Assembly (NCBI RefSeq): GCF_040183065.1
Contig: NC_091122.1
Span: forward strand, 153,750,455 to 153,814,454
Length of the DNA stretch: 64,000 nt
Reading direction: 5' to 3'
Origin: Periplaneta americana
Lineage: Eukaryota > Arthropoda > Insecta > Blattodea > Blattidae
Made by a program: the position numbers and the translations under genes. Of this stretch, positions 1 to 64,000 are shown one piece after another; positions within the stretch are counted from its first letter, which is position 1; each line of letters starts with the position of its first letter. The notes under the pieces were generated by a model, which saw only the letters and a list, made by a program, of their open reading frames with translations, made no database searches and had not been told where the DNA came from.

Positions 1-493
1 AAATATCAATTATATTCTTAGTTATATTATCAACACAAATATTTTTGTTTCAATGGAACAGTAGCCTTTGACAATAAATTTTATAATTAAATAACATGCG
101 ATTGACTTGATAGGTGGATTTAATGATCTGCGCATGCGTTCAAAGAATTTTTATCAGAATCATACTAGCTTTATTTTCAAAATTACAATATTTAAAATAA
201 CTTTAAAATGCAATTATTAACGTAATATTAATAACTAGATATTTATATAATCGTTACTTAAAAATATAAATGTTGATTTGGTTCACAACAGTAAGTCCAC
301 GGACTACGCGTTACTTCCGCAAAAGAAAATAGTCCCTTTATTTTACGTATTAATTAATATTAAATATTGTATGGTACTCTTAAAAATACTTCATTATTTA
401 TAAAATTATAAGTTTCTTAAAAATAAATTATTTGTCTTTAATTTACATAACAAAGTTTCCATATAATACACAGTCATATCACTTGCGGCTAAA
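1..493. other. AT-rich sequence upstream of the cyclophilin gene
   Basis: No open frame or repeat is recognisable. The stretch presumably contains the promoter and 5' untranslated region of the cyclophilin gene that starts at 494, but I cannot place a TATA box or initiator with any confidence. Confidence 0.4.
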
Positions 494-1698
494 ATGGCTC
501 ACGCAGCGTTAGGACTTTACCGCCAATCGTGGTCTCGGTGTTCTTTTCAGAGAATCGGCATCGCTAGTGGCTTGCAGTCTGGTTTGTGTGTAGCTGTTCT
601 TCGGAATTTGTCGTCCAAAATGGGTCTCCCAAGAGTATTTTTCGACATGAGTGCCGACGGCCAACCTGTAGGAAGAATTGTAATGGAGGTAAGAAAAAAT
701 TCTTGTTATACTTTCAATGGTATGATTAAAAATAATGTGGTGGCCGTGACACTCCATTGTGATCGTATTTATTGACTGGCAATGGTGCCGGTTTTCGTGT
801 TTAATGTCACATGGCAGAACTAAATTTTGTTGCTCATGAAGTGTGGAATGTAATTTTGAATAAAATCTCTCAGCAGTTTAATGCACAATGTGCGAATAAG
901 TGAAATTTCATTATTGCCACGAGGTTGGCGTCAGTCTGAACGTGAACCCATATCCAAAATGGTGCTTGATTGACTTTCATAATTATGGATAATATAGTAG
1001 ACAAAATCGACTTTTGTAGGAGTAATGCTATTTTTTTTAAGAAAAACTTGATAATTTCGTAATTTATAATTATGTGAATTTTATATTTTCAGCTTCGGAA
1101 TGATGTAGTACCAAAAACAGCCGAAAATTTCCGTGCCTTGTGTACGGGCGAGAAGGGATTTGGTTACAAGGGTAGCACCTTCCACCGCGTTATCCCCAAC
1201 TTCATGTGTCAGGGAGGAGACTTCACTAACCACAATGGCACTGGAGGAAAATCAATTTATGGCACCAAATTCGAGGATGAAAATTTTCAACTGAAACATA
1301 CTGGTCCCGGTACGTGTATTATATTCGAAAGTAAAATAACTGTACTTATAAAATAAGTGGATATAATTTCTTATAGCTATACATTATCTTTGGTTATAGG
1401 AATCCTTTCCATGGCTAACGCTGGACCAAATACTAACGGAAGTCAGTTCTTCATCACCACTGCGAAGACAAGTTGGCTGGACAACAGACACGTTGTATTC
1501 GGGTCCGTTGTAGAGGGAATGGATGTAGTGAAGAAGGTATGTTTTTCAGTGTGGGAATACCGCAAACTTTTGCGAGCGTCTGAAATAACTGATATCGGGC
1601 TAATTCGCTTGATTTTATGATTGCAGTTGGAAAGTTTGGGGTCCCAGAGTGGCAAGACGAGCAAGAAGATCAATGTTGTGGATTGTGGCCAAATCTAA
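494..1698 (+). CDS. Cyclophilin-type peptidyl-prolyl cis-trans isomerase, four exons
   Basis: Cyclophilins catalyse cis-trans isomerisation of Xaa-Pro bonds and bind cyclosporin. Four exons join in frame: 494-688, 1093-1309, 1400-1536 and 1627-1698. Donors are GTAAG, GTACG and GTATG; acceptors are TTTTCAG, TTATAG and TTGCAG. The spliced product is 206 residues. Residues 43-206 align without gaps to human cyclophilin A (165 aa). Visible motifs are FHRVIPNF with the catalytic Arg at about residue 97, MCQGGDF, GSQFF, and [11 protein letters not shown] with the drug-contact Trp at about residue 163. Residues 1-42 are rich in Arg and Ser and lack acidic residues, which suggests a mitochondrial presequence. 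A second AUG in the same exon (620, [10 protein letters not shown]) would give a cytosolic form. Drosophila Cyp1 has a comparable extension. The AUG context at 494 is AAAATGG. The gene symbol is left blank because orthology was not tested. Confidence 0.96.
689..1092 (+). other. Cyclophilin intron 1
   Basis: It begins GTAAGAAA after GAG and ends TATTTTCAG before CTT CGG. It falls between codons (phase 0). No repeat is recognised inside it. Confidence 0.93.
1310..1399 (+). other. Cyclophilin intron 2
   Basis: This 90-base intron (GTACGT...TTATAG) splits a Gly codon in the conserved [11 protein letters not shown] stretch. Splicing restores GGA ATC CTT. Confidence 0.93.
1537..1626 (+). other. 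Cyclophilin intron 3
   Basis: This 90-base intron (GTATGT...TTGCAG) is phase 0. The last exon encodes [14 protein letters not shown] and ends DCGQI-stop. Confidence 0.93.
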
Positions 1699-3390
1699 AC
1701 TATTACTATATATTTTCCTTTCCAATTTATCTGCAGCATTAACATTGTATGACTTTTCCTGTTTTAAACTGCTAATTTGCAATTGGTATAAGAATTGGTA
1801 AAAAAAAAACACCATGACTGCAGTAATTTTGGCACATTGTGGATAGGCAGGCAGTGTATTGAGACCATCATTCCATAACCTAGTTAATTTTCTGTTTAGG
1901 TGGTGGTATGCCAAAGAACTACATAGTTGTAAAAACTGCAACAAGAAAGAAACCTCACAACTGATAGAACTTATCCTAGCCAATACTATTATTAATAGGT
2001 AGTTTTTATGGTTACGAAGAATCCTCAGTGTTTCAAAATGTCGGTAATGATAATCTCTATGTGATATTCAACTTTATATTAGTCTACAATTTGATGGGGG
2101 GATTCGTTTATTTTTTAACAACTTGTAGGTAATTTGTGTTCGAAGTTGCTGTCTTGACTCCCTATGAACTACCTTGCAGTCCCCATGAGTTATGTGCATG
2201 CATATACTAATGAAAGCGATGTTAACTTGGCATTCCTCAGAAGAGTATGTGCTTGATATTGAATGGAGTTTAATTTTTCTATTGCCTTTTGTTCCAATTT
2301 TTTCATATTTCAAAGTCAGTTGAACAAAATAAAAAAAATTAAAGGATGTATGTTCTATCATTTTCGTCCACACCCATCATAAGGTTTACATAATTGCTGA
2401 AGAGGCAGGGGGGAATGTGGGTTTGGGTTGGAGGGGGGGGGAGGAACGTGATAGTGAGAGGGGAAGAGAGTGAAAGTGAGGAGTTTCTCGAGATTTTACG
2501 GCGTGGGAAGGGCATGCATTAGCCATTAGTAGCCAGTTATAATACAGCAGTGTAAACGTGGCAATAACTGGAATCTTCGAGGAGGGGAAGTGCATAATAG
2601 ATATGTTTAACCTTGAGATCACGAAAATTTTCCACTCGTCAGACCATGAGTTAGTACTATCGGAATGCGAAAGAGACGCTGCATTCCGGTAGACAGATCT
2701 GCCATCTATTAAAAGAATTCGCAATTCAACCTCGTGGAGCATGTCGATACTTCAGGTATCGATCGATAAATAATAATTGTGAGAAGTTTAATCTATAACG
2801 TCGTCATGTAACATTTAAACAAAATTTGAACTTAGAACATCTCATGCTATCGTTTGTACATAATACGGATTAGTAATTGTAGACAAGTGGTTCTGATGCA
2901 ATTTACCTATATCGATCGTCACGCTCAGTGTGACGAATGCAAAATTGGAATAAATTATGAATAGCAGATTTACCAATATCGAATAACAGTGATTGTAGGT
3001 GAAGGGAATGAACAAGAAAATACTCTACGTCATAACTGAGAATCAAAGTACATGCAGCTATACGAAAATGCTCTAATACTTGCACACAAACACGAAGTAC
3101 ATATTTCAAAACAATTGGACTACATTTGTCCTCGAAAATAATTTTACAGTAATTGAGAAGTGCTTTTCCTCGAGTTCGTACTGCACTTCACAGACTTGTA
3201 TTGTACAACATTTTTTGCACGATCATCATTTTAAAATTGCAAATACAATATATTTTGCATTGAAAATTTAGAGCAATATTATTCCAAAGCCTTCGCAAAA
3301 CTGCACTGTAATGGTAACTAAGTAACTAAAATTTTCTTTTATTTCACGATGTAACATTTGTGTCAATATTGCTTCAATTTAAAGACACTT
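1699..3390. other. 3' flank of cyclophilin; no gene seen
   Basis: The first part is probably 3' untranslated region. A G-rich tract lies near 2405-2470. Short frames on both strands show no domain or codon structure I trust. Confidence 0.4.
2329..2334 (+). promoter_or_regulatory. Candidate polyadenylation signal of the cyclophilin gene
   Basis: An AATAAA lies about 630 bases after the stop codon and is followed by an A-rich stretch. It is one of several possible signals in AT-rich DNA, so the 3' end is uncertain. Confidence 0.3.
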
Positions 3391-3420
3391 TACCATAGAC
3401 AGTTGCTAACCACTAGGATC
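3391..3420. repeat. Short relic of the CACAGTCTA MITE interior
   Basis: CCATAGACAGTTGCTAACCA followed by CTAGGATC matches the interior of the MITE copy at 41844-42025 (around 41895-41925) with one visible mismatch. Only about 30 bases are recognisable and there are no termini. Confidence 0.5.
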
Positions 3421-4143
3421 ATTTTTAAAAATTTAAAAAGTAACAAGTGCACTGTAATGGATATATTTCAGTATAGTTTTATGTTGTGAAGAATGGTTTC
3501 TCTAGAAACAAGCTTGTGTGGGAATTCTAACGTTCAGGGCCTAACAACAATAACTGTAAATACAAAAAACACGATCGTTCAAAAACATAAATTGCACACT
3601 ACTTCAGTTTTTATTCACAGTCTGCAGAGTATTGCTAGAGGAGTAACTGGATTAAAAGCTGGAAAACCCGTATTAAATTGGTGAGTTGGCTTGCACAGGA
3701 ATGCTGTCAGCTGTGTAGAAGGTGAGTTCGAGTGACATGAAAATAAGCAGGTCATTGTACACATTGTTCAGGAATAAATAACTCGTTTGTTAAATTTTAG
3801 GGTTTGTGTTTATATAGGTGATTCAAAAAGTTATGTCTATACATTGGGCAGTGAAAAGTTGTTGAGATTTGCAACTATATAGGCCTATTAAATTTTGTTT
3901 CTTGCACCTTTTCCGTGGTGTAAATAAATCTAGATTTAAAAATGTTAAATTTTTCTAAACGATATATAGCTTGAAAACTGTCTAATGGGAACAAATTTAT
4001 ATTTAGTCTTACCTGGGTGAACAACTAACAATCAAGTACGGGCCATTATTGAAATAAAATATATATAGTAAAATTATGACTAGTATTCTCATCTCCTAAT
4101 ATATTAATATAACACAATATATTGCATCAGTTAGTACCTCAAT
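3421..4143. other. Intergenic, nothing recognised
   Basis: AT-rich sequence. The 63-codon frame at 3493-3684 has no recognisable motif. Confidence 0.4.
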
Positions 4144-4147
4144 TTAA

Positions 4148-4808
4148 GGGGACACTGCTGAAATTTCCAAGTTCCATATTTTTTAAAGATTCACAATAGT
4201 GAAATTACTACCATAGTTATGAATCTAGAGTCATCAAATTTTGATGGTATATCTGGTTAATAATGACAAATATACGAAATTTCATCAGTCTATGATAAAA
4301 TTGTTTTCATTTTGTAATATTTTATTGAAATAATGAATTGCTTTGCATAAGAAGTCCCTTGCATCACAATTTAAATTATTCTTAACCGATATTCACTTAT
4401 ATGGATCCTTATATACACGTGGTCAAAACTTACTATAGGATTTTGCTGTAAAATTATTCAGTAATTTACTAGAATTTTTTGATTATAAAAGAATAAAAAA
4501 CATTAAACATAAATTTCTAGTAATTTACCAATTCACTGTACAGAAAAACCCAATAGTAATGTTTGTTCTAATTTATATAAAGATCATATTAAGTGAATAT
4601 CAGTTAAAAATTAATGTAAATTGTGGCGTAAGGATTTTTTTTTATATATAAAATCATACAATATTGTATTCAGTTATTAATCAAATACAAACCACTTATC
4701 ATAGAGGGATGAAATTTTGTAAAAGTTATTAACCAGGTACACCAGTGATAAGTTTTGTGAATTTAGCTTTAAAAACCTGGAAGTTAGTAATTTCAGTATA
4801 GTGTCCCC
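4148..4808. mobile_element. TTAA-flanked foldback element, copy 1
   Basis: The body is 661 bases, bounded by TTAA at 4144-4147 and 4809-4812. It starts GGGGACACTGCTGAAATTTC and ends in a close inverted copy, GAAATTACT...AGTGTCCCC. The two halves remain complementary through much of their length. For example, ATTCACTTATATGGATCCTT at about 4390 pairs with sequence near 4590, and the CAGTAATTTACTAGAATTTT stretch at about 4460 pairs with its inverse near 4515. No transposase frame is present, so it is non-autonomous and is identified by structure only. Confidence 0.82.
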
Positions 4809-4812
4809 TTAA

Positions 4813-7315
4813 AATTTTGCATATACACAATGAAACTGGATTGAATACCATAGGTACTTCATACAAAACAAATTATAACACATATAGAATATTGAATAGA
4901 ATAAATAATACATAACCTTCAGTTTTTATAGTTCAAAATCACACTGCACCAAGGCTCCAGGAGCTCAGACTGAAGAGGTAAGAACAATACAGACCAAAGG
5001 TCAGATGCATTATACAAGAAGAGAAGAAATTTGGAAGAAAAAAAAAAAAAGGAAGAGAAAAATATAAATTGTAATTTGTAAAAAAAATTCGAACATCTCT
5101 AGAATAATTAACTAAAAACCGTGCCATAACATTACGAGAATTTTTGTCCTAGCTGTAAAGAGAAGTTTGGGTATTTCTGTACTATTGCGTTACCACTCCG
5201 TAAGGTATGAATATATTTAGGTACTTGGTTTCTATTTGAGTCACATGTATCGTTAACAAAGAAGAAAAATTGAGTGACAACACCAAATTCGCACCGAAAT
5301 CAGGTTGGAAAGTTGCTGTGAAAGCGGTGGCCAACAGAGAAGCAGGATCACATGCATTGCATGTAAGCTTATTTGGTACTGGTAAGTACATAAATAGGTG
5401 GAAAGCAAGTTGTCGTAAAGTCTAGTATCAGTAACAGGTTAGGTAGGTTAGTTCAGGCATTCGTCTTAGTTCAGTCTATAAATGCCTTGCATATGTATAC
5501 ACGTATTTTTGTCCGTAGGTGGGTATGGATATGTCATTTCTTTTTGGTAACTATAAAAAATTAACGAACTTTAAACTATGTGGAAATTTATGAATCTAAA
5601 TTCGGGCAAAATATTACAAAGGAAACATGTCTAAGGCCAATGAGTTTTTTTAATGGAGCCAACCATACTATCAAACATTTATTTATTTTTTTTTTTTTTG
5701 GGTCTAGGGAAAATACTCGTTCATTTACTTTTTTTTTATCCAGAGAAACTACCTCATTTCATGGGGTGATTATTTTTGGTACAAGGTAAGTACAATTTTT
5801 TTTTGTCCCAGATAAAATACTCTTATATTCGCTGATCTAACACGCAACTCATTTCGACTTAATTTTGCGCCATCTACTAAGCTAGCCTACACTAAACTAG
5901 CCTCTTGCGAGAAAAATAAATTAACAATGAAATAACGCGTATACAGTTTTACCCAGAACAGTAAGGAACTTTTCCGTTCTATTTCGCGTGTAGTGCACGT
6001 CTTTAACTGTACGCCAAATGTTCTGTTTTCTAATATGAAGATGAAAACTTAGAACGTAGGATATGTGACATTCTATTTATTTTACAATAGTGTTGTTACA
6101 AAAACTAGATGATCTCTTTCTACGTTTTGTCCTTCATTGAATTTTATGTCCCTTGAAGAAAACCTCAGTTTCAAAGTATTTTATGATTAGATGAGCTTTT
6201 TTCTATTGTTATTCGAATATTAAGTTAATATAGAATGTAATTATTAGAGGTCATTATCGCTTCTGATTTATTTTATGGAGAAGAAAATGAACAGTTGAAA
6301 GCAACGTCGACTGTTATGACTACACGATCGTTCTAATTGGTGCACCAACACTACAATATTTCAGTTAAATTTGTTTTGAGTATATTTCTATGAAATGCAT
6401 TTAGAGATAGTTTTTATTAACAACATTTAATGAAGAGATGAGAGAAACAGACATTCAACTGATGAAATAAAAGAATTTTACACATTTTTACGATGAAAGT
6501 TGCAGTGCTTTTTATATGTAGGCCTACTCTTTAATGAGGGATTGAGAATTGCACGTTCATGTGAAAAGTATTAACTTGTAGTTCTATTCATGTTGAGTAT
6601 ATTTCCATGACGGGAAAAACATTAATTTACCTTAAAGTTTAAAAATAAAATAGCTATACCAATCATTATGCTAATGAGTGATGCAGGAATATATCTCAAT
6701 ATGAAAAGTTAAGAGGGTAACTAGCAGTAAGTCAATATTATCGATCGCCGACTCATGGTGTCAAAAGTTCTATGTCGATAATTGTGTTCTTATTTCTTCT
6801 TCCTAAAATCATGTAACATTAAATTCACACGCCACCTCCGTTCCTCCTCCCTTCCCAACTACTGATCGAAGTCATTTTTCCTCGTATCGATCACTAATGC
6901 CAGAACAGTTTGGTTTCTTGTATTGTCGAGTTTAGCCGAAAATTCGAAAATCAAAATATATGTTAAACGTTTTATAGCGTCAGCTTTTAATCGATTCAAT
7001 GTACAGGTATATATTGAAACTTTTTCGGTTAAATCAGCTAATTTATTATTGTTTTACACCAACTGACGTAACTGAAGCATTTTTGAAGGAAGGTAGTGTA
7101 AACATTACTGTACGTCTGAGGGTCTGCCTACCACAACTAGGTATATTATTCCCTTTCATTATTTGGCAGATTATTTCGTATAAGCCAGTGTTTAGAGACA
7201 TTACACGTTTACCTACACTTTTCACTAATTGCATTAATTGGATTCACCGGAGAGGGTTTTATGCGTACTGAGTAAAAAATGTAGTTCTATAAATATGGGA
7301 TAGTCAACATTAATT
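4813..7315. other. Long AT-rich stretch without recognised genes
   Basis: It contains poly-T and poly-A runs (5035-5050, 5684-5700, 5725-5737, 5796-5805) and no open frame I can assign. No inverted or tandem repeat was evident by eye. Confidence 0.4.
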
Positions 7316-7329
7316 CACAGTCTAGTATA

Positions 7330-8219
7330 CAGGGTGTTTCAAAAATACGGGGCATAATTTCAGGTATGTATTTCCCACATGTAGACAATCAAAATATTTC
7401 ATTACAACATGTGTCCGGAAATGCTTTATTTCCGAGTTATGGCCTTCACAACATTGAAATTCACCGGAACGTTTTTCTTTCCGCAGGTCGTTGCCGTCAA
7501 AGGAGACATTAAGAGGGCACTCTGACAGTTCATTCCGAGGCGAAGGTTACATTCAGTGTTGTGTAGGCGTTAGGCTGTGCGACATGTATTCAAATCAAGA
7601 GCTGGCAGAGATACACTTCATGTACGGTAAGGCGGACGGCAATGCTGCGCTGGCTCGTCGTTTGTACCAGGAGAGGTACCCACAGCGACAATGTCCAGAT
7701 CGGAAGACATTTGTACGTCTCTATTACCGTCTGTGCGAGTATGGAAAATTTAACTCTCCTGATTTGGGAAGGGGGCGACCAAGATCTACAACTCCAGAAG
7801 TACAGGAGGAGATTCTGGAGGCTGTGAACATGACTCCTTCTATCAGCACACGAAGGGTAGCGTTGCAAGTCAATGTTCCTCATACGATTGTCTGGAGACT
7901 ATTGAAAGAGTATCAATCGGAATCGAATTGTGGCATGTTCTGAGGACATACGCAATACTCCTGGAGTTTGGGATCGTGTTCGCAGGTCAATGAGACATCG
8001 ATGTGAGGTCTGTAATCAAGCAGGAGGTGGACATTTTGAACATCTTCTGTAATGACAACTACCTGCGGAAAGCAAAACGTTCCGGTGAATTTCAATGTTG
8101 TGAAGGCCATAACTCGGAAATGAAGCATTTCCGGACACATGTTGTAATGAACTATTTTGATTGTCTGCATGTGGGAAATACATACCTGAAATTATGCCCC
8201 GTATTTTTGAAACACTCTG
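7330..8219 (+). mobile_element. Internally deleted Tc1/mariner-like element with about 165-bp inverted repeats
   Basis: The termini CAGGGTGTTTCAAAAATACG and CGTATTTTTGAAACACTCTG are flanked by TA at 7328-7329 and 8220-8221. The inverted repeats run about 165 bases at each end. The interior keeps the N-terminal helix-turn-helix of the transposase and a short C-terminal piece, but the DDE catalytic region is missing. It is therefore non-autonomous. Confidence 0.88.
7584..7943 (+). CDS. DNA-binding-domain-only remnant of a Tc1/mariner-like transposase
   Basis: The open frame encodes 119 residues from ATG at 7584. The start MYSNQELAEIHFMYGKADGN and the following ARRLYQERYPQR belong to the helix-turn-helix N-terminal type (the insect DUF4817 type as I recall it) found in many transposon proteins. 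RGRPRSTTPEVQEEILEAV is a linker with a GRPR motif, followed by a second HTH (STRRVALQVNVPHTIVWRLLK). After about residue 110 the frame departs from the family. In the next frame (7942-8052) lies the usual family C-terminus: RNTPGVWDRVRRSMRHRC...GGHFEHLL-stop. The catalytic domain was lost by internal deletion. Whether any protein is made is unknown. Confidence 0.75.
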   Translation: MYSNQELAEIHFMYGKADGNAALARRLYQERYPQRQCPDRKTFVRLYYRLCEYGKFNSPDLGRGRPRSTTPEVQEEILEAVNMTPSISTRRVALQVNVPHTIVWRLLKEYQSESNCGMF

Positions 8220-8388
8220 TATACAGTCACGAAGCTTGAGTTGTGAGGATGCTAGGAACAATAGACTGTGCCTGTACTATTTCGCATTGTCTGTAATGAG
8301 GCAATAGTCGCGATCCTAGTGGTTAGCAACTCTCTATGGATGCGTATTTACTACATTTTGAGCTTCGTAACGTATATACTAAACTGTG

Positions 8389-9484
8389 CTATTTAGCGTA
8401 TTTAAGGTCAACCTGAATGTTTAAAATAGCCTACCCTTCTGTCATGCCTCTTGTTACCAGTTAGTGGGTGTGGAACAATGACGTCATACGCTACTCGAGA
8501 ATGGAAGCGGTATGTTTTGAATGTTGTCTGGCTAAGGTTATTTAGCATCGATAGGATTGGTGACAGATAGCGAGATGAGGCCGACAGTTCTCCATGGGAT
8601 CATCTGGCATTCGCTTTACAGTTAGGAAAAACCTCGTGGAAAAAGAAGAAAAAACAAACTAGGTAATCAGTTCAAGTTGGAATGCAATTTACATCCAGTA
8701 GGCAAACAAGCTACCGCCAGAGCTACGCGGCGCAGGTGGGCCGAAAAAGAGACAGGGAGATAGAGAGAATGTTCTAGCAACTCAGGTAAGTATCTTGTAT
8801 TCTCATACGTAATATAATTAACACAAAAGATCTGTTTTACTGTGCATCCTTGAATACTATTTTTATGCACCGGTACCTGAACTAGTTTTCCTGCCTTATG
8901 GTTGTACTCGCACAACAGGGAAACGGAACATGATCAAGCCCTTTTTCCCCCTTCAAATGATCCCCCTTACTCGAACGTACAATAGCCGTTCCCAACCACG
9001 TTTTAACCCTGAAAGAAGACAAAACTCTGACTGTTAAACGTAGCTGTGAAGCTTGCATGGATATACCGTATTTCTCATACCAACTTGCGAACTACAAAAA
9101 AGAACTTACATGTTCTGCTATGTACAGCAAAGTTAATCATCTGATTTAAGGCTGTTACAATAAACATAAAGTCTTGAAAATTAATATTTATGGAATCTAT
9201 GGTGTATAATGTATTTCAGTTCCCACAGTTATATTTATTTATTTTATTTATTTATTTTTAGATTTAGATATATTCAAATCCAAATAATACAAATATATTA
9301 TAATGAAAGATAAAAGTAGTAGTATATCGAAATGATAGGCGTCCAAATCTTGGATTTAAAATATCGGCATCCTAATCAATTCAAATGAACAAAAAAGAAA
9401 AAGTAAATTAATGTTAGAAAAATACATAATGAAATTTAAAAAAATAATAATATTCTGCGATAAGATGTGGTGTGCGATAAAAAT
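8389..9484. other. Intergenic, locally GC-richer, no gene assigned
   Basis: 8460-8760 and 8935-9010 are GC-richer than the surroundings, and a TTTA-rich patch lies at 9232-9257. The minus-strand frame at 8667-8915 has no recognisable motif. Confidence 0.35.
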
Positions 9485-9760
9485 TTATTGAAAATAAATA
9501 ATATGCACTGAATATTATAAAGATGAATAGAGATGATGATTGATGATGTTCAATGAAGATTTTAAAATGGATGATGCAATCGTCTGAAGAGTCTTTTCAT
9601 GAACCTTTAATTTTATGAGGATCTCCAATGTAAATTTGGGAATTGTTCCTCGCGCACCAAACATAAGTCCAAAGACATTACAATCTTGAATATTATATTT
9701 ATGACTGAGATCGTCACAAAAGCACAACACAAATAATAACAAAAATTAAAGAGAGAAAAT
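9485..9760 (-). pseudogene. 5'-truncated R2-type non-LTR retrotransposon, extreme C-terminus
   Basis: The minus frame reads SHKYNIQDCNVFGLMFGARG then TIPKF...LKSSLNIINHHLY. It closely parallels the ends of the two longer fragments at 25.3 and 38.3 kb (VFGLMFGARGTIP, LKSSLAIISNNLY). Only the region after the endonuclease domain survives. The insertion is 5'-truncated, as is typical of target-primed reverse transcription. Confidence 0.7.
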
Positions 9761-10368
9761 ACACGTTCCTCTTCGTTAAGGTTCCAAATGGTATTTAAAC
9801 TACAGAGTGAATAATAAGTAGGCCCTATGAAATATTGTTAGTAACTCCTTAAATTTTAATTTTACAAAAAAAAAAGTGTTATACAAAAACTGTTGGAGAT
9901 AAACCATACAATATTATACCAGTGTTCGAAAACAGTTAGTTATTCAGACATAGAGGGTGTGACGGTAAACTACTTTCTTTAAATGAACCTTATATTCAAA
10001 TTTACATATTCCGAATCTCCTTTAAATTTTACGTATGAAAGAGTAGAAACTTTATCCATTCTCCTGTTTCTTGTGTCATAACTATTTATTAAGTTGTTTC
10101 GTGAACTTCAAATTTGAGACAAATAAGCAGGTGCGAATTAACGAGGGGGATGAGGGAATTCCCCCCTGTTTGAAAGTTATCCCTCCTTCCCTACCAGGGA
10201 TAACTTCTATCCCTCCCTCAAAATATAATTGTTTTAATACGAGTATATATACTTTATAAAGTATAAAGTAAGCAAAAAAAATAATATTGATGTATTATCA
10301 TCACCAACAAGCTGACAACAATCAATAACTTAGGAATTACACATCTTATTTTAAGCCTGCTCACAGAT
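9761..10368. other. Intergenic, nothing recognised
   Basis: AT-rich sequence. Short frames only. Confidence 0.4.
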
Positions 10369-10372
10369 ATTA

Positions 10373-10451
<79 letters not shown>
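10369..10451. repeat. (ATT)n microsatellite
   Basis: About 27 uninterrupted TTA/ATT units. The minus-strand frame through it is a poly-Asn artefact. Confidence 0.95.
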
Positions 10452-10453
<2 letters not shown>

Positions 10454-10667
10454 CATCAAGAAGCAAGATAAGCTACTCAGTGCAACCAAACTTTGAGTCG
10501 TATCGAATGAGGATAATAATAATTTTATGTAGCCTATGATATTCTCTATCTAGGATTCTATCCCCTCCACCAGAAATCTTAATTTGCACCCTGCAAATAA
10601 GTATGTAAAATCATGTTGAGTAGGCCATAAAACTAAACAAAACACTATGATTAACCAAACTTAATCA

Positions 10668-10745
10668 CAGATGCTCAAAATGAGATCCATTCACAACCAA
10701 AAAATATTCCAGTCTCACGAAAATAGTCCATTGTCTTCCTTACTG
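10668..10745 (-). pseudogene. C-terminal relic of a Tc1/mariner-like transposase
   Basis: The minus strand reads RLEYFLVVNGSHFEHL-stop, which resembles the GGHFEHLL-stop ending seen at 8.05 kb. Neither upstream domains nor termini are visible. The same sequence takes part in a small imperfect hairpin with about 10770-10815. Confidence 0.4.
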
Positions 10746-10810
10746 TTACATGACTGTTCTGTTCCATCTCATATCTAAAATGGACTGTTTTTGTGATAGA
10801 CTGGAATACT

Positions 10811-10842
10811 GTATAGTATATTTAAATAAAATGGAGCACTGG
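10811..10842. repeat. Isolated inverted unit of the 30-bp minisatellite
   Basis: GTATATTTAAATAAAATGGA followed by GCACTGG is the reverse complement of a unit of the tandem array that begins about 390 bases downstream. Confidence 0.75.
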
Positions 10843-11230
10843 TGGATTTCTCTTTATAAAATCATTATATAATCTTGGGCCGAAATTATAACTGTGCCTT
10901 AGAATTGCTTCAGCCTTACATTTTGGTTCAATGAGTGGGAGCGAAATATTATACCTTCTTGTATTGTGATCATGTCGAAAGATATAAACTTAATTTGATA
11001 TTTAAGGTAGAAATTCAAAATAATATATTGGTCGCAGTTGAACAAATTTGTTCAGAAAAATAGTCCTTAGTGGAAAACAACTGCTGTATAATTAAAAAAT
11101 TAATAACAGTAATTGTACAAATAACTATAATTGTAACTATCAACCCATGTGAAATATTTAGGTAAGCCTACCGTATTTTCAACGATCAAAACTTAAAATG
11201 GAATTTTCACGTTAACTACTTATGTGTTAA

Positions 11231-11755
11231 ACTACGTGCTTCATTTTACTTAAATATACTGTACAGTGTTCCATTTTATGGAAATATACTACTCAGTGTT
11301 CCATTTTATTTAAATATATTACGCAGCGCTCCTTTTTATTTACATATACTATACAGTGTTCCATTTTATTTAAATATACTCCACAGTGCTTTATTTTACT
11401 TAAATATACTGTACAGTGTTCCATTTTATTTAAATATACTGTACAGTACTCCATTTTACTTAAATATACTAGACAGTGCTCCATTTTATTTAAATATACT
11501 GTACAGTGTTCCATTTTATTTAAATATATTACATAGTGTTCCATTTTATTTAAATATAGGCCTACTATACAGTGTTCAATTTTATTTAACATAGCGCTTC
11601 ATTTTACTTAAATATAGTACAGTGTTCTATTTCATTTAAATATACTGTACAGTGTTCCATTTTGTTTGAATATACTATACAGTGTTCAATTTTATTTGAA
11701 TATACTGATTGGTGTTCAATTTTATTTAATTATACTGTACAACGTTCCATTTTGT
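11231..11755. repeat. 30-bp minisatellite, about 17 units
   Basis: The unit is approximately TTTAAATATACTGTACAGTG followed by TTCCATTTTA, repeated about 17 times with substitutions and one small insertion (TAGGCCTA near 11557). Each unit contains the palindromes TTTAAA and TGTACA. A minus-strand frame of decapeptide repeats (LNKMEHCTVY-like) is a by-product of the 30-base period. Confidence 0.93.
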
Positions 11756-12151
11756 GCAAGATTAAACGAAACAAGATACCTTAACTTGAATAGTAACACA
11801 TGTTCATCAGCTAAAGTTGAGGTGGAATTAAAAAAGGATTCTAACATTAAGTAACATGTTGATGGTAATTCAATTGATTCTGGGAAGTATTACGGTATTT
11901 GTTCCTAAAAGAAATTGTGCTATGAATTATTTCATCAAATGTAAAACTTTCTTCTCAACCACGCTATCCCGTATCGATTATCCTTGACATTGACTTATAT
12001 TCTTGCATTTTCTGAGGAAACCTACAAATAACGTTTCCTGGCTTCCGTAGTATTATTACACAACTACACAACCAAATCTTCAGTAGTACTGTAGTAAGTA
12101 ATAAATAAATAGCATTAATAGCACCTGCACCTGTGACAGTGGTAACAATGA
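11756..12151. other. Intergenic, nothing recognised
   Basis: Unique-looking AT-rich sequence between the minisatellite and the AGT microsatellite. Confidence 0.4.
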
Positions 12152-12152
12152 C

Positions 12153-12223
<71 letters not shown>

Positions 12224-12300
12224 ATAGTAGAAACAGTAATAGTAGACGTATTAGAAGTACCGGTAGTAGTAGAAGGCCTGTAGTAGAAAAGTAGTAGAAG
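12152..12300. repeat. (AGT)n microsatellite
   Basis: Perfect AGT units to about 12222, then interrupted units. The array continues after the retrotransposon insertion, at 12875. Confidence 0.93.
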
Positions 12301-12874
12301 ATACTTACTTACTGGCTTTTAGGGAACCCGAAGGTTCATTGCCGCCCTCACATAAGCCCGCCATTGGTCCCTATCCTGTGCAAGATTAATCCAGTCTCTA
12401 TCATCATATCCCACCTCCCTCAAATCCATTTTAATATTATCTTCCCATCTACGTCTCGGCCTCCCTAAAGGTCTTTTTCCCTCCGGCCTCCCAACTAACA
12501 CTCTATATGCATTTCTGGATTCGCCCATACGTGCTACATGCCCTGCCCATCTCAAACGTCTGGATTTAATGTTCCTAATTATGTCAGGTGAAAAATACAA
12601 TGCGTGCAGTTCTGTGTTGTGTAACTTTCTCCATTCTCCTGTAACTTCATCTCTCTTAGCCCCAAATATTTTCCTAAGCACCTTATTCTCAAACACCCTT
12701 AACCTATGTCCTCTCTCAAAGTGAGAGTCCAAGTTTCACAACCATAAAGAACAACCGGTAATATAACTGTTTTATAAATTCTAACTTTCAGATTTTTTGA
12801 CAGCAGACTGGATGATAAAAGCTTCTCAACCGAATAATAACACGCATTTCCCATATTTATTCTGTGTTTAATTT
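12301..12874 (-). mobile_element. 5'-truncated RTE-like non-LTR retrotransposon, copy A
   Basis: The insert sits inside an AGT array and is flanked by AAGTAGTAGAAG at 12289-12300 and 12875-12886. The 3' tail in element orientation is (GTAA)n. The sequence is nearly identical to copy B at 31929-32709. Confidence 0.85.
12319..12732 (-). pseudogene. Non-LTR retrotransposon ORF2 C-terminus
   Basis: The frame covers the region after the reverse transcriptase: FENKVLRKIFGAKRDEVTGE, then WRKLHNTELHALY, RRLRWAGHVARMGESRNAYR, GRPEGKRPLGRPRRRWEDN and DLREVGYDDRDW. The R.LRW.GH and GRP..RW motifs are typical of the C-terminal part of RTE-like elements. Compared with copy B it has a small disruption upstream (GHRLRVFEN instead of REEHRFRVFEN), and the reverse transcriptase core is absent by truncation. 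Confidence 0.82.
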
Positions 12875-13154
12875 AAGTAGTAGAAGTTGCAGTAGTAATA
12901 GTAGAAAAAGTGATAGAAGTAGAAAGTGGAATAGTAGTAGTGGTAGTAGTAATAGTAGTGGAAGTACAAGTAGTAGAAGTAGTAATAATATAAGTAGTAG
13001 CAGTAGTAAGAGAATAGTGATAGTAGTAAAAGTAGTAATAGTAGTAGAAGTAGTAAAAACAATACTAGTAGTGGAGGCAGTAAAAGTATTAGCAGAAATA
13101 GTACAAAGTAGGAGTAGTTCTAGTAATAGAAAAGTGGCAATAGCTATCGTAGGC

Positions 13155-13224
<70 letters not shown>

Positions 13225-13226
13225 AG
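12875..13226. repeat. Interrupted (AGT)n array
   Basis: It continues the AGT array. A clean block of about 23 units lies at 13157-13226. Poly-Ser, poly-Val and poly-Leu/Thr frames on either strand are artefacts. Confidence 0.93.
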
Positions 13227-13396
13227 TAGTAATGGTTGCTATAGACGTACGAAAGGCCATTGAAATAACATAATGAACTTCTGAAAGACAGACAAGGGAA
13301 CGATTCAGAAAGAAAGGATTGGCCAGTCGTAGAAATCACGCTATGGGAAATCTTGGCGGAGCAGACTTAGTTGATGTTCTAAAACCGAAAGACATG

Positions 13397-13812
13397 TAGT
13401 CCCGTCGCTCTAATTTCCGACAGGCAATCACGTTGCAGGTCGGCTACATTTAAACGTGTGCGTCTTGTGATTCGCTGATGAAGGCGTTATGCATTTTCTA
13501 AGGCTGGATAAATACTTAATATAATCGCCCGCCATTTTGGCTCTTTCGTTGGCGTTCGCAGAAAGCACACGAGGACGTTATTTGCCGCTCAATTATTTGC
13601 TCAATTACAGTGCGTTTGATTTATTATCATAGGAGTTACGACATGATAATGTTTAACGGTGTGGCAAATAGATTCCTCGTCTGGTAGCTCGGCAACGAAA
13701 GAACAAACATGGCGAACGATACTACCTACCTAGACTTTATAGAGCCGTCACTTCCTAAGACGTAAGCAAAGAGGAAGAGTCACGCCGGGAATAACAGCGT
13801 CGCGACTATAGT
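13397..13812. repeat. Dispersed 0.4-kb repeat, copy A
   Basis: It is highly similar over its length to 56516-56920. Shared blocks include AATCACGTTGCAGGTCGGCT, TAATATAATCGCCCGCCATT and GGACGTTATTTGCCGCTCAA. The left end TAGTCCCGTCGCTC and the right end GCGTCGCGACTATAGTA are imperfect inverted copies, so it may be a DNA-transposon derivative. No coding frame. Confidence 0.85.
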
Positions 13813-13860
13813 ACCGTATTAATAGAATTCTTTATGAAACGGGGTAGATAATGATGATAG

Positions 13861-13879
13861 CGTAATGATGATGATGATG

Positions 13880-13943
<64 letters not shown>
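13861..13943. repeat. (GAT)n/(AAT)n microsatellite
   Basis: Short GAT units lead into about 22 AAT units. Confidence 0.93.
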
Positions 13944-14919
13944 CACCAAGCTCCAGTAAACTAGTCAAAATTATTGAACCAGAAACCGTTGTTTCTATCT
14001 GTGCAGTTATCTAGTTGGAGGGGATAAAGACATTAATAATATTTTGACAATAAGTGAGCAATAGATTTTACTATGTGTGTCTCCTGAATATGGAACACCA
14101 GGTGACAACAGTACTGGAAACGAGAATCGTAAACCCACTCACTGTAAAGACTGCTTGAACGGACCTTGAAAGTGCCGGCAGCTGTGATAGTTTTCAGACA
14201 GCAGAAACGTAGCGTCGCCTAGCGTTTCACATTATAATTATATAGAGAGGCACTACTTTGTACAGGGTCCGGGAGATGGTTCTGATTAGTTCGGTTGAGC
14301 TATAAAATGAAATGAGAGTAGCGAAAATGAAATGTTGTCAAGGCAACATGAACTTCCAAACATGTAATTTTGTTAATCATGGAAGCTTGGCCAGTTAATT
14401 TACGCAATTTTATAGTATCAGTATATATTGAAAGTAAGTCCGTTGTTCAAACACAACGTCGATTTCGCCGAGAGTTCAATGTTCAGGGACACAATAGTGA
14501 GTTGGTTTAACATGTTTAATCCCAGAGGCAATTTACAAACTTCTTTTCATGGTAGTAGGCGTTATGTTCGTACTCCAGAAAATATCCAAAGAGTGAGATT
14601 GGTTGTGCAACGAAGTCCGTCAAGATCTGCAGTGCGACATGCAGCGCATATCTGACAAGACAGTTCGTCGGATATTGCACAAGGATCTAAAATTTCATCC
14701 CTACAAGATTCAAGTTGCTCAGCAGTTGAAACCACAAGATCGGGCTCTCGACTTCATTTTGCAATGGAATTTGGTGCCATTCTTCAAGAAAATGATAATG
14801 TGTTGAATAATTTGTTTATGTCAGACGAGGCACATTTTCACTTAAAGGATTTCGTCAACAGTCAACATTTCCGATACTGGAGTCACACAAATCCTATGGC
14901 ACTGCATGAACGGCCATTA

Positions 14920-15203
14920 CAGATGCCTCAAACTAGCAAGCTGTCTCGTTCGCGCAGGCGCATAGAGCACTTCTCTCCCCTACCACTGTCCGCCTACTGC
15001 TGTGCACTGTGGACTAGAACGGTACAGCTCAGTTCTAATAACAGTTGAGAAGGCTGCATAGGGAGGGTACATCTTGAATACATTGTCAAGCGGTCAACTT
15101 TTCAGATAATATGACTATACCTGGGTATCGGAGCCTAGGTGGGCCCCCTCCGTTAGCTCTACTACTTCCCCTCTCCAGGCAGCTTCCTAGTTTGAGGCAT
15201 CTG
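14920..15203. mobile_element. 284-bp TA-site MITE inside the transposase
   Basis: The ends CAGATGCCTCAAACTAG and CTAGTTTGAGGCATCTG are perfect inverted repeats of 17 bases, flanked by TA at 14918-14919 and 15204-15205. Removing the element and one TA restores transposase reading: RPLH-CEKVWCAVS. Confidence 0.9.
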
Positions 15204-15240
15204 TACACTGTGAAAAGGTATGGTGTGCTGTTTCTCCTTA

Positions 15241-16075
15241 GGGTGACCAGACGTCCTCTTTTTTTAGGCCTTTGTCCGGGGTCCGGGGGGATTTAAAACA
15301 AATCAAGAAATGTCCTCCTTTTCGTAACTTGTATGCCTGATATTTGAAATTATCTGATCTGACGCCTTTTTCAAGTAACTTGCATGTGGGTGGCAGCAGC
15401 ATCGATGGAATATACTCTTTGCCAACGAACATAATAACTCTCTTTGCTCCTCCTTGTTATGGTCGTTGCTCACAGGTAGCTAGTAAATCGAGATATCGAT
15501 TTTTTTTATTTTATTGAGTTATTTTACGACGCTTTTTTTTATCAACATCTAGGTTATTTAGCGTCTGAATGAAATGAAGGTGATAATGCCGGTGAAATGA
15601 GTCCGGGGTCCAGCACCGAAAGTTACCCAGCATTTGCTCGTATTGGGTTGAGGGAAAACCTCGGAAAAACCTCAACCAGGTAACTTGTCCCGACCGGGAT
15701 TCGAAACCGAGCCATCTGGTTTCGCGGCCAGACGCGCTGACCGTTACTCCACAGGTGTGGACTCTTTAATAATTATAGTTCCCTTGACTTTCGTATGTAG
15801 CTAACTGTAAAATCACTACTATTAAGTTTTTTTTCATAATTATCTTGTAATTAGGCATAAATAGATATTAACATACTTTTAAGTATGATATAAGCCTAAA
15901 TCTGTACTGTAAATATTTTGTAATAAAATAGATATTGATGTAGATGAAAGTATAATATAGGCCTAAACCTAAATCTAAGTAGGCCTACATATTTTCTGTC
16001 CTGTTTTTTCGAACAATGGCCTCCTTTTTGAAGCTTTGTGTCCTCTTTTTTTTATCGATGTGAATCTGGCCACCC
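15241..16075. mobile_element. TA-site element with GGGTGACCAGA termini, carrying a SINE
   Basis: The left end GGGTGACCAGACGTCCTC and right end GATGTGAATCTGGCCACCC are imperfect inverted repeats, flanked by TA at 15239-15240 and 16076-16077. CCTCTTTTTTT and its inverse context occur inside both ends. Without the SINE it would be about 570 bases. No transposase frame. Confidence 0.85.
15501..15763 (-). mobile_element. tRNA-derived SINE
   Basis: On the minus strand it begins GTCCACACCTGTGGAGTAAC, continues with a box-A-like TGGAGTAACGG, and has a box-B-like GGTTTCGAATCCC. The body follows with CTGGTTGAGGTTTTTCC, and it ends GCGTCGTAAAATAAC near 15520 with an A/T-rich tail. It lies within the element at 15241-16075 and shares its body with the fragment at 50340-50433. 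Confidence 0.85.
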
Positions 16076-16525
16076 TATTTCTGCTGCAGTCGTAATTGGT
16101 CCCTATTTTTTCGAAGATGGAAATGAGAGAGCTGTTACGGTGAATGGTGAACGGTATCGACAGATGTTACAGACATTTAGAGGCGCATTAAACAGGGATG
16201 ACATGCGGTTTCAACAAGATGGGGCTACGGCCCATACTGCCAAAAACACACTGCGATTGCTGAGAAATTTCTTTCCAGGACGCATCATTTCTCGGTTTGG
16301 GGATATCAATTGGCCGGCTCGATCCCCAGATCTAACAACACCTGACTTCTTTTTGTGGGAACACCTCAAAGCAAGAGTGTTTCAAACCAGACCACATTCT
16401 ATCCAGGATCTGAAGAGCAGGATACAGTCTGAAGTGCAAGAAATCAACCAAACCCCAGGTTTACTGCAAAGTGTCATGAACAATTTTCGTGTAAGATTAC
16501 AACAGGTCATAAGATACCAAGGGGA

Positions 16526-17876
16526 TAGGGGCGGCTCTACAATAAAAACTACAGAGCTGCAGAACCGCCATTTAATTGGACCTGAAAAAATTAAAAATGT
16601 AAAACGTGCTTTTATGTAATCTAGTTCATTGTTTCATTTATTTTTCCCATTCATTCTCCTTCGATTCGAGATTTTACACTCTGTAGGAGCCTTGAACTGC
16701 TCGAGAATTTTATCTGTAGTGTACTTTTCGGATCTGTGATCGGCAGTTCCTGGAGCTCAACGTAGGGTAGTCGGCAGCAGAAAACAGGTTTTCTTCACCG
16801 TCCCATAAGACTGCATTATACCTGGTAAGGTTTATCTTGTCTCAGTAGCAATAAAACCAAGTCCCTTCAAATGAGGGTGGAGATTATAGGAGGGTTGTAA
16901 ATTTTCAGTATTCCTTTCAAAATCTTGTTATTGTGCAGGCTACCGGAACTCAATTTCTTGAAAGACAAGCTCAGTGACGGAACTACACAGTACGAAGAGA
17001 GATATTTTGTAATTTTATTTTGCGCTACAGAATGTATCAACTGGTCTCTTCCGCCACTGGATGGATGGACGGCATCGCTCTATTCCCCCATCGCCATAAC
17101 AACACAGACGAAGTAAGACATATCTCCTTTCTCTCTCTTTTCACAGTGAGACAAGATACATCACACAGACTCTAGAGCTGCAACCGAAGCAGGTCTCTCC
17201 GAATATACAAAAGAACCGTCAACACCCTCCTCTCTTTATGACCTGCGTTAGAACACATAGGCTTCTGGACTACTGTATATCATTACAGTTCCAGTGTGTT
17301 ATAGTACTGTGGGTGGTGTGATGTGATTAGTCAGTGTGTCTAAGGAAATATTTTATATTTAAAAATGAATGAAATGAAAAACCTAATCGACCAACCTTTT
17401 TCGAAATTAAAAGAGAAATTGCACGTTAACTTAAGAAATTAGGACGTCCTACACAAAATTTAAGTACTGAAATTTCTGGAAAGAGTCGAGGAAATCATGT
17501 AGCCTACTAGTCATTTTAATACCGAAATGTGTAATGGAAACGATTGGTTTTTTGCTGCGCTCATGAAAACGCTTTCCCCCCCCCCCACCCATGTATTCTG
17601 TTTACATGGACGAACACCGGAGTGAAGGATTTAGTTAATTTGACTTAAAATCTAGAAAAGCATGTGGGGCACATCTCCACTACGTGACTAGTTGTACCAG
17701 GTGGGAGAGGTGTAGCGCACGGATGGTTGGAGTACAATTTCGGGTGCACAGTCAACTTCGAGAAGGGGTGTAATTACACGCGTTATCCTATTTAGATGCA
17801 ATAAACAGCATGCGTTTGCTAAACACACTATTTTTCATGCAGAACTGCCAACCTTTGTAACCGCTGGCCGCTACTG
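16526..17876. mobile_element. hAT element with perfect 8-bp duplication, inside the transposase
   Basis: CAAGGGGA occurs at 16518-16525 and 17877-17884. The termini TAGGGGCGGCTCTAC and (inverse) CAGTAGCGGCCAGCGG are imperfect inverted repeats. The first 36 bases match the left end of the hAT at 35904 at 29 positions. The frame at 17395-17510 shows LKKLGRPTQNLSTEISGKSR, reminiscent of the segment ahead of the TTF-type zinc finger in hAT proteins, but it is broken by stops. Confidence 0.9.
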
Positions 17877-18036
17877 CAAGGGGATCACTTGAAATGTGTA
17901 ATTTTCATAAATGAAGACATTCCAATAAACTGCATTATTCAAGCTACATACTGTGTTATTTTTTTAATTTTTAAACCTTGTAGTTCCTTTACTACAGCAT
18001 GTTGAAACTCATCAGAACCAAATACCGGACCCTGTA

Positions 18037-18602
18037 TAGCTTACAAGTTCGTGATATGAAAGTAATAAATAATTTAATAAGTGATAAATAAAGAATAACT
18101 AAATGAGTAGGCAATAAGTAAGTATAAATTTGTCAGATTATTTCATTTTTAAGCATTAAGTCTGTATCTCACACGGTACAACATTTGGTGAATAATTTAA
18201 CCCATTTGTGCACTTCTAGTACTGCCTTCAGTGGCTGCTCTTTGTACCAAATTCCTTTGTAAAGCGTAATAAATTATTGCTTGTTTTTCCTTCCTTTTAA
18301 TTACAGTCTCATTATTTAGGACTTATAACTCAGAAATAATGCTCGTGTTATCGATTCTATACAACAGAGAAAGAAAAACAATTGCTAGCACTCGATCTCT
18401 ATGTACAAGACGTTCAGATAATCTGTCTCCCATTTGTGTAAATACTGGAATGGCTTGGTTACATTTAGCAACGTATAAATTACAGAATATTGATTTGACA
18501 GTATTCGTGGAAACATAATTCATTTGTAAGAGACTATCGTGACATAATTTGTGGTACTGTTGCTATGTTGTAATGAAAAGTAGAACTTCCGATCAATAAT
18601 AC
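18037..18602. other. Intergenic, nothing recognised
   Basis: AT-rich sequence. The frame at 18323-18523 has no recognisable motif. Confidence 0.4.
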
Positions 18603-18603
18603 C

Positions 18604-18829
18604 TATACTTCGTTCCATAATGTTTGACAGGCCAAGCAAACATTGTCGGCATAGGAGGAAAGAAGTATAATTGCTATTCAATAAATGGCAAAGGTCTCAT
18701 TCCACGCTTGACTTGAAGTTGGGCGGTCTGAAGCGTTCTACCCCCCGCCCAATGGATAGCAATTATACTTCTCTCCTCCTCTGCCGACAGTGTTTACTTC
18801 TCCTGTCAGGCATTATGGAACGAAGTATA
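18604..18829. mobile_element. 226-bp foldback MITE
   Basis: The arms TATACTTCGTTCCATAATG...GACAGG and CCTGTCAGGCATTATGGAACGAAGTATA are inverted. Inner blocks AAACATTGTCGGC / GCCGACAGTGTTT and AGAAGTATAATTGCTAT / ATAGCAATTATACTTCT pair as well, so nearly the whole element can fold. The flanks are compatible with a TA target. Confidence 0.85.
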
Positions 18830-19061
18830 GTGCTTTTATATCACCTCCTCGTCGTCGTAATCATTAGGGAGCGTATTTTGTCCCAGGACGCTACAAGATT
18901 AAGTATTACTGGAGTTTTTAAGTGGACGACGGACGTGCATCTAGCAAGCGAAGTACTAGACTGACGGTTCACGTGACTTTTGTTTCGTAAAGTGGGGCAG
19001 AACAAAACATGCATCACTTTAACAACTACACTAATATTTACAATTTAAATTATTTACATTA

Positions 19062-20100
19062 TACATACATACATACATGTTCTGCTCATGGGGAGATCTT
19101 TCATTGCAAACCCAGCATTCTCCAATCTTTCTTATTTTCTGCCTTTCTCTTGGTCTCCGCATATGATCTACATATCTTAATGTCGTCTATTATCTGATAT
19201 CTTCTTTTGCTCCGAACTCTTTTCTCGTTCACCATTCCTTCCAGTGCATCCTTCAGTAGGCAGTTTCTTCTCAGCCAGTCACCCAACCAATTCCTTTTTC
19301 TCTTTCTGATCAGTTTCAGCATCATTCTTCCTTCACCAACTCTTTCCAACACAACTTAATTTCTTATTCTGTCTGTACACTTCACCCGCTCCATTCTTTT
19401 CCATATCCACATTTTAAATGATCCTATTCGTTTCTCTTCACTTCGTCGTAATGTCCACGTTTCTACCCCATACAATGCCACACTCCACAGAAATCACTTC
19501 ACTAGTATCTTCCTTAGTTCTTTTTCCAGAAATCCGCAGAAGATGCTCCTCTTTCTATTAAAAGTTTCCTTTACCATTGCTATCCTTCTTTTGACTTCCT
19601 GGCAGCAGCTCATGTTACTGCTTATAGTACATCCCAAGTATTTGAAGCTGTTCACTTGTTGTACTGTCTCATTTAGAATTCGCAAGTTTACTTTCTTTAT
19701 TTTTCTTCCTATGACCATGGTCTTCGTCTTGTTTGAATTTATCTTCATTCCATACTGTTCACAGCTGTCATTTAGCTCCAGTAGCATATCCCTTAGTATC
19801 ATCTCCTCTTCGGCTAACAACGCCATATCATCAGCATATCTTACGCACTTTATTCTTCTTCCTCCTACTTTTACCCCTCCCATGTTCTGAAAACAGTTCT
19901 TCACTAAATCCTCCAAGTAGATGTTGGACAGGGTAGATAATAAAGGGCATTCTTGTCGTACTCCTCTCCCTATTTTACTTCTTCCAGACATTTCTTCTCC
20001 TATCTTGACTTTGACTCGTTTCATATATAGGTTACTGAACAGCCTCTCGTCTTTCCAATCCACACTTATTTTCTTCGGGATGTCCATCAGTTCCCCTTTT
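19062..20100 (-). pseudogene. RTE-like non-LTR retrotransposon, reverse transcriptase to C-terminus
   Basis: The minus frame 19494-20087 contains GVRQECPLLSTLSNIYLEDL, the catalytic KCVRYADDMALLAEEE, GMKINSNKTKTMVIG and NSFKYLGCTISSN: reverse transcriptase fingers, palm and thumb. Beyond a break the C-terminal part continues at 19101-19352 (LKLIRKRKRNWLGDWLRRN, RRYQIIDDI). The 3' end carries an (ATGT)n tail at 19062-19080. The element is 5'-truncated near 20100 and broken around 19353-19494, so it cannot make an active enzyme. Confidence 0.88.
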
Positions 20101-20385
20101 CATAGGGTATGGATCAAAGCTCATATAGACCACAGTACAGTATTATTAATTGAAGTACCTTACATTACAATACACATATGCTTAATGTGTTTCACACAAT
20201 GTACATTAAAATTAGCTATTTTTACTGTTTACACTGCAATAAAGAATTTAGGCTTACAATGAACAAACATTATTTACACCGTTAAGCTTATGTACAGTGT
20301 TATATATTTGTAATTTGTGTATTTAATAATACTAGGCCTATGATCTATATGAGGTTTGATCCGTACACTATGAAAAGGGGAACTG
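20088..20385. repeat. Inverted repeat pair beside the retrotransposon 5' junction
   Basis: The left arm CAGTTCCCCTTTTCATAGGG at 20088 is inverted at 20366-20385 (CTATGAAAAGGGGAACTG). Similarity continues inward through GGATCAAAGCTCATATAGA / CTATATGAGGTTTGATCC. It could be a foldback element overlapping the retrotransposon end or an inverted duplication of flanking DNA. Confidence 0.7.
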
Positions 20386-20427
20386 TACGGATAATAATTT
20401 GTGATGACCATAACAGTCAGAACATTT

Positions 20428-20662
20428 GAGTAGCTTAATATCAAAGACGGACATCTGTCGTCTCCATAGTTTTGATCTAGAGGCAATTTTTTAATTCACA
20501 GTGTTCTTTGTAATATTTAACACAATTTATTTTATAAATATAGTGTTAGAGTTTGCATATGGTTTCACTTTAACTGGAAAGAGCATGAAAAATTGTATAA
20601 AAAACCACAGCTATTTAAATTTCGATTGAGATCAGATGTCCGTCTTTGATATTAAGCTACTC
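20428..20662. mobile_element. 235-bp MITE with 30-bp perfect inverted repeats
   Basis: GAGTAGCTTAATATCAAAGA (continuing CGGACATCTG) at 20428 is exactly inverted at 20633-20662. The 4-base flank ATTT is duplicated at 20424-20427 and 20663-20666. There is no coding capacity. Confidence 0.9.
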
Positions 20663-20789
20663 ATTTACAGTATATTATTTGTCTGTTGTTTTTTTTCCGT
20701 TGTTGGTAACTATAGCATCTATTAGATACCTTTATGATTGTGCTAACAGATGGAGTTACTTATCAACAATGTGACGCTGAAACGTGTGT

Positions 20790-20998
20790 TCAGGTTCTGC
20801 CCAGCGACAGTCCTGATGTATTTTTATATTTGTGATGATAATATTAACCGGGCACACTCACAATCATACAAATTTCTACACTCTAGACACCCAGGGAATT
20901 CCTCTTCTTCAAGAAAAATTCACCGAGAGCCGTGCCCGGGGATCGAACCCGGGACCTCCTGGTCTGGAAGCCAGCATGCTGATCAACAGTCAAAACAT
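20790..20998 (-). mobile_element. tRNA-derived SINE (Gly-like)
   Basis: The minus strand reads GTTGATCAGCATGCTGGCTT, CCAGACCAGGAGG, then TCCCGGGTTCGATCCCCGGG. This gives a box A, an anticodon-loop-like CTTCCAG and a perfect T-arm with box B GGTTCGATCC. A tRNA-unrelated body of more than 100 bases follows (CTCTCGGTGAATTTTTCTTG onward). The poor acceptor stem and the attached body argue for a SINE rather than a tRNA gene. Confidence 0.7.
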
Positions 20999-21353
20999 CT
21001 ATATTATTTGTCTGTTCTTATTGTCAACTTTATCTTTCGTAGTGACTGTCACTTGTTAATTACTCGCAATTCTGGTCTCCTCCCTCTCTTGTTACGCTGC
21101 CAGATGTTCAATTATTTCTCGCGGAGTTCACAGTGAATACTTATTAATTAACAACGTTGCGTCGTGCCATGAAGCCAAGTCAGTCCGCTGCCCGCAACTC
21201 TCGGCTTGTGCAGCGTGATAATAAGGCCGAGTGTGGAAGTTGTGGGGCTATTATCTTGAAAATATTGTGTGCTTAAAGCAGACGTATTGGACAGATATGA
21301 AGATATAAAAATGAATGTCACGGAAAGGACATAATTTACTATACTTTCTCATT
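20999..21353. other. Intergenic, nothing recognised
   Basis: The sequence around 21160-21240 is GC-richer. No gene could be assigned. Confidence 0.4.
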
Positions 21354-21356
21354 TTA

Positions 21357-22255
21357 AGGCTGGTTCACAATAAACCGGGAATGAGAACCAGAATGAAAAC
21401 GAGAAGCAGAGGACGTGAATATGAAAATTTTTTATTCACAATAAACCGAGAACGTAGAAGACTATGCATGTCTATAAGCATGTCAATAACGATATGTAAA
21501 GTCGATATTACGCATTCTGATGTTATTTGTGTATAATTGACCAATGGCGTTCTCTCATGAGTACAAGGCAGCCAACATAAACACAAGTTAACCAACTTCG
21601 AAATTTCAACTGAAACATTTCATTAGGTACGGTACTATAAATATGCCCATGCATCTTTATTATCACAACCTATTTTAAGTCTACTATAACGTAAAATAAT
21701 TAGAGAAGAAATATTTGTAATTGAACAAAAATGAACACAACAGTAGTTATTGAATTGAAGCATGAATATGTAGGCCTAGTGTGTAATACAACCAATACAG
21801 TAATAAAATATGATTCACTTACGATCGGTGTTCAAAGATGAAGCTATTGAAAGCCACGTATTCTCCTTCATTTTCTCATCTTTATACGAGGCGCGCCGCT
21901 TATCGTAAACGTGAGGATTTTCCTCAACACTCAATATTAGAATCTCATCAAATAAAACTTGCTCCATGATGCACAGCACAGAACAAAATAATGCATAGGT
22001 TATGTCACGATCTTCTTGCTACAAAATATACGACGACAAAATAGCTTTTAGATGGCAGTAGAATGAATCTAGTGGGCTGTGATCAGAAACGTCAATGCCA
22101 AAGTCGAAACTTGGCCAACTCTCCGTTCCCGATCTCGGGCTCCGGCAAGCTTTTCGTTAATTGTTAATGCTCACATTTAAATGTACACATTTTAACAATT
22201 TTACCGTTTTCGTTTTCGTTCCGATTCTCATTTCCGGTTTATTGTGAACCAGCCT
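21357..22255. mobile_element. PIF/Harbinger-like non-autonomous element, 899 bp
   Basis: The termini AGGCTGGTTCACAATAAACC and GGTTTATTGTGAACCAGCCT are perfect over 20 bases and flanked by TTA at 21354-21356 and 22256-22258. The next bases (GGGAATGAGAA / TTCTCATTTCC) remain complementary. A TTCACAA core in the terminal repeat and a 3-base TWA duplication fit PIF/Harbinger. The frame at 21365-21595 has no transposase motif. Confidence 0.88.
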
Positions 22256-22258
22256 TTA

Positions 22259-23011
22259 CTTCCTACAAGTTTGGTAAAACTCACTTTCTGTTCTTTGTTA
22301 TGAATTATATTACATATTACGTCTATCTCCTTTTTCAACCAGGATTTGAACTCTGGCCCACTCGTTTCACGGTCATCTATTGTGTTAATGAATATGTCTT
22401 GAATTTTTCAATTTTCAAGAAAGTGTGTGTTAATTATGGGCTAAAGAAATGGAGTGTCTAGTAGAAAAAATCGGGGTAGGCAGTATCGGAAACATAGCTG
22501 TAAGTTGGATGCCTGAATACGTTGCTGATAGAATTGCTGTTAAGGTGAATGTCAACAGTAACAATTAACATATCTTCTTTCCAGATATCCTGAAAACCAA
22601 GCCTGTATTGGGACTCCTTAAAACATCTTAAAAATCTGCAAACAATATTCTTCAACATGCTTTTTTCCTAATTAGAATCTGACTACTACTTTTTGAGTTA
22701 TTATTAAGTAAAAAAAATGCGAAAATATTCTGCTTCATTGAAAGTCTACATAAGTAACGCCTTCTTCCGTTATTGGCTGACAATTAGGAAGGAGGAGGTG
22801 AATAGTATTATTGTGTCACTCTTTAAGATTGACGCATGCGCAGAACAACGGAGTTTACTAAGTTGTTCCCCTATAGATATAATGTTTCGTCATAGCTGTT
22901 TATATTACTACGGCAACCTTGCGGTATTCGTACGGAAAAGAGAATCATAACAATGTTTTTGCTGCACGAGTACAGCAAAGAACTTTCTAACCAACAATGT
23001 GTTATGAAAAG
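22259..23011. other. Intergenic, nothing recognised
   Basis: Short frames only (22458-22658 minus, 22717-22950 plus), without motifs. Confidence 0.4.
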
Positions 23012-23014
23012 TAA

Positions 23015-23401
23015 AGGCTCATTCACAATGAAAATTAAACATAACGTAAGCGTTTACTTAAGAATATAAACGTTACATTAAAATCAAGAAGTCATACCAT
23101 CATTCACGATGGGAACATAAACATAACAGCAAACATACTTGGTAACCATGGAAACATAACAACGACGCCATTTTCTCATATTCTGTCGCATACTTCAGCG
23201 CTCCACGATTGTGTTCTGTTTGCAAATCACGCAAGCATAAGCATGAAAGTTTGGAGTTTGCAAACTTTCATGTTAACGTCTTACGGTAATGTTTATGTCA
23301 ATGCTTATGTGAATCATTGTGAATGATCCCATTTGGTAGCCTGGGCGCAAACTTCTGTGTTTATGTTACGGTTATGTTTAATTTTCATTGTCAATGGGCC
23401 T
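23015..23401. mobile_element. PIF/Harbinger-like MITE, 387 bp
   Basis: The ends AGGCTCATTCACAATGAAAA and TTTTCATTGTCAATGGGCCT are inverted with three mismatches, flanked by TAA at 23012-23014 and 23402-23404. The complementarity extends through TTAAACATAAC. The terminal motif and duplication resemble the larger element at 21357. Confidence 0.88.
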
Positions 23402-23404
23402 TAA

Positions 23405-24084
23405 CAATTTCCATGTAGATATGCAAGAAAATATAGTTAATGTTAATATTATGTAGTCTGTGTGACTGATTTTACACTTTTTTTTTTCTCAAGAATTGGC
23501 CCACGTGGAACGCATTCTTTCAACAGCATTTCGCCACTGCTCATACAGCAAACATTTCCCTACAAGAAATTAATAAAGAGATTCAGAATAGAGTCACTGA
23601 TGTTAATCTGTGGATTCCTCGATCTTCCAACCTGGTCTACTGTGGTTTTCAACTTAGGCGTTAATTGAAAGATCTATCGTAGAGTATTTTGGAAAGGAAA
23701 GAAAAGAAACTACCAGACGAGACTATATGTGAAACTTCGAACTATCTGAACTGGAGATAAGGCATTACCATGAAGCAGAAACTTTGCTTAGCACTTAACA
23801 AATACAAGATATGTAAAGTTGAACAAATATTGAGCGATAAGAATGAAGATTGATGCTTGTTTTGTGTTATATTTTTTGCTGCTTGTTAAGTTGATTTATG
23901 ATAGCAATAGCTTTGAAAGGTGATCGTATTTCTATCACTGCTTATCAAAGTATAGCTAAGTCTGGTGTCTACTGACGGAGATATTTATACCTAGATTACA
24001 TTTGACGTGATGGATGAGTATATGTGAACGTCAAGCTTTTAGTTCTTTACTGTCTCGTTACACCAACTATGAAGATCAAGTCTG
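23405..24084. other. Intergenic, nothing recognised
   Basis: The frame at 23462-23668 has no recognisable motif. Confidence 0.4.
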
Positions 24085-24250
24085 GAGAAGCTGCGAAAAA
24101 TGTATTTTAAGATTTCCACGGAAATACGCGCATTGTTACTGATACCGGGGGGGGGGGTCATCCCAACAAATCTCCATCGTGGTTGTAGCGTAGACCAGCC
24201 TCCTATGGCGCACCCTGGGCAACGACTCTGTCGGTAAATTGGTCTACACA
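24085..24250. repeat. Dispersed repeat shared with 56275-56440
   Basis: GCGTAGACCAGCCTCCTATG through GGTCTACAC matches GTAGACCCACCGCCTGTGGT through GGTCTACGC at 56.4 kb, in the same orientation and with the same spacing. A poly-G run lies at 24147-24156. Possibly a retrotransposon 3' region; the family is unknown. Confidence 0.6.
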
Positions 24251-24259
24251 ACTGACTTA

Positions 24260-24519
24260 GCCACCGGGGTACCTCAATCTGCTAAGGCGCTTGTCTGCCG
24301 ATCCGGACTTGTGCTCGGGCGTGGATTCGAATCCCGCTTTGGCTGATTACCTGGTTAGGTTTTTACGAGGTTTACCCCTACAGTAAGGCGAATGTCAGGT
24401 AATTCATGGCGAATCCTCGGCCTCATCTCGCCAAATACTATCTCGCTCTTATCAACACCATCAACGCTAAATTATCTAGTAGTTGATACTGCGTCGTTAA
24501 ATAGCCAAGTAAAAAAAAA
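24260..24519 (+). mobile_element. tRNA-derived SINE
   Basis: It begins GCCACCGGGGTACCTCAATC, has box-A-like CTGCTAAGGCG and box-B GGATTCGAATCCCG, then a body with TACCTGGTTAGGTTTTTACG. It ends GCGTCGTTAAATAGCCAAGT plus A9. The tail motif CGTCGTxAAATA is shared with the SINE at 15.5 kb, while the tRNA-like head differs. Confidence 0.88.
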
Positions 24520-24767
24520 CTGGTTTCTTATGGGTAACGATGAACATTCAATACCCGCCATTGGTAAAAGAAAAAGTATCACTGACTTTGGGCATGCAAT
24601 CTATAGGACTTTCTCCTAAACTATTTTACACATTTTATCCATATTCGGTATCTACGAGTCAACTTATCCGGAACTGACGAATATGAAATGAGACGTTAGG
24701 TTTAAAAATCTTTCTCATACAGTTTCTACGCTTTTCCATAAACCACAAAACAATTTTTGTAAGGTAT

Positions 24768-25383
24768 TATTCATTCATTCATTCATTCATTCATTCATTC
24801 ATTCATTCATTCATTCATTCATTCATTCATTCATTCATTCATTCATTCATTCATTCATTTATTTACTTATTTATTTATTTATTTACTTATTTAGTGATTT
24901 ACTTATTTATTAATTTACTTATTTATTTATTTACTTATTTATTTATATTTACTTATTTATTTATATGTTCATTTATTTACTTATACATTTACTTATTTAT
25001 TTACTTACTTATTTATTTGCTTATTTACTTATTTATTTATTTATTTACTTATTTAGTGATTTACTTATTTATTAATTTACTTATTTATTTATTTACTTAT
25101 TTATTTATTTACTTATTTATTTATATTTACTTATGTATTTACTTGTTCATTTATTTACTTATTTACTTACTTATTTATTTGCTTATTTACTTAATTATTT
25201 ATTTATTTACTTATTTAGTGATTTACTTATTTATTAATTTACTTATTTATTTATTTATTTACTTATTTATTTATATTTACTTATGTATTTACTTGTTCAT
25301 TTATTTACTTATTCATTTACTTATTTATTTACTTATTTACTTACTTATTTATTTGCTTATTTACTTAATTATTTATTTATTTA
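24768..25383. repeat. Tetranucleotide array, (ATTC)n then TTTA/TTAC mosaic
   Basis: About 22 ATTC units (to about 24858) are followed by more than 500 bases of interspersed TTTA and TTAC units. Internal higher-order duplication is visible: a block beginning TTAGTGATTTACTTATTTAT recurs at about 24892, 25053 and 25215. The frames of Leu/Ile/Tyr/Phe are artefacts. Confidence 0.95.
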
Positions 25384-25980
25384 TACGGTTCGTTCTCTCA
25401 TCGCAGCTTCTATCCGTCAGAATGCTTCCTATGAGGTTTATGAGGAGGTTGGTTGCGTCTCTTCTGATGGCTCTACTAGACGGCCTGATATCATCATAAT
25501 TGATCGGCAGAAGGATAAGGGTGTCATTCTTGATCCCACAATCCGTTTTGAGATGCATGAGCAACAGCCACAAGAGGTGTGTCGTGAAAAACAAGTCCTA
25601 TATGAGCCTTGTTGTCAGCATCTTGGAGTACAATACCACATTACACATTGGACAGTTTTTGGGCTCATGTTCGGTGCCCGTGGCACGATCCCACGTGAAA
25701 CTTTAAATCAACTTAAACAATATAAAATTTCTGATGCAACGATTGATGCCATAGGATCTCACGTGTTAAAATCATCCTTAGCTATAATTAGTAATAATTT
25801 GTACCCAACAAAATTTTTATTGTAAATGATTTCCTACGTTTTCTTATCTTAATGTTTTTTCTTTTTCTTTCCAAGTGTCACAAAATTGTTTTGTTTACTT
25901 ATTATTCTTTATGAATTGATTAGTAGGCCGATCTATCGAACCCTTATTTAGGGCGGCTTTTGTTTATACAAATTATCTAT
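25384..25980 (+). pseudogene. 5'-truncated R2-type non-LTR retrotransposon (endonuclease domain)
   Basis: The open frame runs to 25825 and begins abruptly after the tetranucleotide array. It contains VRSLIAASIRQNASYEVYEE, VGCVSSDGSTRRPDIIIIDR, VILDPTIRFE, REKQVLYEP and VFGLMFGARGTIP. PD...D with a downstream EK matches the layout of the restriction-like endonuclease of R2-clade elements, which nicks the target for target-primed reverse transcription. The zinc-knuckle and reverse transcriptase are missing. About 150 bases of 3' untranslated sequence follow. Confidence 0.85.
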
Positions 25981-26027
25981 CTCTTTTATTTATTTATCTA
26001 TCTATTTACTTATTTATTTATGAACAT

Positions 26028-26780
26028 AACAGGCAAAGTCCTATTACAAAGTTCAAGACTTATAATTTACATAATTTATAAAACATAAACAAGGAAAAGG
26101 AAACATACTCTTATTAAAAACAGAAATAAAATAGAAGAGAGAAAAAGAAAAAAAATTGAAAATAAGGTGTAAACATAGCTTGAGACTAACTTCACTAATA
26201 ACAATATTTTGCAAAATATAACAAATTATTCAAATTATTCTGTATTCAGAAAAACTCATATTGAAAATATCAACATTCGAATGAGGATGTAATTTGTTGC
26301 ATAATTGTAACATTTGGAAAACTGAGGAATTTTTGTGTGATTCAGTATTTGCTCTTGGTATGAAAAATAAAATTCGAAGTTTTGTATTAAGCTTGAATGC
26401 AAATAATGTTATATAATAAAGTAAACTAATACAGTTCAACTTATTGTTAATAATTTTATAAAGAAAGTTTAAAGTTTGACAATTTCGTCTAATTTGCAAA
26501 CTAGTAAAATGGAAATGTTGAAGCATTGTGGAATAACTCTCACAAATAGCGTAATTATTGTAAAATCTGTAATATAATCACTTTAGAAATTTATTTTGAA
26601 TTATTTCTAGTAAAAAAAACTATATTGTTAGTAACTGGATTCCAGATAATCGCAGCATACTCTAATTTAGATCTAACAATGGAATTATACAAAATCATTT
26701 TAGATTTTGCTTTAAATTTACAAGAATTTCTCATAACAAAACCTGAACTTTTATAATGTTTGATAATCTACTTAAACCTA
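26028..26780 (-). pseudogene. Jockey/CR1-like non-LTR retrotransposon, C-terminal relic
   Basis: On the minus strand, VMRNSCKFKAKSKMILYNSI and VRSKLEYAAIIWNPVTNNI (the LVRS.LEYAS.IWNP motif of the post-RT region) are followed after stops and frameshifts by RRNCQTLNFLYKIINNKLNC, PRANTESHKNS and LHPHSNVDIFNMSFSEYR (26230-26526). The order and motifs fit Jockey/CR1-type ORF2 C-termini. It is 5'-truncated and broken. Confidence 0.75.
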
Positions 26781-27688
26781 CGTGTTAAAAAGCAATAAAA
26801 TAGAAGAAGAAAATCAGTCTGCAAAGATTCAGCCTTAAAACTACACAAACTAACAAAATAATGTACTGTATAATATTTTTGATAAGATGTTGATTGGAAC
26901 CGTTCACTGAATAACATCCAATTTCTTGATTGCAGTAATCGATAATCATATATTTCAACTTACAATGTCTGAATAGGTTAAGTATTCATAAGTTTACAAT
27001 TATTAACATTTTATGAGCGAATTTGGGAGATATGTAATTTAAATTTTTTATTTTATTCACGAAATAGTCCTAATAAAATGTCAATAATTGTCTGAGATTG
27101 CTATAGATAAATATATTCAATTTCGATAAAGTTTAATATCGATCGGTCAGTGAAAAAAAAATAAAAACACATGTTTTTGCAAGGGTCGTTCGACAAGGAC
27201 ATTTATGCGGATATGGTAAGTACATTGAGGGATCAATGTCCTTCATACGCCATGAAAAATTGGGTTGCGGAATTTAGGAGAGGAAAAAACTATTTTAAAT
27301 TATAACTTACATGTCTTACGAATGATAATTAAAGAAAATAAACTTTACGCACAAGTAATATTTCTAACACAATATGAGAAAGATCGTAGTTTTTTTTCGA
27401 GACGCGAAAAATACATAACAGGAAAGTGTCATCTGCGTGATACTGGTTATTTTTTTATGTCTGCTTGTACTCAACGCTGTTAACCCAGTTTCGCTTTGTC
27501 CGTTAGGTTTATCGACTTCCATAACCTTCGTAACAATGCTGAGGTCTGATTTCTACTTTCTTGATTCGAGCATCAGATTCTGCTGCAGGCTAACAGACAT
27601 TCGTGCAAAGCAGTAACACGAGCGAGAAAACTCGCTGGCACTTTTAATGTGGAGCGACTGTATTCAAGAGTCAGATTCGTTAAGTACC
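26781..27688. other. Intergenic, no gene assigned
   Basis: 27180-27290 reads (M)FLQGSFDKDIYADMVSTLRD-like in one frame, but I could not extend it to a known domain. Confidence 0.35.
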
Positions 27689-28005
27689 GTAAAACCACAG
27701 TCTACTATATACAGTCGCGAAGCTCAATATGTAGTAAAAATGCAAACATGGGTAGTTGCCCACCACTAGGATCGCTACTATCGCCTCATCATCGCAGATC
27801 TCTCTCCTAGTAGACGACAAAATATGTTACACTTTCGTTGTCGTGTTCTTTTGGAAAAATTAACACCTTCCTTCCATTATTGAAATATTAAATGCATAAA
27901 GTTAATTTATTATTTTAATGAAGTATATTAAATTCCACCATAAACTCGAAGATACCTGCAAGAAATAAGTTAATATAATTTTTGTTTGTGCAAAACGAAC
28001 TGAAA

Positions 28006-28009
<4 letters not shown>

Positions 28010-28061
<52 letters not shown>
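28010..28061. repeat. (AT)n microsatellite
   Basis: About 25 AT units inside the 2.25-kb element. Confidence 0.93.
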
Positions 28062-28065
<4 letters not shown>

Positions 28066-29482
28066 GAACTGGTAATGGAAATTACGGGAAAACGGCTGAA
28101 CGGATTTTAATAAATGACCCCTCATTTTGAAGCTTGGAGCCCAAAGTTTTTCGGAAAAGTAGTAGTTTTCAGTGAAATGTCAATTTTCCTACATAATTTT
28201 CCTATTTTCCAAAATCCATCTGTTGTCAGTTTTGAGAACTAATTTTATCGAATCACGGCCGACTTGATTGAATTTCAGAACAAAACACACACTACAATAA
28301 ACAATAGGCTATTACACGAAGGCCATGACCTGCAGGATTGCCGACATATTTAGAGCTCAATTCAATTTGTTATTAAAAACTGATTATGCAGTATATAATA
28401 ACTTTCTGAGTACAGCTGTGTATTGGATATTCAAATCTACGAAACTTGAGGTGGTTTGATGACATTATTATCATTAGAAATTAAATATTATTATAGTTAA
28501 TATCATGATGCATCTATTTTTCATTAATTGTACATAATATTGATGCTATATTGATGACATGAAAGTGAAACGTTTTGAGGTTATGTAAGTAAATGTAGAG
28601 AATATCTAAATTTAGATCTTCATTTCTATAATTTACTGAGTGGCTGCTATATATAACTACAAAACTTAAGTAAGATAATAATATTGTTATTAAGAATCAA
28701 ATATTTTTATACTTATTAGCCCAGTGGGGTTGGGTCTTTTTCCATATACTTAATGGCGGTGTAGTGTAGATATTGATATGTGTCATTGTCTTCAGTATTG
28801 GCTCGACAGAGCGCAAAAATTACAGTTCCTAAGGAAAGATCAAAAGGTATTACTTACTGATAAAATAAGAGGCCTAGAAAATTTTGTAGTCTCCAGATCA
28901 TTTCAGCAAGATCTCTTAGTAGGATAAAATGATTTTACTCTCTACATTTCAAGTTCTACATGCAGCAGTTATACGAAAATGCAATTGTTCGAAAGCTTAG
29001 CAAACCTGACATTTTTTTTTTTTAACTTTCGCCTACAATCCACAATGACCTGAAATAGCTACTGCTATCGTCCTGACATTGATACTTGCGTTTTCGCGTT
29101 GAAACTCAAAAACTGAAGTTGGATAGGTTCAAGAGAAAGTATTTGGTCTAAAAAAATCCATTCAGAGGGAGTATGTTTCATTATTATGGAAACAAATAAC
29201 TATCAAAAGTCAAGTTTTCTTCATTGAAAATAAATCTGAAAAATGTTTATTTGAACGTCTAACGAACTTAGTTTGCAGCAGCATTTGCTGCACAAGCCAC
29301 TAGTTTACTATAATCGCTTCACTCATTCAAGATTATAGCGATAATTAACTACGAAACCAATAAATATTAATTTGCATTTCCCTTTACAGCAATAATAATG
29401 GAAATATGAATTAATGGAGTAACTTACGTGTACCGGTACTTGTAGTGTAGGCTTACGTAGTTAACAAAGTGGGATGAGGTTA

Positions 29483-29717
29483 AGCAATAATAATAACACC
29501 AGAATTGAAAATAAAACGTGATCTTTAAATTTTTCTACGTCTCTAGTAAAGTAACAAATAAAAATAACAACAAAATTAACAGCTATAATTAAAAACATAT
29601 CCTTTGAAAAAAAAAGTAGGCCTAAGCAATAATAATCCCATCAGAATTTAAAATAAAACGTGATCAATAAATTTCATTAAAACAAACTTAATTTTTCTAC
29701 GTCTCTAGTAAAATATT
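29483..29717. repeat. Local direct duplication
   Basis: AAGCAATAATAATAACACCAG...AAAATAAAACGTGATC...TTTTTCTACGTCTCTAGTAA at 29483-29556 recurs with a small insertion at 29624-29717. Confidence 0.85.
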
Positions 29718-30215
29718 ATTATTCCAATTATTGTATTTTAGCCATAAACATTTTCATTACAACCAATAACGAACATTTCACAAGCATCAATGTGAAATAC
29801 GCAACGAGCTAGCACTCGATGGAAATACGACACTGTCCAAAGTCGACCGTGGACAGTCTATTGTTTCTAGTTGCTAACCGCTTGGAGCGCTTTATCACGA
29901 GATTTGCAAAAAATCACCTCAAGCTTCGCGACTGTATATAGTAGACTGTGGTAAAACTATGAAGGGTAGTGGCGTTGCATCGCTAGAAATTATAGATAAG
30001 GAATACGAAAGGGTTCCTGAACCAAGGAAGGTTAAGAGATTAAATTCAATAGGTCAATGTTGGCTTGGCTTACTCGTATGTTTTCCCCGAAATATACACC
30101 CAGTAGAATCCATCAGTAACTTCGGGGTATTGTGTGTCTACTCATAAAATTCCTACAGTCCAGAAGTTAGGCACAATATCTTTTCAACTGACTATATATA
30201 AACGAAAGAGTTTAA

Positions 30216-30916
30216 GGGGGAAAGTACACCATTGGTCTATAAAAATTTAGTGAAATTAATATTTGTATATCTCAACTACTATAAATGCTAAATGAACAAA
30301 ACTTTTCATGCTTAATATACATACATTACACTTTATAAAACATTATTCAGAATATTAAAATAGCTAATAATTACCTGTAAAAATAATATCAAATTTGTAT
30401 AATTTTTTACAACACTAAAGCATTTACATAATAAAACCTACAATAATTAATTATCCGCATGATTTTTTACATAATTATTCTAAACACCTATATCAACAAC
30501 ATAGTTTAGGATCTTTTACCTGTTCCTTCAGGAAATATTTTTTTCTTAATAAAAGATTTTATACAATTTAATATTGAAGGTAACGATTAAAAAACATTTC
30601 TTGAAGGAATAGATGAAAGATCCTAGACTATATTGTTAATGTAGGTCTTTAAAACATTACAGTAAAAGAATCATGCAGATATTTAATTAATTGTAGGGTA
30701 TATTTTATTATGTAAATGCTTTACGGTTGTAAAAAATGCAAATTTGATATTATTTTTACAGATAATTATTAGCTATTTTAATGCTCTGAATAATGCTTTA
30801 TAAAGTGTAATGTATGTATATTAAACATGAAAAGTTTTATTTAGCTTTCATAGTAGCTGAGCTATAAAAAAAATGAGTTTCACTCAATTTTTGCAGGCCA
30901 ATGGTGAACTTTCCCC
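30216..30916. mobile_element. TTAA-flanked foldback element, copy 2
   Basis: TTAA lies at 30212-30215 and 30917-30920. The ends GGGGGAAAGTACACCATTGG and CCAATGGTGAACTTTCCCC are inverted. The arms pair almost throughout: TACATACATTACACTTTATA / TATAAAGTGTAATGTATGTA, AATATTAAAATAGCTAATAA / TTATTAGCTATTTTAATGCT. The centre lies near 30540-30600. No coding frame. Confidence 0.88.
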
Positions 30917-30952
30917 TTAATAAACACAAGATAACACTGAATAGAAAATGGA

Positions 30953-31051
30953 CAGAAGAGAAGAGAAGAGAAGAGAAGAGAAGAGAAGAGAAGAGAAGAG
31001 AAGAGAAGAGAAGAGAAGAGAAGAGAAGAGAAGAGAAGAGAAGAGAAGAGA
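30953..31051. repeat. (AAGAG)n microsatellite
   Basis: About 20 perfect pentamer units. A looser GA-rich tract continues to about 31258 and produces the minus-strand Ser/Leu/Phe frames. Confidence 0.95.
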
Positions 31052-31258
31052 CAAGTCACGATAAGATTAAAAAGTGATGGGAGATAAGATTAGAATAGCG
31101 AAGAAAAAAGATTAGGCATTAGATATTAGAAAAGATAAGTGGAGAAAAGAAATAGATGTAAGAATACAAAAAGAAAGAGAGGAAACAAGGGACAAGATAT
31201 GACAGAAGACAATGAGAGAAAGAAAGAGCGAGAGAGAAAGAGACAGAGAGAGAGAGTG

Positions 31259-31914
31259 TGGCAAGCTGTGGAGGATGCAGACATAAGAACAGACGAAAAA
31301 ACAGAAAAGAGATGACATAAGATAACAAAAGAGAAGAATGGGAATGCGAGGAATAGTACTTATATACAATAATGTTGAATAAACATGACTTAACTAGCAA
31401 GGAATTGTAAGCAAATCATTGAGAAAGAACTTACAAGCCATCTATCGACCACCAGAAAGGGGGAATGGTGTGAAGGAGGTGTGGTTATCGATATTTTAAT
31501 ACATTATCCCTGTCACATTTCGTATGCTAACCAATGAACATTGCAGAATAGAGAATTGCCGTGTACCAATCGATTTGTCTGCCCCAACCTAGAACCATTG
31601 TTCGCGGCAAACAGGAAATCATACCCTACAGAAATATGTTCGAGGTGCCGAATGAGGGATCCTTAATTACGAAATTGCATGCTGACTTTCAAAGGTCTTG
31701 CTGCTGGTCTTATTGTTTGACCCTGGAAATCAGATTTTACTCTAACATAACAATCGCATAATTACTGACATACAGTATAATTTTTAACTTCTTATTCGTA
31801 ATAGGCCTACATTCTTTGTCGAGGACAATGGTTTCGTGATTATCGCGTCTGTCTTTTATTCAGGAGATCCGGAATCGATCCTGACTTAGGTTTTTCGTGG
31901 TTTCCTAAATCTCT
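31259..31914. other. Intergenic, nothing recognised
   Basis: The frame at 31561-31761 has no recognisable motif. Confidence 0.4.
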
Positions 31915-31928
31915 CCAGTACCAATTAC

Positions 31929-32709
31929 TTACTTACAAATGGCTTTTAAGGAACCCGAAGGTTCATTGCCGCCCTCACATAAGCCCGCCAGCGGTCCCTA
32001 TCCTGTGCAAGATTAATCCAGTCTCTATCATCATACCCCACCTCCCTCAAATCCATTTTAATATTATCCTCCCATCTACGTCTCGGCCTCCCTAAAGGTC
32101 TTTTTCCCTCTGGTCTCCCAACTAACACTCTATATGCATTTCTGGATTCGCCCATACGTGCTACATGCCCTGCCCATCTCAAACGTCTGGATTTAATGTT
32201 CCTAATTATGTCAGGTGAAGAATACAATGCGTGCAGTTCTGTGTTGTGTAACTTTCTCCATTCTCCTGTAACTTCATCCCGCTTAGCCCCAAATATTTTC
32301 CTTAGCACCTTATTCTCAAACACCCTGAACCTATGTTCCTCTCTCAGAGTGAGAGTCCAAGTTTCACAACCATACAGAAGAACCGGTAATATAACTGTTT
32401 TATAAATTCTAACTTTCAGATTTTTGGACAGCAGACTGGATGATAAGAGCTTCTCAACCGAATAATAACACGCATTTCCCATATTTATTCTGCGTTTAAT
32501 TTCCTCCCGAGTGTCATTTATATTTGTTACTGTTGCTCCAAGATATTTGAATTTTTCCACCTCTTCGAAGGATAAATCTCCAATTTTTATATTTCCATTT
32601 CGTACAATATTCTGGTCACGAGACATAATCATATACTTTGTCTTTTCGGGATTTACTTCCAAACCGATCGCTCTACTTGCTTCAAGTAAAATTTCCGTGT
32701 TTTCCCTAA
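31929..32709 (-). mobile_element. 5'-truncated RTE-like non-LTR retrotransposon, copy B
   Basis: CCAGTACCAATTAC is duplicated exactly at 31915-31928 and 32710-32723. The 3' tail in element orientation is (GTAA)n. The insert is a longer version of copy A at 12301-12874. Confidence 0.93.
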
Positions 32710-32719
32710 CCAGTACCAA
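31946..32719 (-). pseudogene. Non-LTR ORF2 fragment, RT thumb to C-terminus
   Basis: An uninterrupted 257-residue frame. IGLEVNPEKTKYMIMSRDQN and VEKFKYLGATV are the end of the reverse transcriptase. LPVLLYGCETWTL, FENKVLRKIFGAKRDEVTGE, LRWAGHVARMGESRNAYRVL and GRPEGKRPLGRPRRRWEDNI are the C-terminal region. There are no stops or frameshifts in 257 codons, so the insertion is young. The first ten codons read into the flanking duplication. The catalytic YADD is lost by 5' truncation. Confidence 0.92.
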
Positions 32720-32866
32720 TTACAAGGACTTTTTTTGTTACTAGAAAACTAGGTTTAGGAACTTTAAAATTTTCACTAAACTACGTACAGTCTGTATTCT
32801 ACAGAGTAAGCCTATTTATTTAACGACATTTTTCTATCCTACATAGGCCTAAAATTTCAAATTTGT

Positions 32867-33130
32867 GATATGATATGATATGTGATATGATATGATATGA
32901 TATGATATATGATATATGACATGATATGATGTGATATGATACGGTGTATGGTATGGTTATGGTTATGGTATGATATATATGGTATGATATGGTATGGTAT
33001 GGTTGTGGTATGGTATGGAATAATATGATATATGCTATGATATATCATATACATGGTATGGTATGAAATGATATGATATATATGATATGATATATCATAT
33101 ATATGGTATGGTATGGTATGATATGATATG
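32867..33130. repeat. (TGATA)n satellite-like array, left part
   Basis: Variable TGATA/TGGTA/TATGA units. The same pattern resumes at 34546-34600 on the far side of a retrotransposon fragment. Confidence 0.9.
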
Positions 33131-33175
33131 TATACTGCAAGTGGGCAAGCACCCGGTAGCAGTGGTAGCCTATAC

Positions 33176-33260
33176 ACAATATAAACAATACACAATAAAA
33201 TGATAAACAATACACAATAAAATCATAAGCAATACACAATAAAATTTACAATACACAATA
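33176..33260. repeat. Tandem CAATACACAATAAAA units
   Basis: About four imperfect units of 15-24 bases (AAACAATACACAATAAAATGAT). They lie at the 3' side of the retrotransposon and may be its terminal repeats. Confidence 0.75.
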
Positions 33261-33639
33261 CAATTACATACACAACACTATTTAACACAATAATTACAAT
33301 TAATAATATAACATAAATAAAATACCTAATTTTGCAATACAACCTACATATGTATAGGCCCTATATAAGTTTCAATAGTCTTTCACTTCACTCTCATCTC
33401 ACTCACTGTAGTGGCACTATGACGCATTTCACTGACACTTTAGGACACATTTCACTGACACTATAAAACACATTTCATTGACGCTATAAATTATCACTGA
33501 TCGGAACTATTCACTTCACTGTAAAACTATAACTTCACTTACTCACCTCGCTTCACTGATACAACAGTTCAAATAAGTCAGATAATTACACCCTTATGCA
33601 TACTTATAAACAGAACTACATTTAAGCTAAACATTTCTA

Positions 33640-34545
33640 GTCTAAGGCCCTCTTACACGCTATGTTTAAATAATTTACAATTCAAACCAAGGGAGTAACT
33701 CGTCAGGCTAAATAAATACATGTCACCTTAAAAATTAAATGTTAAAATGTCACCTTAAATTTTAATTTGCACTTTATACACACCTTTTGAAGTTATTCTT
33801 GAATCTCCTTAAGGAAGGACAGCCCTCAAAGACTGCTGCAGGTAGGTCATTCCAATCATTTATAGTTCTATTTAAAAATGAGAATTTACCTACATCCGTT
33901 TTCTGTTTCCTACATTTGATTTTAAAATCATGATCGTTCCTACCATAGTACGTTGGCTTTTCTAACCGAGCCGTTATGTCTACCCATGCTTTCTGACCTA
34001 GATGTGCTCTATACAATGATGTTATTCTAGTTTTCCTACGTCTGTTTTCCAAAGTTTCTCATTTAAGTTCTTTTATCGTATCGTTTCCATCTTCTCTTTT
34101 ACCTTTAACAAATTTAGCTGCCCTATACTGGATTCTTTCTAAGGAATTTATCTGATATATTCTATAGGGATCCCAACATGTAGTTCCGTATTCCATTAAC
34201 GGTCGCACTAACGTTAGATATGCTATTTCCCTCGATTTGGGGCTAGCCTTTCTCAAGATTCTCATAATAAAGTGAAGTTCCCTCCATGATTTACCCGTAA
34301 CATTATCAACATGCTCTCCCCAAGAAAGTTAGGAGTTTAAATACACTCCTAGGTATTTACAACATTGTTCTTGCGGAATTACAACACCACTGAATTCGTA
34401 ATTAAGACTAGTTTCCTCTCGGGTTTTACAAAATGTTATAGATTTACTTTTAGAACCATTTATTTTCATCCTACGCATTAAAGCCCAGTTATAAATTTTA
34501 TTCAAGTCTGTTTGAATAGCATCCACATCTGAATTATTTCTAATC
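33640..34545 (-). pseudogene. Jockey/CR1-like non-LTR retrotransposon, C-terminal part
   Basis: Three frames on the minus strand are in the correct order. 34329-34610: QTDLNKIYNWALMRRMKING, CCKYLGVYL, the end of the RT. 34059-34265: MRILRKASPKSREIAYLTLV, RPLMEYGTTCWDPYR, LERIQYRAAKFV. 33774-34052: TRITSLYRAHLGQKAW, FSFLNRTINDWNDLPAAVFE, the hallmark C-terminus. Two breaks separate them. It is 5'-truncated with its junction in TGATA repeats, and the 3' region extends at least to 33640. Confidence 0.85.
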
Positions 34546-34600
34546 ATATGATATAATATGATATGATGTATATGTACGATATGATATGATATAATGATAT
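34546..34600. repeat. (TGATA)n satellite-like array, right part
   Basis: ATGATATAATATGATATGAT and similar, matching 32867-33130. Confidence 0.85.
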
Positions 34601-35745
34601 ATTTATTCATTCATCATTTATCAGTAAGATAGATCTGTTATAATTCTATATTACCCCACATCTGCCTTACTTTACAATTTTATTCACCTATGCCAAGTCT
34701 TACATTACCCTGAGAGACTAGTTCATTATTTTTTTTAAACGTAACATCTTCAATTAGCTGTAGGTATCCTACAAGGAAAACTCAGCTCAGACTCGCGCCG
34801 CGCATGCTATACGCGTACACCTCTTACGGGCAGTAGGCGGGTACTATAATAAGCGGCTACTGGTATAGCTATAACGGCTGCGGTTGCAGACATGTGCACT
34901 CAAAGAGCAGCTGTAACAATAACCAATTAAGTGAATATAACATTACAAGATGTCAACATCGTCTCTTTCTAAGTCACAATCGCTATCTATCTTCACTTGA
35001 ACTGTCCTAATATTTAAATTTTAAATATTTAAATTAAATTAAATTAATATTTAATATAAAACGCTTTGTGACTCCCTGACTCTGTAGCAATAACACGTGT
35101 TCAGTTCAGCACAAGAAGATAATACGTGCGCATGCGCATAGTGTCGGTGGTGTGATTGGAGACGGGGAGCATGCTGGGAAAGGGAGCATACGTCATCTGC
35201 GCGAGACAGTCACGGCCGCTGGTTTCTGCGCACTGAGTTTTGTTTGTTGGATGCCTATAGGTACTATCTAAACACAAGCCCTCTCCTAATCATATCCATA
35301 TACCACACCTTATGCTCTAAGCAGGAGAAAAACACACACACACGCACACACGATCAATTTAATACATAATTGATTTTAACTTTCTCTTCCCATTTCAGCT
35401 TCACTATCATTAAACATTTATCTATTTTTTTTAAACTCTCTTATATTAGTTGTACTACATATTTTCTTATATGCTACATATCTATTCATACTCAATTTTT
35501 TTTTCTAACCACTTTTTCCTTGTATTGTATGTTTCTTGACATTCTATCTAATACTATATGGAACGCGTCTTCTCCCATGCTGCAAAGGAGGCAGACATCC
35601 TTCTCTAAATTTGGGAGCTTTCATGAACACTTCTCAACAGATCCAACCAGACTACACCTAAATATTTTGATTTAATAATTACTTCAATTCACTATCTTCT
35701 TTGAGATTCAACTGATGGTCTTAACTCTGCCAGGAAAAATAAAAC

Positions 35746-35778
<33 letters not shown>

Positions 35779-35895
35779 ATTCAGTGTCGCCTCCAATGTT
35801 GCCAATGCAGCGAATTCCAATGTCACCAACAGTGATGGAGACATATTTAGAATAAAACAGCATTTGATATTCCCAGCTTTGTTTCTTCAGTGAGA
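34601..35895. other. Intergenic; GC-rich patch, no gene assigned
   Basis: 34785-34870 and 35115-35240 are rich in CpG and GC compared with the rest of the window, but they contain no convincing frame. An (ATT)n run lies at 35748-35776. 35550-35640 contains a motif-free plus frame. Confidence 0.35.
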
Positions 35896-35903
35896 CAAAA
35901 GCA

Positions 35904-37433
35904 CAGGGGCGGCTCGTCCATAAGAGCTGCGGAGCTGCAGCACTCCCTGCTTTGACAGGAAAATAAAAATAATATTTATTTTAATTTGAAGAATTGTTAC
36001 AGCGTTTATTGGTAAATTGCTTTATATTTCATCTGGCCGGGAATATGTACTATTATCTTACGCATTATCTTTTTGCGCGTCGACTGTACTGGAATTGACA
36101 CCGCATTCAAAGTCGTCCTGGGATCTGCAGGGTGGGACAGCTCGTTAGAGAGTGTGTCTTGACGGTCAGAGAGGTGAAGGGAAGCAGAGGGAAACTGCCG
36201 CTGTTTAAAATCGATATTTCGCTGCAGTGACTTGCAGAGCCAGGCGACAAGGGAAGATCTTTCCTCCCCTCCCACACCGCTATTGTAATGCTACGTCAAA
36301 TGGATTCTCTATTCCCTTGAAACTTAATGACAGAATTTTTATTTTCTCTTCACATACTTATTGTTGTAGAATCTTATCGAGTTAATATAACGAAATTAAT
36401 ACTCTCTTTTGCCTTATTATTATGTATATATCCAGCAGAATCTCGTGATTGCACGAGTATAATCCTTTTGATATAGCACTAAAATACGAAAGAGAGTTCT
36501 TTTCCAGTTTTAGAAAATTGTTCACCATCAGTATATCTGAGTGTTGCTTCGGTGTGACGTTTTAGTACCGTAACTTAACCAGAGCAAATGTGCAAGCATG
36601 TGTGTGTGTGAATTACAGAATATTAATTTTATTTTTCTCAACTTTCCCTTGCGGGGAAAATTGATGTAATGAAGTGAAATTAAAGGGTCGTTAGTTACCC
36701 GACTTAAATCTTACTTAAGCTTCATCAAGTATAACAATGGAATTTACGCTGAGCATTTGTGATTGCCTCCTCTTCGGTGGTGATACTGCATAGACTAAGA
36801 ATGGTGTGACAGATTTAGGACATTTGCCCCTAAAAATTAAAAAGCACGAATCTTCGCAATCTCACCTGAAAAATGTTGTTTCATTGGCTATGTTAGACAA
36901 AACTCATATTGCTGCGCAATTAAGTGAAACGAACATAGCAAACATTCTCAAACATAATCAAGAAGTGAGAAAAAATCGTGGAATTATAAAAAAAAATTTA
37001 GATTGTATCAAATTTTGTGGCCAATATGAACTTCCCCTTAGGGGATATGATGAAAAATCGGTTCGAAGGACTCTGGTGTATTTCGTGGGTTGCTACAGTT
37101 CGTGAGTGATCTATACGAGCCTCTCAAAAATCATTTGGAACATGCCACTGTTTAAAGGTAATTCTAAGATAATTCAGAATGGACTGGTAGATTGAAAGTT
37201 GAGTGTCTGCCGATCAGAAACTCAGACTGAAATCGATGGTATTAGTTTTCTTTTAGCGATTAGCAAATGATGCCACAGACATCTCCCAATCAAGTCAGAA
37301 AGTTTTGGTTTTTCTATATATACTGCATTTATTTTTGTCCTATACTGATTAGTAATGGTATCAAGAAGTGAGATTTGTATGTACCAAAATCTACTGCAGC
37401 TCTCCCAATCCACAAGTTCACGAGCCGCCACTG
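35904..37433 (+). mobile_element. hAT element, 1530 bp, perfect 8-bp duplication
   Basis: CAAAAGCA is duplicated at 35896-35903 and 37434-37441. The termini CAGGGGCGGCTCGTCC and TTCACGAGCCGCCACTG are inverted with one internal mismatch. It contains a remnant of the transposase N-terminal region (36806-37105). The element is about half the usual length of this hAT group, so it is internally deleted. Confidence 0.93.
36806..37105 (+). pseudogene. hAT (TTF-zinc-finger/ZMYM-like) transposase fragment
   Basis: One frame reads HESSQSHLKNVVSLAMLDKT, HIAAQLSETNIANILKHNQE, VRKNRGIIKKNLDCIKFCGQ, YELPLRGYDEKS. In intact proteins of this group the H..S..H histidines complete the TTF-type zinc finger, and the VRKNR...LDCIKFCG..ELALRGHDE segment leads into the RNase H-like catalytic domain. 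The fragment stops about 20 codons later, and the catalytic domain and dimerisation region are absent. Gene neighbours are only the element ends. Confidence 0.8.
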
Positions 37434-37689
37434 CAAAAGCATGTTCCGGAGACCTCTTTCGGAAAAACGGGACACATTAGTGAAGAAAGAGACATCCCCG
37501 TATTTTACGGGAAGTATGGGAACTAAACATACTCCACTTACGAAATTTCATTTACACGTTTTCGTGTGCGACTGAACTGTTACAAAAAATACTGCAGTAC
37601 ATTTGGGGCTACGGCAGGCTGGCCCCACGGTATCTCGTCAGCATGCTGCAGGGAGCAATGACCTTCTCCAACATGTAGCACGTCGATGA

Positions 37690-39060
37690 GCGCTAAAATG
37701 ACTCAAGATGTAGGGTCACTAAATTAGGAGCCCGTACTCAATACTTTGTAATCATGTGTAGACTGGTTGAAGTTTTTATCGACAGTTGTTGTTTATTAAA
37801 ACCTGACCAAAAGGTAACGATTATGAATCAATATCTCTGGCCCACTCTTACTTATCCCTTACAGCGTGCTCCACTCAACCAAATCAAAACCAAATTTCTT
37901 AGTAATTTAGATAAAGTTACCAGAGGAGCATGCAAAGAGCTTATTGGTCTTCCTCATGACTGCCCTGACGGAATGCTTTACTCCCTTAAAAAAATCGTAG
38001 TCTTTCGTTAATGAAAGCGGGAAGCTTATGTGCAACACATAAATATCTGTAATACTCTTCTTCTTGTTGATGGCTACCATGTACATATTGTTAGGGACCC
38101 TATAAGCGAAAAAGTTTCTGCTCTGTCAAAATTGAATATCACAACTATTGATGCTATCAACTGGTCAGGTCGTAAAATTCGCAAACACTTAAGAAATGAA
38201 GCATTCCACACTTGGACAAACCATACCTTGTGTGGTAAAGGGGTTATTGTTTATAATGATCTCCCCAAGACTAACTCATGGGTAAGCAATTGAAAGGGCC
38301 TATCTTTCTCAGAATGGATCAGTGCTTTAAAAATGTCGAGCAATATTTCGGCGGTTCGCGCAATACCGGGCAGAACTCTAAGCACAACCCGCTGCCGTCA
38401 TCCAGACTGTAGTGAGCTTGAAACACTTGGACACGTGCTTGGACAATGCCCCAAAGGCGAGCTGCTGATCAATGCTAGACATCATCGTGTACGACATGCT
38501 TTGGCGACATCGTTAAGAACTTTAAATTGGGAGATTCATGAGGAAGTACATTGTGTATCATCAGATGGTTCTTTCAGACGGGCAGACATTATTGCTATTA
38601 ACGGACGCTTAAAACGGGTTCTTGTTCTTGACCCTACTATCCGTTTCGAAAGGAACCTAAATCAAGCCACCGAAGTTGATATTGAGAAGAAGTCTATATA
38701 TGAACCTTGTCTGCCGTATCTTTCTCAAAAGTACAACGTCTCTCTTAAACAATGGTCTGTCATTGGTTTGCTGTTTGGCAGTAGAGGTTCTATTACAAAA
38801 TTCACATGGAATTATATTAAGGAACTTCACATTCCTTTTCATTATGTAAAGTCCAACCTTATAAATATTATCAAGGATTCTCTTCAAATATTACATCATC
38901 ATCTCTATTTCAATTAATCCACTTATATTATTTGCCTTCAAGAATTAATTTTCTTTTTTTTTTAATATTTCAAATCACACTATTCTGTACATGTTTATTG
39001 TATTCAGGACCCTTGTGGTCACTCAAATTCTTTGAGCTGATGTCTTTAGTGAATAAATAA
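37690..39060 (+). pseudogene. R2-type non-LTR retrotransposon, RT thumb to endonuclease
   Basis: Three successive frames. 37754-38011: LLKPDQKVTIMNQYLWPTLT, LDKVTRGACKELIGLPHDCP. 38030-38293: INWSGRKIRKHLRNEAFHTW. 38333-38917: CRHPDCSELETLGHVLGQCP, a CCHC knuckle, then RHHRVRHALATSL, VSSDGSFRRADIIAINGR, VLVLDPTIRFER, KKSIYEP, VIGLLFGSRGSI. The CCHC plus restriction-like endonuclease arrangement is that of R2-clade elements. The usual Pro before the first acidic residue (PD) is Ala here. Stops between frames and 5' truncation make it inactive. The 3' untranslated region ends near 39060. Confidence 0.87.
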
Positions 39061-39471
39061 AATAGTTCAAACATATGAACACGGCAATTTCAAATTTACT
39101 CAAATATTAGAAGGGCTCGGCCTCTGTGGCCCTTAATGAACTGTTGTCCCTGTAAGTTACATGTGTAGAAAATTACAAGAACGGCACTACTTTCTTGAGT
39201 ATAGCACTTACCTGAGAACATGAAACAAATGAAATCCAATCGGTGGTAGTTGTGGAAGTGGCGACTTCTATAGAACATATGAGAATCAAAATCTTTGTGA
39301 TTGTAGTCCTCTTGTTCAGGGGGCCTAGTGGGCCTATTATATTTCTTGTCCTCAACTATGACACGACATAATCTTCCTTACGCGACATTCGAATTGGAAC
39401 TGGAACATCAAGTTTTGAGTCATAGTTTTATGAAAATTCGTATCTCTATCCTACTTCTCTCTACAGGGTGT
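39061..39471. other. Intergenic, nothing recognised
   Basis: Short minus frames without motifs. GGGCCTAGTGGGCCTATTAT near 39319 is a small direct repeat. Confidence 0.4.
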
Positions 39472-39473
39472 AA

Positions 39474-40431
39474 CAGAATAATTATTTCTAATTTTCTGAT
39501 GTGATGAAATAAAATATTTTTTCTTATAAAGTAATTTCCGGAAATGCTTCGTTTTCAAGTGATAGTGGTATGGAGAAAAAAAATGAAAGAATCTCAACTT
39601 GGAAAGTTACTTTATTTACTTTCTATGGTTACACAGTAAATTTTCTTTTATCTAATACCAGATATTAAGAAAATGTTATTGACAAAGTATAGTAACTGTT
39701 CAAAATCGCGACCACCATTGTTGACACACAAAGTATAACGCCGTATGATTGAACGACGAATCCTTCGAAATATCTGTGGTTGGTAACGAAGCAAGAATAA
39801 TTTTAGCAACTAATTCTTCTGCTGTGTCAATGAGTGTTTCATAAACAATTGATTTAATATGACCCCAAGCACAAAAGTCAACTGGAGTCATATCTGGGGA
39901 ACGTGCCGGTCAAGCAACTGGATCTGCTCTCCCTGTCCAACGGTTAGGAAAATGTATATTTAAATAATTTTGACAATTTAAGCCGAAATATCCGAGTGCA
40001 TCGTCATGTTGAAAGGTCATGCTTCTTCGAATATTAATCGGAACATCTTAAAGTAGCTCCGAAATATGGTGCTGAGGCTGTTGTTCCTCATAGATTCGCT
40101 TTGCCAAATTAGCATTGCCGTAAATTGCTCCAAATGACTAATGAATGTCTGCAAATTCAATATTTTTGTATACCGATGCATTTTAATACCACGAAATTGA
40201 ATGAACAGATCTCACAGACGATATTTTGTGACATACAACAACAACAAACTAACTTCAGTTATCATTTCCATGGTAACAAGAACAGTTGAAATATAAATCA
40301 GCCATAATGTGAATGATGAGCTCTATATTTTATACGAAGCATTTTCGGACACTATTTTGTTAAGAAAAATGTTTATTTTCATGTTCTCTATCACAGCATA
40401 AAATTAGGAATAGTTATTATGCTACACTCTG
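39474..40431 (-). mobile_element. Tc1/mariner-like element, 958 bp, internally deleted
   Basis: The ends CAGGGTGTAACAGAATAATT and (inverse) CAGAGTGTAGCATAATAACT are flanked by TA at 39472-39473 and 40432-40433. A broken transposase lies on the minus strand. Confidence 0.88.
39690..40160 (-). pseudogene. Tc1/mariner-like transposase relic
   Basis: The minus strand reads FGAIYGNANLAKRIYEEQQP (N-terminal HTH), then after a deletion RSMTFQHDDALGYF with the second catalytic Asp, NYLNIHFPNRWTGR, and PARSPDMTPVDFCAWGHIK with the third Asp. It ends with TLIDTAEELVAKIILA at about 39790. A stop codon replaces the expected Trp before PARSPD, and the first Asp segment is missing. Confidence 0.78.
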
Positions 40432-40433
40432 TA

Positions 40434-40596
40434 TAACATTAAAATTACTGTTTAACTTGGCTACCACGAATATTAGTAATTTTAGTTTGCTAATATGAAA
40501 ATGTGTGTTAGGCAAACAATCAATAAAACTAAACAAAAATAACCAATTACAGAAAAAAAATATTATTTTGATTGTAATAATTTCATAATTTATGTC

Positions 40597-40653
<57 letters not shown>

Positions 40654-41379
40654 TTTAAACAAGAATTTAATACCATCTCCAGAATCTGTAAAATAATGGT
40701 TATTGTTAGATGACCCTGTAAGAAAATTACGAAATGATTTGTAACAGTGAGGGATTAAAGTATTAAATAAATTTATTTTTAATCCATAATAAATTCACAG
40801 CAAGAGCAAGTCATGTGGATCATATCTATACATGAATTTCAATACATCTCGTGTTACTCAAACCAGTTCTATACAACATGATACAGAGTGAAACAAATAA
40901 GGTGGTAAAATATTTGAAAATATCTGTCTCAAGAAGCATTTGAGTACAAGAAGTCAATAATTTTATTCAGTATTTCTTCGAAAATACATACGACATTATT
41001 TGAAAGATCAAGAAGAATAATTTTATAGAAGAAAAACGATGAAGTTATTTTTTATTGAATTATTATTACATGTAATATGATTTGATTTAATACTTGGATA
41101 AAGGGTGTGGTGTACTTCTTAAGTTTTATGTCTCACGATAAGTTCTGATATTTTTTTGAAAGAATATTTAAGATTCACGTAAATAATACAATGAGTTCAT
41201 GACGTGGTTTATACAGGAATTTCTAATTTGAAACCCGAAGATTATTTGTCAAGCAATATTCAATCTCTTAACATTTAATTTGTTTTAATTTATGTTAATG
41301 GCATTGTCCAGATTCTAATTGCAACATAATGTGTATATTAAGCTACGAAAATGAGTGAATATACCTGTATTATATTAAT
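40434..41379. other. Intergenic with an (AAT)n microsatellite
   Basis: About 18 AAT units lie at 40597-40652. Otherwise AT-rich and unrecognised. Confidence 0.6.
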
Positions 41380-41482
41380 AGATAAAGGTCATGAACCTAT
41401 CTTTTACTAATGAATAAGATATTACAATCTCATTTCGTATAATTCAACAAACGTTTTTAACCTTTAAAGATCATCTTCAGAA
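41380..41482. repeat. Large imperfect inverted repeat, outer left arm
   Basis: ACTAATGAATAAGATATTACAATCTC and flanks at 41400-41430 are inverted at about 43757-43785. The similarity runs from about 41380 to the CATCTTCAG at 41482 and pairs with 43719-43812. An inner arm, CACATTTAAATAT...GATCATGTCACTTTA at about 42090-42135, pairs with about 43640-43695. Confidence 0.75.
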
Positions 41483-41843
41483 GGGTGAAATGGTTAGATA
41501 TCTGATCTACGATTTTATGATCGTGTAAGCAAACTTTCCAACCACTGGATAAGTTAGAACCAAAGATATAAAAAAAAAGTACAAACTTTGAAAGAGTTCC
41601 GCTAGTTCTCAATAGATGACACCATTATAGGGGTGGTTAAAAAGTGTTAGGGAAAATGATTATGTAGATTAAACATAAATTATTCTCATAATTAACAATA
41701 TCAGCGGTTTCCAACTAAACTAGTAGATTGGGATGAAAAATTGAATTCTATAATGCGGGTATATTTGTCTACGACTGGCGACATTAATTACTACCTTCGC
41801 CATTTATTCATAGAAGTAATAACTAAAGAAGCCACACTTACAC

Positions 41844-42025
41844 CACAGTCTAGTATATACAGTCACGAAGGTCAATACGTAGTAAATATGCATCCATAGA
41901 TAGTTGCTAACCACTAGGATCGCTAATATCGCCTCATTACAGACAATGCGAAATAGTACCTGCACAGTCTATTGCTCCTAGCACCTTCACAACTCAAGCT
42001 TCGTGACTGTATATACTAGACTGAG
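41844..42025. mobile_element. CACAGTCTA MITE, intact 182-bp copy
   Basis: CTTACAC is duplicated at 41837-41843 and 42026-42032. The ends CACAGTCTAGTATATACAGT (CACGAAG) and CTTCGTGACTGTATATACTA (GACTGAG) are inverted. It serves as the reference for the interrupted copy at 7316-8388 and the large member at 27696-29950. Confidence 0.93.
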
Positions 42026-42481
42026 CTTACACCAACAAATTATCGATCACTATCGATTAGTAGGTTCAGATATATTTTGAAGTGTACATTGGCACATTTA
42101 AATATATAGAAAACGAGATCATGTCACTTTAGATTGAGATTACGAACGTCTCAGTTATTAAGCAAATGCAGTACACGACGTAATACATCAGATTCTATGT
42201 ATGTCCAAGTGCATGAAGCGATCGGACAATTCTTGAGATCTTTGTAAATAATAATTCAATATCCACAAATTTATGTCACATCTGACACTATATTTCAATA
42301 CTTAACTTCATTCTACACAATACGATCTGATGCATCAAGACATACTGCTTTTACAGTTTTTATTTAGATAGATTTTAAGTTAAAATTCATTGATGTAACG
42401 TTCAATCATATTGCTCAATATTTGAAAACATTAAGTAATTATACAACACATAGCGATATGTCATAACATTCTTATAATATA

Positions 42482-43464
42482 CAGTGTTACTATAATTGAT
42501 CTTTCCGATTACAAACTTGAATAACTATCGTTAGGAGACACTTAGAAACATGATATTGGTATCAATGGAAAGAGAAACTCAAATATTTTTGTTATCTATT
42601 CGGTTAAATCACATGTGCTACTCTTAAATCAGCAAAAATGAGAAAACATGTAGCCTAATTGGTATCAACAGAAAAAGAAACTCCAACAATTTTTAAAAAT
42701 TTTCACTGGAAAACATGAAACAGAAAGAGAAACATTTGGTTCACAACCGTAAGTAAGTCACATGTGCTCAATGTGTGCTCCTTGTGTCACACGACACACA
42801 TCACGTCTGTAGTTAATTTCCTGCCATACACGATGTAGCATTGGACCATCCACCAGTGCAATGGCCTCTGTGATGCAGACACGAAGATCCTCAATGGTAA
42901 GTGATAATGGTGGCTGATACACTTGTTTTATAAAACCCCACAGAAAAAAATCACAAGAAGTGAAGTCGGGGGAACGTGGAGGCCAATGCAAACATTCTAA
43001 ATCTTCACGGCCAGCACGTCCAATCCATCGCCTTGGAAGTCGTGTATTCAGTTCCTTTCTGACATCAAAGTGGTAATGGGGTGGTGCTCAATCCTGCTGA
43101 AAAATGAGGCCTTCGATGTCCTGTTCCAGTTGTGTAAGAAGCCATAACTGTAACATGTCTAGGTACGAATTACCTGAGACTCTCGACTTGTTCACTCATA
43201 TTCTTTTAAAATTGCGTTGTATAGTGACAACAGACTGGGATATGTGAAAATCTAGCACACAAAATACCCTCCTCTTTTCGTTTGCAGCCATTTTTCTATT
43301 ATATCGTCTCCTAGTAACGAAATTAATAAATATGCGACAGGTTCACCAACATAACAAAAATATTTGAGTTTCTCTTTCCATTGATACCAATATCATGTTT
43401 CTAAGTGTCTCCTAACGATAGTTATTAAAGTTTGTAATCGGAAAGATCATTTATAGTAACACTG
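42482..43464 (-). mobile_element. Tc1/mariner-like element with about 115-bp inverted repeats
   Basis: The left end CAGTGTTACTATAATTGATC and right end GATCATTTATAGTAACACTG stay complementary for about 115 bases, through ATGATATTGGTATCAATGGA and AAACTCAAATATTTTTGTTA. TA precedes the left end; the right flank is CA, probably mutated. It encodes a transposase C-terminal part on the minus strand. Confidence 0.88.
42758..43120 (-). pseudogene. Tc1/mariner-like transposase C-terminal half
   Basis: The minus strand reads GLIFQQD-stop-APPHYHFDVR (second catalytic Asp, with TGA replacing the following codon), KELNTRLPRRWIGRAG, HWPPRSPDFTSCDFFLWGFI (third Asp), LTIEDLRVCITEAIALVDGP, HRVWQEINYRRDVCRVTQGA and HIEHM-stop. 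By my count 46 residues separate the two Asp here, against 41 in the copies at 16.2 and 39.9 kb. The HTH and first Asp are missing. Confidence 0.85.
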
Positions 43465-43718
43465 CACTTGGAATGCAATAATATTACCGCATTCTACTAC
43501 TTTTTCAGTGTATGCTTTAATACTACCCAATGAAGTAATACTTTTATTTGTATGTTTTAATGTGTTTTTTTGCAGATTTTAACAATTTTAACTTCATAAT
43601 GATTTATTGACAAAAAGTTTGTGCTAAATAGGATAATTCAATGTAAAGTGACATGATCTTGTTTCCTACATATTTAAATGTGTTCAACGTACATTTCACT
43701 CAAACTGAAGATGGTTTT

Positions 43719-43812
43719 TCATGGTTGAAAACATTTGTTGAATTACAATATAAGAGATTGTAATATCTTATTCATTAGTAAAATATAAGTTCATGACTGA
43801 AAGCCTTTATTC
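43719..43812. repeat. Large imperfect inverted repeat, outer right arm
   Basis: The partner of 41380-41482. It lies about 255 bases beyond the right end of the mariner-like element. Confidence 0.75.
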
Positions 43813-44679
43813 ATTAATATAAAATACTTGTCTTATCGGGAAAACATGTCTTTGAACATACCGACAGTCATGAGACATGTTACATTACTTTTATATTTCA
43901 AGAGAAATTTTCAAAATGTTTTTTATACTTCAAGAGAAAACATTTTCAAAATTTTAAACATTTTTGTGCCATTTCTAAATATCTAAACTTACTAACATCC
44001 TGAATTTATTATTAACATTTTCTTTCAAAAACAAGCACCAAACAAAATTATATTACATCTTATTTTTACATTTCATTTATGAATTACATTTTATTTATGT
44101 AACCTTCTCTTTGGTGGAATCACAGATGATAAGTATTTTATTGTAATGTAACAACGATGAACAGGCAAGACAATATTTTTCAGTGATCGATTTTCTACAC
44201 GGCTGATAGGGTGGGAATTTTGATTATGTCACAGTTGGTATCTAATACCAGATATTGTTTCTCGCTTTTTAACTAAGTTACGGCACTTACTTTCATAATC
44301 ATTAATAACAATGACTACACATACTTTCTCGCACAGCCAACAGACAAACTGATCTTAAATCTACTTTTCAGAATGTGTAATTTTTAAAATATTTACAGAT
44401 GAACTATCAACATTTTTCTATACAAACAATCACATGTGAGGAATTCATTCATCATGCTCTATTGTGGGACAGTTTTCGAAGTAAAATAGATATGATTCTA
44501 AGTCTAAAATAACACGAATAAAATATCATACTCAATTTTACAGAATATCATAAAATGCAATCACATTTTGACTAGTGTGTAGGATGTTATATCTATATGT
44601 TTTTTTTTACAAATATATATGTATAGGCATTGTGGGAATATATGTACATAATTCATGGATGTTTCAGACTTATATTTGA
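43813..44679. other. Intergenic, nothing recognised
   Basis: AT-rich sequence. It could include the 3' untranslated region of the possible minus-strand gene at 44680-45250. Confidence 0.35.
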
Positions 44680-45259
44680 TTACATATAACTACAATATTC
44701 TGATCGATCACAAACATGACGACCTTGGGTGGATATGATACCGCACAAGGTTGAGATACCCTTATCATCCCAACCGCAATCTACACATGTGCCACGATTG
44801 TATGTACCTGATATACTTGTGAAAAATATCAACGGGGTTTTAATGTGCTGAATCAAAAGAAACATCTATAAACTGTTTCTTTATTATCACATATTTGTTT
44901 AAAATTCTAATGAAACAATTTTTGAACGTATTATTTTAATAAAATTCTTTTAATCTCGGCTAATATTAAGTTATCATATATACTCTGTGCAATTTATATC
45001 TTAATAAAATATTTATAAGCTTTAGAATTTTAGTACGTTTGAATAACGCTGTATTCTTCTTAACAACATACAGATAAAAATGACTATCTCTACCCAAAGC
45101 TCCTACGTTCCCCGAGCTTTCATGATGTGTGCGCATTACTTGAAGGAGAGGTACCAAACCCACATTCACTTTGTTCACTTTTGGGACGAAAACATGGATG
45201 ACAGAGGTGAGAAATTTATTGGAATTATAGAAATGTAACCAGACTTACGTCATCGGCAT
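44680..45259 (-). CDS. Possible small cysteine-rich protein gene (speculative exon chain)
   Basis: The minus-strand exon 44807-44680 begins after an AG (TATATCAG) and encodes TYNRGTCVDCGWDDKGISTL, then CGIISTQGRHVCDRSEYC-SYM-stop, with five Cys in about 41 residues. Local GC is above background. An upstream GAC|GTAAGTCT donor at 45249/45248 follows ATG CCG ATG AC. With a short middle exon 45177-45140 (AAAAG acceptor, CAA|GTAATG donor) the three pieces join in frame to 58 codons. No signal peptide results, and I recognise no family. The last exon is the most convincing part. The 5' structure is guesswork and could be wrong or could belong to a larger gene. Confidence 0.3.
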
Positions 45260-45391
45260 CAGAGCGAAATATCAATGCAGTGTGTTCAGTTCAGAAGGAA
45301 ATGTGTCTGATTGCGGTCGTAATGTACTTAATAGCACCGTGGCTGCTGGGCTTTCTGATCTTTCGCGCGTACTACTTTCCTTTCTTTCGTG

Positions 45392-45412
45392 AACTCACTG
45401 TATAAAATATAT
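45392..45412 (-). promoter_or_regulatory. Candidate TATA-box region, minus strand
   Basis: The minus strand reads TATATATTTTATACAGTGAG, followed by a GC-richer stretch down to the GTAAGT donor at 45248. It is compatible with a promoter for the possible gene at 44680-45259. TATA-like strings are common in AT-rich DNA. Confidence 0.25.
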
Positions 45413-45717
45413 ATCGGTATTTCAAAGAACGAACACTTAACGAAGACTGAAATTTTCTTCAACAACTTACCATAAAATTACACCAGCAAACAATTAAATT
45501 TTAATATGATTATTATTGAATTTATAGCTATAGTAGTAAAGAGAGGTAATATAAGCTTTTTAAAGATTCCGATCAATTAAGTATAAAGTGACGACAGATA
45601 AATTCAAATATAACTGTAAGCGACTGTATAATCTCATTCAATTAGTTTGAAAATTAGAATCCATTAATATATACGATTTTATGACGCGTTGAGATAAAAA
45701 ATGAGTTTAATTAAAAC
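45406..45717. other. Intergenic, nothing recognised
   Basis: AT-rich sequence. Confidence 0.4.
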
Positions 45718-45721
45718 TTAA

Positions 45722-46555
45722 GGAGAGACTCCACTGAAAATCATGAAAACTTTCCAAAAAAAATTGGGTATTTCACTTCTTTACAATGTATATTTCCATA
45801 CCCCAAATGGATTTAGTTCAATTCTGATTACAAATATGTTTAATTTTTATTTTAAATTAAGGCTGTAAGGGGGCGTGGTATTTAATGAGCTGTTAAAATT
45901 ATTTTTTTTATCAAATAATTCTTTTTTTACAAATTTATGATTGCAAATCTAGTAACTTTTTGTTCTAAAGTTGGCTCCCTGGAAGTTACTAGATGAATGT
46001 GGCGGAGGATAATTTTAATTTGCATGAATATTCATCTTGCTTTCAAATCCATTTTTCCATCAGTTTATTTTTCTTGATTTAACTCCAATTTTTTATGCCA
46101 AATATTAATCAATCTGAACGAAATTTTACTGCAAGAAGGTAGCTGCATGTTTCTAGTCATTGATTTGATGATAAATGCTGATAGTTTATTTTATTAATAT
46201 TTTTTCATGAATTATAGAAAAAAATAACGTTTTTTTTCTTTTAAATTTAAAGAACATTTTCCAAAGTGAAAAAAATGAGATATTTCATAAAACGAATGAA
46301 TAGAAATGTTTCTTTATGTCTTGTGAATGTAACAAGAAAACGAAGCTCAAAAATTGAGATTTTCTACTAAAGATTTTGCTTTGAAAATACTTCTAAAAAG
46401 AATAGAAAAAAATAAAAAATCAAAAGCCAAAAACATTTGGAAATTAGAAATTGTATTTTGTTAGTCCTTTACATAGCAAGCATGCTTTCAACAATTGGTT
46501 GAAAAAAATCAATAATGAATGAAGATAAAAGTTGTCATTTTAGTGGAGTGTCCCC
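45722..46555. mobile_element. TTAA-type foldback element, copy 3 (diverged)
   Basis: The left flank is TTAA at 45718-45721; the right flank is TAAA at 46556-46559. The ends GGAGAGACTCCACTGAAAAT and (inverse) GGGGACACTCCACTAAAATG match at most positions. The start also resembles copy 1 (GGGGACACTGCTGAAA). Interior pairing is weak. No transposase frame. Confidence 0.65.
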
Positions 46556-46559
46556 TAAA

Positions 46560-47379
46560 CGATTAGAAAAGAGAATGTGTATAAGAATTTTTAGGAAACA
46601 GTTAATAAAAGATTAGACATATTTATTTAATATTTGAGAAGTTTCTTTCAATTTCTTTCTTAGTTTAGTTTAAATGAATTGTCCAATAACCACAGAAGAA
46701 CCTAAGAATGCAAGAAACATGCATGGAGATGAAAACTTCCGACTGTTTCTGGATATTAAAGAACATTTTAGCAGACTTGTCAGTAGCAATTTCTGATCTC
46801 TTTTCATTCCGAAATTCATCGAGTATGTATTAAGCACTTCTTCGCCTCTGGCCATCCATCCGAAGGATACATTGAAACATTATTTGAGAACACATAACAG
46901 GTGTAGCTTTGTACATTTGGCATGTGGTCAGATAGTCTTCCAGGAAGACACGATTCTCACAAACTACCACTGCAGGTACTCTATAGTTTCTTGTATATGG
47001 GTAGGAACAATGTAACGAGTATATTATGGGAATAATCTTTCAACTCTTCATCGACTTAGAAAATAACACGGCGATGGTAGGAACATGAATGCTACAACAT
47101 ATTGTCAACATTGTTTGGAATAAATACTGACTTTGTCAACTAACAGACAAAAATATCTCCGTTTACAGAAACAATGGATCTGTTTCTTTCAGTTGTCATA
47201 TTAAAATTATTATATTACATACATTATTTGTTAAATAGTATGATTTTTACATAGATTTTCATTCTCACCATTATTGAAATGTTGAGGACACTCTGAGTGT
47301 ATTAAGTTATCAATATCACTGACACTAAGATTTCTACTTCAATATAGCTTTATTGTCATGAATACGTGTTCTTGATATA
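46560..47379. other. Intergenic, nothing recognised
   Basis: The minus frame at 46670-46855 has no motif that I can place. Confidence 0.35.
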
Positions 47380-47387
47380 CCCTATAC

Positions 47388-48566
47388 CGGTGATGTCAAA
47401 GCAAGCGTATTTTTCTGACCTTGACGTCGTGCGAGGGAATCAAGCGCTAAGTTTGGAAAGAGGAAGGGTTGTGTATATGAATAAGCAGCCTGTTGGATAA
47501 AAAAAACAGTGGTGCACAAACTTCAAGCGGAACGTGAAATTTTATGTCGTTATTTTTATATGGCTTCTTTCTGTTTGATATTATTTATATTGTCTGTAAA
47601 ACAAAAGTACTAATACCAATTTCTTAATATTGCAGTTGTGTTTTAAATGTTAATAACATAATAAAGAGTTAAGAACAAATATTCACATAAATTCCACAGT
47701 AGTTCAACTATACTGTACTAAATGAATGAAATACATCAATCGTAAAGAAAGTGATATCCACCCCCCCCCCCCAAAAAAAAAGAGATTGAGTATGACATGA
47801 TAAGTTGGAATTTATATTGATGGTACCTTTAGCCTTATAAAAGTAATCAATAAACTAATCAAAACAATATTACAGTACAAAGCAAAGTTACCTAGGTGCT
47901 GTATATGTTTTAAGTGTAACTAATATTCCATAACAAAACTCTTATCGTATTATGCTTTTAAGGTGATATTGGTGAGCAACTTCCTAACATCAGAATATTA
48001 AATTATTTTCTCGAAATGTCCTCAAGCTATAGGGCTTACATTTTTACAACACATGGGCACATATCTTTTGCTTATGATGTAACAGTAGTTGCTTTGTTAA
48101 TTCATTTCCTTACAAACAATTTCCATGCGAATATTTTCAAAATTTTCAATACACTATCTTCAGTAATACGTATTTACGTACATTAGATTTACGAAAATAT
48201 TCTGTAAGGCTACTAAATAAATAGGCCTGTGCCTGAAAATTTCACTTTTCTATAAAAGAAGTTGAGAAAATATTTATTTTGAATAAAAAATGAAACTTGT
48301 GAAAAATGAGCATTAAAATTAAAACTTACATTCTTATAATGCACTTATATTTCTCAGACAAATCTAAAATTTAACATGGATACAGTTTTAATAAGTTCTC
48401 TTCCTTTTATCTATTGAATCAGTGCTGGCCATCCGTGAATATAGCTCGACCAAGCGGCATATACTACCACTTTCGTCTGTCTCTTTCCTTTCCGCTGTAA
48501 AGCGCTCAGGCTCTCCTGGGCTCTAAAGCTCGCGTTTGCCCCTATGGACATCAATTGACATCACTA
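47388..48566. mobile_element. hAT-like non-autonomous element, 1179 bp
   Basis: CCCTATAC is duplicated at 47380-47387 and 48567-48574. The termini CGGTGATGTCAA and (inverse) TAGTGATGTCAA match at 10 of 12 positions and resemble the short hAT terminal type. The interior contains a C13A9 run near 47761 and no recognisable transposase. Confidence 0.8.
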
Positions 48567-48574
48567 CCCTATAC

Positions 48575-49252
48575 TATTAAACGAGAAATTTTTGTTTATT
48601 TGAATATTCCTTTACTTGTACATTAATTGGAAATTTTATCTTAAAAATGGGTCTAGGAATTTTGATGAAAATGAGTGAATCTGCAGTTTTCGGGTTGCAA
48701 GAAATGTGAAAGTGGAAACGTTGTGCAGAATGTAAATACTAATAGCGATAGTGTTGTAAATTAACAGTAATGATGTGGGCCTAAATAGTAGTGGTAATAT
48801 TATAATTAGTGTAAATTTGGAAATAAGTCAGAAATTGATGTTAATTTTTAAACGCGGTTTTCCTGAAACAACATTTTTATGTATATATGCACCTATATCT
48901 CAGAAACTATTAGTGTTACAGAGTTGAAATTTTGCACGTTCATTGTACATCATATAATGACTTAATGGTAGCACTTTTACATTGACATAATATTATGTAT
49001 TATAAGATTTAGATATATTTTTGTATTGGAAATTTCAGGTTTTTCTCGGTAGAATTTTTATAAAAGTTTAGTATTAAAAAAAATTGATAAAATCGAGCTA
49101 GATTATAATTTTGATAGTGAACGTAGATAAGTATATTGCAAATATGTATGAAAAATTTTAGCAATGTACATTAACCAGTTTCCAAGAGAAAGGTTAATAA
49201 ATTTAACATTTTTTTTGTTTTTTTTTTCTTCTTTCATTTGAATACAAATTTT
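48575..49252. other. Intergenic, nothing recognised
   Basis: AT-rich, with poly-T runs near 49210-49230. Confidence 0.4.
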
Positions 49253-49805
49253 TTAAAACTCAATTATCATCATCATCATCATCGTCCTTGCAGGTACTAG
49301 GCCTAGTGGTCGTCCCAAAGATCGTCTTCCATGTGGTACATAGCGGAGAATTTGTCTTGGGAGTCTGGAACGGTCCATCCTATTGACATGGTTAAGCCAT
49401 TTTTGTCTATAGTGGTTGAGATGTTCATAAATAGGCGTAATTTTCAATTCTTTTGTAATTAGTTCATTCCTTTTGTGGTCAAGCAAGCTGTAGCCGGCAG
49501 TCCTCCTTAGAAATCTCATTTCTGCAGTTGTTAGGCGTTGAACATCTGAGTTACGGACAATCCAGGCCTCACTACCATACATGAGGACAGGTCTTGCTAG
49601 AACTTTATATGCTTTTAACCTGGTATGGTTTTGGGTTTTCGTGGTTGTGAAAATCTGGTTGATGGTTCTTAAAGCTCCATTAAAATGTTTAATATTTTCA
49701 GATATATCAGTAACAGGTAAATATGTCAAATTATAACCTAAATATTTAAATGAGTTTACCTGTTCTAACGTATGGGTTCTTTTTGCTGCAAATGAAGACG
49801 AGCTG
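49253..49805 (-). pseudogene. RTE-like non-LTR retrotransposon, C-terminal fragment
   Basis: From about 49805 down the minus strand reads KRTHTLEQVNSFKYLGYN (end of RT), then LKAYKVLARPVLMYGSEAW, LTTAEMRFLRRTAGYSLLDH, HYRQKWLNHVNRMDRSRLPR, PHGRRSLGRPLG. The frame is open for about 180 codons. Its 3' tail is (GAT)n at 49264-49284. It is a different family from the copies at 12.3 and 31.9 kb. Confidence 0.85.
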
Positions 49806-50339
49806 CAATACTCAATACATCACCTGAATATAATAGCACAAAATTTCAATATGAAAATTTCCCCAAACAAAAAAAAAAAAAAAAAAAGAAAATATGGCGT
49901 TCCAAGGTAAACAGCCAGTTAGGAGTAAAACTCAATTATAGCAGTTAATATAACAAACTAACAAACAAAAAAATTCTAAAAGTATGTAGAATAATATGTA
50001 AAAATTTGAAAATAACACCTTTTATACTTTCGGAGAAATACCCACTTAAATTTAGCATTGCGCACTATGAAAACATCTAGACTACCTTGTCCTCTAAAAA
50101 AAGAAACTCATTTAGGGTGTAAAATAACTGGATTTAGGGGGTTCCACTTCTTTTGATTGAGGAGGGACCCGAAGGCTTGCAAATATAGCCTGATGCTTAT
50201 TGTGCTTACCACTCCTGTTCTATGAATGATATTTGTCGCCGAACGGTCGCGTTCTTGTATGAATACAGCACGCTGCACCGTGAACTCAACTCAGGTTATC
50301 GTAATAATGATAATGATATTGAATTAATGATGGCAAAAC
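49806..50339. other. Intergenic, nothing recognised
   Basis: It contains a poly-A run at 49869-49887. Confidence 0.4.
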
Positions 50340-50433
50340 GAGTTCGAGGTCCAACGCCGAAAGTTACCCAGCAATTCTGCTTCATTTGGTTAAGCGAAAA
50401 CCTCAGAAAGACCCTAACCAGGAGTTCCATTGT
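50340..50433 (-). mobile_element. SINE body fragment
   Basis: GCCGAAAGTTACCCAGCAATTC through GAAAACCTCAGAAAGACCCT and AACCAG matches the body of the SINE at 15501-15763 (about 15604-15680). The tRNA-like head is missing. Confidence 0.75.
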
Positions 50434-53322
50434 TAAGGTAATTTCAACTCAGAATTCCGTTATATCGCAACTCGTGTAGTGTTGCCAACTTCGGCGATTT
50501 CTCACTGAATATTTTTGTTTTTAGTTAGTGCTTAAAGGGAAATGAAATGCCGTCGGTTGTCTGGGCAATTTTGAAAGGGTTTAAAGTTTTGTTCAGATTT
50601 TAAAATAGTAATATGCGTTACAAGAGCGGTATGTTGAAGTTTTCATGTTCGAGGAAAAGTTTGAAAAAGCGAAACGTAGTTGAGCTTTTTTAATTTCCGA
50701 GAATTGAAAGAAAACATAGCGCTCGTGTATCGTACATTATTTTGTGCGAAGATCGTTTATTGCATACCTGAAAGAGGAATTTCTAATTAGTTGCAATGAA
50801 ATCTCCATCTTGGTTTCTGTTCAATGACGCCAAATTTGCAAAACAAAAATATCTGTCTTCAACACTGTTGCTTTAAAATGTTTTCTGTGTTTACTATACT
50901 CCAGTAGGCCGTGATATACGTCTGTCTTTTTTTTCCCAGTCTATAAATGCGAACTTAAAACAAACGGTAAGGTTATGTAATGATTTAGAGTTTACTTAAT
51001 TTTTGCAAATATTTAAAAACAATAATTAACAGTGCAATTTAGGTGAAATTGCAGTGCTAAGTTTCCAATTTATAATTATTACTATATTGAACGTCTCTAA
51101 AAATAATATGTTAAAAGCCTAAAGCAGTACAATCAATATGTCACTTAAGCGGTAAGAAGAGGGAAATTGTTATAGGCCTATGTGTTAGGTTGGGAATACT
51201 GAATGTGGAATTTTAGACTTACCGCGGATTGGTTTTGTGCGGAAATCAAGCAAATACGCACGATCTCGCACAAAATAATTTTGTACTTCCTTCTGCGAGT
51301 CAATGCTGGAGAAAATGCCAGTAAATAAATCTCAATGACAACTGACAACAATAATTCATTTACTCCGTTTTGCGCTCCTTTTGAATTATCCAATAGCAAG
51401 AAAGGAAAAATAAATAAAAGATTATTTATTTGAATTGATATTATCTACAATTATTATAGTGAACAGTTATAATTAATCAATAATCGCAGTAACATTATAA
51501 TCACGTCTTTAAAGATTAAATAGTAGCTGCAGTAGTGTTTATATTGTGATTATGGTATAATTAATCCTAGGAAAACATAAAATGCAGTTAGAAAAGATTG
51601 GCTGGAGAATATTTGTTTAGAAAACTGGCTTTTAGAAGTGTCTGAGAACTGAGCTAGTATAGTGAAGTGTAAATTTTTCGATCCAATTTAAAGACAACAT
51701 TTAATGATTTAATTGACCAATCAAAGACAAATAAATATAAAACTGTCGTACAACCATTTACTTAACACGCCAAATGAAATTGAGGTTCTCTCCCGCCGAT
51801 AAAATTAATTTGAAAAACTAATAATCTACTAAAATAAAATAAAATATAAGAGGCACATTAACAACTGGATGAAGAAAAGATATTTACGATGCAGTAATAC
51901 ACGAATGAATCAATTTTTAACCTCCCGACCGAAGCCCCCGCAACAAGATTTTTATAGTATAGGTTTTATAAATCTTGTATTGAAAATGGGCGTAAGAATT
52001 TGTTGAAATTAGATGATTCTACTGTTTTCGGATGTGAGAAAGCGATTTATCAATGTCTTGACTTCGGGAAAACTTATTTAGAGAGTTAAATAACCGGATT
52101 TAAGAGATGAAAGAACCAGTGTCGAAGCTCTTAAGTGGCTTTTGAGACTTAATCTACCCCCAAAAAATTAGTTATATCTAATAACAGTATAAGTTCGTAA
52201 TAACGATGTACTTGTATCTTAACACTTGGTTTGACTTCGATTCGTTCATATATTAAATTCACTTGTGTAATCATTTCACTGCGAGAGGCTTGTGGCAGAA
52301 GCCTCCTAGTGAGGCACGACGGCCTCGCTCACAGGCAGCTGTACTCGCAAGCTTGAGGAGAGTTGGGGAGTAGGGGGTATCGATTGACTACGACTCAATA
52401 GCAGGATGCAGGGCTAGTCTCAACCGCCTTATAATACGCCGCGTTATATTGGTTTTCTGTGAATGCGCTGCATTGCTCAGTGTTAGTTTAATCAAGAGTG
52501 CATACGTGTATGTGTTTACATATTAATTTTGTGTAAAATGGCTCATACAGAGAGAACATTGAGGTCATTATTTGCAGAATTAAAAGAGAAACCGTTTTCA
52601 AGTTGCAAGTTGTGGGTATGAAACGAAATGAGCTTACAAAGAAGATCGACGCTACATCTATATATTAAAATAGTGGATGGAGGAAGACTAAATAGAAAAT
52701 TTCAATTTTCATGGTATAAAAAATACTCTTGGCTAACACGGCGCTCTGAGACAAATAAGTTATATTATTACACCTGTATTTTGTTTGCGAGTGAAAATGA
52801 AAGCCGAGACACATCTGCTGTATAAAAAGATATAAGGTACGCGATTTTTTTTTCACCCTACCCAGTACTTACAACTTAGCTTCGCCACTGGAAATAACAA
52901 GATTGAGAGCTGTGGTTCTCATTTTGAGCATCTCCTATCAAGTTTGGTTAGTGAGAGTGTTTTTTTTTTTTTACTTTTATGGCCTTCTCAACATGATTTT
53001 ACATATTTATTTTTCTCAAGTTTGAAATCCACTAAACAAGTTTAATAAATAGATAAAATACATGAAACGGGTGAATGGCTAAAATTTCTACACATACTTA
53101 AAATTTATTGAAGATTCGGAATATGTAAATTTTAACATAGAGTGCCATTAAAAAAAATTAATTGTACTGTCACACCTGTAACTAACTTTTTTCGAACACT
53201 AGTATCATATCATATTGTATGGTGTATCTCTAACACAATGTGTATAAAACTTTTCTTTTTTGTTGTAAAATTAAAATTTGAGAAGTTATTAGTAATATTC
53301 CATACTTATTTTTCGGCCTATA
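50434..53322. other. Long AT-rich stretch, no gene assigned
   Basis: 52270-52440 is GC-richer and contains the small hairpin GAGGCTTGTGGCAGAAGCCTC. From 52540 a frame starts MAHTERTLRSLFAELKEKPF but ends after about 25 codons. Other frames (51178-51399 minus, 52628-52825 plus, 53142-53330 plus) lack motifs. Confidence 0.35.
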
Positions 53323-53324
53323 TA

Positions 53325-54378
53325 GGGTAAAGGTTGCTAATACTGTGATACGAGTAATATTGTGATAGTTCTTTTTGAGATTCATTACAATGTAACTGAG
53401 AGAGAGACGGACCGATTTTGTACAGCAACTTGTCCACGAACATTCCCTTAATACGTTGACACAACACAAAAAGCCGATCTTCCTCTCTCTCTCTCTCTCT
53501 CGGTTTTTTGCGTCAACGTATTAAGGGGCTAGGTACTTACAGCTTACAGCAGTAAAATTTTGGAATCATCCAACATTTTTTTACTCCATTACTGTATCTT
53601 GTACAATAACGAAAAGTAATATGTGTAAAACACTGTCCTTCTGCTATATGAAAATAAATATTTTTACGATTTAAAAGAAATTATTATTATTTTTTTTCAA
53701 AATTCAAAATGGTGGCAGTTCACTGTGCAGTGATGAAGCATTTCCCTCATAACTCAAAAACTATCCAGCATTCTGTGACGAAATATTTTGTGTGTATTTA
53801 TACATGTCATATCTACAATATGATATAAAATCACTTCTCTACCTTTGATAGATTGTCTGATAATAAAATTAAATAATTTTAAAGAAATAGTCAAATATCA
53901 GTATTTTCTTCTAACACAAAATAAAAAAAAATTATTTATTAAGGAATGTAATTGAAAGAGCATAATATTGTAAACATGAGTTTCAGCAATAAAATAAAAG
54001 AGAGAGAACATGAAAAAGTTAACAAGTTTATGAGTTATGAGGGAAACGCTTCATCACTGCACAGTGAACTGCTACCATTTTGAATTTTGAAAAAAAATTA
54101 ATCGTAAAAATATTTTTTTTTCATATAGCAGAAGGACAGTGTTTTACAAATACGAATTTGTATTATTGTACAAGACGCAGTAATGGAGGAAAAAAATGTT
54201 AAATATTTCCAAAAAAAAAAAAAATACTGCTGTAAGCTGTACCTAACCCCTTAAGGGAATATTCTTGGACAAGTTGCTCCACTAAACCGGTCCTTTTCTC
54301 ACTCAGTAAAATTGTAATAAATTCTCAAAAAGAATTATCACAACATTACTCATATAACAATATTACCAACCTTTACCC
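53325..54378. mobile_element. TA-flanked foldback element split by a nested TTAA foldback
   Basis: TA lies at 53323-53324 and 54379-54380. The left arm GGGTAAAGGTTGCTAATACT and right arm TATTACCAACCTTTACCC are inverted. Pairing continues through CAACTTGTCCACGAACATTC / GAATATTCTTGGACAAGTTG. Removing 53525-54254 joins GTCAACGTATTAA to GGGAATATTC and gives a 324-base near-complete palindrome with a (CT)n-containing loop (53482-53501). Confidence 0.9.
53525..54250. mobile_element. TTAA-flanked foldback element, copy 4 (nested)
   Basis: TTAA lies at 53521-53524 and 54251-54254. The ends GGGGCTAGGTACTTACAGCT and AGCTGTACCTAACCCC are inverted. The arms pair over most of their length: AAAACACTGTCCTTCTGCTA / TAGCAGAAGGACAGTGTTTT, TGGCAGTTCACTGTGCAGTG / CACTGCACAGTGAACTGCTA. 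The target was a TTAA in the arm of the older element. Confidence 0.92.
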
Positions 54379-54380
54379 TA

Positions 54381-54949
54381 CACCTCGTCTCATTTTGTAT
54401 TATTTGTTGGCACATTTATAAGTGCTACACTTACATTTTTTTAAGCACATGCTGCAAATAATTTCTGAGAGTTTGTTTCTACTCAAGCATGTATGCTAAG
54501 GAGAAATTCTGTTCTGTGCAGTGGAACTCTCTGAGGAGGTCATGTGATTTATAACTCCGAATGTCATTTATCATAAGTAACGCCTGGACGCGAATGGAAT
54601 TTGTAATGCAATAAGTTACTCGCTAACTCAATACAGCCACTTCGCTATCTATATGTACAACAATTTTTTCATAAGATCGCATGAAAGCAGATTACTATCC
54701 TGTTCGGAAAATTAATGTACACAGGATGTCAATTCAATTGCGTTTCATGTAACTAGTACACATATTTTGTTTGTTATCCTTGGGTACTTATCAGCATTTA
54801 TCTAATATGCAATAAGTATTAGATGTAAAAATGAGTGTCACGAGGATTCTATACTTTCTCGTGATAGTTAACTTCGTGAAAAAATAATAGAACAAGTTTA
54901 TATAATTCTATAGCAGCCATTCAATTCCATTAGTAAAACTTTTTTCCCC
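54381..54949. other. Intergenic, nothing recognised
   Basis: AT-rich sequence. Confidence 0.4.
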
Positions 54950-55440
54950 TCCTCACTGGACATCCTGAATTACCAGAACGTCCTCAAGCTTCTAAAACAA
55001 AATGACAAAACAGTTGCAATCCAGTGGATCTCAAGACACTGTCAGATTTAAGACAACGAACAGGGAGACACACTAGCCAAAAAAGGAGGTAACCTAGCTA
55101 TATCCCTCCAGAAATCTGTGCCATATATTTCTGCGAAGAAATATTTAAAAAGTTTTTAAAAAAGGAATCCATGCATGATTTAGATGTCAAAACATTCTAA
55201 AAGCAATGAAGATCCTCGATCCAGAACACACAATGTTAACAAAGAAATGCAATGGCTATCTTCCGTCTCAAAACTGGTCACGATATATTAGCCAAAAACC
55301 TCTACCGTTTGGGAATCTTACAATTTCCAGCCTCCGTTTTTTGAAACCTTGAAGAAAAAGATATCTTCTTCACTGCTCCGCAGAATTTGAACGCTACTTG
55401 GAAGCAAGAATGAAGATTACCTTTTTTTCAGTTGTCTTTT
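54950..55440 (+). pseudogene. RNase H domain relic of a Jockey/I-like retrotransposon
   Basis: The plus strand reads LKQNDKTVAIQWISRHCQI, stop, DNEQGDTLAKKGGNLA. This is the end of an RNase H domain (WIPGHxGIxGNExAD pattern with the catalytic Asp). After breaks, AIFRLKTGHDILAKNLYRLG (the usual FRLxTGHxxLxxHLxRxG segment) and ILQFPAS follow. Stops and frameshifts show it is old. Confidence 0.7.
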
Positions 55441-55559
55441 TTTTTATACAATCAATGATCTACATATTATGTATCATAACTAACCTTTAGATAAGTAAAT
55501 AAATACATATCTGAATACATAATAGCATATTTATTTGCAAAACTGATCTAGATGACAAA

Positions 55560-55870
55560 ATACAAGAGTATAATAAATTGAATGGAACTAATAGAAAACA
55601 TTTTGGCAGCAGATGATAGTGAATATGAAAGTAAGATTGTATAACGTTACGTCAAATGCAGTTATGGCATAAAGTCTGGATTTTAAACAAATGAAATCAC
55701 AGAAACTGGAAGCAGATCAGATACGCTTTTTGAAGTCACTATTGGGAATAACGAAACTGAATCATCAAAGAAATATAGCTATCCGAGAAAAACTACAAAT
55801 CACTTCGTTAACCGAAGAAACCCATTATCAACAACAGTGGAAGGACCATCAAATCCCACAACACTTTTTC
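55560..55870 (+). pseudogene. RTE-like retrotransposon relic
   Basis: The 55691 frame MKSQKLEADQIRFLKSLLGI, TKLNHQRNIAIREKLQITSL, TEETHYQQQWKDH resembles the E.....RFLR...G.t..D..RN..IR..L.I..I...I..Y...W..H segment after the RT. The end of the GSETW-type motif is degraded (KVWILNK at about 55670). No boundary was found. Confidence 0.6.
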
Positions 55871-56274
55871 TAATAACACAGACGATTATGCTGCTAAAGA
55901 GAGGAGAATTGCTTTGGTCTTCAAATATATTTAGGTGAGTTAGCTGCTATCAGTTTTGTACTATCATATAAATATTTGTATTATTGCTTCCCTCATATAA
56001 AATTGCAACGCACGCACTGAATGCTACCAAGTTTTCTAGCATGAAGACTGCAAAAACTAACCTGAATACTGATTTGGAAACTTTCTTAAACAAAAGTGAA
56101 AACACTTTAAAAGTAATCTTTAAAATCAAATCGGCACTAATGAAAAAAGTTTACTTTATATCTCACATTGGTTTCAGCAGACAGCGGAATCGAAAGAGAA
56201 AAATGCAGCAAACAAACAAGACTATCAAGGGTTTGAGTTGAAATTCCGGCCAATCCACTCTGAATTTATAACTT
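55871..56274. other. Intergenic, nothing recognised
   Basis: The plus frame at 55984-56241 is Lys-rich and has no motif. Confidence 0.4.
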
Positions 56275-56440
56275 GCGTTGGGTAAGCCCACGGTTTTCTC
56301 CAGATACTCCAGTTCTCCTGTGATATCCCAACAATATTCTCCACCATCACTTTTTACGAGCGAAATGTAGACCCACCGCCTGTGGTGCACTCTGGAGTGT
56401 CTCTGACGAACTAAACGGTCTACGCTTCTCGACACTAGCG
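56275..56440. repeat. Dispersed repeat shared with 24085-24250
   Basis: See the copy at 24085. Here the unit extends leftwards, with TTGCGTTGGGTAAGCCCACG and TCTCCAGATACTCCAGTTCT, giving a minus-strand frame of about 90 codons of unknown meaning. Confidence 0.6.
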
Positions 56441-56515
56441 ATATCTATGAACCACAATCGTAGTCAGGGAGATTAACGGTAAGTTAAGGACCCTGACGTT
56501 GCAGAAAAAACAAAC

Positions 56516-56920
56516 TACTATAGTCCCGTCGCTCTTATTTCCAGCAGCCAATCACGTTGCAGGTCGGCTACATTTAAACGTGTGCGTCTTGTCATTCGCT
56601 GGTGATGATGTAATTCACTTCCTAAGGCTCAATAAATACTTAATATAATCGCCCGCCATTTTGGCTCTTTCGTCCCCTTTCGTAGAAAACACACGAGGAC
56701 GTTATTTGCCGCTCAATTATTTGCTCAATTACAGTGCGTTTGATTTTTTTTTATCATAGGAGCTACGACATGATAATGTTTAACGGTGCGGCAAATAGAT
56801 TCCTCGTATGGTAGCTCGGAAACGAAAGACCAAAAATGGAGAACGATATTTCCTACTTAGACTTTATAGATCTTTCACTTCCTAAGACGTAAGCAAAGAG
56901 GAGGAGTCACGACTACAGTA
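56516..56920. repeat. Dispersed 0.4-kb repeat, copy B
   Basis: It is highly similar to 13397-13812. The left end TACTATAGTCCCGTCGCTC is the imperfect inverse of the right end of copy A, which supports terminal inverted repeats. The right end here, CACGACTACAGTA, has lost a short segment present in copy A. Confidence 0.85.
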
Positions 56921-57851
56921 TAATCTGGAATGAAATAGCGTATCATAATTCTTTACGTTTAGCAGAAGTACTGAAATATATTAGTCAATACTTGAAGCTC
57001 AGATATGTAATCTCTTGATTACAAAGTAAGCTACGAAACAATTAATTTCCAAATATTTTGTGAAAACATTTTACATAACCTCATAACACTAAAATATTCT
57101 GTGTTACATTCTCTTCTGTCACTTTTCGAATTTCTCTCCGATTTATGAATAATTGCATATAAAATTTAATGTTTACTAATTGTGCGTTTGTTTGCAGACT
57201 GAGTACGCCTATTGCTCTAGTCTTTTTGTACAATTTTGTACCACGGGTGTAAGATTCACAAACAATTTACAAATTATACTACCGCAAAATCTTCTTTATT
57301 TGGGTGATATGTGATTAGTGATATGAAATTACTTTCAACGAAATTTTATAGCTACATTCATGCAGCAGCCTTGATTAGACCATAAACTACTAATAGTACC
57401 CTGTTTATTGAATTTTCACTCAATATATTGGTTTTTAATCTTTTTAAGTACCTGCCATAAGATTTCACCACACGAAGAAACTTTTTTAAAAATAGTTGTT
57501 AAATTTTATATTGCAAAATAGTACGTGTATATGTATACTGTAGCACATCTTTTTGAAAGTACATGTCGCACTCTCAGTAAAAGAGTGTCATAACTCGAAA
57601 ATTGTGACTTGTTACGTCATTCGTTATCTTGTAAAACCAAATGCATTCGTGTGCCGTAACTCATAGTAAGAACCTTATGGTAGGGGTAAGCGAGCTAGCT
57701 AGCTTGCAAGTCGAAGCGTAGCGAGGGAGGGAAGCTCCTCAGTCCACTTTTCTTTCCCCTCACGAGCAGGTTAGGTTTCACGATATACCGAACGGCCTAT
57801 AAAGATATGCTATTTCCTAGTAAAATACTGCTGTAATAGTACATTATGCAA
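56921..57851. other. Intergenic, nothing recognised
   Basis: AT-rich sequence. GCGAGCTAGCTAGCTTGCAAG near 57689 is a small palindromic string. Confidence 0.4.
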
Positions 57852-57957
57852 CGAGCCTATAATGAAGGTAATTAAGAAGTGAGTATGGATATTTATGAAA
57901 CGAGCGCAAGCGACTTTCATAATTTTCATACGAGCTTCTTAATTACCATTATAGGCG
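57852..57957. repeat. 106-bp hairpin
   Basis: CGAGCCTATAATGAAGGTAATTAAGAAG at 57852 is inverted as CTTCTTAATTACCATTATAGGCGAG, ending at about 57957. The loop holds AAACGAGCGCAAGCGACTTT. It abuts the element at 57972. Confidence 0.75.
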
Positions 57958-57971
57958 AGTTTCATACGACT

Positions 57972-58480
57972 TTTTATGCTCGACCATATTTCTAACTTGA
58001 TATTATTAATTTTTTAGCAATGTCCCGTATGTTGTGAGATGTGCGCAGACGCGAAAGTATTGATTTTTTCCGAGGAACAGATGTCCACATTGACCTTGCT
58101 AGGCCATAATAACCTGCAGAGATAACATTGAAATTAAATTAGACATTGAAAAACGAGATGACAAATTGAAATTATTTGAATATTATTTACAATTAACGCT
58201 AATTATTATAGTAACAGAACATAACCTTCTGCGACAGTATTGGATTTCCAGCCTCCGTGACTTTTCGCTAATTCTCTTTCGATTGCATATCCGAGAAAAA
58301 TCAATACTTGCGGTTTAATAACGGCAGAAAGCTGACCTGTCATTGGCTGAACAGTTGTAACCTGAGTCGTCATTGGCTGAAAGACCTGACCTTTAATGAG
58401 TAGGTGTACTTTAATGACATGCATTAAAGGTCTGCTACCAGGTGTATAATTACTACATTTCGGCATGGTCGAGCATAAAA
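57972..58480. mobile_element. 509-bp element with 16-bp perfect inverted ends
   Basis: TTTTATGCTCGACCAT at 57972-57987 is exactly inverted at 58465-58480. No target-site duplication is clear. A minus frame (58206-58466, 86 codons) starts MPKCSNYTPGSRPLMHVIKV inside the right end and repeats a QPMTxQ motif. Its status is unknown. Confidence 0.6.
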
Positions 58481-58754
58481 TTGTTTAATAAATAGGTACC
58501 AAAACCTTTAATAATTTAGGCCTATTTTATTAACAGAATTTCATACCTGCAACCAGTAAAACAGTATTGGAAATTATTTACGAGAGTAATAAGTAATTTT
58601 CGACGTATGACAGTATTTAACTGGATGTGCGATGTGTATGTGGCTTGTATGTACCCAAGCAATTTTTAATTTTGAGTGTGTATACATGTGTACGTATCCG
58701 TTCCATTTGAATATTACATGCGAAGGGCCTGCCTTTACCTTTTTAGTAAAATTA

Positions 58755-58816
<62 letters not shown>

Positions 58817-59050
58817 TGGTAATTATGATGGTCTTGAAATATCAAAGAAGAAAAAATATCCATAAGATGTCGGAGAATGATTTCCAACAAAAGAAAAATA
58901 CATATTAAGTAAAATATTTATTAAATAGAGAAATTATTAAACTGAAAAATAAGTAAAAGAGGCTTTAAATTTCTATTATAACGGTACCATTGTTGCGGAT
59001 GAACCCATTCAGTTGTTAACCAAGATTGAAATTAATGACAACGATTCAAC
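58481..59050. other. Intergenic with an (AAT)n microsatellite
   Basis: About 20 AAT units at 58755-58815. Otherwise unrecognised. Confidence 0.6.
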
Positions 59051-59054
59051 AAAT

Positions 59055-59442
59055 GAGGCGTTCAGAGCTAAATTGGATCAAGTCACAAATTTTCATATAT
59101 CGAGTTTTATTCATTTTCTGATTATTTATTTGAAGTTGGATCTTTTCCGAGCAGTAATGGATCAAGTCTTAATTCCAAGCATTCGCCGGTAGGTGACATC
59201 AGTCACTTTTGGCTTAGATTATATTTGTTCACGATGTTCTGAGCCATAATGGATCAAGTCACCAAAGCGTTGCATCAATTTACATCACAATTATTTAAAT
59301 TTTATAAATTTAGAATTTGAGAATGGAGCAATAAAATTATTGCTATTGAAATTAGATAATCCACTAGAGCAAGTTAACTTTAAATCCTATTATCTCAAAA
59401 CTACATCTCATGGACTTGATCTACTTTAGCTCTGAACGCCTC
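59055..59442. mobile_element. 388-bp MITE with iterated GGATCAAGTC motif
   Basis: AAAT is duplicated at 59051-59054 and 59443-59446. The ends GAGGCGTTCAGAGCTAAA and TTTAGCTCTGAACGCCTC are perfect 18-base inverted repeats. The motif TGGATCAAGTC occurs near the left end (59074) and twice internally (about 59158 and 59250), and diverged and inverted near the right end (GGACTTGATC). Confidence 0.88.
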
Positions 59443-59446
59443 AAAT

Positions 59447-60190
59447 GTTTTAATGTGTTTTATGGCTAACATAATTAAAATCAGTTTACACGCTTCCAAC
59501 GTAAGTTTTGGCTACTGAATGTTGTTTCTTCACCTAGTTTTAATTTAATTCAGAAATAGGAAAGACGTCTGAAAGAATTTTGCAGTGTGGCAAATTAAAA
59601 ATTATCAGAAAGACCAAAAACAGTTGGCAAAAATGTTATGAGTATTAAGATAATCATTCCAAAGAAGTCTAGGTATCCTTTCCAATGTTGCTTATATACA
59701 ACTACAGCTTGCTGACCACATATTTCTCAATGCGTTTCATAAAAATGTATGCGTGCATATGAGTTTCAACTGTTACGCCAAATTAAACCAAACGAATGTG
59801 CGTTTAGAAGACAGTTTTGTAATAAAATGTTACTGAAAATAGATGGAAATGGAAATTTCCTCAATTCTGTATGCATCACAGATGAGCAACGTTCCATCTG
59901 AATGGTAGTGTGAACAGATATAACTCTAGACTGGGGAAACCAACCGCCTTAACAAATCACTGAACACCAAAGACATACGGAATTGATGCTTGCTAACACA
60001 TGGAATGAGACAGATTGCCGTTTCGATGCGTGTAGTGTAATTAATTGAACACATATAAAATGTACTACTACGTATAAATAGTTATTTGTGTTACTTGTAT
60101 GTAAGTTCAGTTTCTATTTATAATTAATATTTTACTTCATATTTATTTTTCGTTTATTGGACACAATTCTGGGACTTTTAGTATTTAAAA
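59447..60190. other. Intergenic, nothing recognised
   Basis: AT-rich sequence without convincing frames. Confidence 0.4.
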
Positions 60191-60192
60191 TA

Positions 60193-61227
60193 CAGTGAAA
60201 CCTGCCTTTGCGGTCACTTCATTTAAACGGCCACCTGCCCAAAAGGCCAATTTTCTCTGGAACCAATTGGATTTTCCATAAGATCAATACAAATCCTCTC
60301 TTCATTTAGCGGCCACCTCATGCTTCGGCCAGCGGCCGGGGTCTCTTTGGATTGGAACCTGACTATAACAGTCACTGTCCAACAAAATTTTTTTTTCACG
60401 GATACTGTCTGACCTATTTTTTCGATGGTTAGAGGACAGAGAGCAATATTACGAGTACAACAACTAAGTGTACAACAGTACACCCTCCATATCTTGGGGC
60501 TAGTTGGTTAGTTTTATGACTCTTTTGTCACTTTCCACTTCGATCCTGCACAGCCATAAATTCTTACTCGTTTTTAAAGGATTGAAACACGGACGTTTTC
60601 TATCGAAAATGTCACAGTATGTTTTAGGTCAGTAGTTAACCATTCGAAATTTTTATATTTTTTTTCCTCCTCTTTCCATCTTTTTCTATTTGGACCAGCT
60701 TTTACGAATTTTTCTTCTTTTCATTCAGTTGATTCAGAGGAACTGTGACGTTAGTTTGAGTCTAACAATATATCTAGAGTGGTATTAAGTTTAGAGGTGA
60801 GACGAAAAATGATTGAAGAAAGCGAGAAGGGAACATCTGCGAGAAAAATTACAGAAATATTCAAATGTGGAAGGACACAAATACACGGTATAATTAAGAT
60901 GAAATATTAAAACAATGGGAGGAAAATATGCATGGTGGCCAAAAAAAGAAGAGAGAATCTGTGTTTAGTAATGTGAATGATTTCGTTTACGAATGGTTCA
61001 AGTGTGCGAGGGCGAAGAAATTGAGTTTTGAAAAGGCTAGTTGCAAGAATGGAAGAGGCTGACATTAATATGCACGATTCTTGTACGCGCACAGTCCTAA
61101 AAAGTCAATGAAATTCAGTACTTTCATGCTGATTCATAAAAAACCGCAACCTTAATTAAGCGGCCACCTGATAAAACGGCCATTTTACAAGGTAACTTCA
61201 GATGGCCGCTTTAGACAGGTTTCACTG
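60193..61227 (+). mobile_element. pogo/Tigger-like element, internally deleted
   Basis: The termini CAGTGAAACCTGCCTTTGCG and (inverse) CAGTGAAACCTGTCTAAAGC match at the outer 13 bases, and related CGGCCACCTG motifs recur inside both ends (60230, 60305, 61162). The left flank is TA; the right flank is AA. At 1035 bases it is shorter than an intact copy, and the catalytic domain is absent. Confidence 0.85.
60789..61052 (+). pseudogene. CENP-B-type DNA-binding region of a Tigger transposase
   Basis: LEVRRKMIEESEKGTSARKI, TEIFKCGRTQIHGIIK: a CENP-B-like N-terminal HTH. After a stop and frame change: EILKQWEENMHGGQKKKRES, VFSNVNDFVYEWFKCARAKK, the second DNA-binding helix-turn-helix. The frame ends at 61052, before any DDE motif. 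The break and missing domain make it inactive. Confidence 0.8.
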
Positions 61228-61340
61228 AATACACTGGGTGCCTTTGTACTAAAGCATGACAGAGGATGCTAATTTGGAACAAAGAACATTCTTTGTTTAA
61301 CCAATATTTTTTGTATGGAAATTTGTATTTATCTTTTTAA

Positions 61341-62106
61341 GGGTATAGGTACGTGAAGGACCACAAATATTATCAGAAACTGCAGGCTCTAAATTTATAC
61401 AATTTTATAAGGAAATGAACTCACAATTGGACAAAAATTACAAGGTACCACAACAAGACTTATTAGAACTTAAATATCTGATAAAAATAAAAAAGGTTAC
61501 TAATATCATTTTTTAGAATTCACTTTTTACTTTGAATTAAATTTACCAAAATTTGAAAATTTTCACACATTATTTCGTAACTCCACAACCATTAGAGATA
61601 TAATTCAGAAATTTTGTACACTGATTTAACATGCATTTATGCAAAAGGTAGACTACAATAATCGCCATTTCTTTGAAAATAGAAAAATTAGGTCACAAAA
61701 CATTATGCAAATTTTAAAATATTTTATATAGGAAAAATAAAAAAAAATAATCGTAATAAAATAAACAACTCTACATGTCTGAGAGTAGTCTACTTTTCAG
61801 AAATAAGTGTTTATTACATGCAGGAAAAATATTAAAGATGTCAGAAAGACCATAACAATGTTATGGTTACCAAATGATGTAATTGTAGACTTTTCTTGTT
61901 TTTTTTTTTCATACTTTAATAAAACTGGTTTCAATAATATTATTAGTAAGGTTTTTATACTTTTATCAGATATTTAAGTTCTAATAAGTCTTGTTGTGGT
62001 ACCTTGTAATTTTTGTCCAGTTGTGAGTTCATTTTCTTATAAAATTTTAGAAATTTAGAGCCTGCATTTTCTGATAATATTTGTGGTCGTCCACGTACAT
62101 ATACCC
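61341..62106. mobile_element. TTAA-flanked foldback element, copy 5
   Basis: TTAA lies at 61337-61340 and 62107-62110. The ends GGGTATAGGTACGTGAAGGA and (inverse) GGGTATATGTACGTGGACGA match with few differences. The arms pair over about 170 bases (CAAGGTACCACAACAAGACT / AGTCTTGTTGTGGTACCTTG, CTTATTAGAACTTAAATATC / GATATTTAAGTTCTAATAAG). The centre is less symmetric. No coding frame. Confidence 0.9.
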
Positions 62107-62110
62107 TTAA

Positions 62111-63400
62111 AACACTCACACTTTAATTCAGTTGGTATACATGTCAGCAAAATTGCTTACTCTTTCGGTCGTATTTCTAGCTGCTGACATTAAGAAATTC
62201 TGAATCGAGTCAATATCCTGGCAAAGGTACGTCCACGTGACAAACACGTTAAAGATTATATGATTTCAATTACTTTCTTTATGTGATTAATGGACATCAA
62301 TGTAAAAAAGAAAAGATAGCACCTACATATTGCAATTTCTGTAAAGTAGTTTCCCATAATGAAATTACTGATAATACGAAAATACAGTATGAAAATATTG
62401 GTAGGTACTCTGGATCCTAAAATATTGAAACCTAGTACTCTAGAACCTAAAATATTTGAAACCTAACACGAAGTATATTAACGTTTTTTGCTGAAAATAT
62501 TGTTCTTTGCCAGATATTATATTAAAGTTACTTAACGTCCTTACACTTTGTATACAAAAAATGATATGTCAGTTTTCTTTAACCGAATGAAAGACATTCA
62601 AGATACAGTCATGAATTACTTTTAATTATTGTAAAAATCTGGAGTATAACACTAAACAAAAGTGTTTGTCTTCTCATTCTGTATTCCTATCTATCGCTTT
62701 GTACAGTGCTATCCTTTTTAATAAAGACTCACAGGTATCTAACTCCCTATGGGTCACTATCAAAGAAGTGTCTCCCGACTCATGCTGCCCCACTTTTTCT
62801 ACATGATAAAAAGTAATAGTTTACAAGAAATTTATTTAAAATATCGAGAATGAATAAAAATGGTATTGAGATAAAACAACCATTCCGTAACTCACTTTCA
62901 GCGAATTTAATTCGGTAGCCTATATGGGCCTATTATATTTCAGCAATGAAAGAGAAAGGTTTTCAATGGGAAACTTAAAATTTCCAGTCCTATCCCTGTA
63001 CGTTGCAAAGCTTACTTGATTTTCTTCCTGTTGGTGTCCTGTACCTTGCCTGAGAGGCAATTGTGTAACCTAGTAGCAGCTGTGTTTGTTTTACTCAGAA
63101 ATATTTACGCTACGTGCTATTCTAATCTATTATCGATTTCAATTTCTGCAGAGGGAGCGAAGCAAATCCTTGTGGTACAGAAAAATTTCTGTCCTCCCCA
63201 TGTAATTCGATAAGAGTATACACAACATATCAATATATAGGCGAGAATGCTATCTGCTTCATTCTTCAGAGAAGGTAGCAAGAATTAAAATTTGAAAACC
63301 TGTGAAACAGAACTGTCGTTTATGTTTTCAACCTTATCGCCTTAGCTCTTAAATCTATTGTTTATGTACATGAATCTGATATAAAGGCGATAATCTGGCT
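62111..63400. other. Intergenic, nothing recognised
   Basis: AT-rich sequence. The frame at 63016-63213 starts hydrophobic but has no motif. Confidence 0.35.
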
Positions 63401-63620
63401 GAATTCTCAGATATTGTCGCAAAGGATGCGTCATTTCCTGAGAGCTTATACAGAGAACAGTTGCTGATGTTTCCTGCAGCTTTTCGTTATCAAATAATTA
63501 TCTCATTGTTTTTACTGTACATAATTTGAAATTATTAATTGAAATCTCAGATAATGTCGCAAGTGATGCGTCAATTACTGCGAGAGAGAGGAGAGAACAA
63601 CAGCTGGTGTCTCTCTGCTG
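63401..63620. repeat. Imperfect direct duplication, period about 143
   Basis: TTCTCAGATATTGTCGCAAAGGATGCGTCA at about 63401 recurs as ATCTCAGATAATGTCGCAAGTGATGCGTCA at about 63544. Similarity continues through GAGAACAGTTGCTG / GAGAACAACAGCTG. Confidence 0.75.
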
Positions 63621-63705
63621 CACCTGACTCGTTCAGAAACGATTTGCTCAATGTTCTTGCTCTCAAGAACTCGAGAATTTTGGCTGGATTCCCAGACGTG
63701 GCTCA

Positions 63706-64000
63706 TTATTTCACAAACAAGTCCTTGAGTGTGGAGCAGAGTGAGGTATCGCAAGTGTCTGACGCCCCGGCTTCCTCCTCCGCGTCTTTGTTTCCAGAAA
63801 ACCAAGACGACGACCCCGAACCTCCAGATCCACTTGCAGCTTTGGTGCTGTTCTTAGTTGGAGACACCTTGGAGTTCTGCGGAGACGACGCTACTGGGCT
63901 GTCGTTTCCGCTACCTCGTCTGGCCAGGAATACTTCTATAGCACTGCCCAACACCTGAGCATCCACGACGGAACCGCTTTTCCCATCCCAAACAACCTTG
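63706..64000 (-). CDS. Terminal exon of an unrecognised host gene (partial)
   Basis: The minus frame enters from beyond the window edge, reads KVVWDGKSGSVVDAQVLGSA, IEVFLARRGSGNDSPVASSP, continues Ser/Gly/Asn-rich (STKAASGSGGSGSSSWFSGN, KDAEEEAGASDTCDTSLC) and ends STLKDLFVK-stop at 63706-63708. It covers 97 codons with no stop. GC content is well above the flanking DNA, and a hydrophobic segment followed by a disordered Ser-rich tail is a plausible protein C-terminus. I do not recognise the family. A competing plus-strand frame (63539-63958) is judged less likely. Confidence 0.5.
   Translation of the reverse strand, partial: KVVWDGKSGSVVDAQVLGSAIEVFLARRGSGNDSPVASSPQNSKVSPTKNSTKAASGSGGSGSSSWFSGNKDAEEEAGASDTCDTSLCSTLKDLFVK

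Follow-up and report, generated by a model that had tools for sequence, protein, structure and literature searches.

Five bodies flanked by TTAA

The window (the whole 64,000-nucleotide stretch of DNA that was analysed) contains five separate bodies whose GG(G)G...CCC(C) ends, damaged in E3, adjoin TTAA. Their positions are as follows.

E1: 4148..4808, + strand, 661-bp MITE, near-palindromic
E1 flanks: TTAA at 4144..4147 (left) and 4809..4812 (right), no strand
E2: 30216..30916, + strand, 701-bp MITE, palindromic across nearly its full length
E2 flanks: TTAA at 30212..30215 (left) and 30917..30920 (right), no strand
E3: 45722..46555, + strand, 834-bp MITE with short terminal repeats, non-foldback
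E3 flanks: TTAA at 45718..45721 (left) and a degraded TAAA at 46556..46559 (right), no strand
E4: 53525..54250, + strand, 726-bp MITE with inverted arms of ~230 bp
E4 flanks: TTAA at 53521..53524 (left) and 54251..54254 (right), no strand
E5: 61341..62106, + strand, 766-bp MITE
E5 flanks: TTAA at 61337..61340 (left) and 62107..62110 (right), no strand

A first-pass annotation had described these bodies as a TTAA-GGG...CCC-TTAA layout, and its coordinates and ends proved exact, down to the GGAG start and mutated right flank of E3, which reads TAAA (most E3 family members read start GGGG). E1 begins with GGGGACACT and ends with AGTGTCCCC, its left end carrying a second, inner terminus-like block, and the left end of E2 has one additional G. 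The window holds 637 TTAA sites, with TTAACCC at three sites and GGGTTAA at none. Pairs of the form TTAAGG...CCTTAA spaced 500–1000 bp apart occur seven times, four of them being the elements described here; in three of these four at least 9 of 14 terminal bases match, while E2 scores 8 because the extra left G causes a slip. In 200 random sequences built from the dinucleotide steps of the window, pairs with at least this degree of terminal matching (9 of 14) numbered 0.075 on average and two at most.

As the same annotation had noted for most copies, internal complementarity is extensive in four of the five bodies: E1 is self-complementary at 68.6% over 646 aligned bases and E2 at 81% over 724, while the arms of the window copies of E4 and E5 are 80% and 91% complementary, respectively. 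E3 has only a terminal repeat of ~32 bp at 75% and does not fold back. The long inverted arms are probably an original feature of the elements, since those of the E5 consensus (30 loci, 769 bp, arms of 175 bp) are almost perfectly complementary (99.4%). The bodies also lack a coding frame, as first reported: only two stop-to-stop frames of at least 70 aa lie within or across them (70 and 72 aa), and the longest in the E5 consensus is 67 aa. Pfam comparison of ten window frames gave a single match, to the reverse transcriptase RVT_1 (RdRP_1 fell below the cut-off). No cross-similarity among the five bodies was found with blastn at E 0.01, in line with the proposal that likeness is confined to a short terminus and that there are several subfamilies. 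The ends of E1 and E3 resemble each other despite this null result.

Genome-wide families and their junctions

Each body has relatives throughout the 3.23-Gb genome of its insect host, probably the American cockroach (Periplaneta americana), with 1374 first-look candidate places for E1, 1879 for E2, 2813 for E3, 5580 for E4 and 1682 for E5; for every family 40 places were scored and all were matches, with identities of 78–92% (window copy excluded). Among the 40 places scored for E1, 18 span almost the whole element; at another 11 the match is limited to positions 35–651, and six of these 11 are equal in score. Divergence within the E5 family, from the corrected-orientation alignment, is 0.042. 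A blastn search (E<=1e-4) of 280,344 bases of collected loci, the E1 and E5 loci being left out for their own queries, yielded no further copies of the five bodies. The bodies are thus five separate repeat families. The first-pass reading is supported, with the refinements that there are five families instead of a single one, that E3 does not fold back and that the transposase group is of Kolobok type. With lengths of 661–834 bp, no coding capacity, terminal inverted repeats and 40 scored copies per family, they have the properties of MITEs.

The family ends were then read against the flanking DNA. In the E5 family, whose ends read GGGTATATGTACGTGAACGACCAC directly after TTAA, the tetranucleotide is present on the left in 23 of 30 loci and on the right in 28 of 30, and column identity, 0.39/0.41 in the flanks, reaches 0.91/0.97 over the outermost 20 columns of the element at either end. 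The E1 consensus from eight loci runs GGGGACACTATACTGAAATTTCC...TTTTTAAGGGTTCACAATAGTGAAAT, and TTAA adjoins 15 of the 16 ends as judged by eye. Also by eye, TTAA is followed by GGGGGGAGRTACACCATTGGCCTG in the E2 family (20 end windows), by GGGGAGACTCCACTGAAAATCATG and GGGGACACTCCACTAAAAATGAC at the two ends of the E3 family, and by GGGGTTAGGTACAGCTTACAGCAGTAAAATTTT in the E4 family; TTAAGG occurs in 12/20, 14/20 and 12/20 of the end windows of E2, E3 and E4, respectively. GG...CC ends, which are of the RR...YY type, characterize all five window bodies and most copies read. Flanks shared beyond TTAA, which the first-pass annotation had named as a sign of wrong boundaries, were not seen, the sequence outside TTAA being unrelated among copies. 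Moreover, unoccupied relatives of eight out of nine insertions carry a single TTAA (four of four in the E5 family and four of five among autonomous insertions); within the loci collected here, none were found for the E1 loci or for window E2 and E4. The unrelated flanks and the single TTAA at unoccupied sites therefore identify the bodies as MITEs with a TTAA duplication.

Two alternatives bear on these junctions. The bodies could be unrelated palindromes or recombination products lying by chance between TTAA sites, an idea that gains from the frequency of TTAA in the window and from the near absence of internal sequence common to the bodies. However, 39 further relatives were scored across the genome for each body, so the lack of multiplicity that the first pass had set against its own reading does not apply; most ends read sit at TTAA within unrelated flanks, and for the E5 family unoccupied sites were found. 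In our view the copies and the unoccupied sites already refute this explanation, to which we assign next to no likelihood. The second alternative is that the GG-rich ends belong to some other superfamily, such as Tc1/mariner, which duplicates TA, or Harbinger, which duplicates TWA, with TTAA merely a preferred context. An unoccupied TTAA by itself leaves the position of the cut unfixed, because it includes TA, TTA and TAA, but the full TTAA is kept at most E5 ends, and the bases beyond it are unrelated. Together with two observations on the transposases below (the same layout surrounds PF20700 proteins, and one copy lies between two TGAA tetranucleotides, a duplication of 4 bp that is not TTAA), this makes such an assignment very unlikely.

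PF20700 transposases in the same genome

The first-pass annotation had implied a transposase acting at TTAA, and long open PF20700 frames do lie in elements of the TTAA-GG... layout in this genome. We scored 114 of 1816 PF20700 candidates, many with open frames of 500–700 aa, and six tested proteins match the domain (named 'Mutator-like' in Pfam, not Kolobok) at 1.7e-69 to 3.6e-75. In the alignment of these six, D214, D300/D302, C326xxH329, H409/C412/C420 and E472 are invariant; their catalytic roles are predicted from the motif order given in published work. The DDD/E signature with C/DxxH that marks Kolobok is thus present in the six transposases, not in the MITEs themselves.

In a 2.7-kb transposase cluster, read only for ends at TTAA, all 15 members have TTAA followed by GGTATATGTATA on both sides. 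At ten further loci, where only ends starting GG, AG or GA were sought, TTAA-GG... was found on both sides in six and on one side in two, with TGAA on both sides in one and no ends obtained in another. Overall, eight of the 12 transposase families with readable ends have TTAA-GG... on both sides in at least one copy; these restricted end criteria partly impose the common layout. The ends of the GGGGGTCCGG family were located without either restriction and lack TTAA duplications. The TTAA duplication is often missing in two autonomous families, including the 631-aa family: among copies compared, which are 96–99% identical, the flanks are often unequal, the two bases adjoining the element being AA (left) or TT (right) and the outer two bases differing. 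One possible, if doubtful, reading is that several young Kolobok-type families coexist in the host and join their targets in different ways, some making exact TTAA duplications. The unequal flanks would then fit carriage of a short donor flank into relaxed targets, with a strand-cleavage geometry that varies within one superfamily.

The termini were then used to seek partners, by position-by-position comparison of the MITE ends with 24 autonomous ends (for E3, the damaged window ends first and the family ends later). The E2 consensus end agrees with the 560b end at 16 of 18 terminal bases, a score reached by 0/1274 window controls and 0/5000 shuffles; taking the other base at one mixed position gives 15/18, reached by 3/1274 and 9/5000. 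This makes the 560b/585 family a strong candidate partner of E2. For E4 and E3 the comparison is suggestive of candidate transposon partners, and for E1, whose best partner is equalled by 75/1274 controls, it hints weakly at one. E5 has no significant partner (314/1274 controls are equally good), and a candidate that had scored 0.006 against one family, in local alignment with 10 autonomous ends, was lost in the 24-end comparison. Coding elements with the layout that the first reading had called for were found, one family being a candidate match for the E2 terminus. Beyond roughly the first 20 bases, no autonomous element was found to share sequence with any of the MITEs, and among the matches listed from a blastn comparison of the five bodies with the first 30 transposase loci, none fell below E = 0.006.

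The ends of piggyBac elements begin CCC or CCY beside TTAA, a terminus not found in the bodies, whose GG... ends are, as first noted, the opposite; piggyBac MITEs are alike in their TTAA target and differ in these CC... ends and in their transposase. Mobilization of the bodies as piggyBac MITEs by a TTAA-targeting piggyBac transposase would fit the TTAA duplication, which is common to piggyBac and Kolobok in the available text of PMC9587614. However, the same text uses RR...YY ends, to which the GG... ends of the bodies conform, as the mark of Kolobok against piggyBac, and the proteins encoded by this genome's transposons of identical TTAA-GG layout belong to PF20700 and contain CxxH. TTAA, the RR...YY ends and the D, D, CxxH, E signature therefore point to Kolobok, and a piggyBac origin appears most improbable.

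We consider it highly probable that the bodies are non-autonomous DNA transposons (MITEs) belonging to the Kolobok superfamily, moved to TTAA by a Kolobok transposase encoded elsewhere. Such an enzyme would bind the GG(G)G... ends, excise the MITE and insert it at TTAA, duplicating these four bases. The PF20700 transposases of the same layout are the likely source: the 560b/585-aa lineage may move E2 and perhaps E4, and the 631-aa lineage or a relative may move E3 and perhaps E1.

Relation to Kolobok and other TTAA elements

The five foldbacks, previously unexplained, are thereby defined as five MITE families whose ends can be read, and they are linked to the many Kolobok-type transposases that the genome encodes. 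We judge Kolobok to be much less studied than piggyBac. Two loci, for instance, agree at 99.6% over 2.77 kb and in their ends and the length of their open frames, yet lie in different flanking sequence; such near-identical full copies make the host practical for seeking an active Kolobok transposon and for addressing the origin of the TTAA target that two groups of transposases have in common. Among the paper titles listed, none concerned cockroach Kolobok; in the portions available, the main text of PMC9689775, on cockroach and termite transposons, does not contain the word 'Kolobok', and that of PMC5199201 (iMITEdb) does not mention Blattella, cockroach or termite.

Insect MITEs were placed in Kolobok by duplication and terminal repeats in iMITEdb, where, in the text accessible, their mean length is ~386 bp (PMC5199201), compared with 661–834 bp here. 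The Xenopus T2-MITEs, likewise with TTAA, were attributed to Kolobok from their target site and RR termini in the available part of PMC6004289; the T2 end is AGGRR, whereas GGGG or GGGT directly follows TTAA in our elements. Kolobok itself (Kapitonov and Jurka), as summarized in the accessible text of PMC9587614, has a TTAA duplication, 5'-RR...YY-3' ends and a DDD/E transposase in which a C/DxxH motif separates the second D from E and a zinc finger commonly follows that motif. The window elements differ in being non-coding, and two PF20700 families here differ in their irregular junctions. The window families share the 4-bp TTAA duplication and 5'-RR...YY-3' ends with Kolobok, and their putative partners, assigned by layout and Pfam PF20700 rather than by reference Kolobok proteins, share its order of D, D, C/DxxH, zinc-finger-like Cys/His and E (PMC9587614, same text).

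Paired ends of the five bodies and other features of the window

Re-reading the window confirmed the exact positions of the five bodies picked out by the first-pass annotation:

4148-4808, E1
30216-30916, E2
45722-46555, E3
53525-54250, E4
61341-62106, E5

Four of them (E1, E2, E4 and E5) carry TTAA on both sides together with GGG(G)...(C)CCC ends, while E3 has the GGAG start and the altered right flank (TAAA) already ascribed to it. The extensive internal complementarity claimed for most copies holds as inverted self-repeats of nearly the whole length in E1 and E2 and as long arms in E4 and E5; it does not extend to E3, whose terminal repeat is short and imperfect. Chance is a poor explanation for these paired TTAA/GG...CC ends: the window contains 20 TTAAGG and 20 CCTTAA sites, which form seven pairs spaced 500-1000 bp (four of them E-elements), and pairs with at least 9 of 14 terminal bases matching number three, against a mean of 0.075 in randomised sequences built from the window's dinucleotide steps.

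E4 is positioned on the margin of an inverted pair with 85% identity over 130 bp, next to a hairpin-like stretch. The arms of the pair, both beginning TTAAGGGAAT(G/A)TTC(G/T)TGGACAAGTTGCT, are possibly two more TTAA elements, back to back. These and the other features of the window are:

467-1620, + strand, frames resembling, by eye, exons of a cyclophilin-type host gene
7325-8224, inverted ends with 182-bp arms (94%); by eye looks like a Tc1/mariner-type relic
12302-12874 and 31926-32502, two copies, 96% identical, resembling by eye the 3' portion of a non-LTR retrotransposon
19494-20099, fragment matching reverse transcriptase RVT_1 at 4e-15
20439-20651, 213-bp body with perfect 16-bp inverted ends, between TTAA sites
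41370-43822, 2.4-kb body containing nested inverted pairs; by eye also looks like a Tc1/mariner-type relic
53323-53451 and 54251-54380, inverted pair around E4
53452-53520, hairpin-like stretch bounded by TTAA sites

Genome-wide families and their boundaries

Searching the genome that contains the window (3.23 Gb, 91 contigs) with each body in turn gave 1374 (E1), 1879 (E2), 2813 (E3), 5580 (E4) and 1682 (E5) first-look candidates. From these, 40 places per query, window copy included, were scored and all 40 matched in every case, a lower bound on copy number; copies other than the one in the window are 78-92% identical. For E1, coverage was nearly end to end in 18 of the 40 places, and 11 (six with equal score) match positions 35-651 only and may represent a separate subfamily. 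In addition, one of the two ends in the E1 family (loci L001-L008) shows the terminus twice, with an inner GGG...TGAAAT block directly within the outer one, linked by TTTTTAAGGG.

Shared flanks beyond TTAA, which the first-pass annotation had named as grounds for giving up its boundaries, were looked for and not seen. The boundaries of E1-E5 stand, since TTAA adjoins most of the ends read in all five families and the E5 columns beyond it are dissimilar. Among 30 E5 loci aligned with their flanks in a single orientation, TTAA is present at the left in 23 and at the right in 28, and column identity is 0.39/0.41 in the 30 columns beyond TTAA versus 0.91/0.97 in the first/last 20 inside. The mean K2P distance of these copies to their consensus, whose 175-bp arms are 99.4% complementary, is 0.042. 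In the E1 family, TTAA adjoins 15 of 16 ends (eight loci, by eye). Ten copies each of E2, E3 and E4 provided 20 end windows per family, of which 12, 14 and 12, respectively, contain TTAAGG (about 0.5 in 20 would be expected by chance, from the density of TTAAGG/CCTTAA sites in the window); the remainder mostly show point changes or a shifted end, and a few have no TTAA near the end.

Autonomous PF20700 transposons and their likely MITE partners

We searched the same genome for PF20700, which we presumed to be the Kolobok transposase and afterwards tested by ends and motifs. This search scored 114 of 1816 candidates and revealed many open frames of 500-700 aa. All 15 near-identical 2.7-kb elements of one cluster have TTAA followed by GGTATATGTATA on both sides, and their flanks differ except in one pair, which looks like a segmental duplication; a second family of two loci has TTAA followed by GGGCACTGGGTAGT on both sides (the reading of both groups looked for ends at TTAA only). 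Ten further loci were read for starts GG, AG or GA: six have TTAA followed by GG on both sides and two on one side; in one, a copy of the 577-aa family (L125/L126), TGAA flanks the element at left and right, and the tenth is without recognisable ends. Locus L070 (615 aa) has TTAA at the left only. These ten loci are not ten families, because ends are common to the 625-aa locus and the 631-aa family (named, like the others, by transposase frame) and likewise to the 585-aa locus and 560b. Counted by distinct ends, there are 12 families with readable ends, 8 of which show TTAA-GG on both sides in at least one copy. All six proteins tested matched PF20700, and their alignment is invariant at D214, D300/D302, C326..H329, H409, C412, C420 and E472 (numbering of L040, an autonomous locus). 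Judged from sequence, the TTAA-GG layout and the PF20700 protein are both consistent with Kolobok.

We then compared the first 18 bases of the MITE ends with 24 autonomous ends, taking the best of the 24 alike for real and control sequences. E2 and the 560b family make a good pairing, the partners listed for E4, E3 and E1 are candidates, and E5 has no partner above chance among these 24 ends.

Table. Best matches of MITE ends to autonomous ends, with controls matching as well
MITE end; autonomous family; bases matched; window controls; shuffles
E2 consensus; 560b; 16/18; 0/1274; 0/5000
E2, alternative base at one mixed position; 560b; 15/18; 3/1274; 9/5000
E4; same 560b lineage; 14/18; 17/1274; 41/5000
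E3 left; 631-aa; 14/18; 11/1274; 21/5000
E3 right; 631-aa; 13/18; 75/1274; 139/5000
E1; 631-aa; 13/18; 75/1274
E5; best of 24 ends; 12/18; 314/1274

Unoccupied sites, irregular junctions and superfamily assignment

For insertions bounded by TTAA at left and right, 48 joined-flank queries were built, 28 from MITE loci, 16 from autonomous loci and 4 from window copies (two of the latter also among the loci), and searched in the retrieved loci. Thirteen gave a junction-spanning match, of which nine were inspected, the others being an own-family match, a short match, one of low identity and an own tandem repeat. The element-free counterpart has a single TTAA for 4/4 E5-family insertions and 4/5 autonomous ones, the fifth reading TTCG (two of these nine alignments extend over just 16 or 17 bases to one side of the junction). 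Such a lone TTAA is the trace expected from a 4-bp duplication.

Two young autonomous PF20700 families depart from this pattern, with junctions that are unequal and often lack TTAA. In the GGGGGTCCGG family (L039, L042, L043, L045, L053, L056, L058, L067 and L068; compared pairs 96-99% identical), TTAA at left and right together is seen in none of the nine copies, and just one has equal flanking 4-mers (TCAA). Irregular junctions also mark the 631-aa family (L069, L071, L072 and L093-L112; three compared copies 98.5-99.2% identical): among ten further copies, one with its right end unreached, a single copy has TTAA on both sides, and others combine TTAA with TTCA, TTAT or ACGT, or TGAA with TTAA, or have lost an end. 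The 625-aa locus of the same lineage has TTAA on both sides. The bases adjoining the element are AA at the left in 4/9 and TT at the right in 6/9 copies of the GGGGGTCCGG family, and AA in 8/9 and TT in 6/7 readable ends of the 631-aa family. One possibility is that a piece of donor flank was carried along; another is small deletions at one end, and the unoccupied site of L039 suggests one on the left. One 631-aa copy (L069) is flanked at each end by a direct repeat of ~24 bp rather than by TTAA alone, and neighbours sequence that reads by eye as reverse-transcriptase.

Overall, E1-E5 are very probably MITEs of the Kolobok superfamily, an assignment that is well supported. That they are instead piggyBac MITEs is highly improbable; the searches for transposon ends presupposed part of the expected layout, which leaves piggyBac marginally less improbable, and Kolobok marginally less certain, than they would otherwise be. 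The interest of the finding lies in a well-supported set of Kolobok MITEs with likely partners, not in a new mechanism. We found no description of Kolobok MITEs in this host among the open-licence papers searched; such elements are known from frogs (PMC6004289) and from insects, with a mean length of ~386 bp (PMC5199201).
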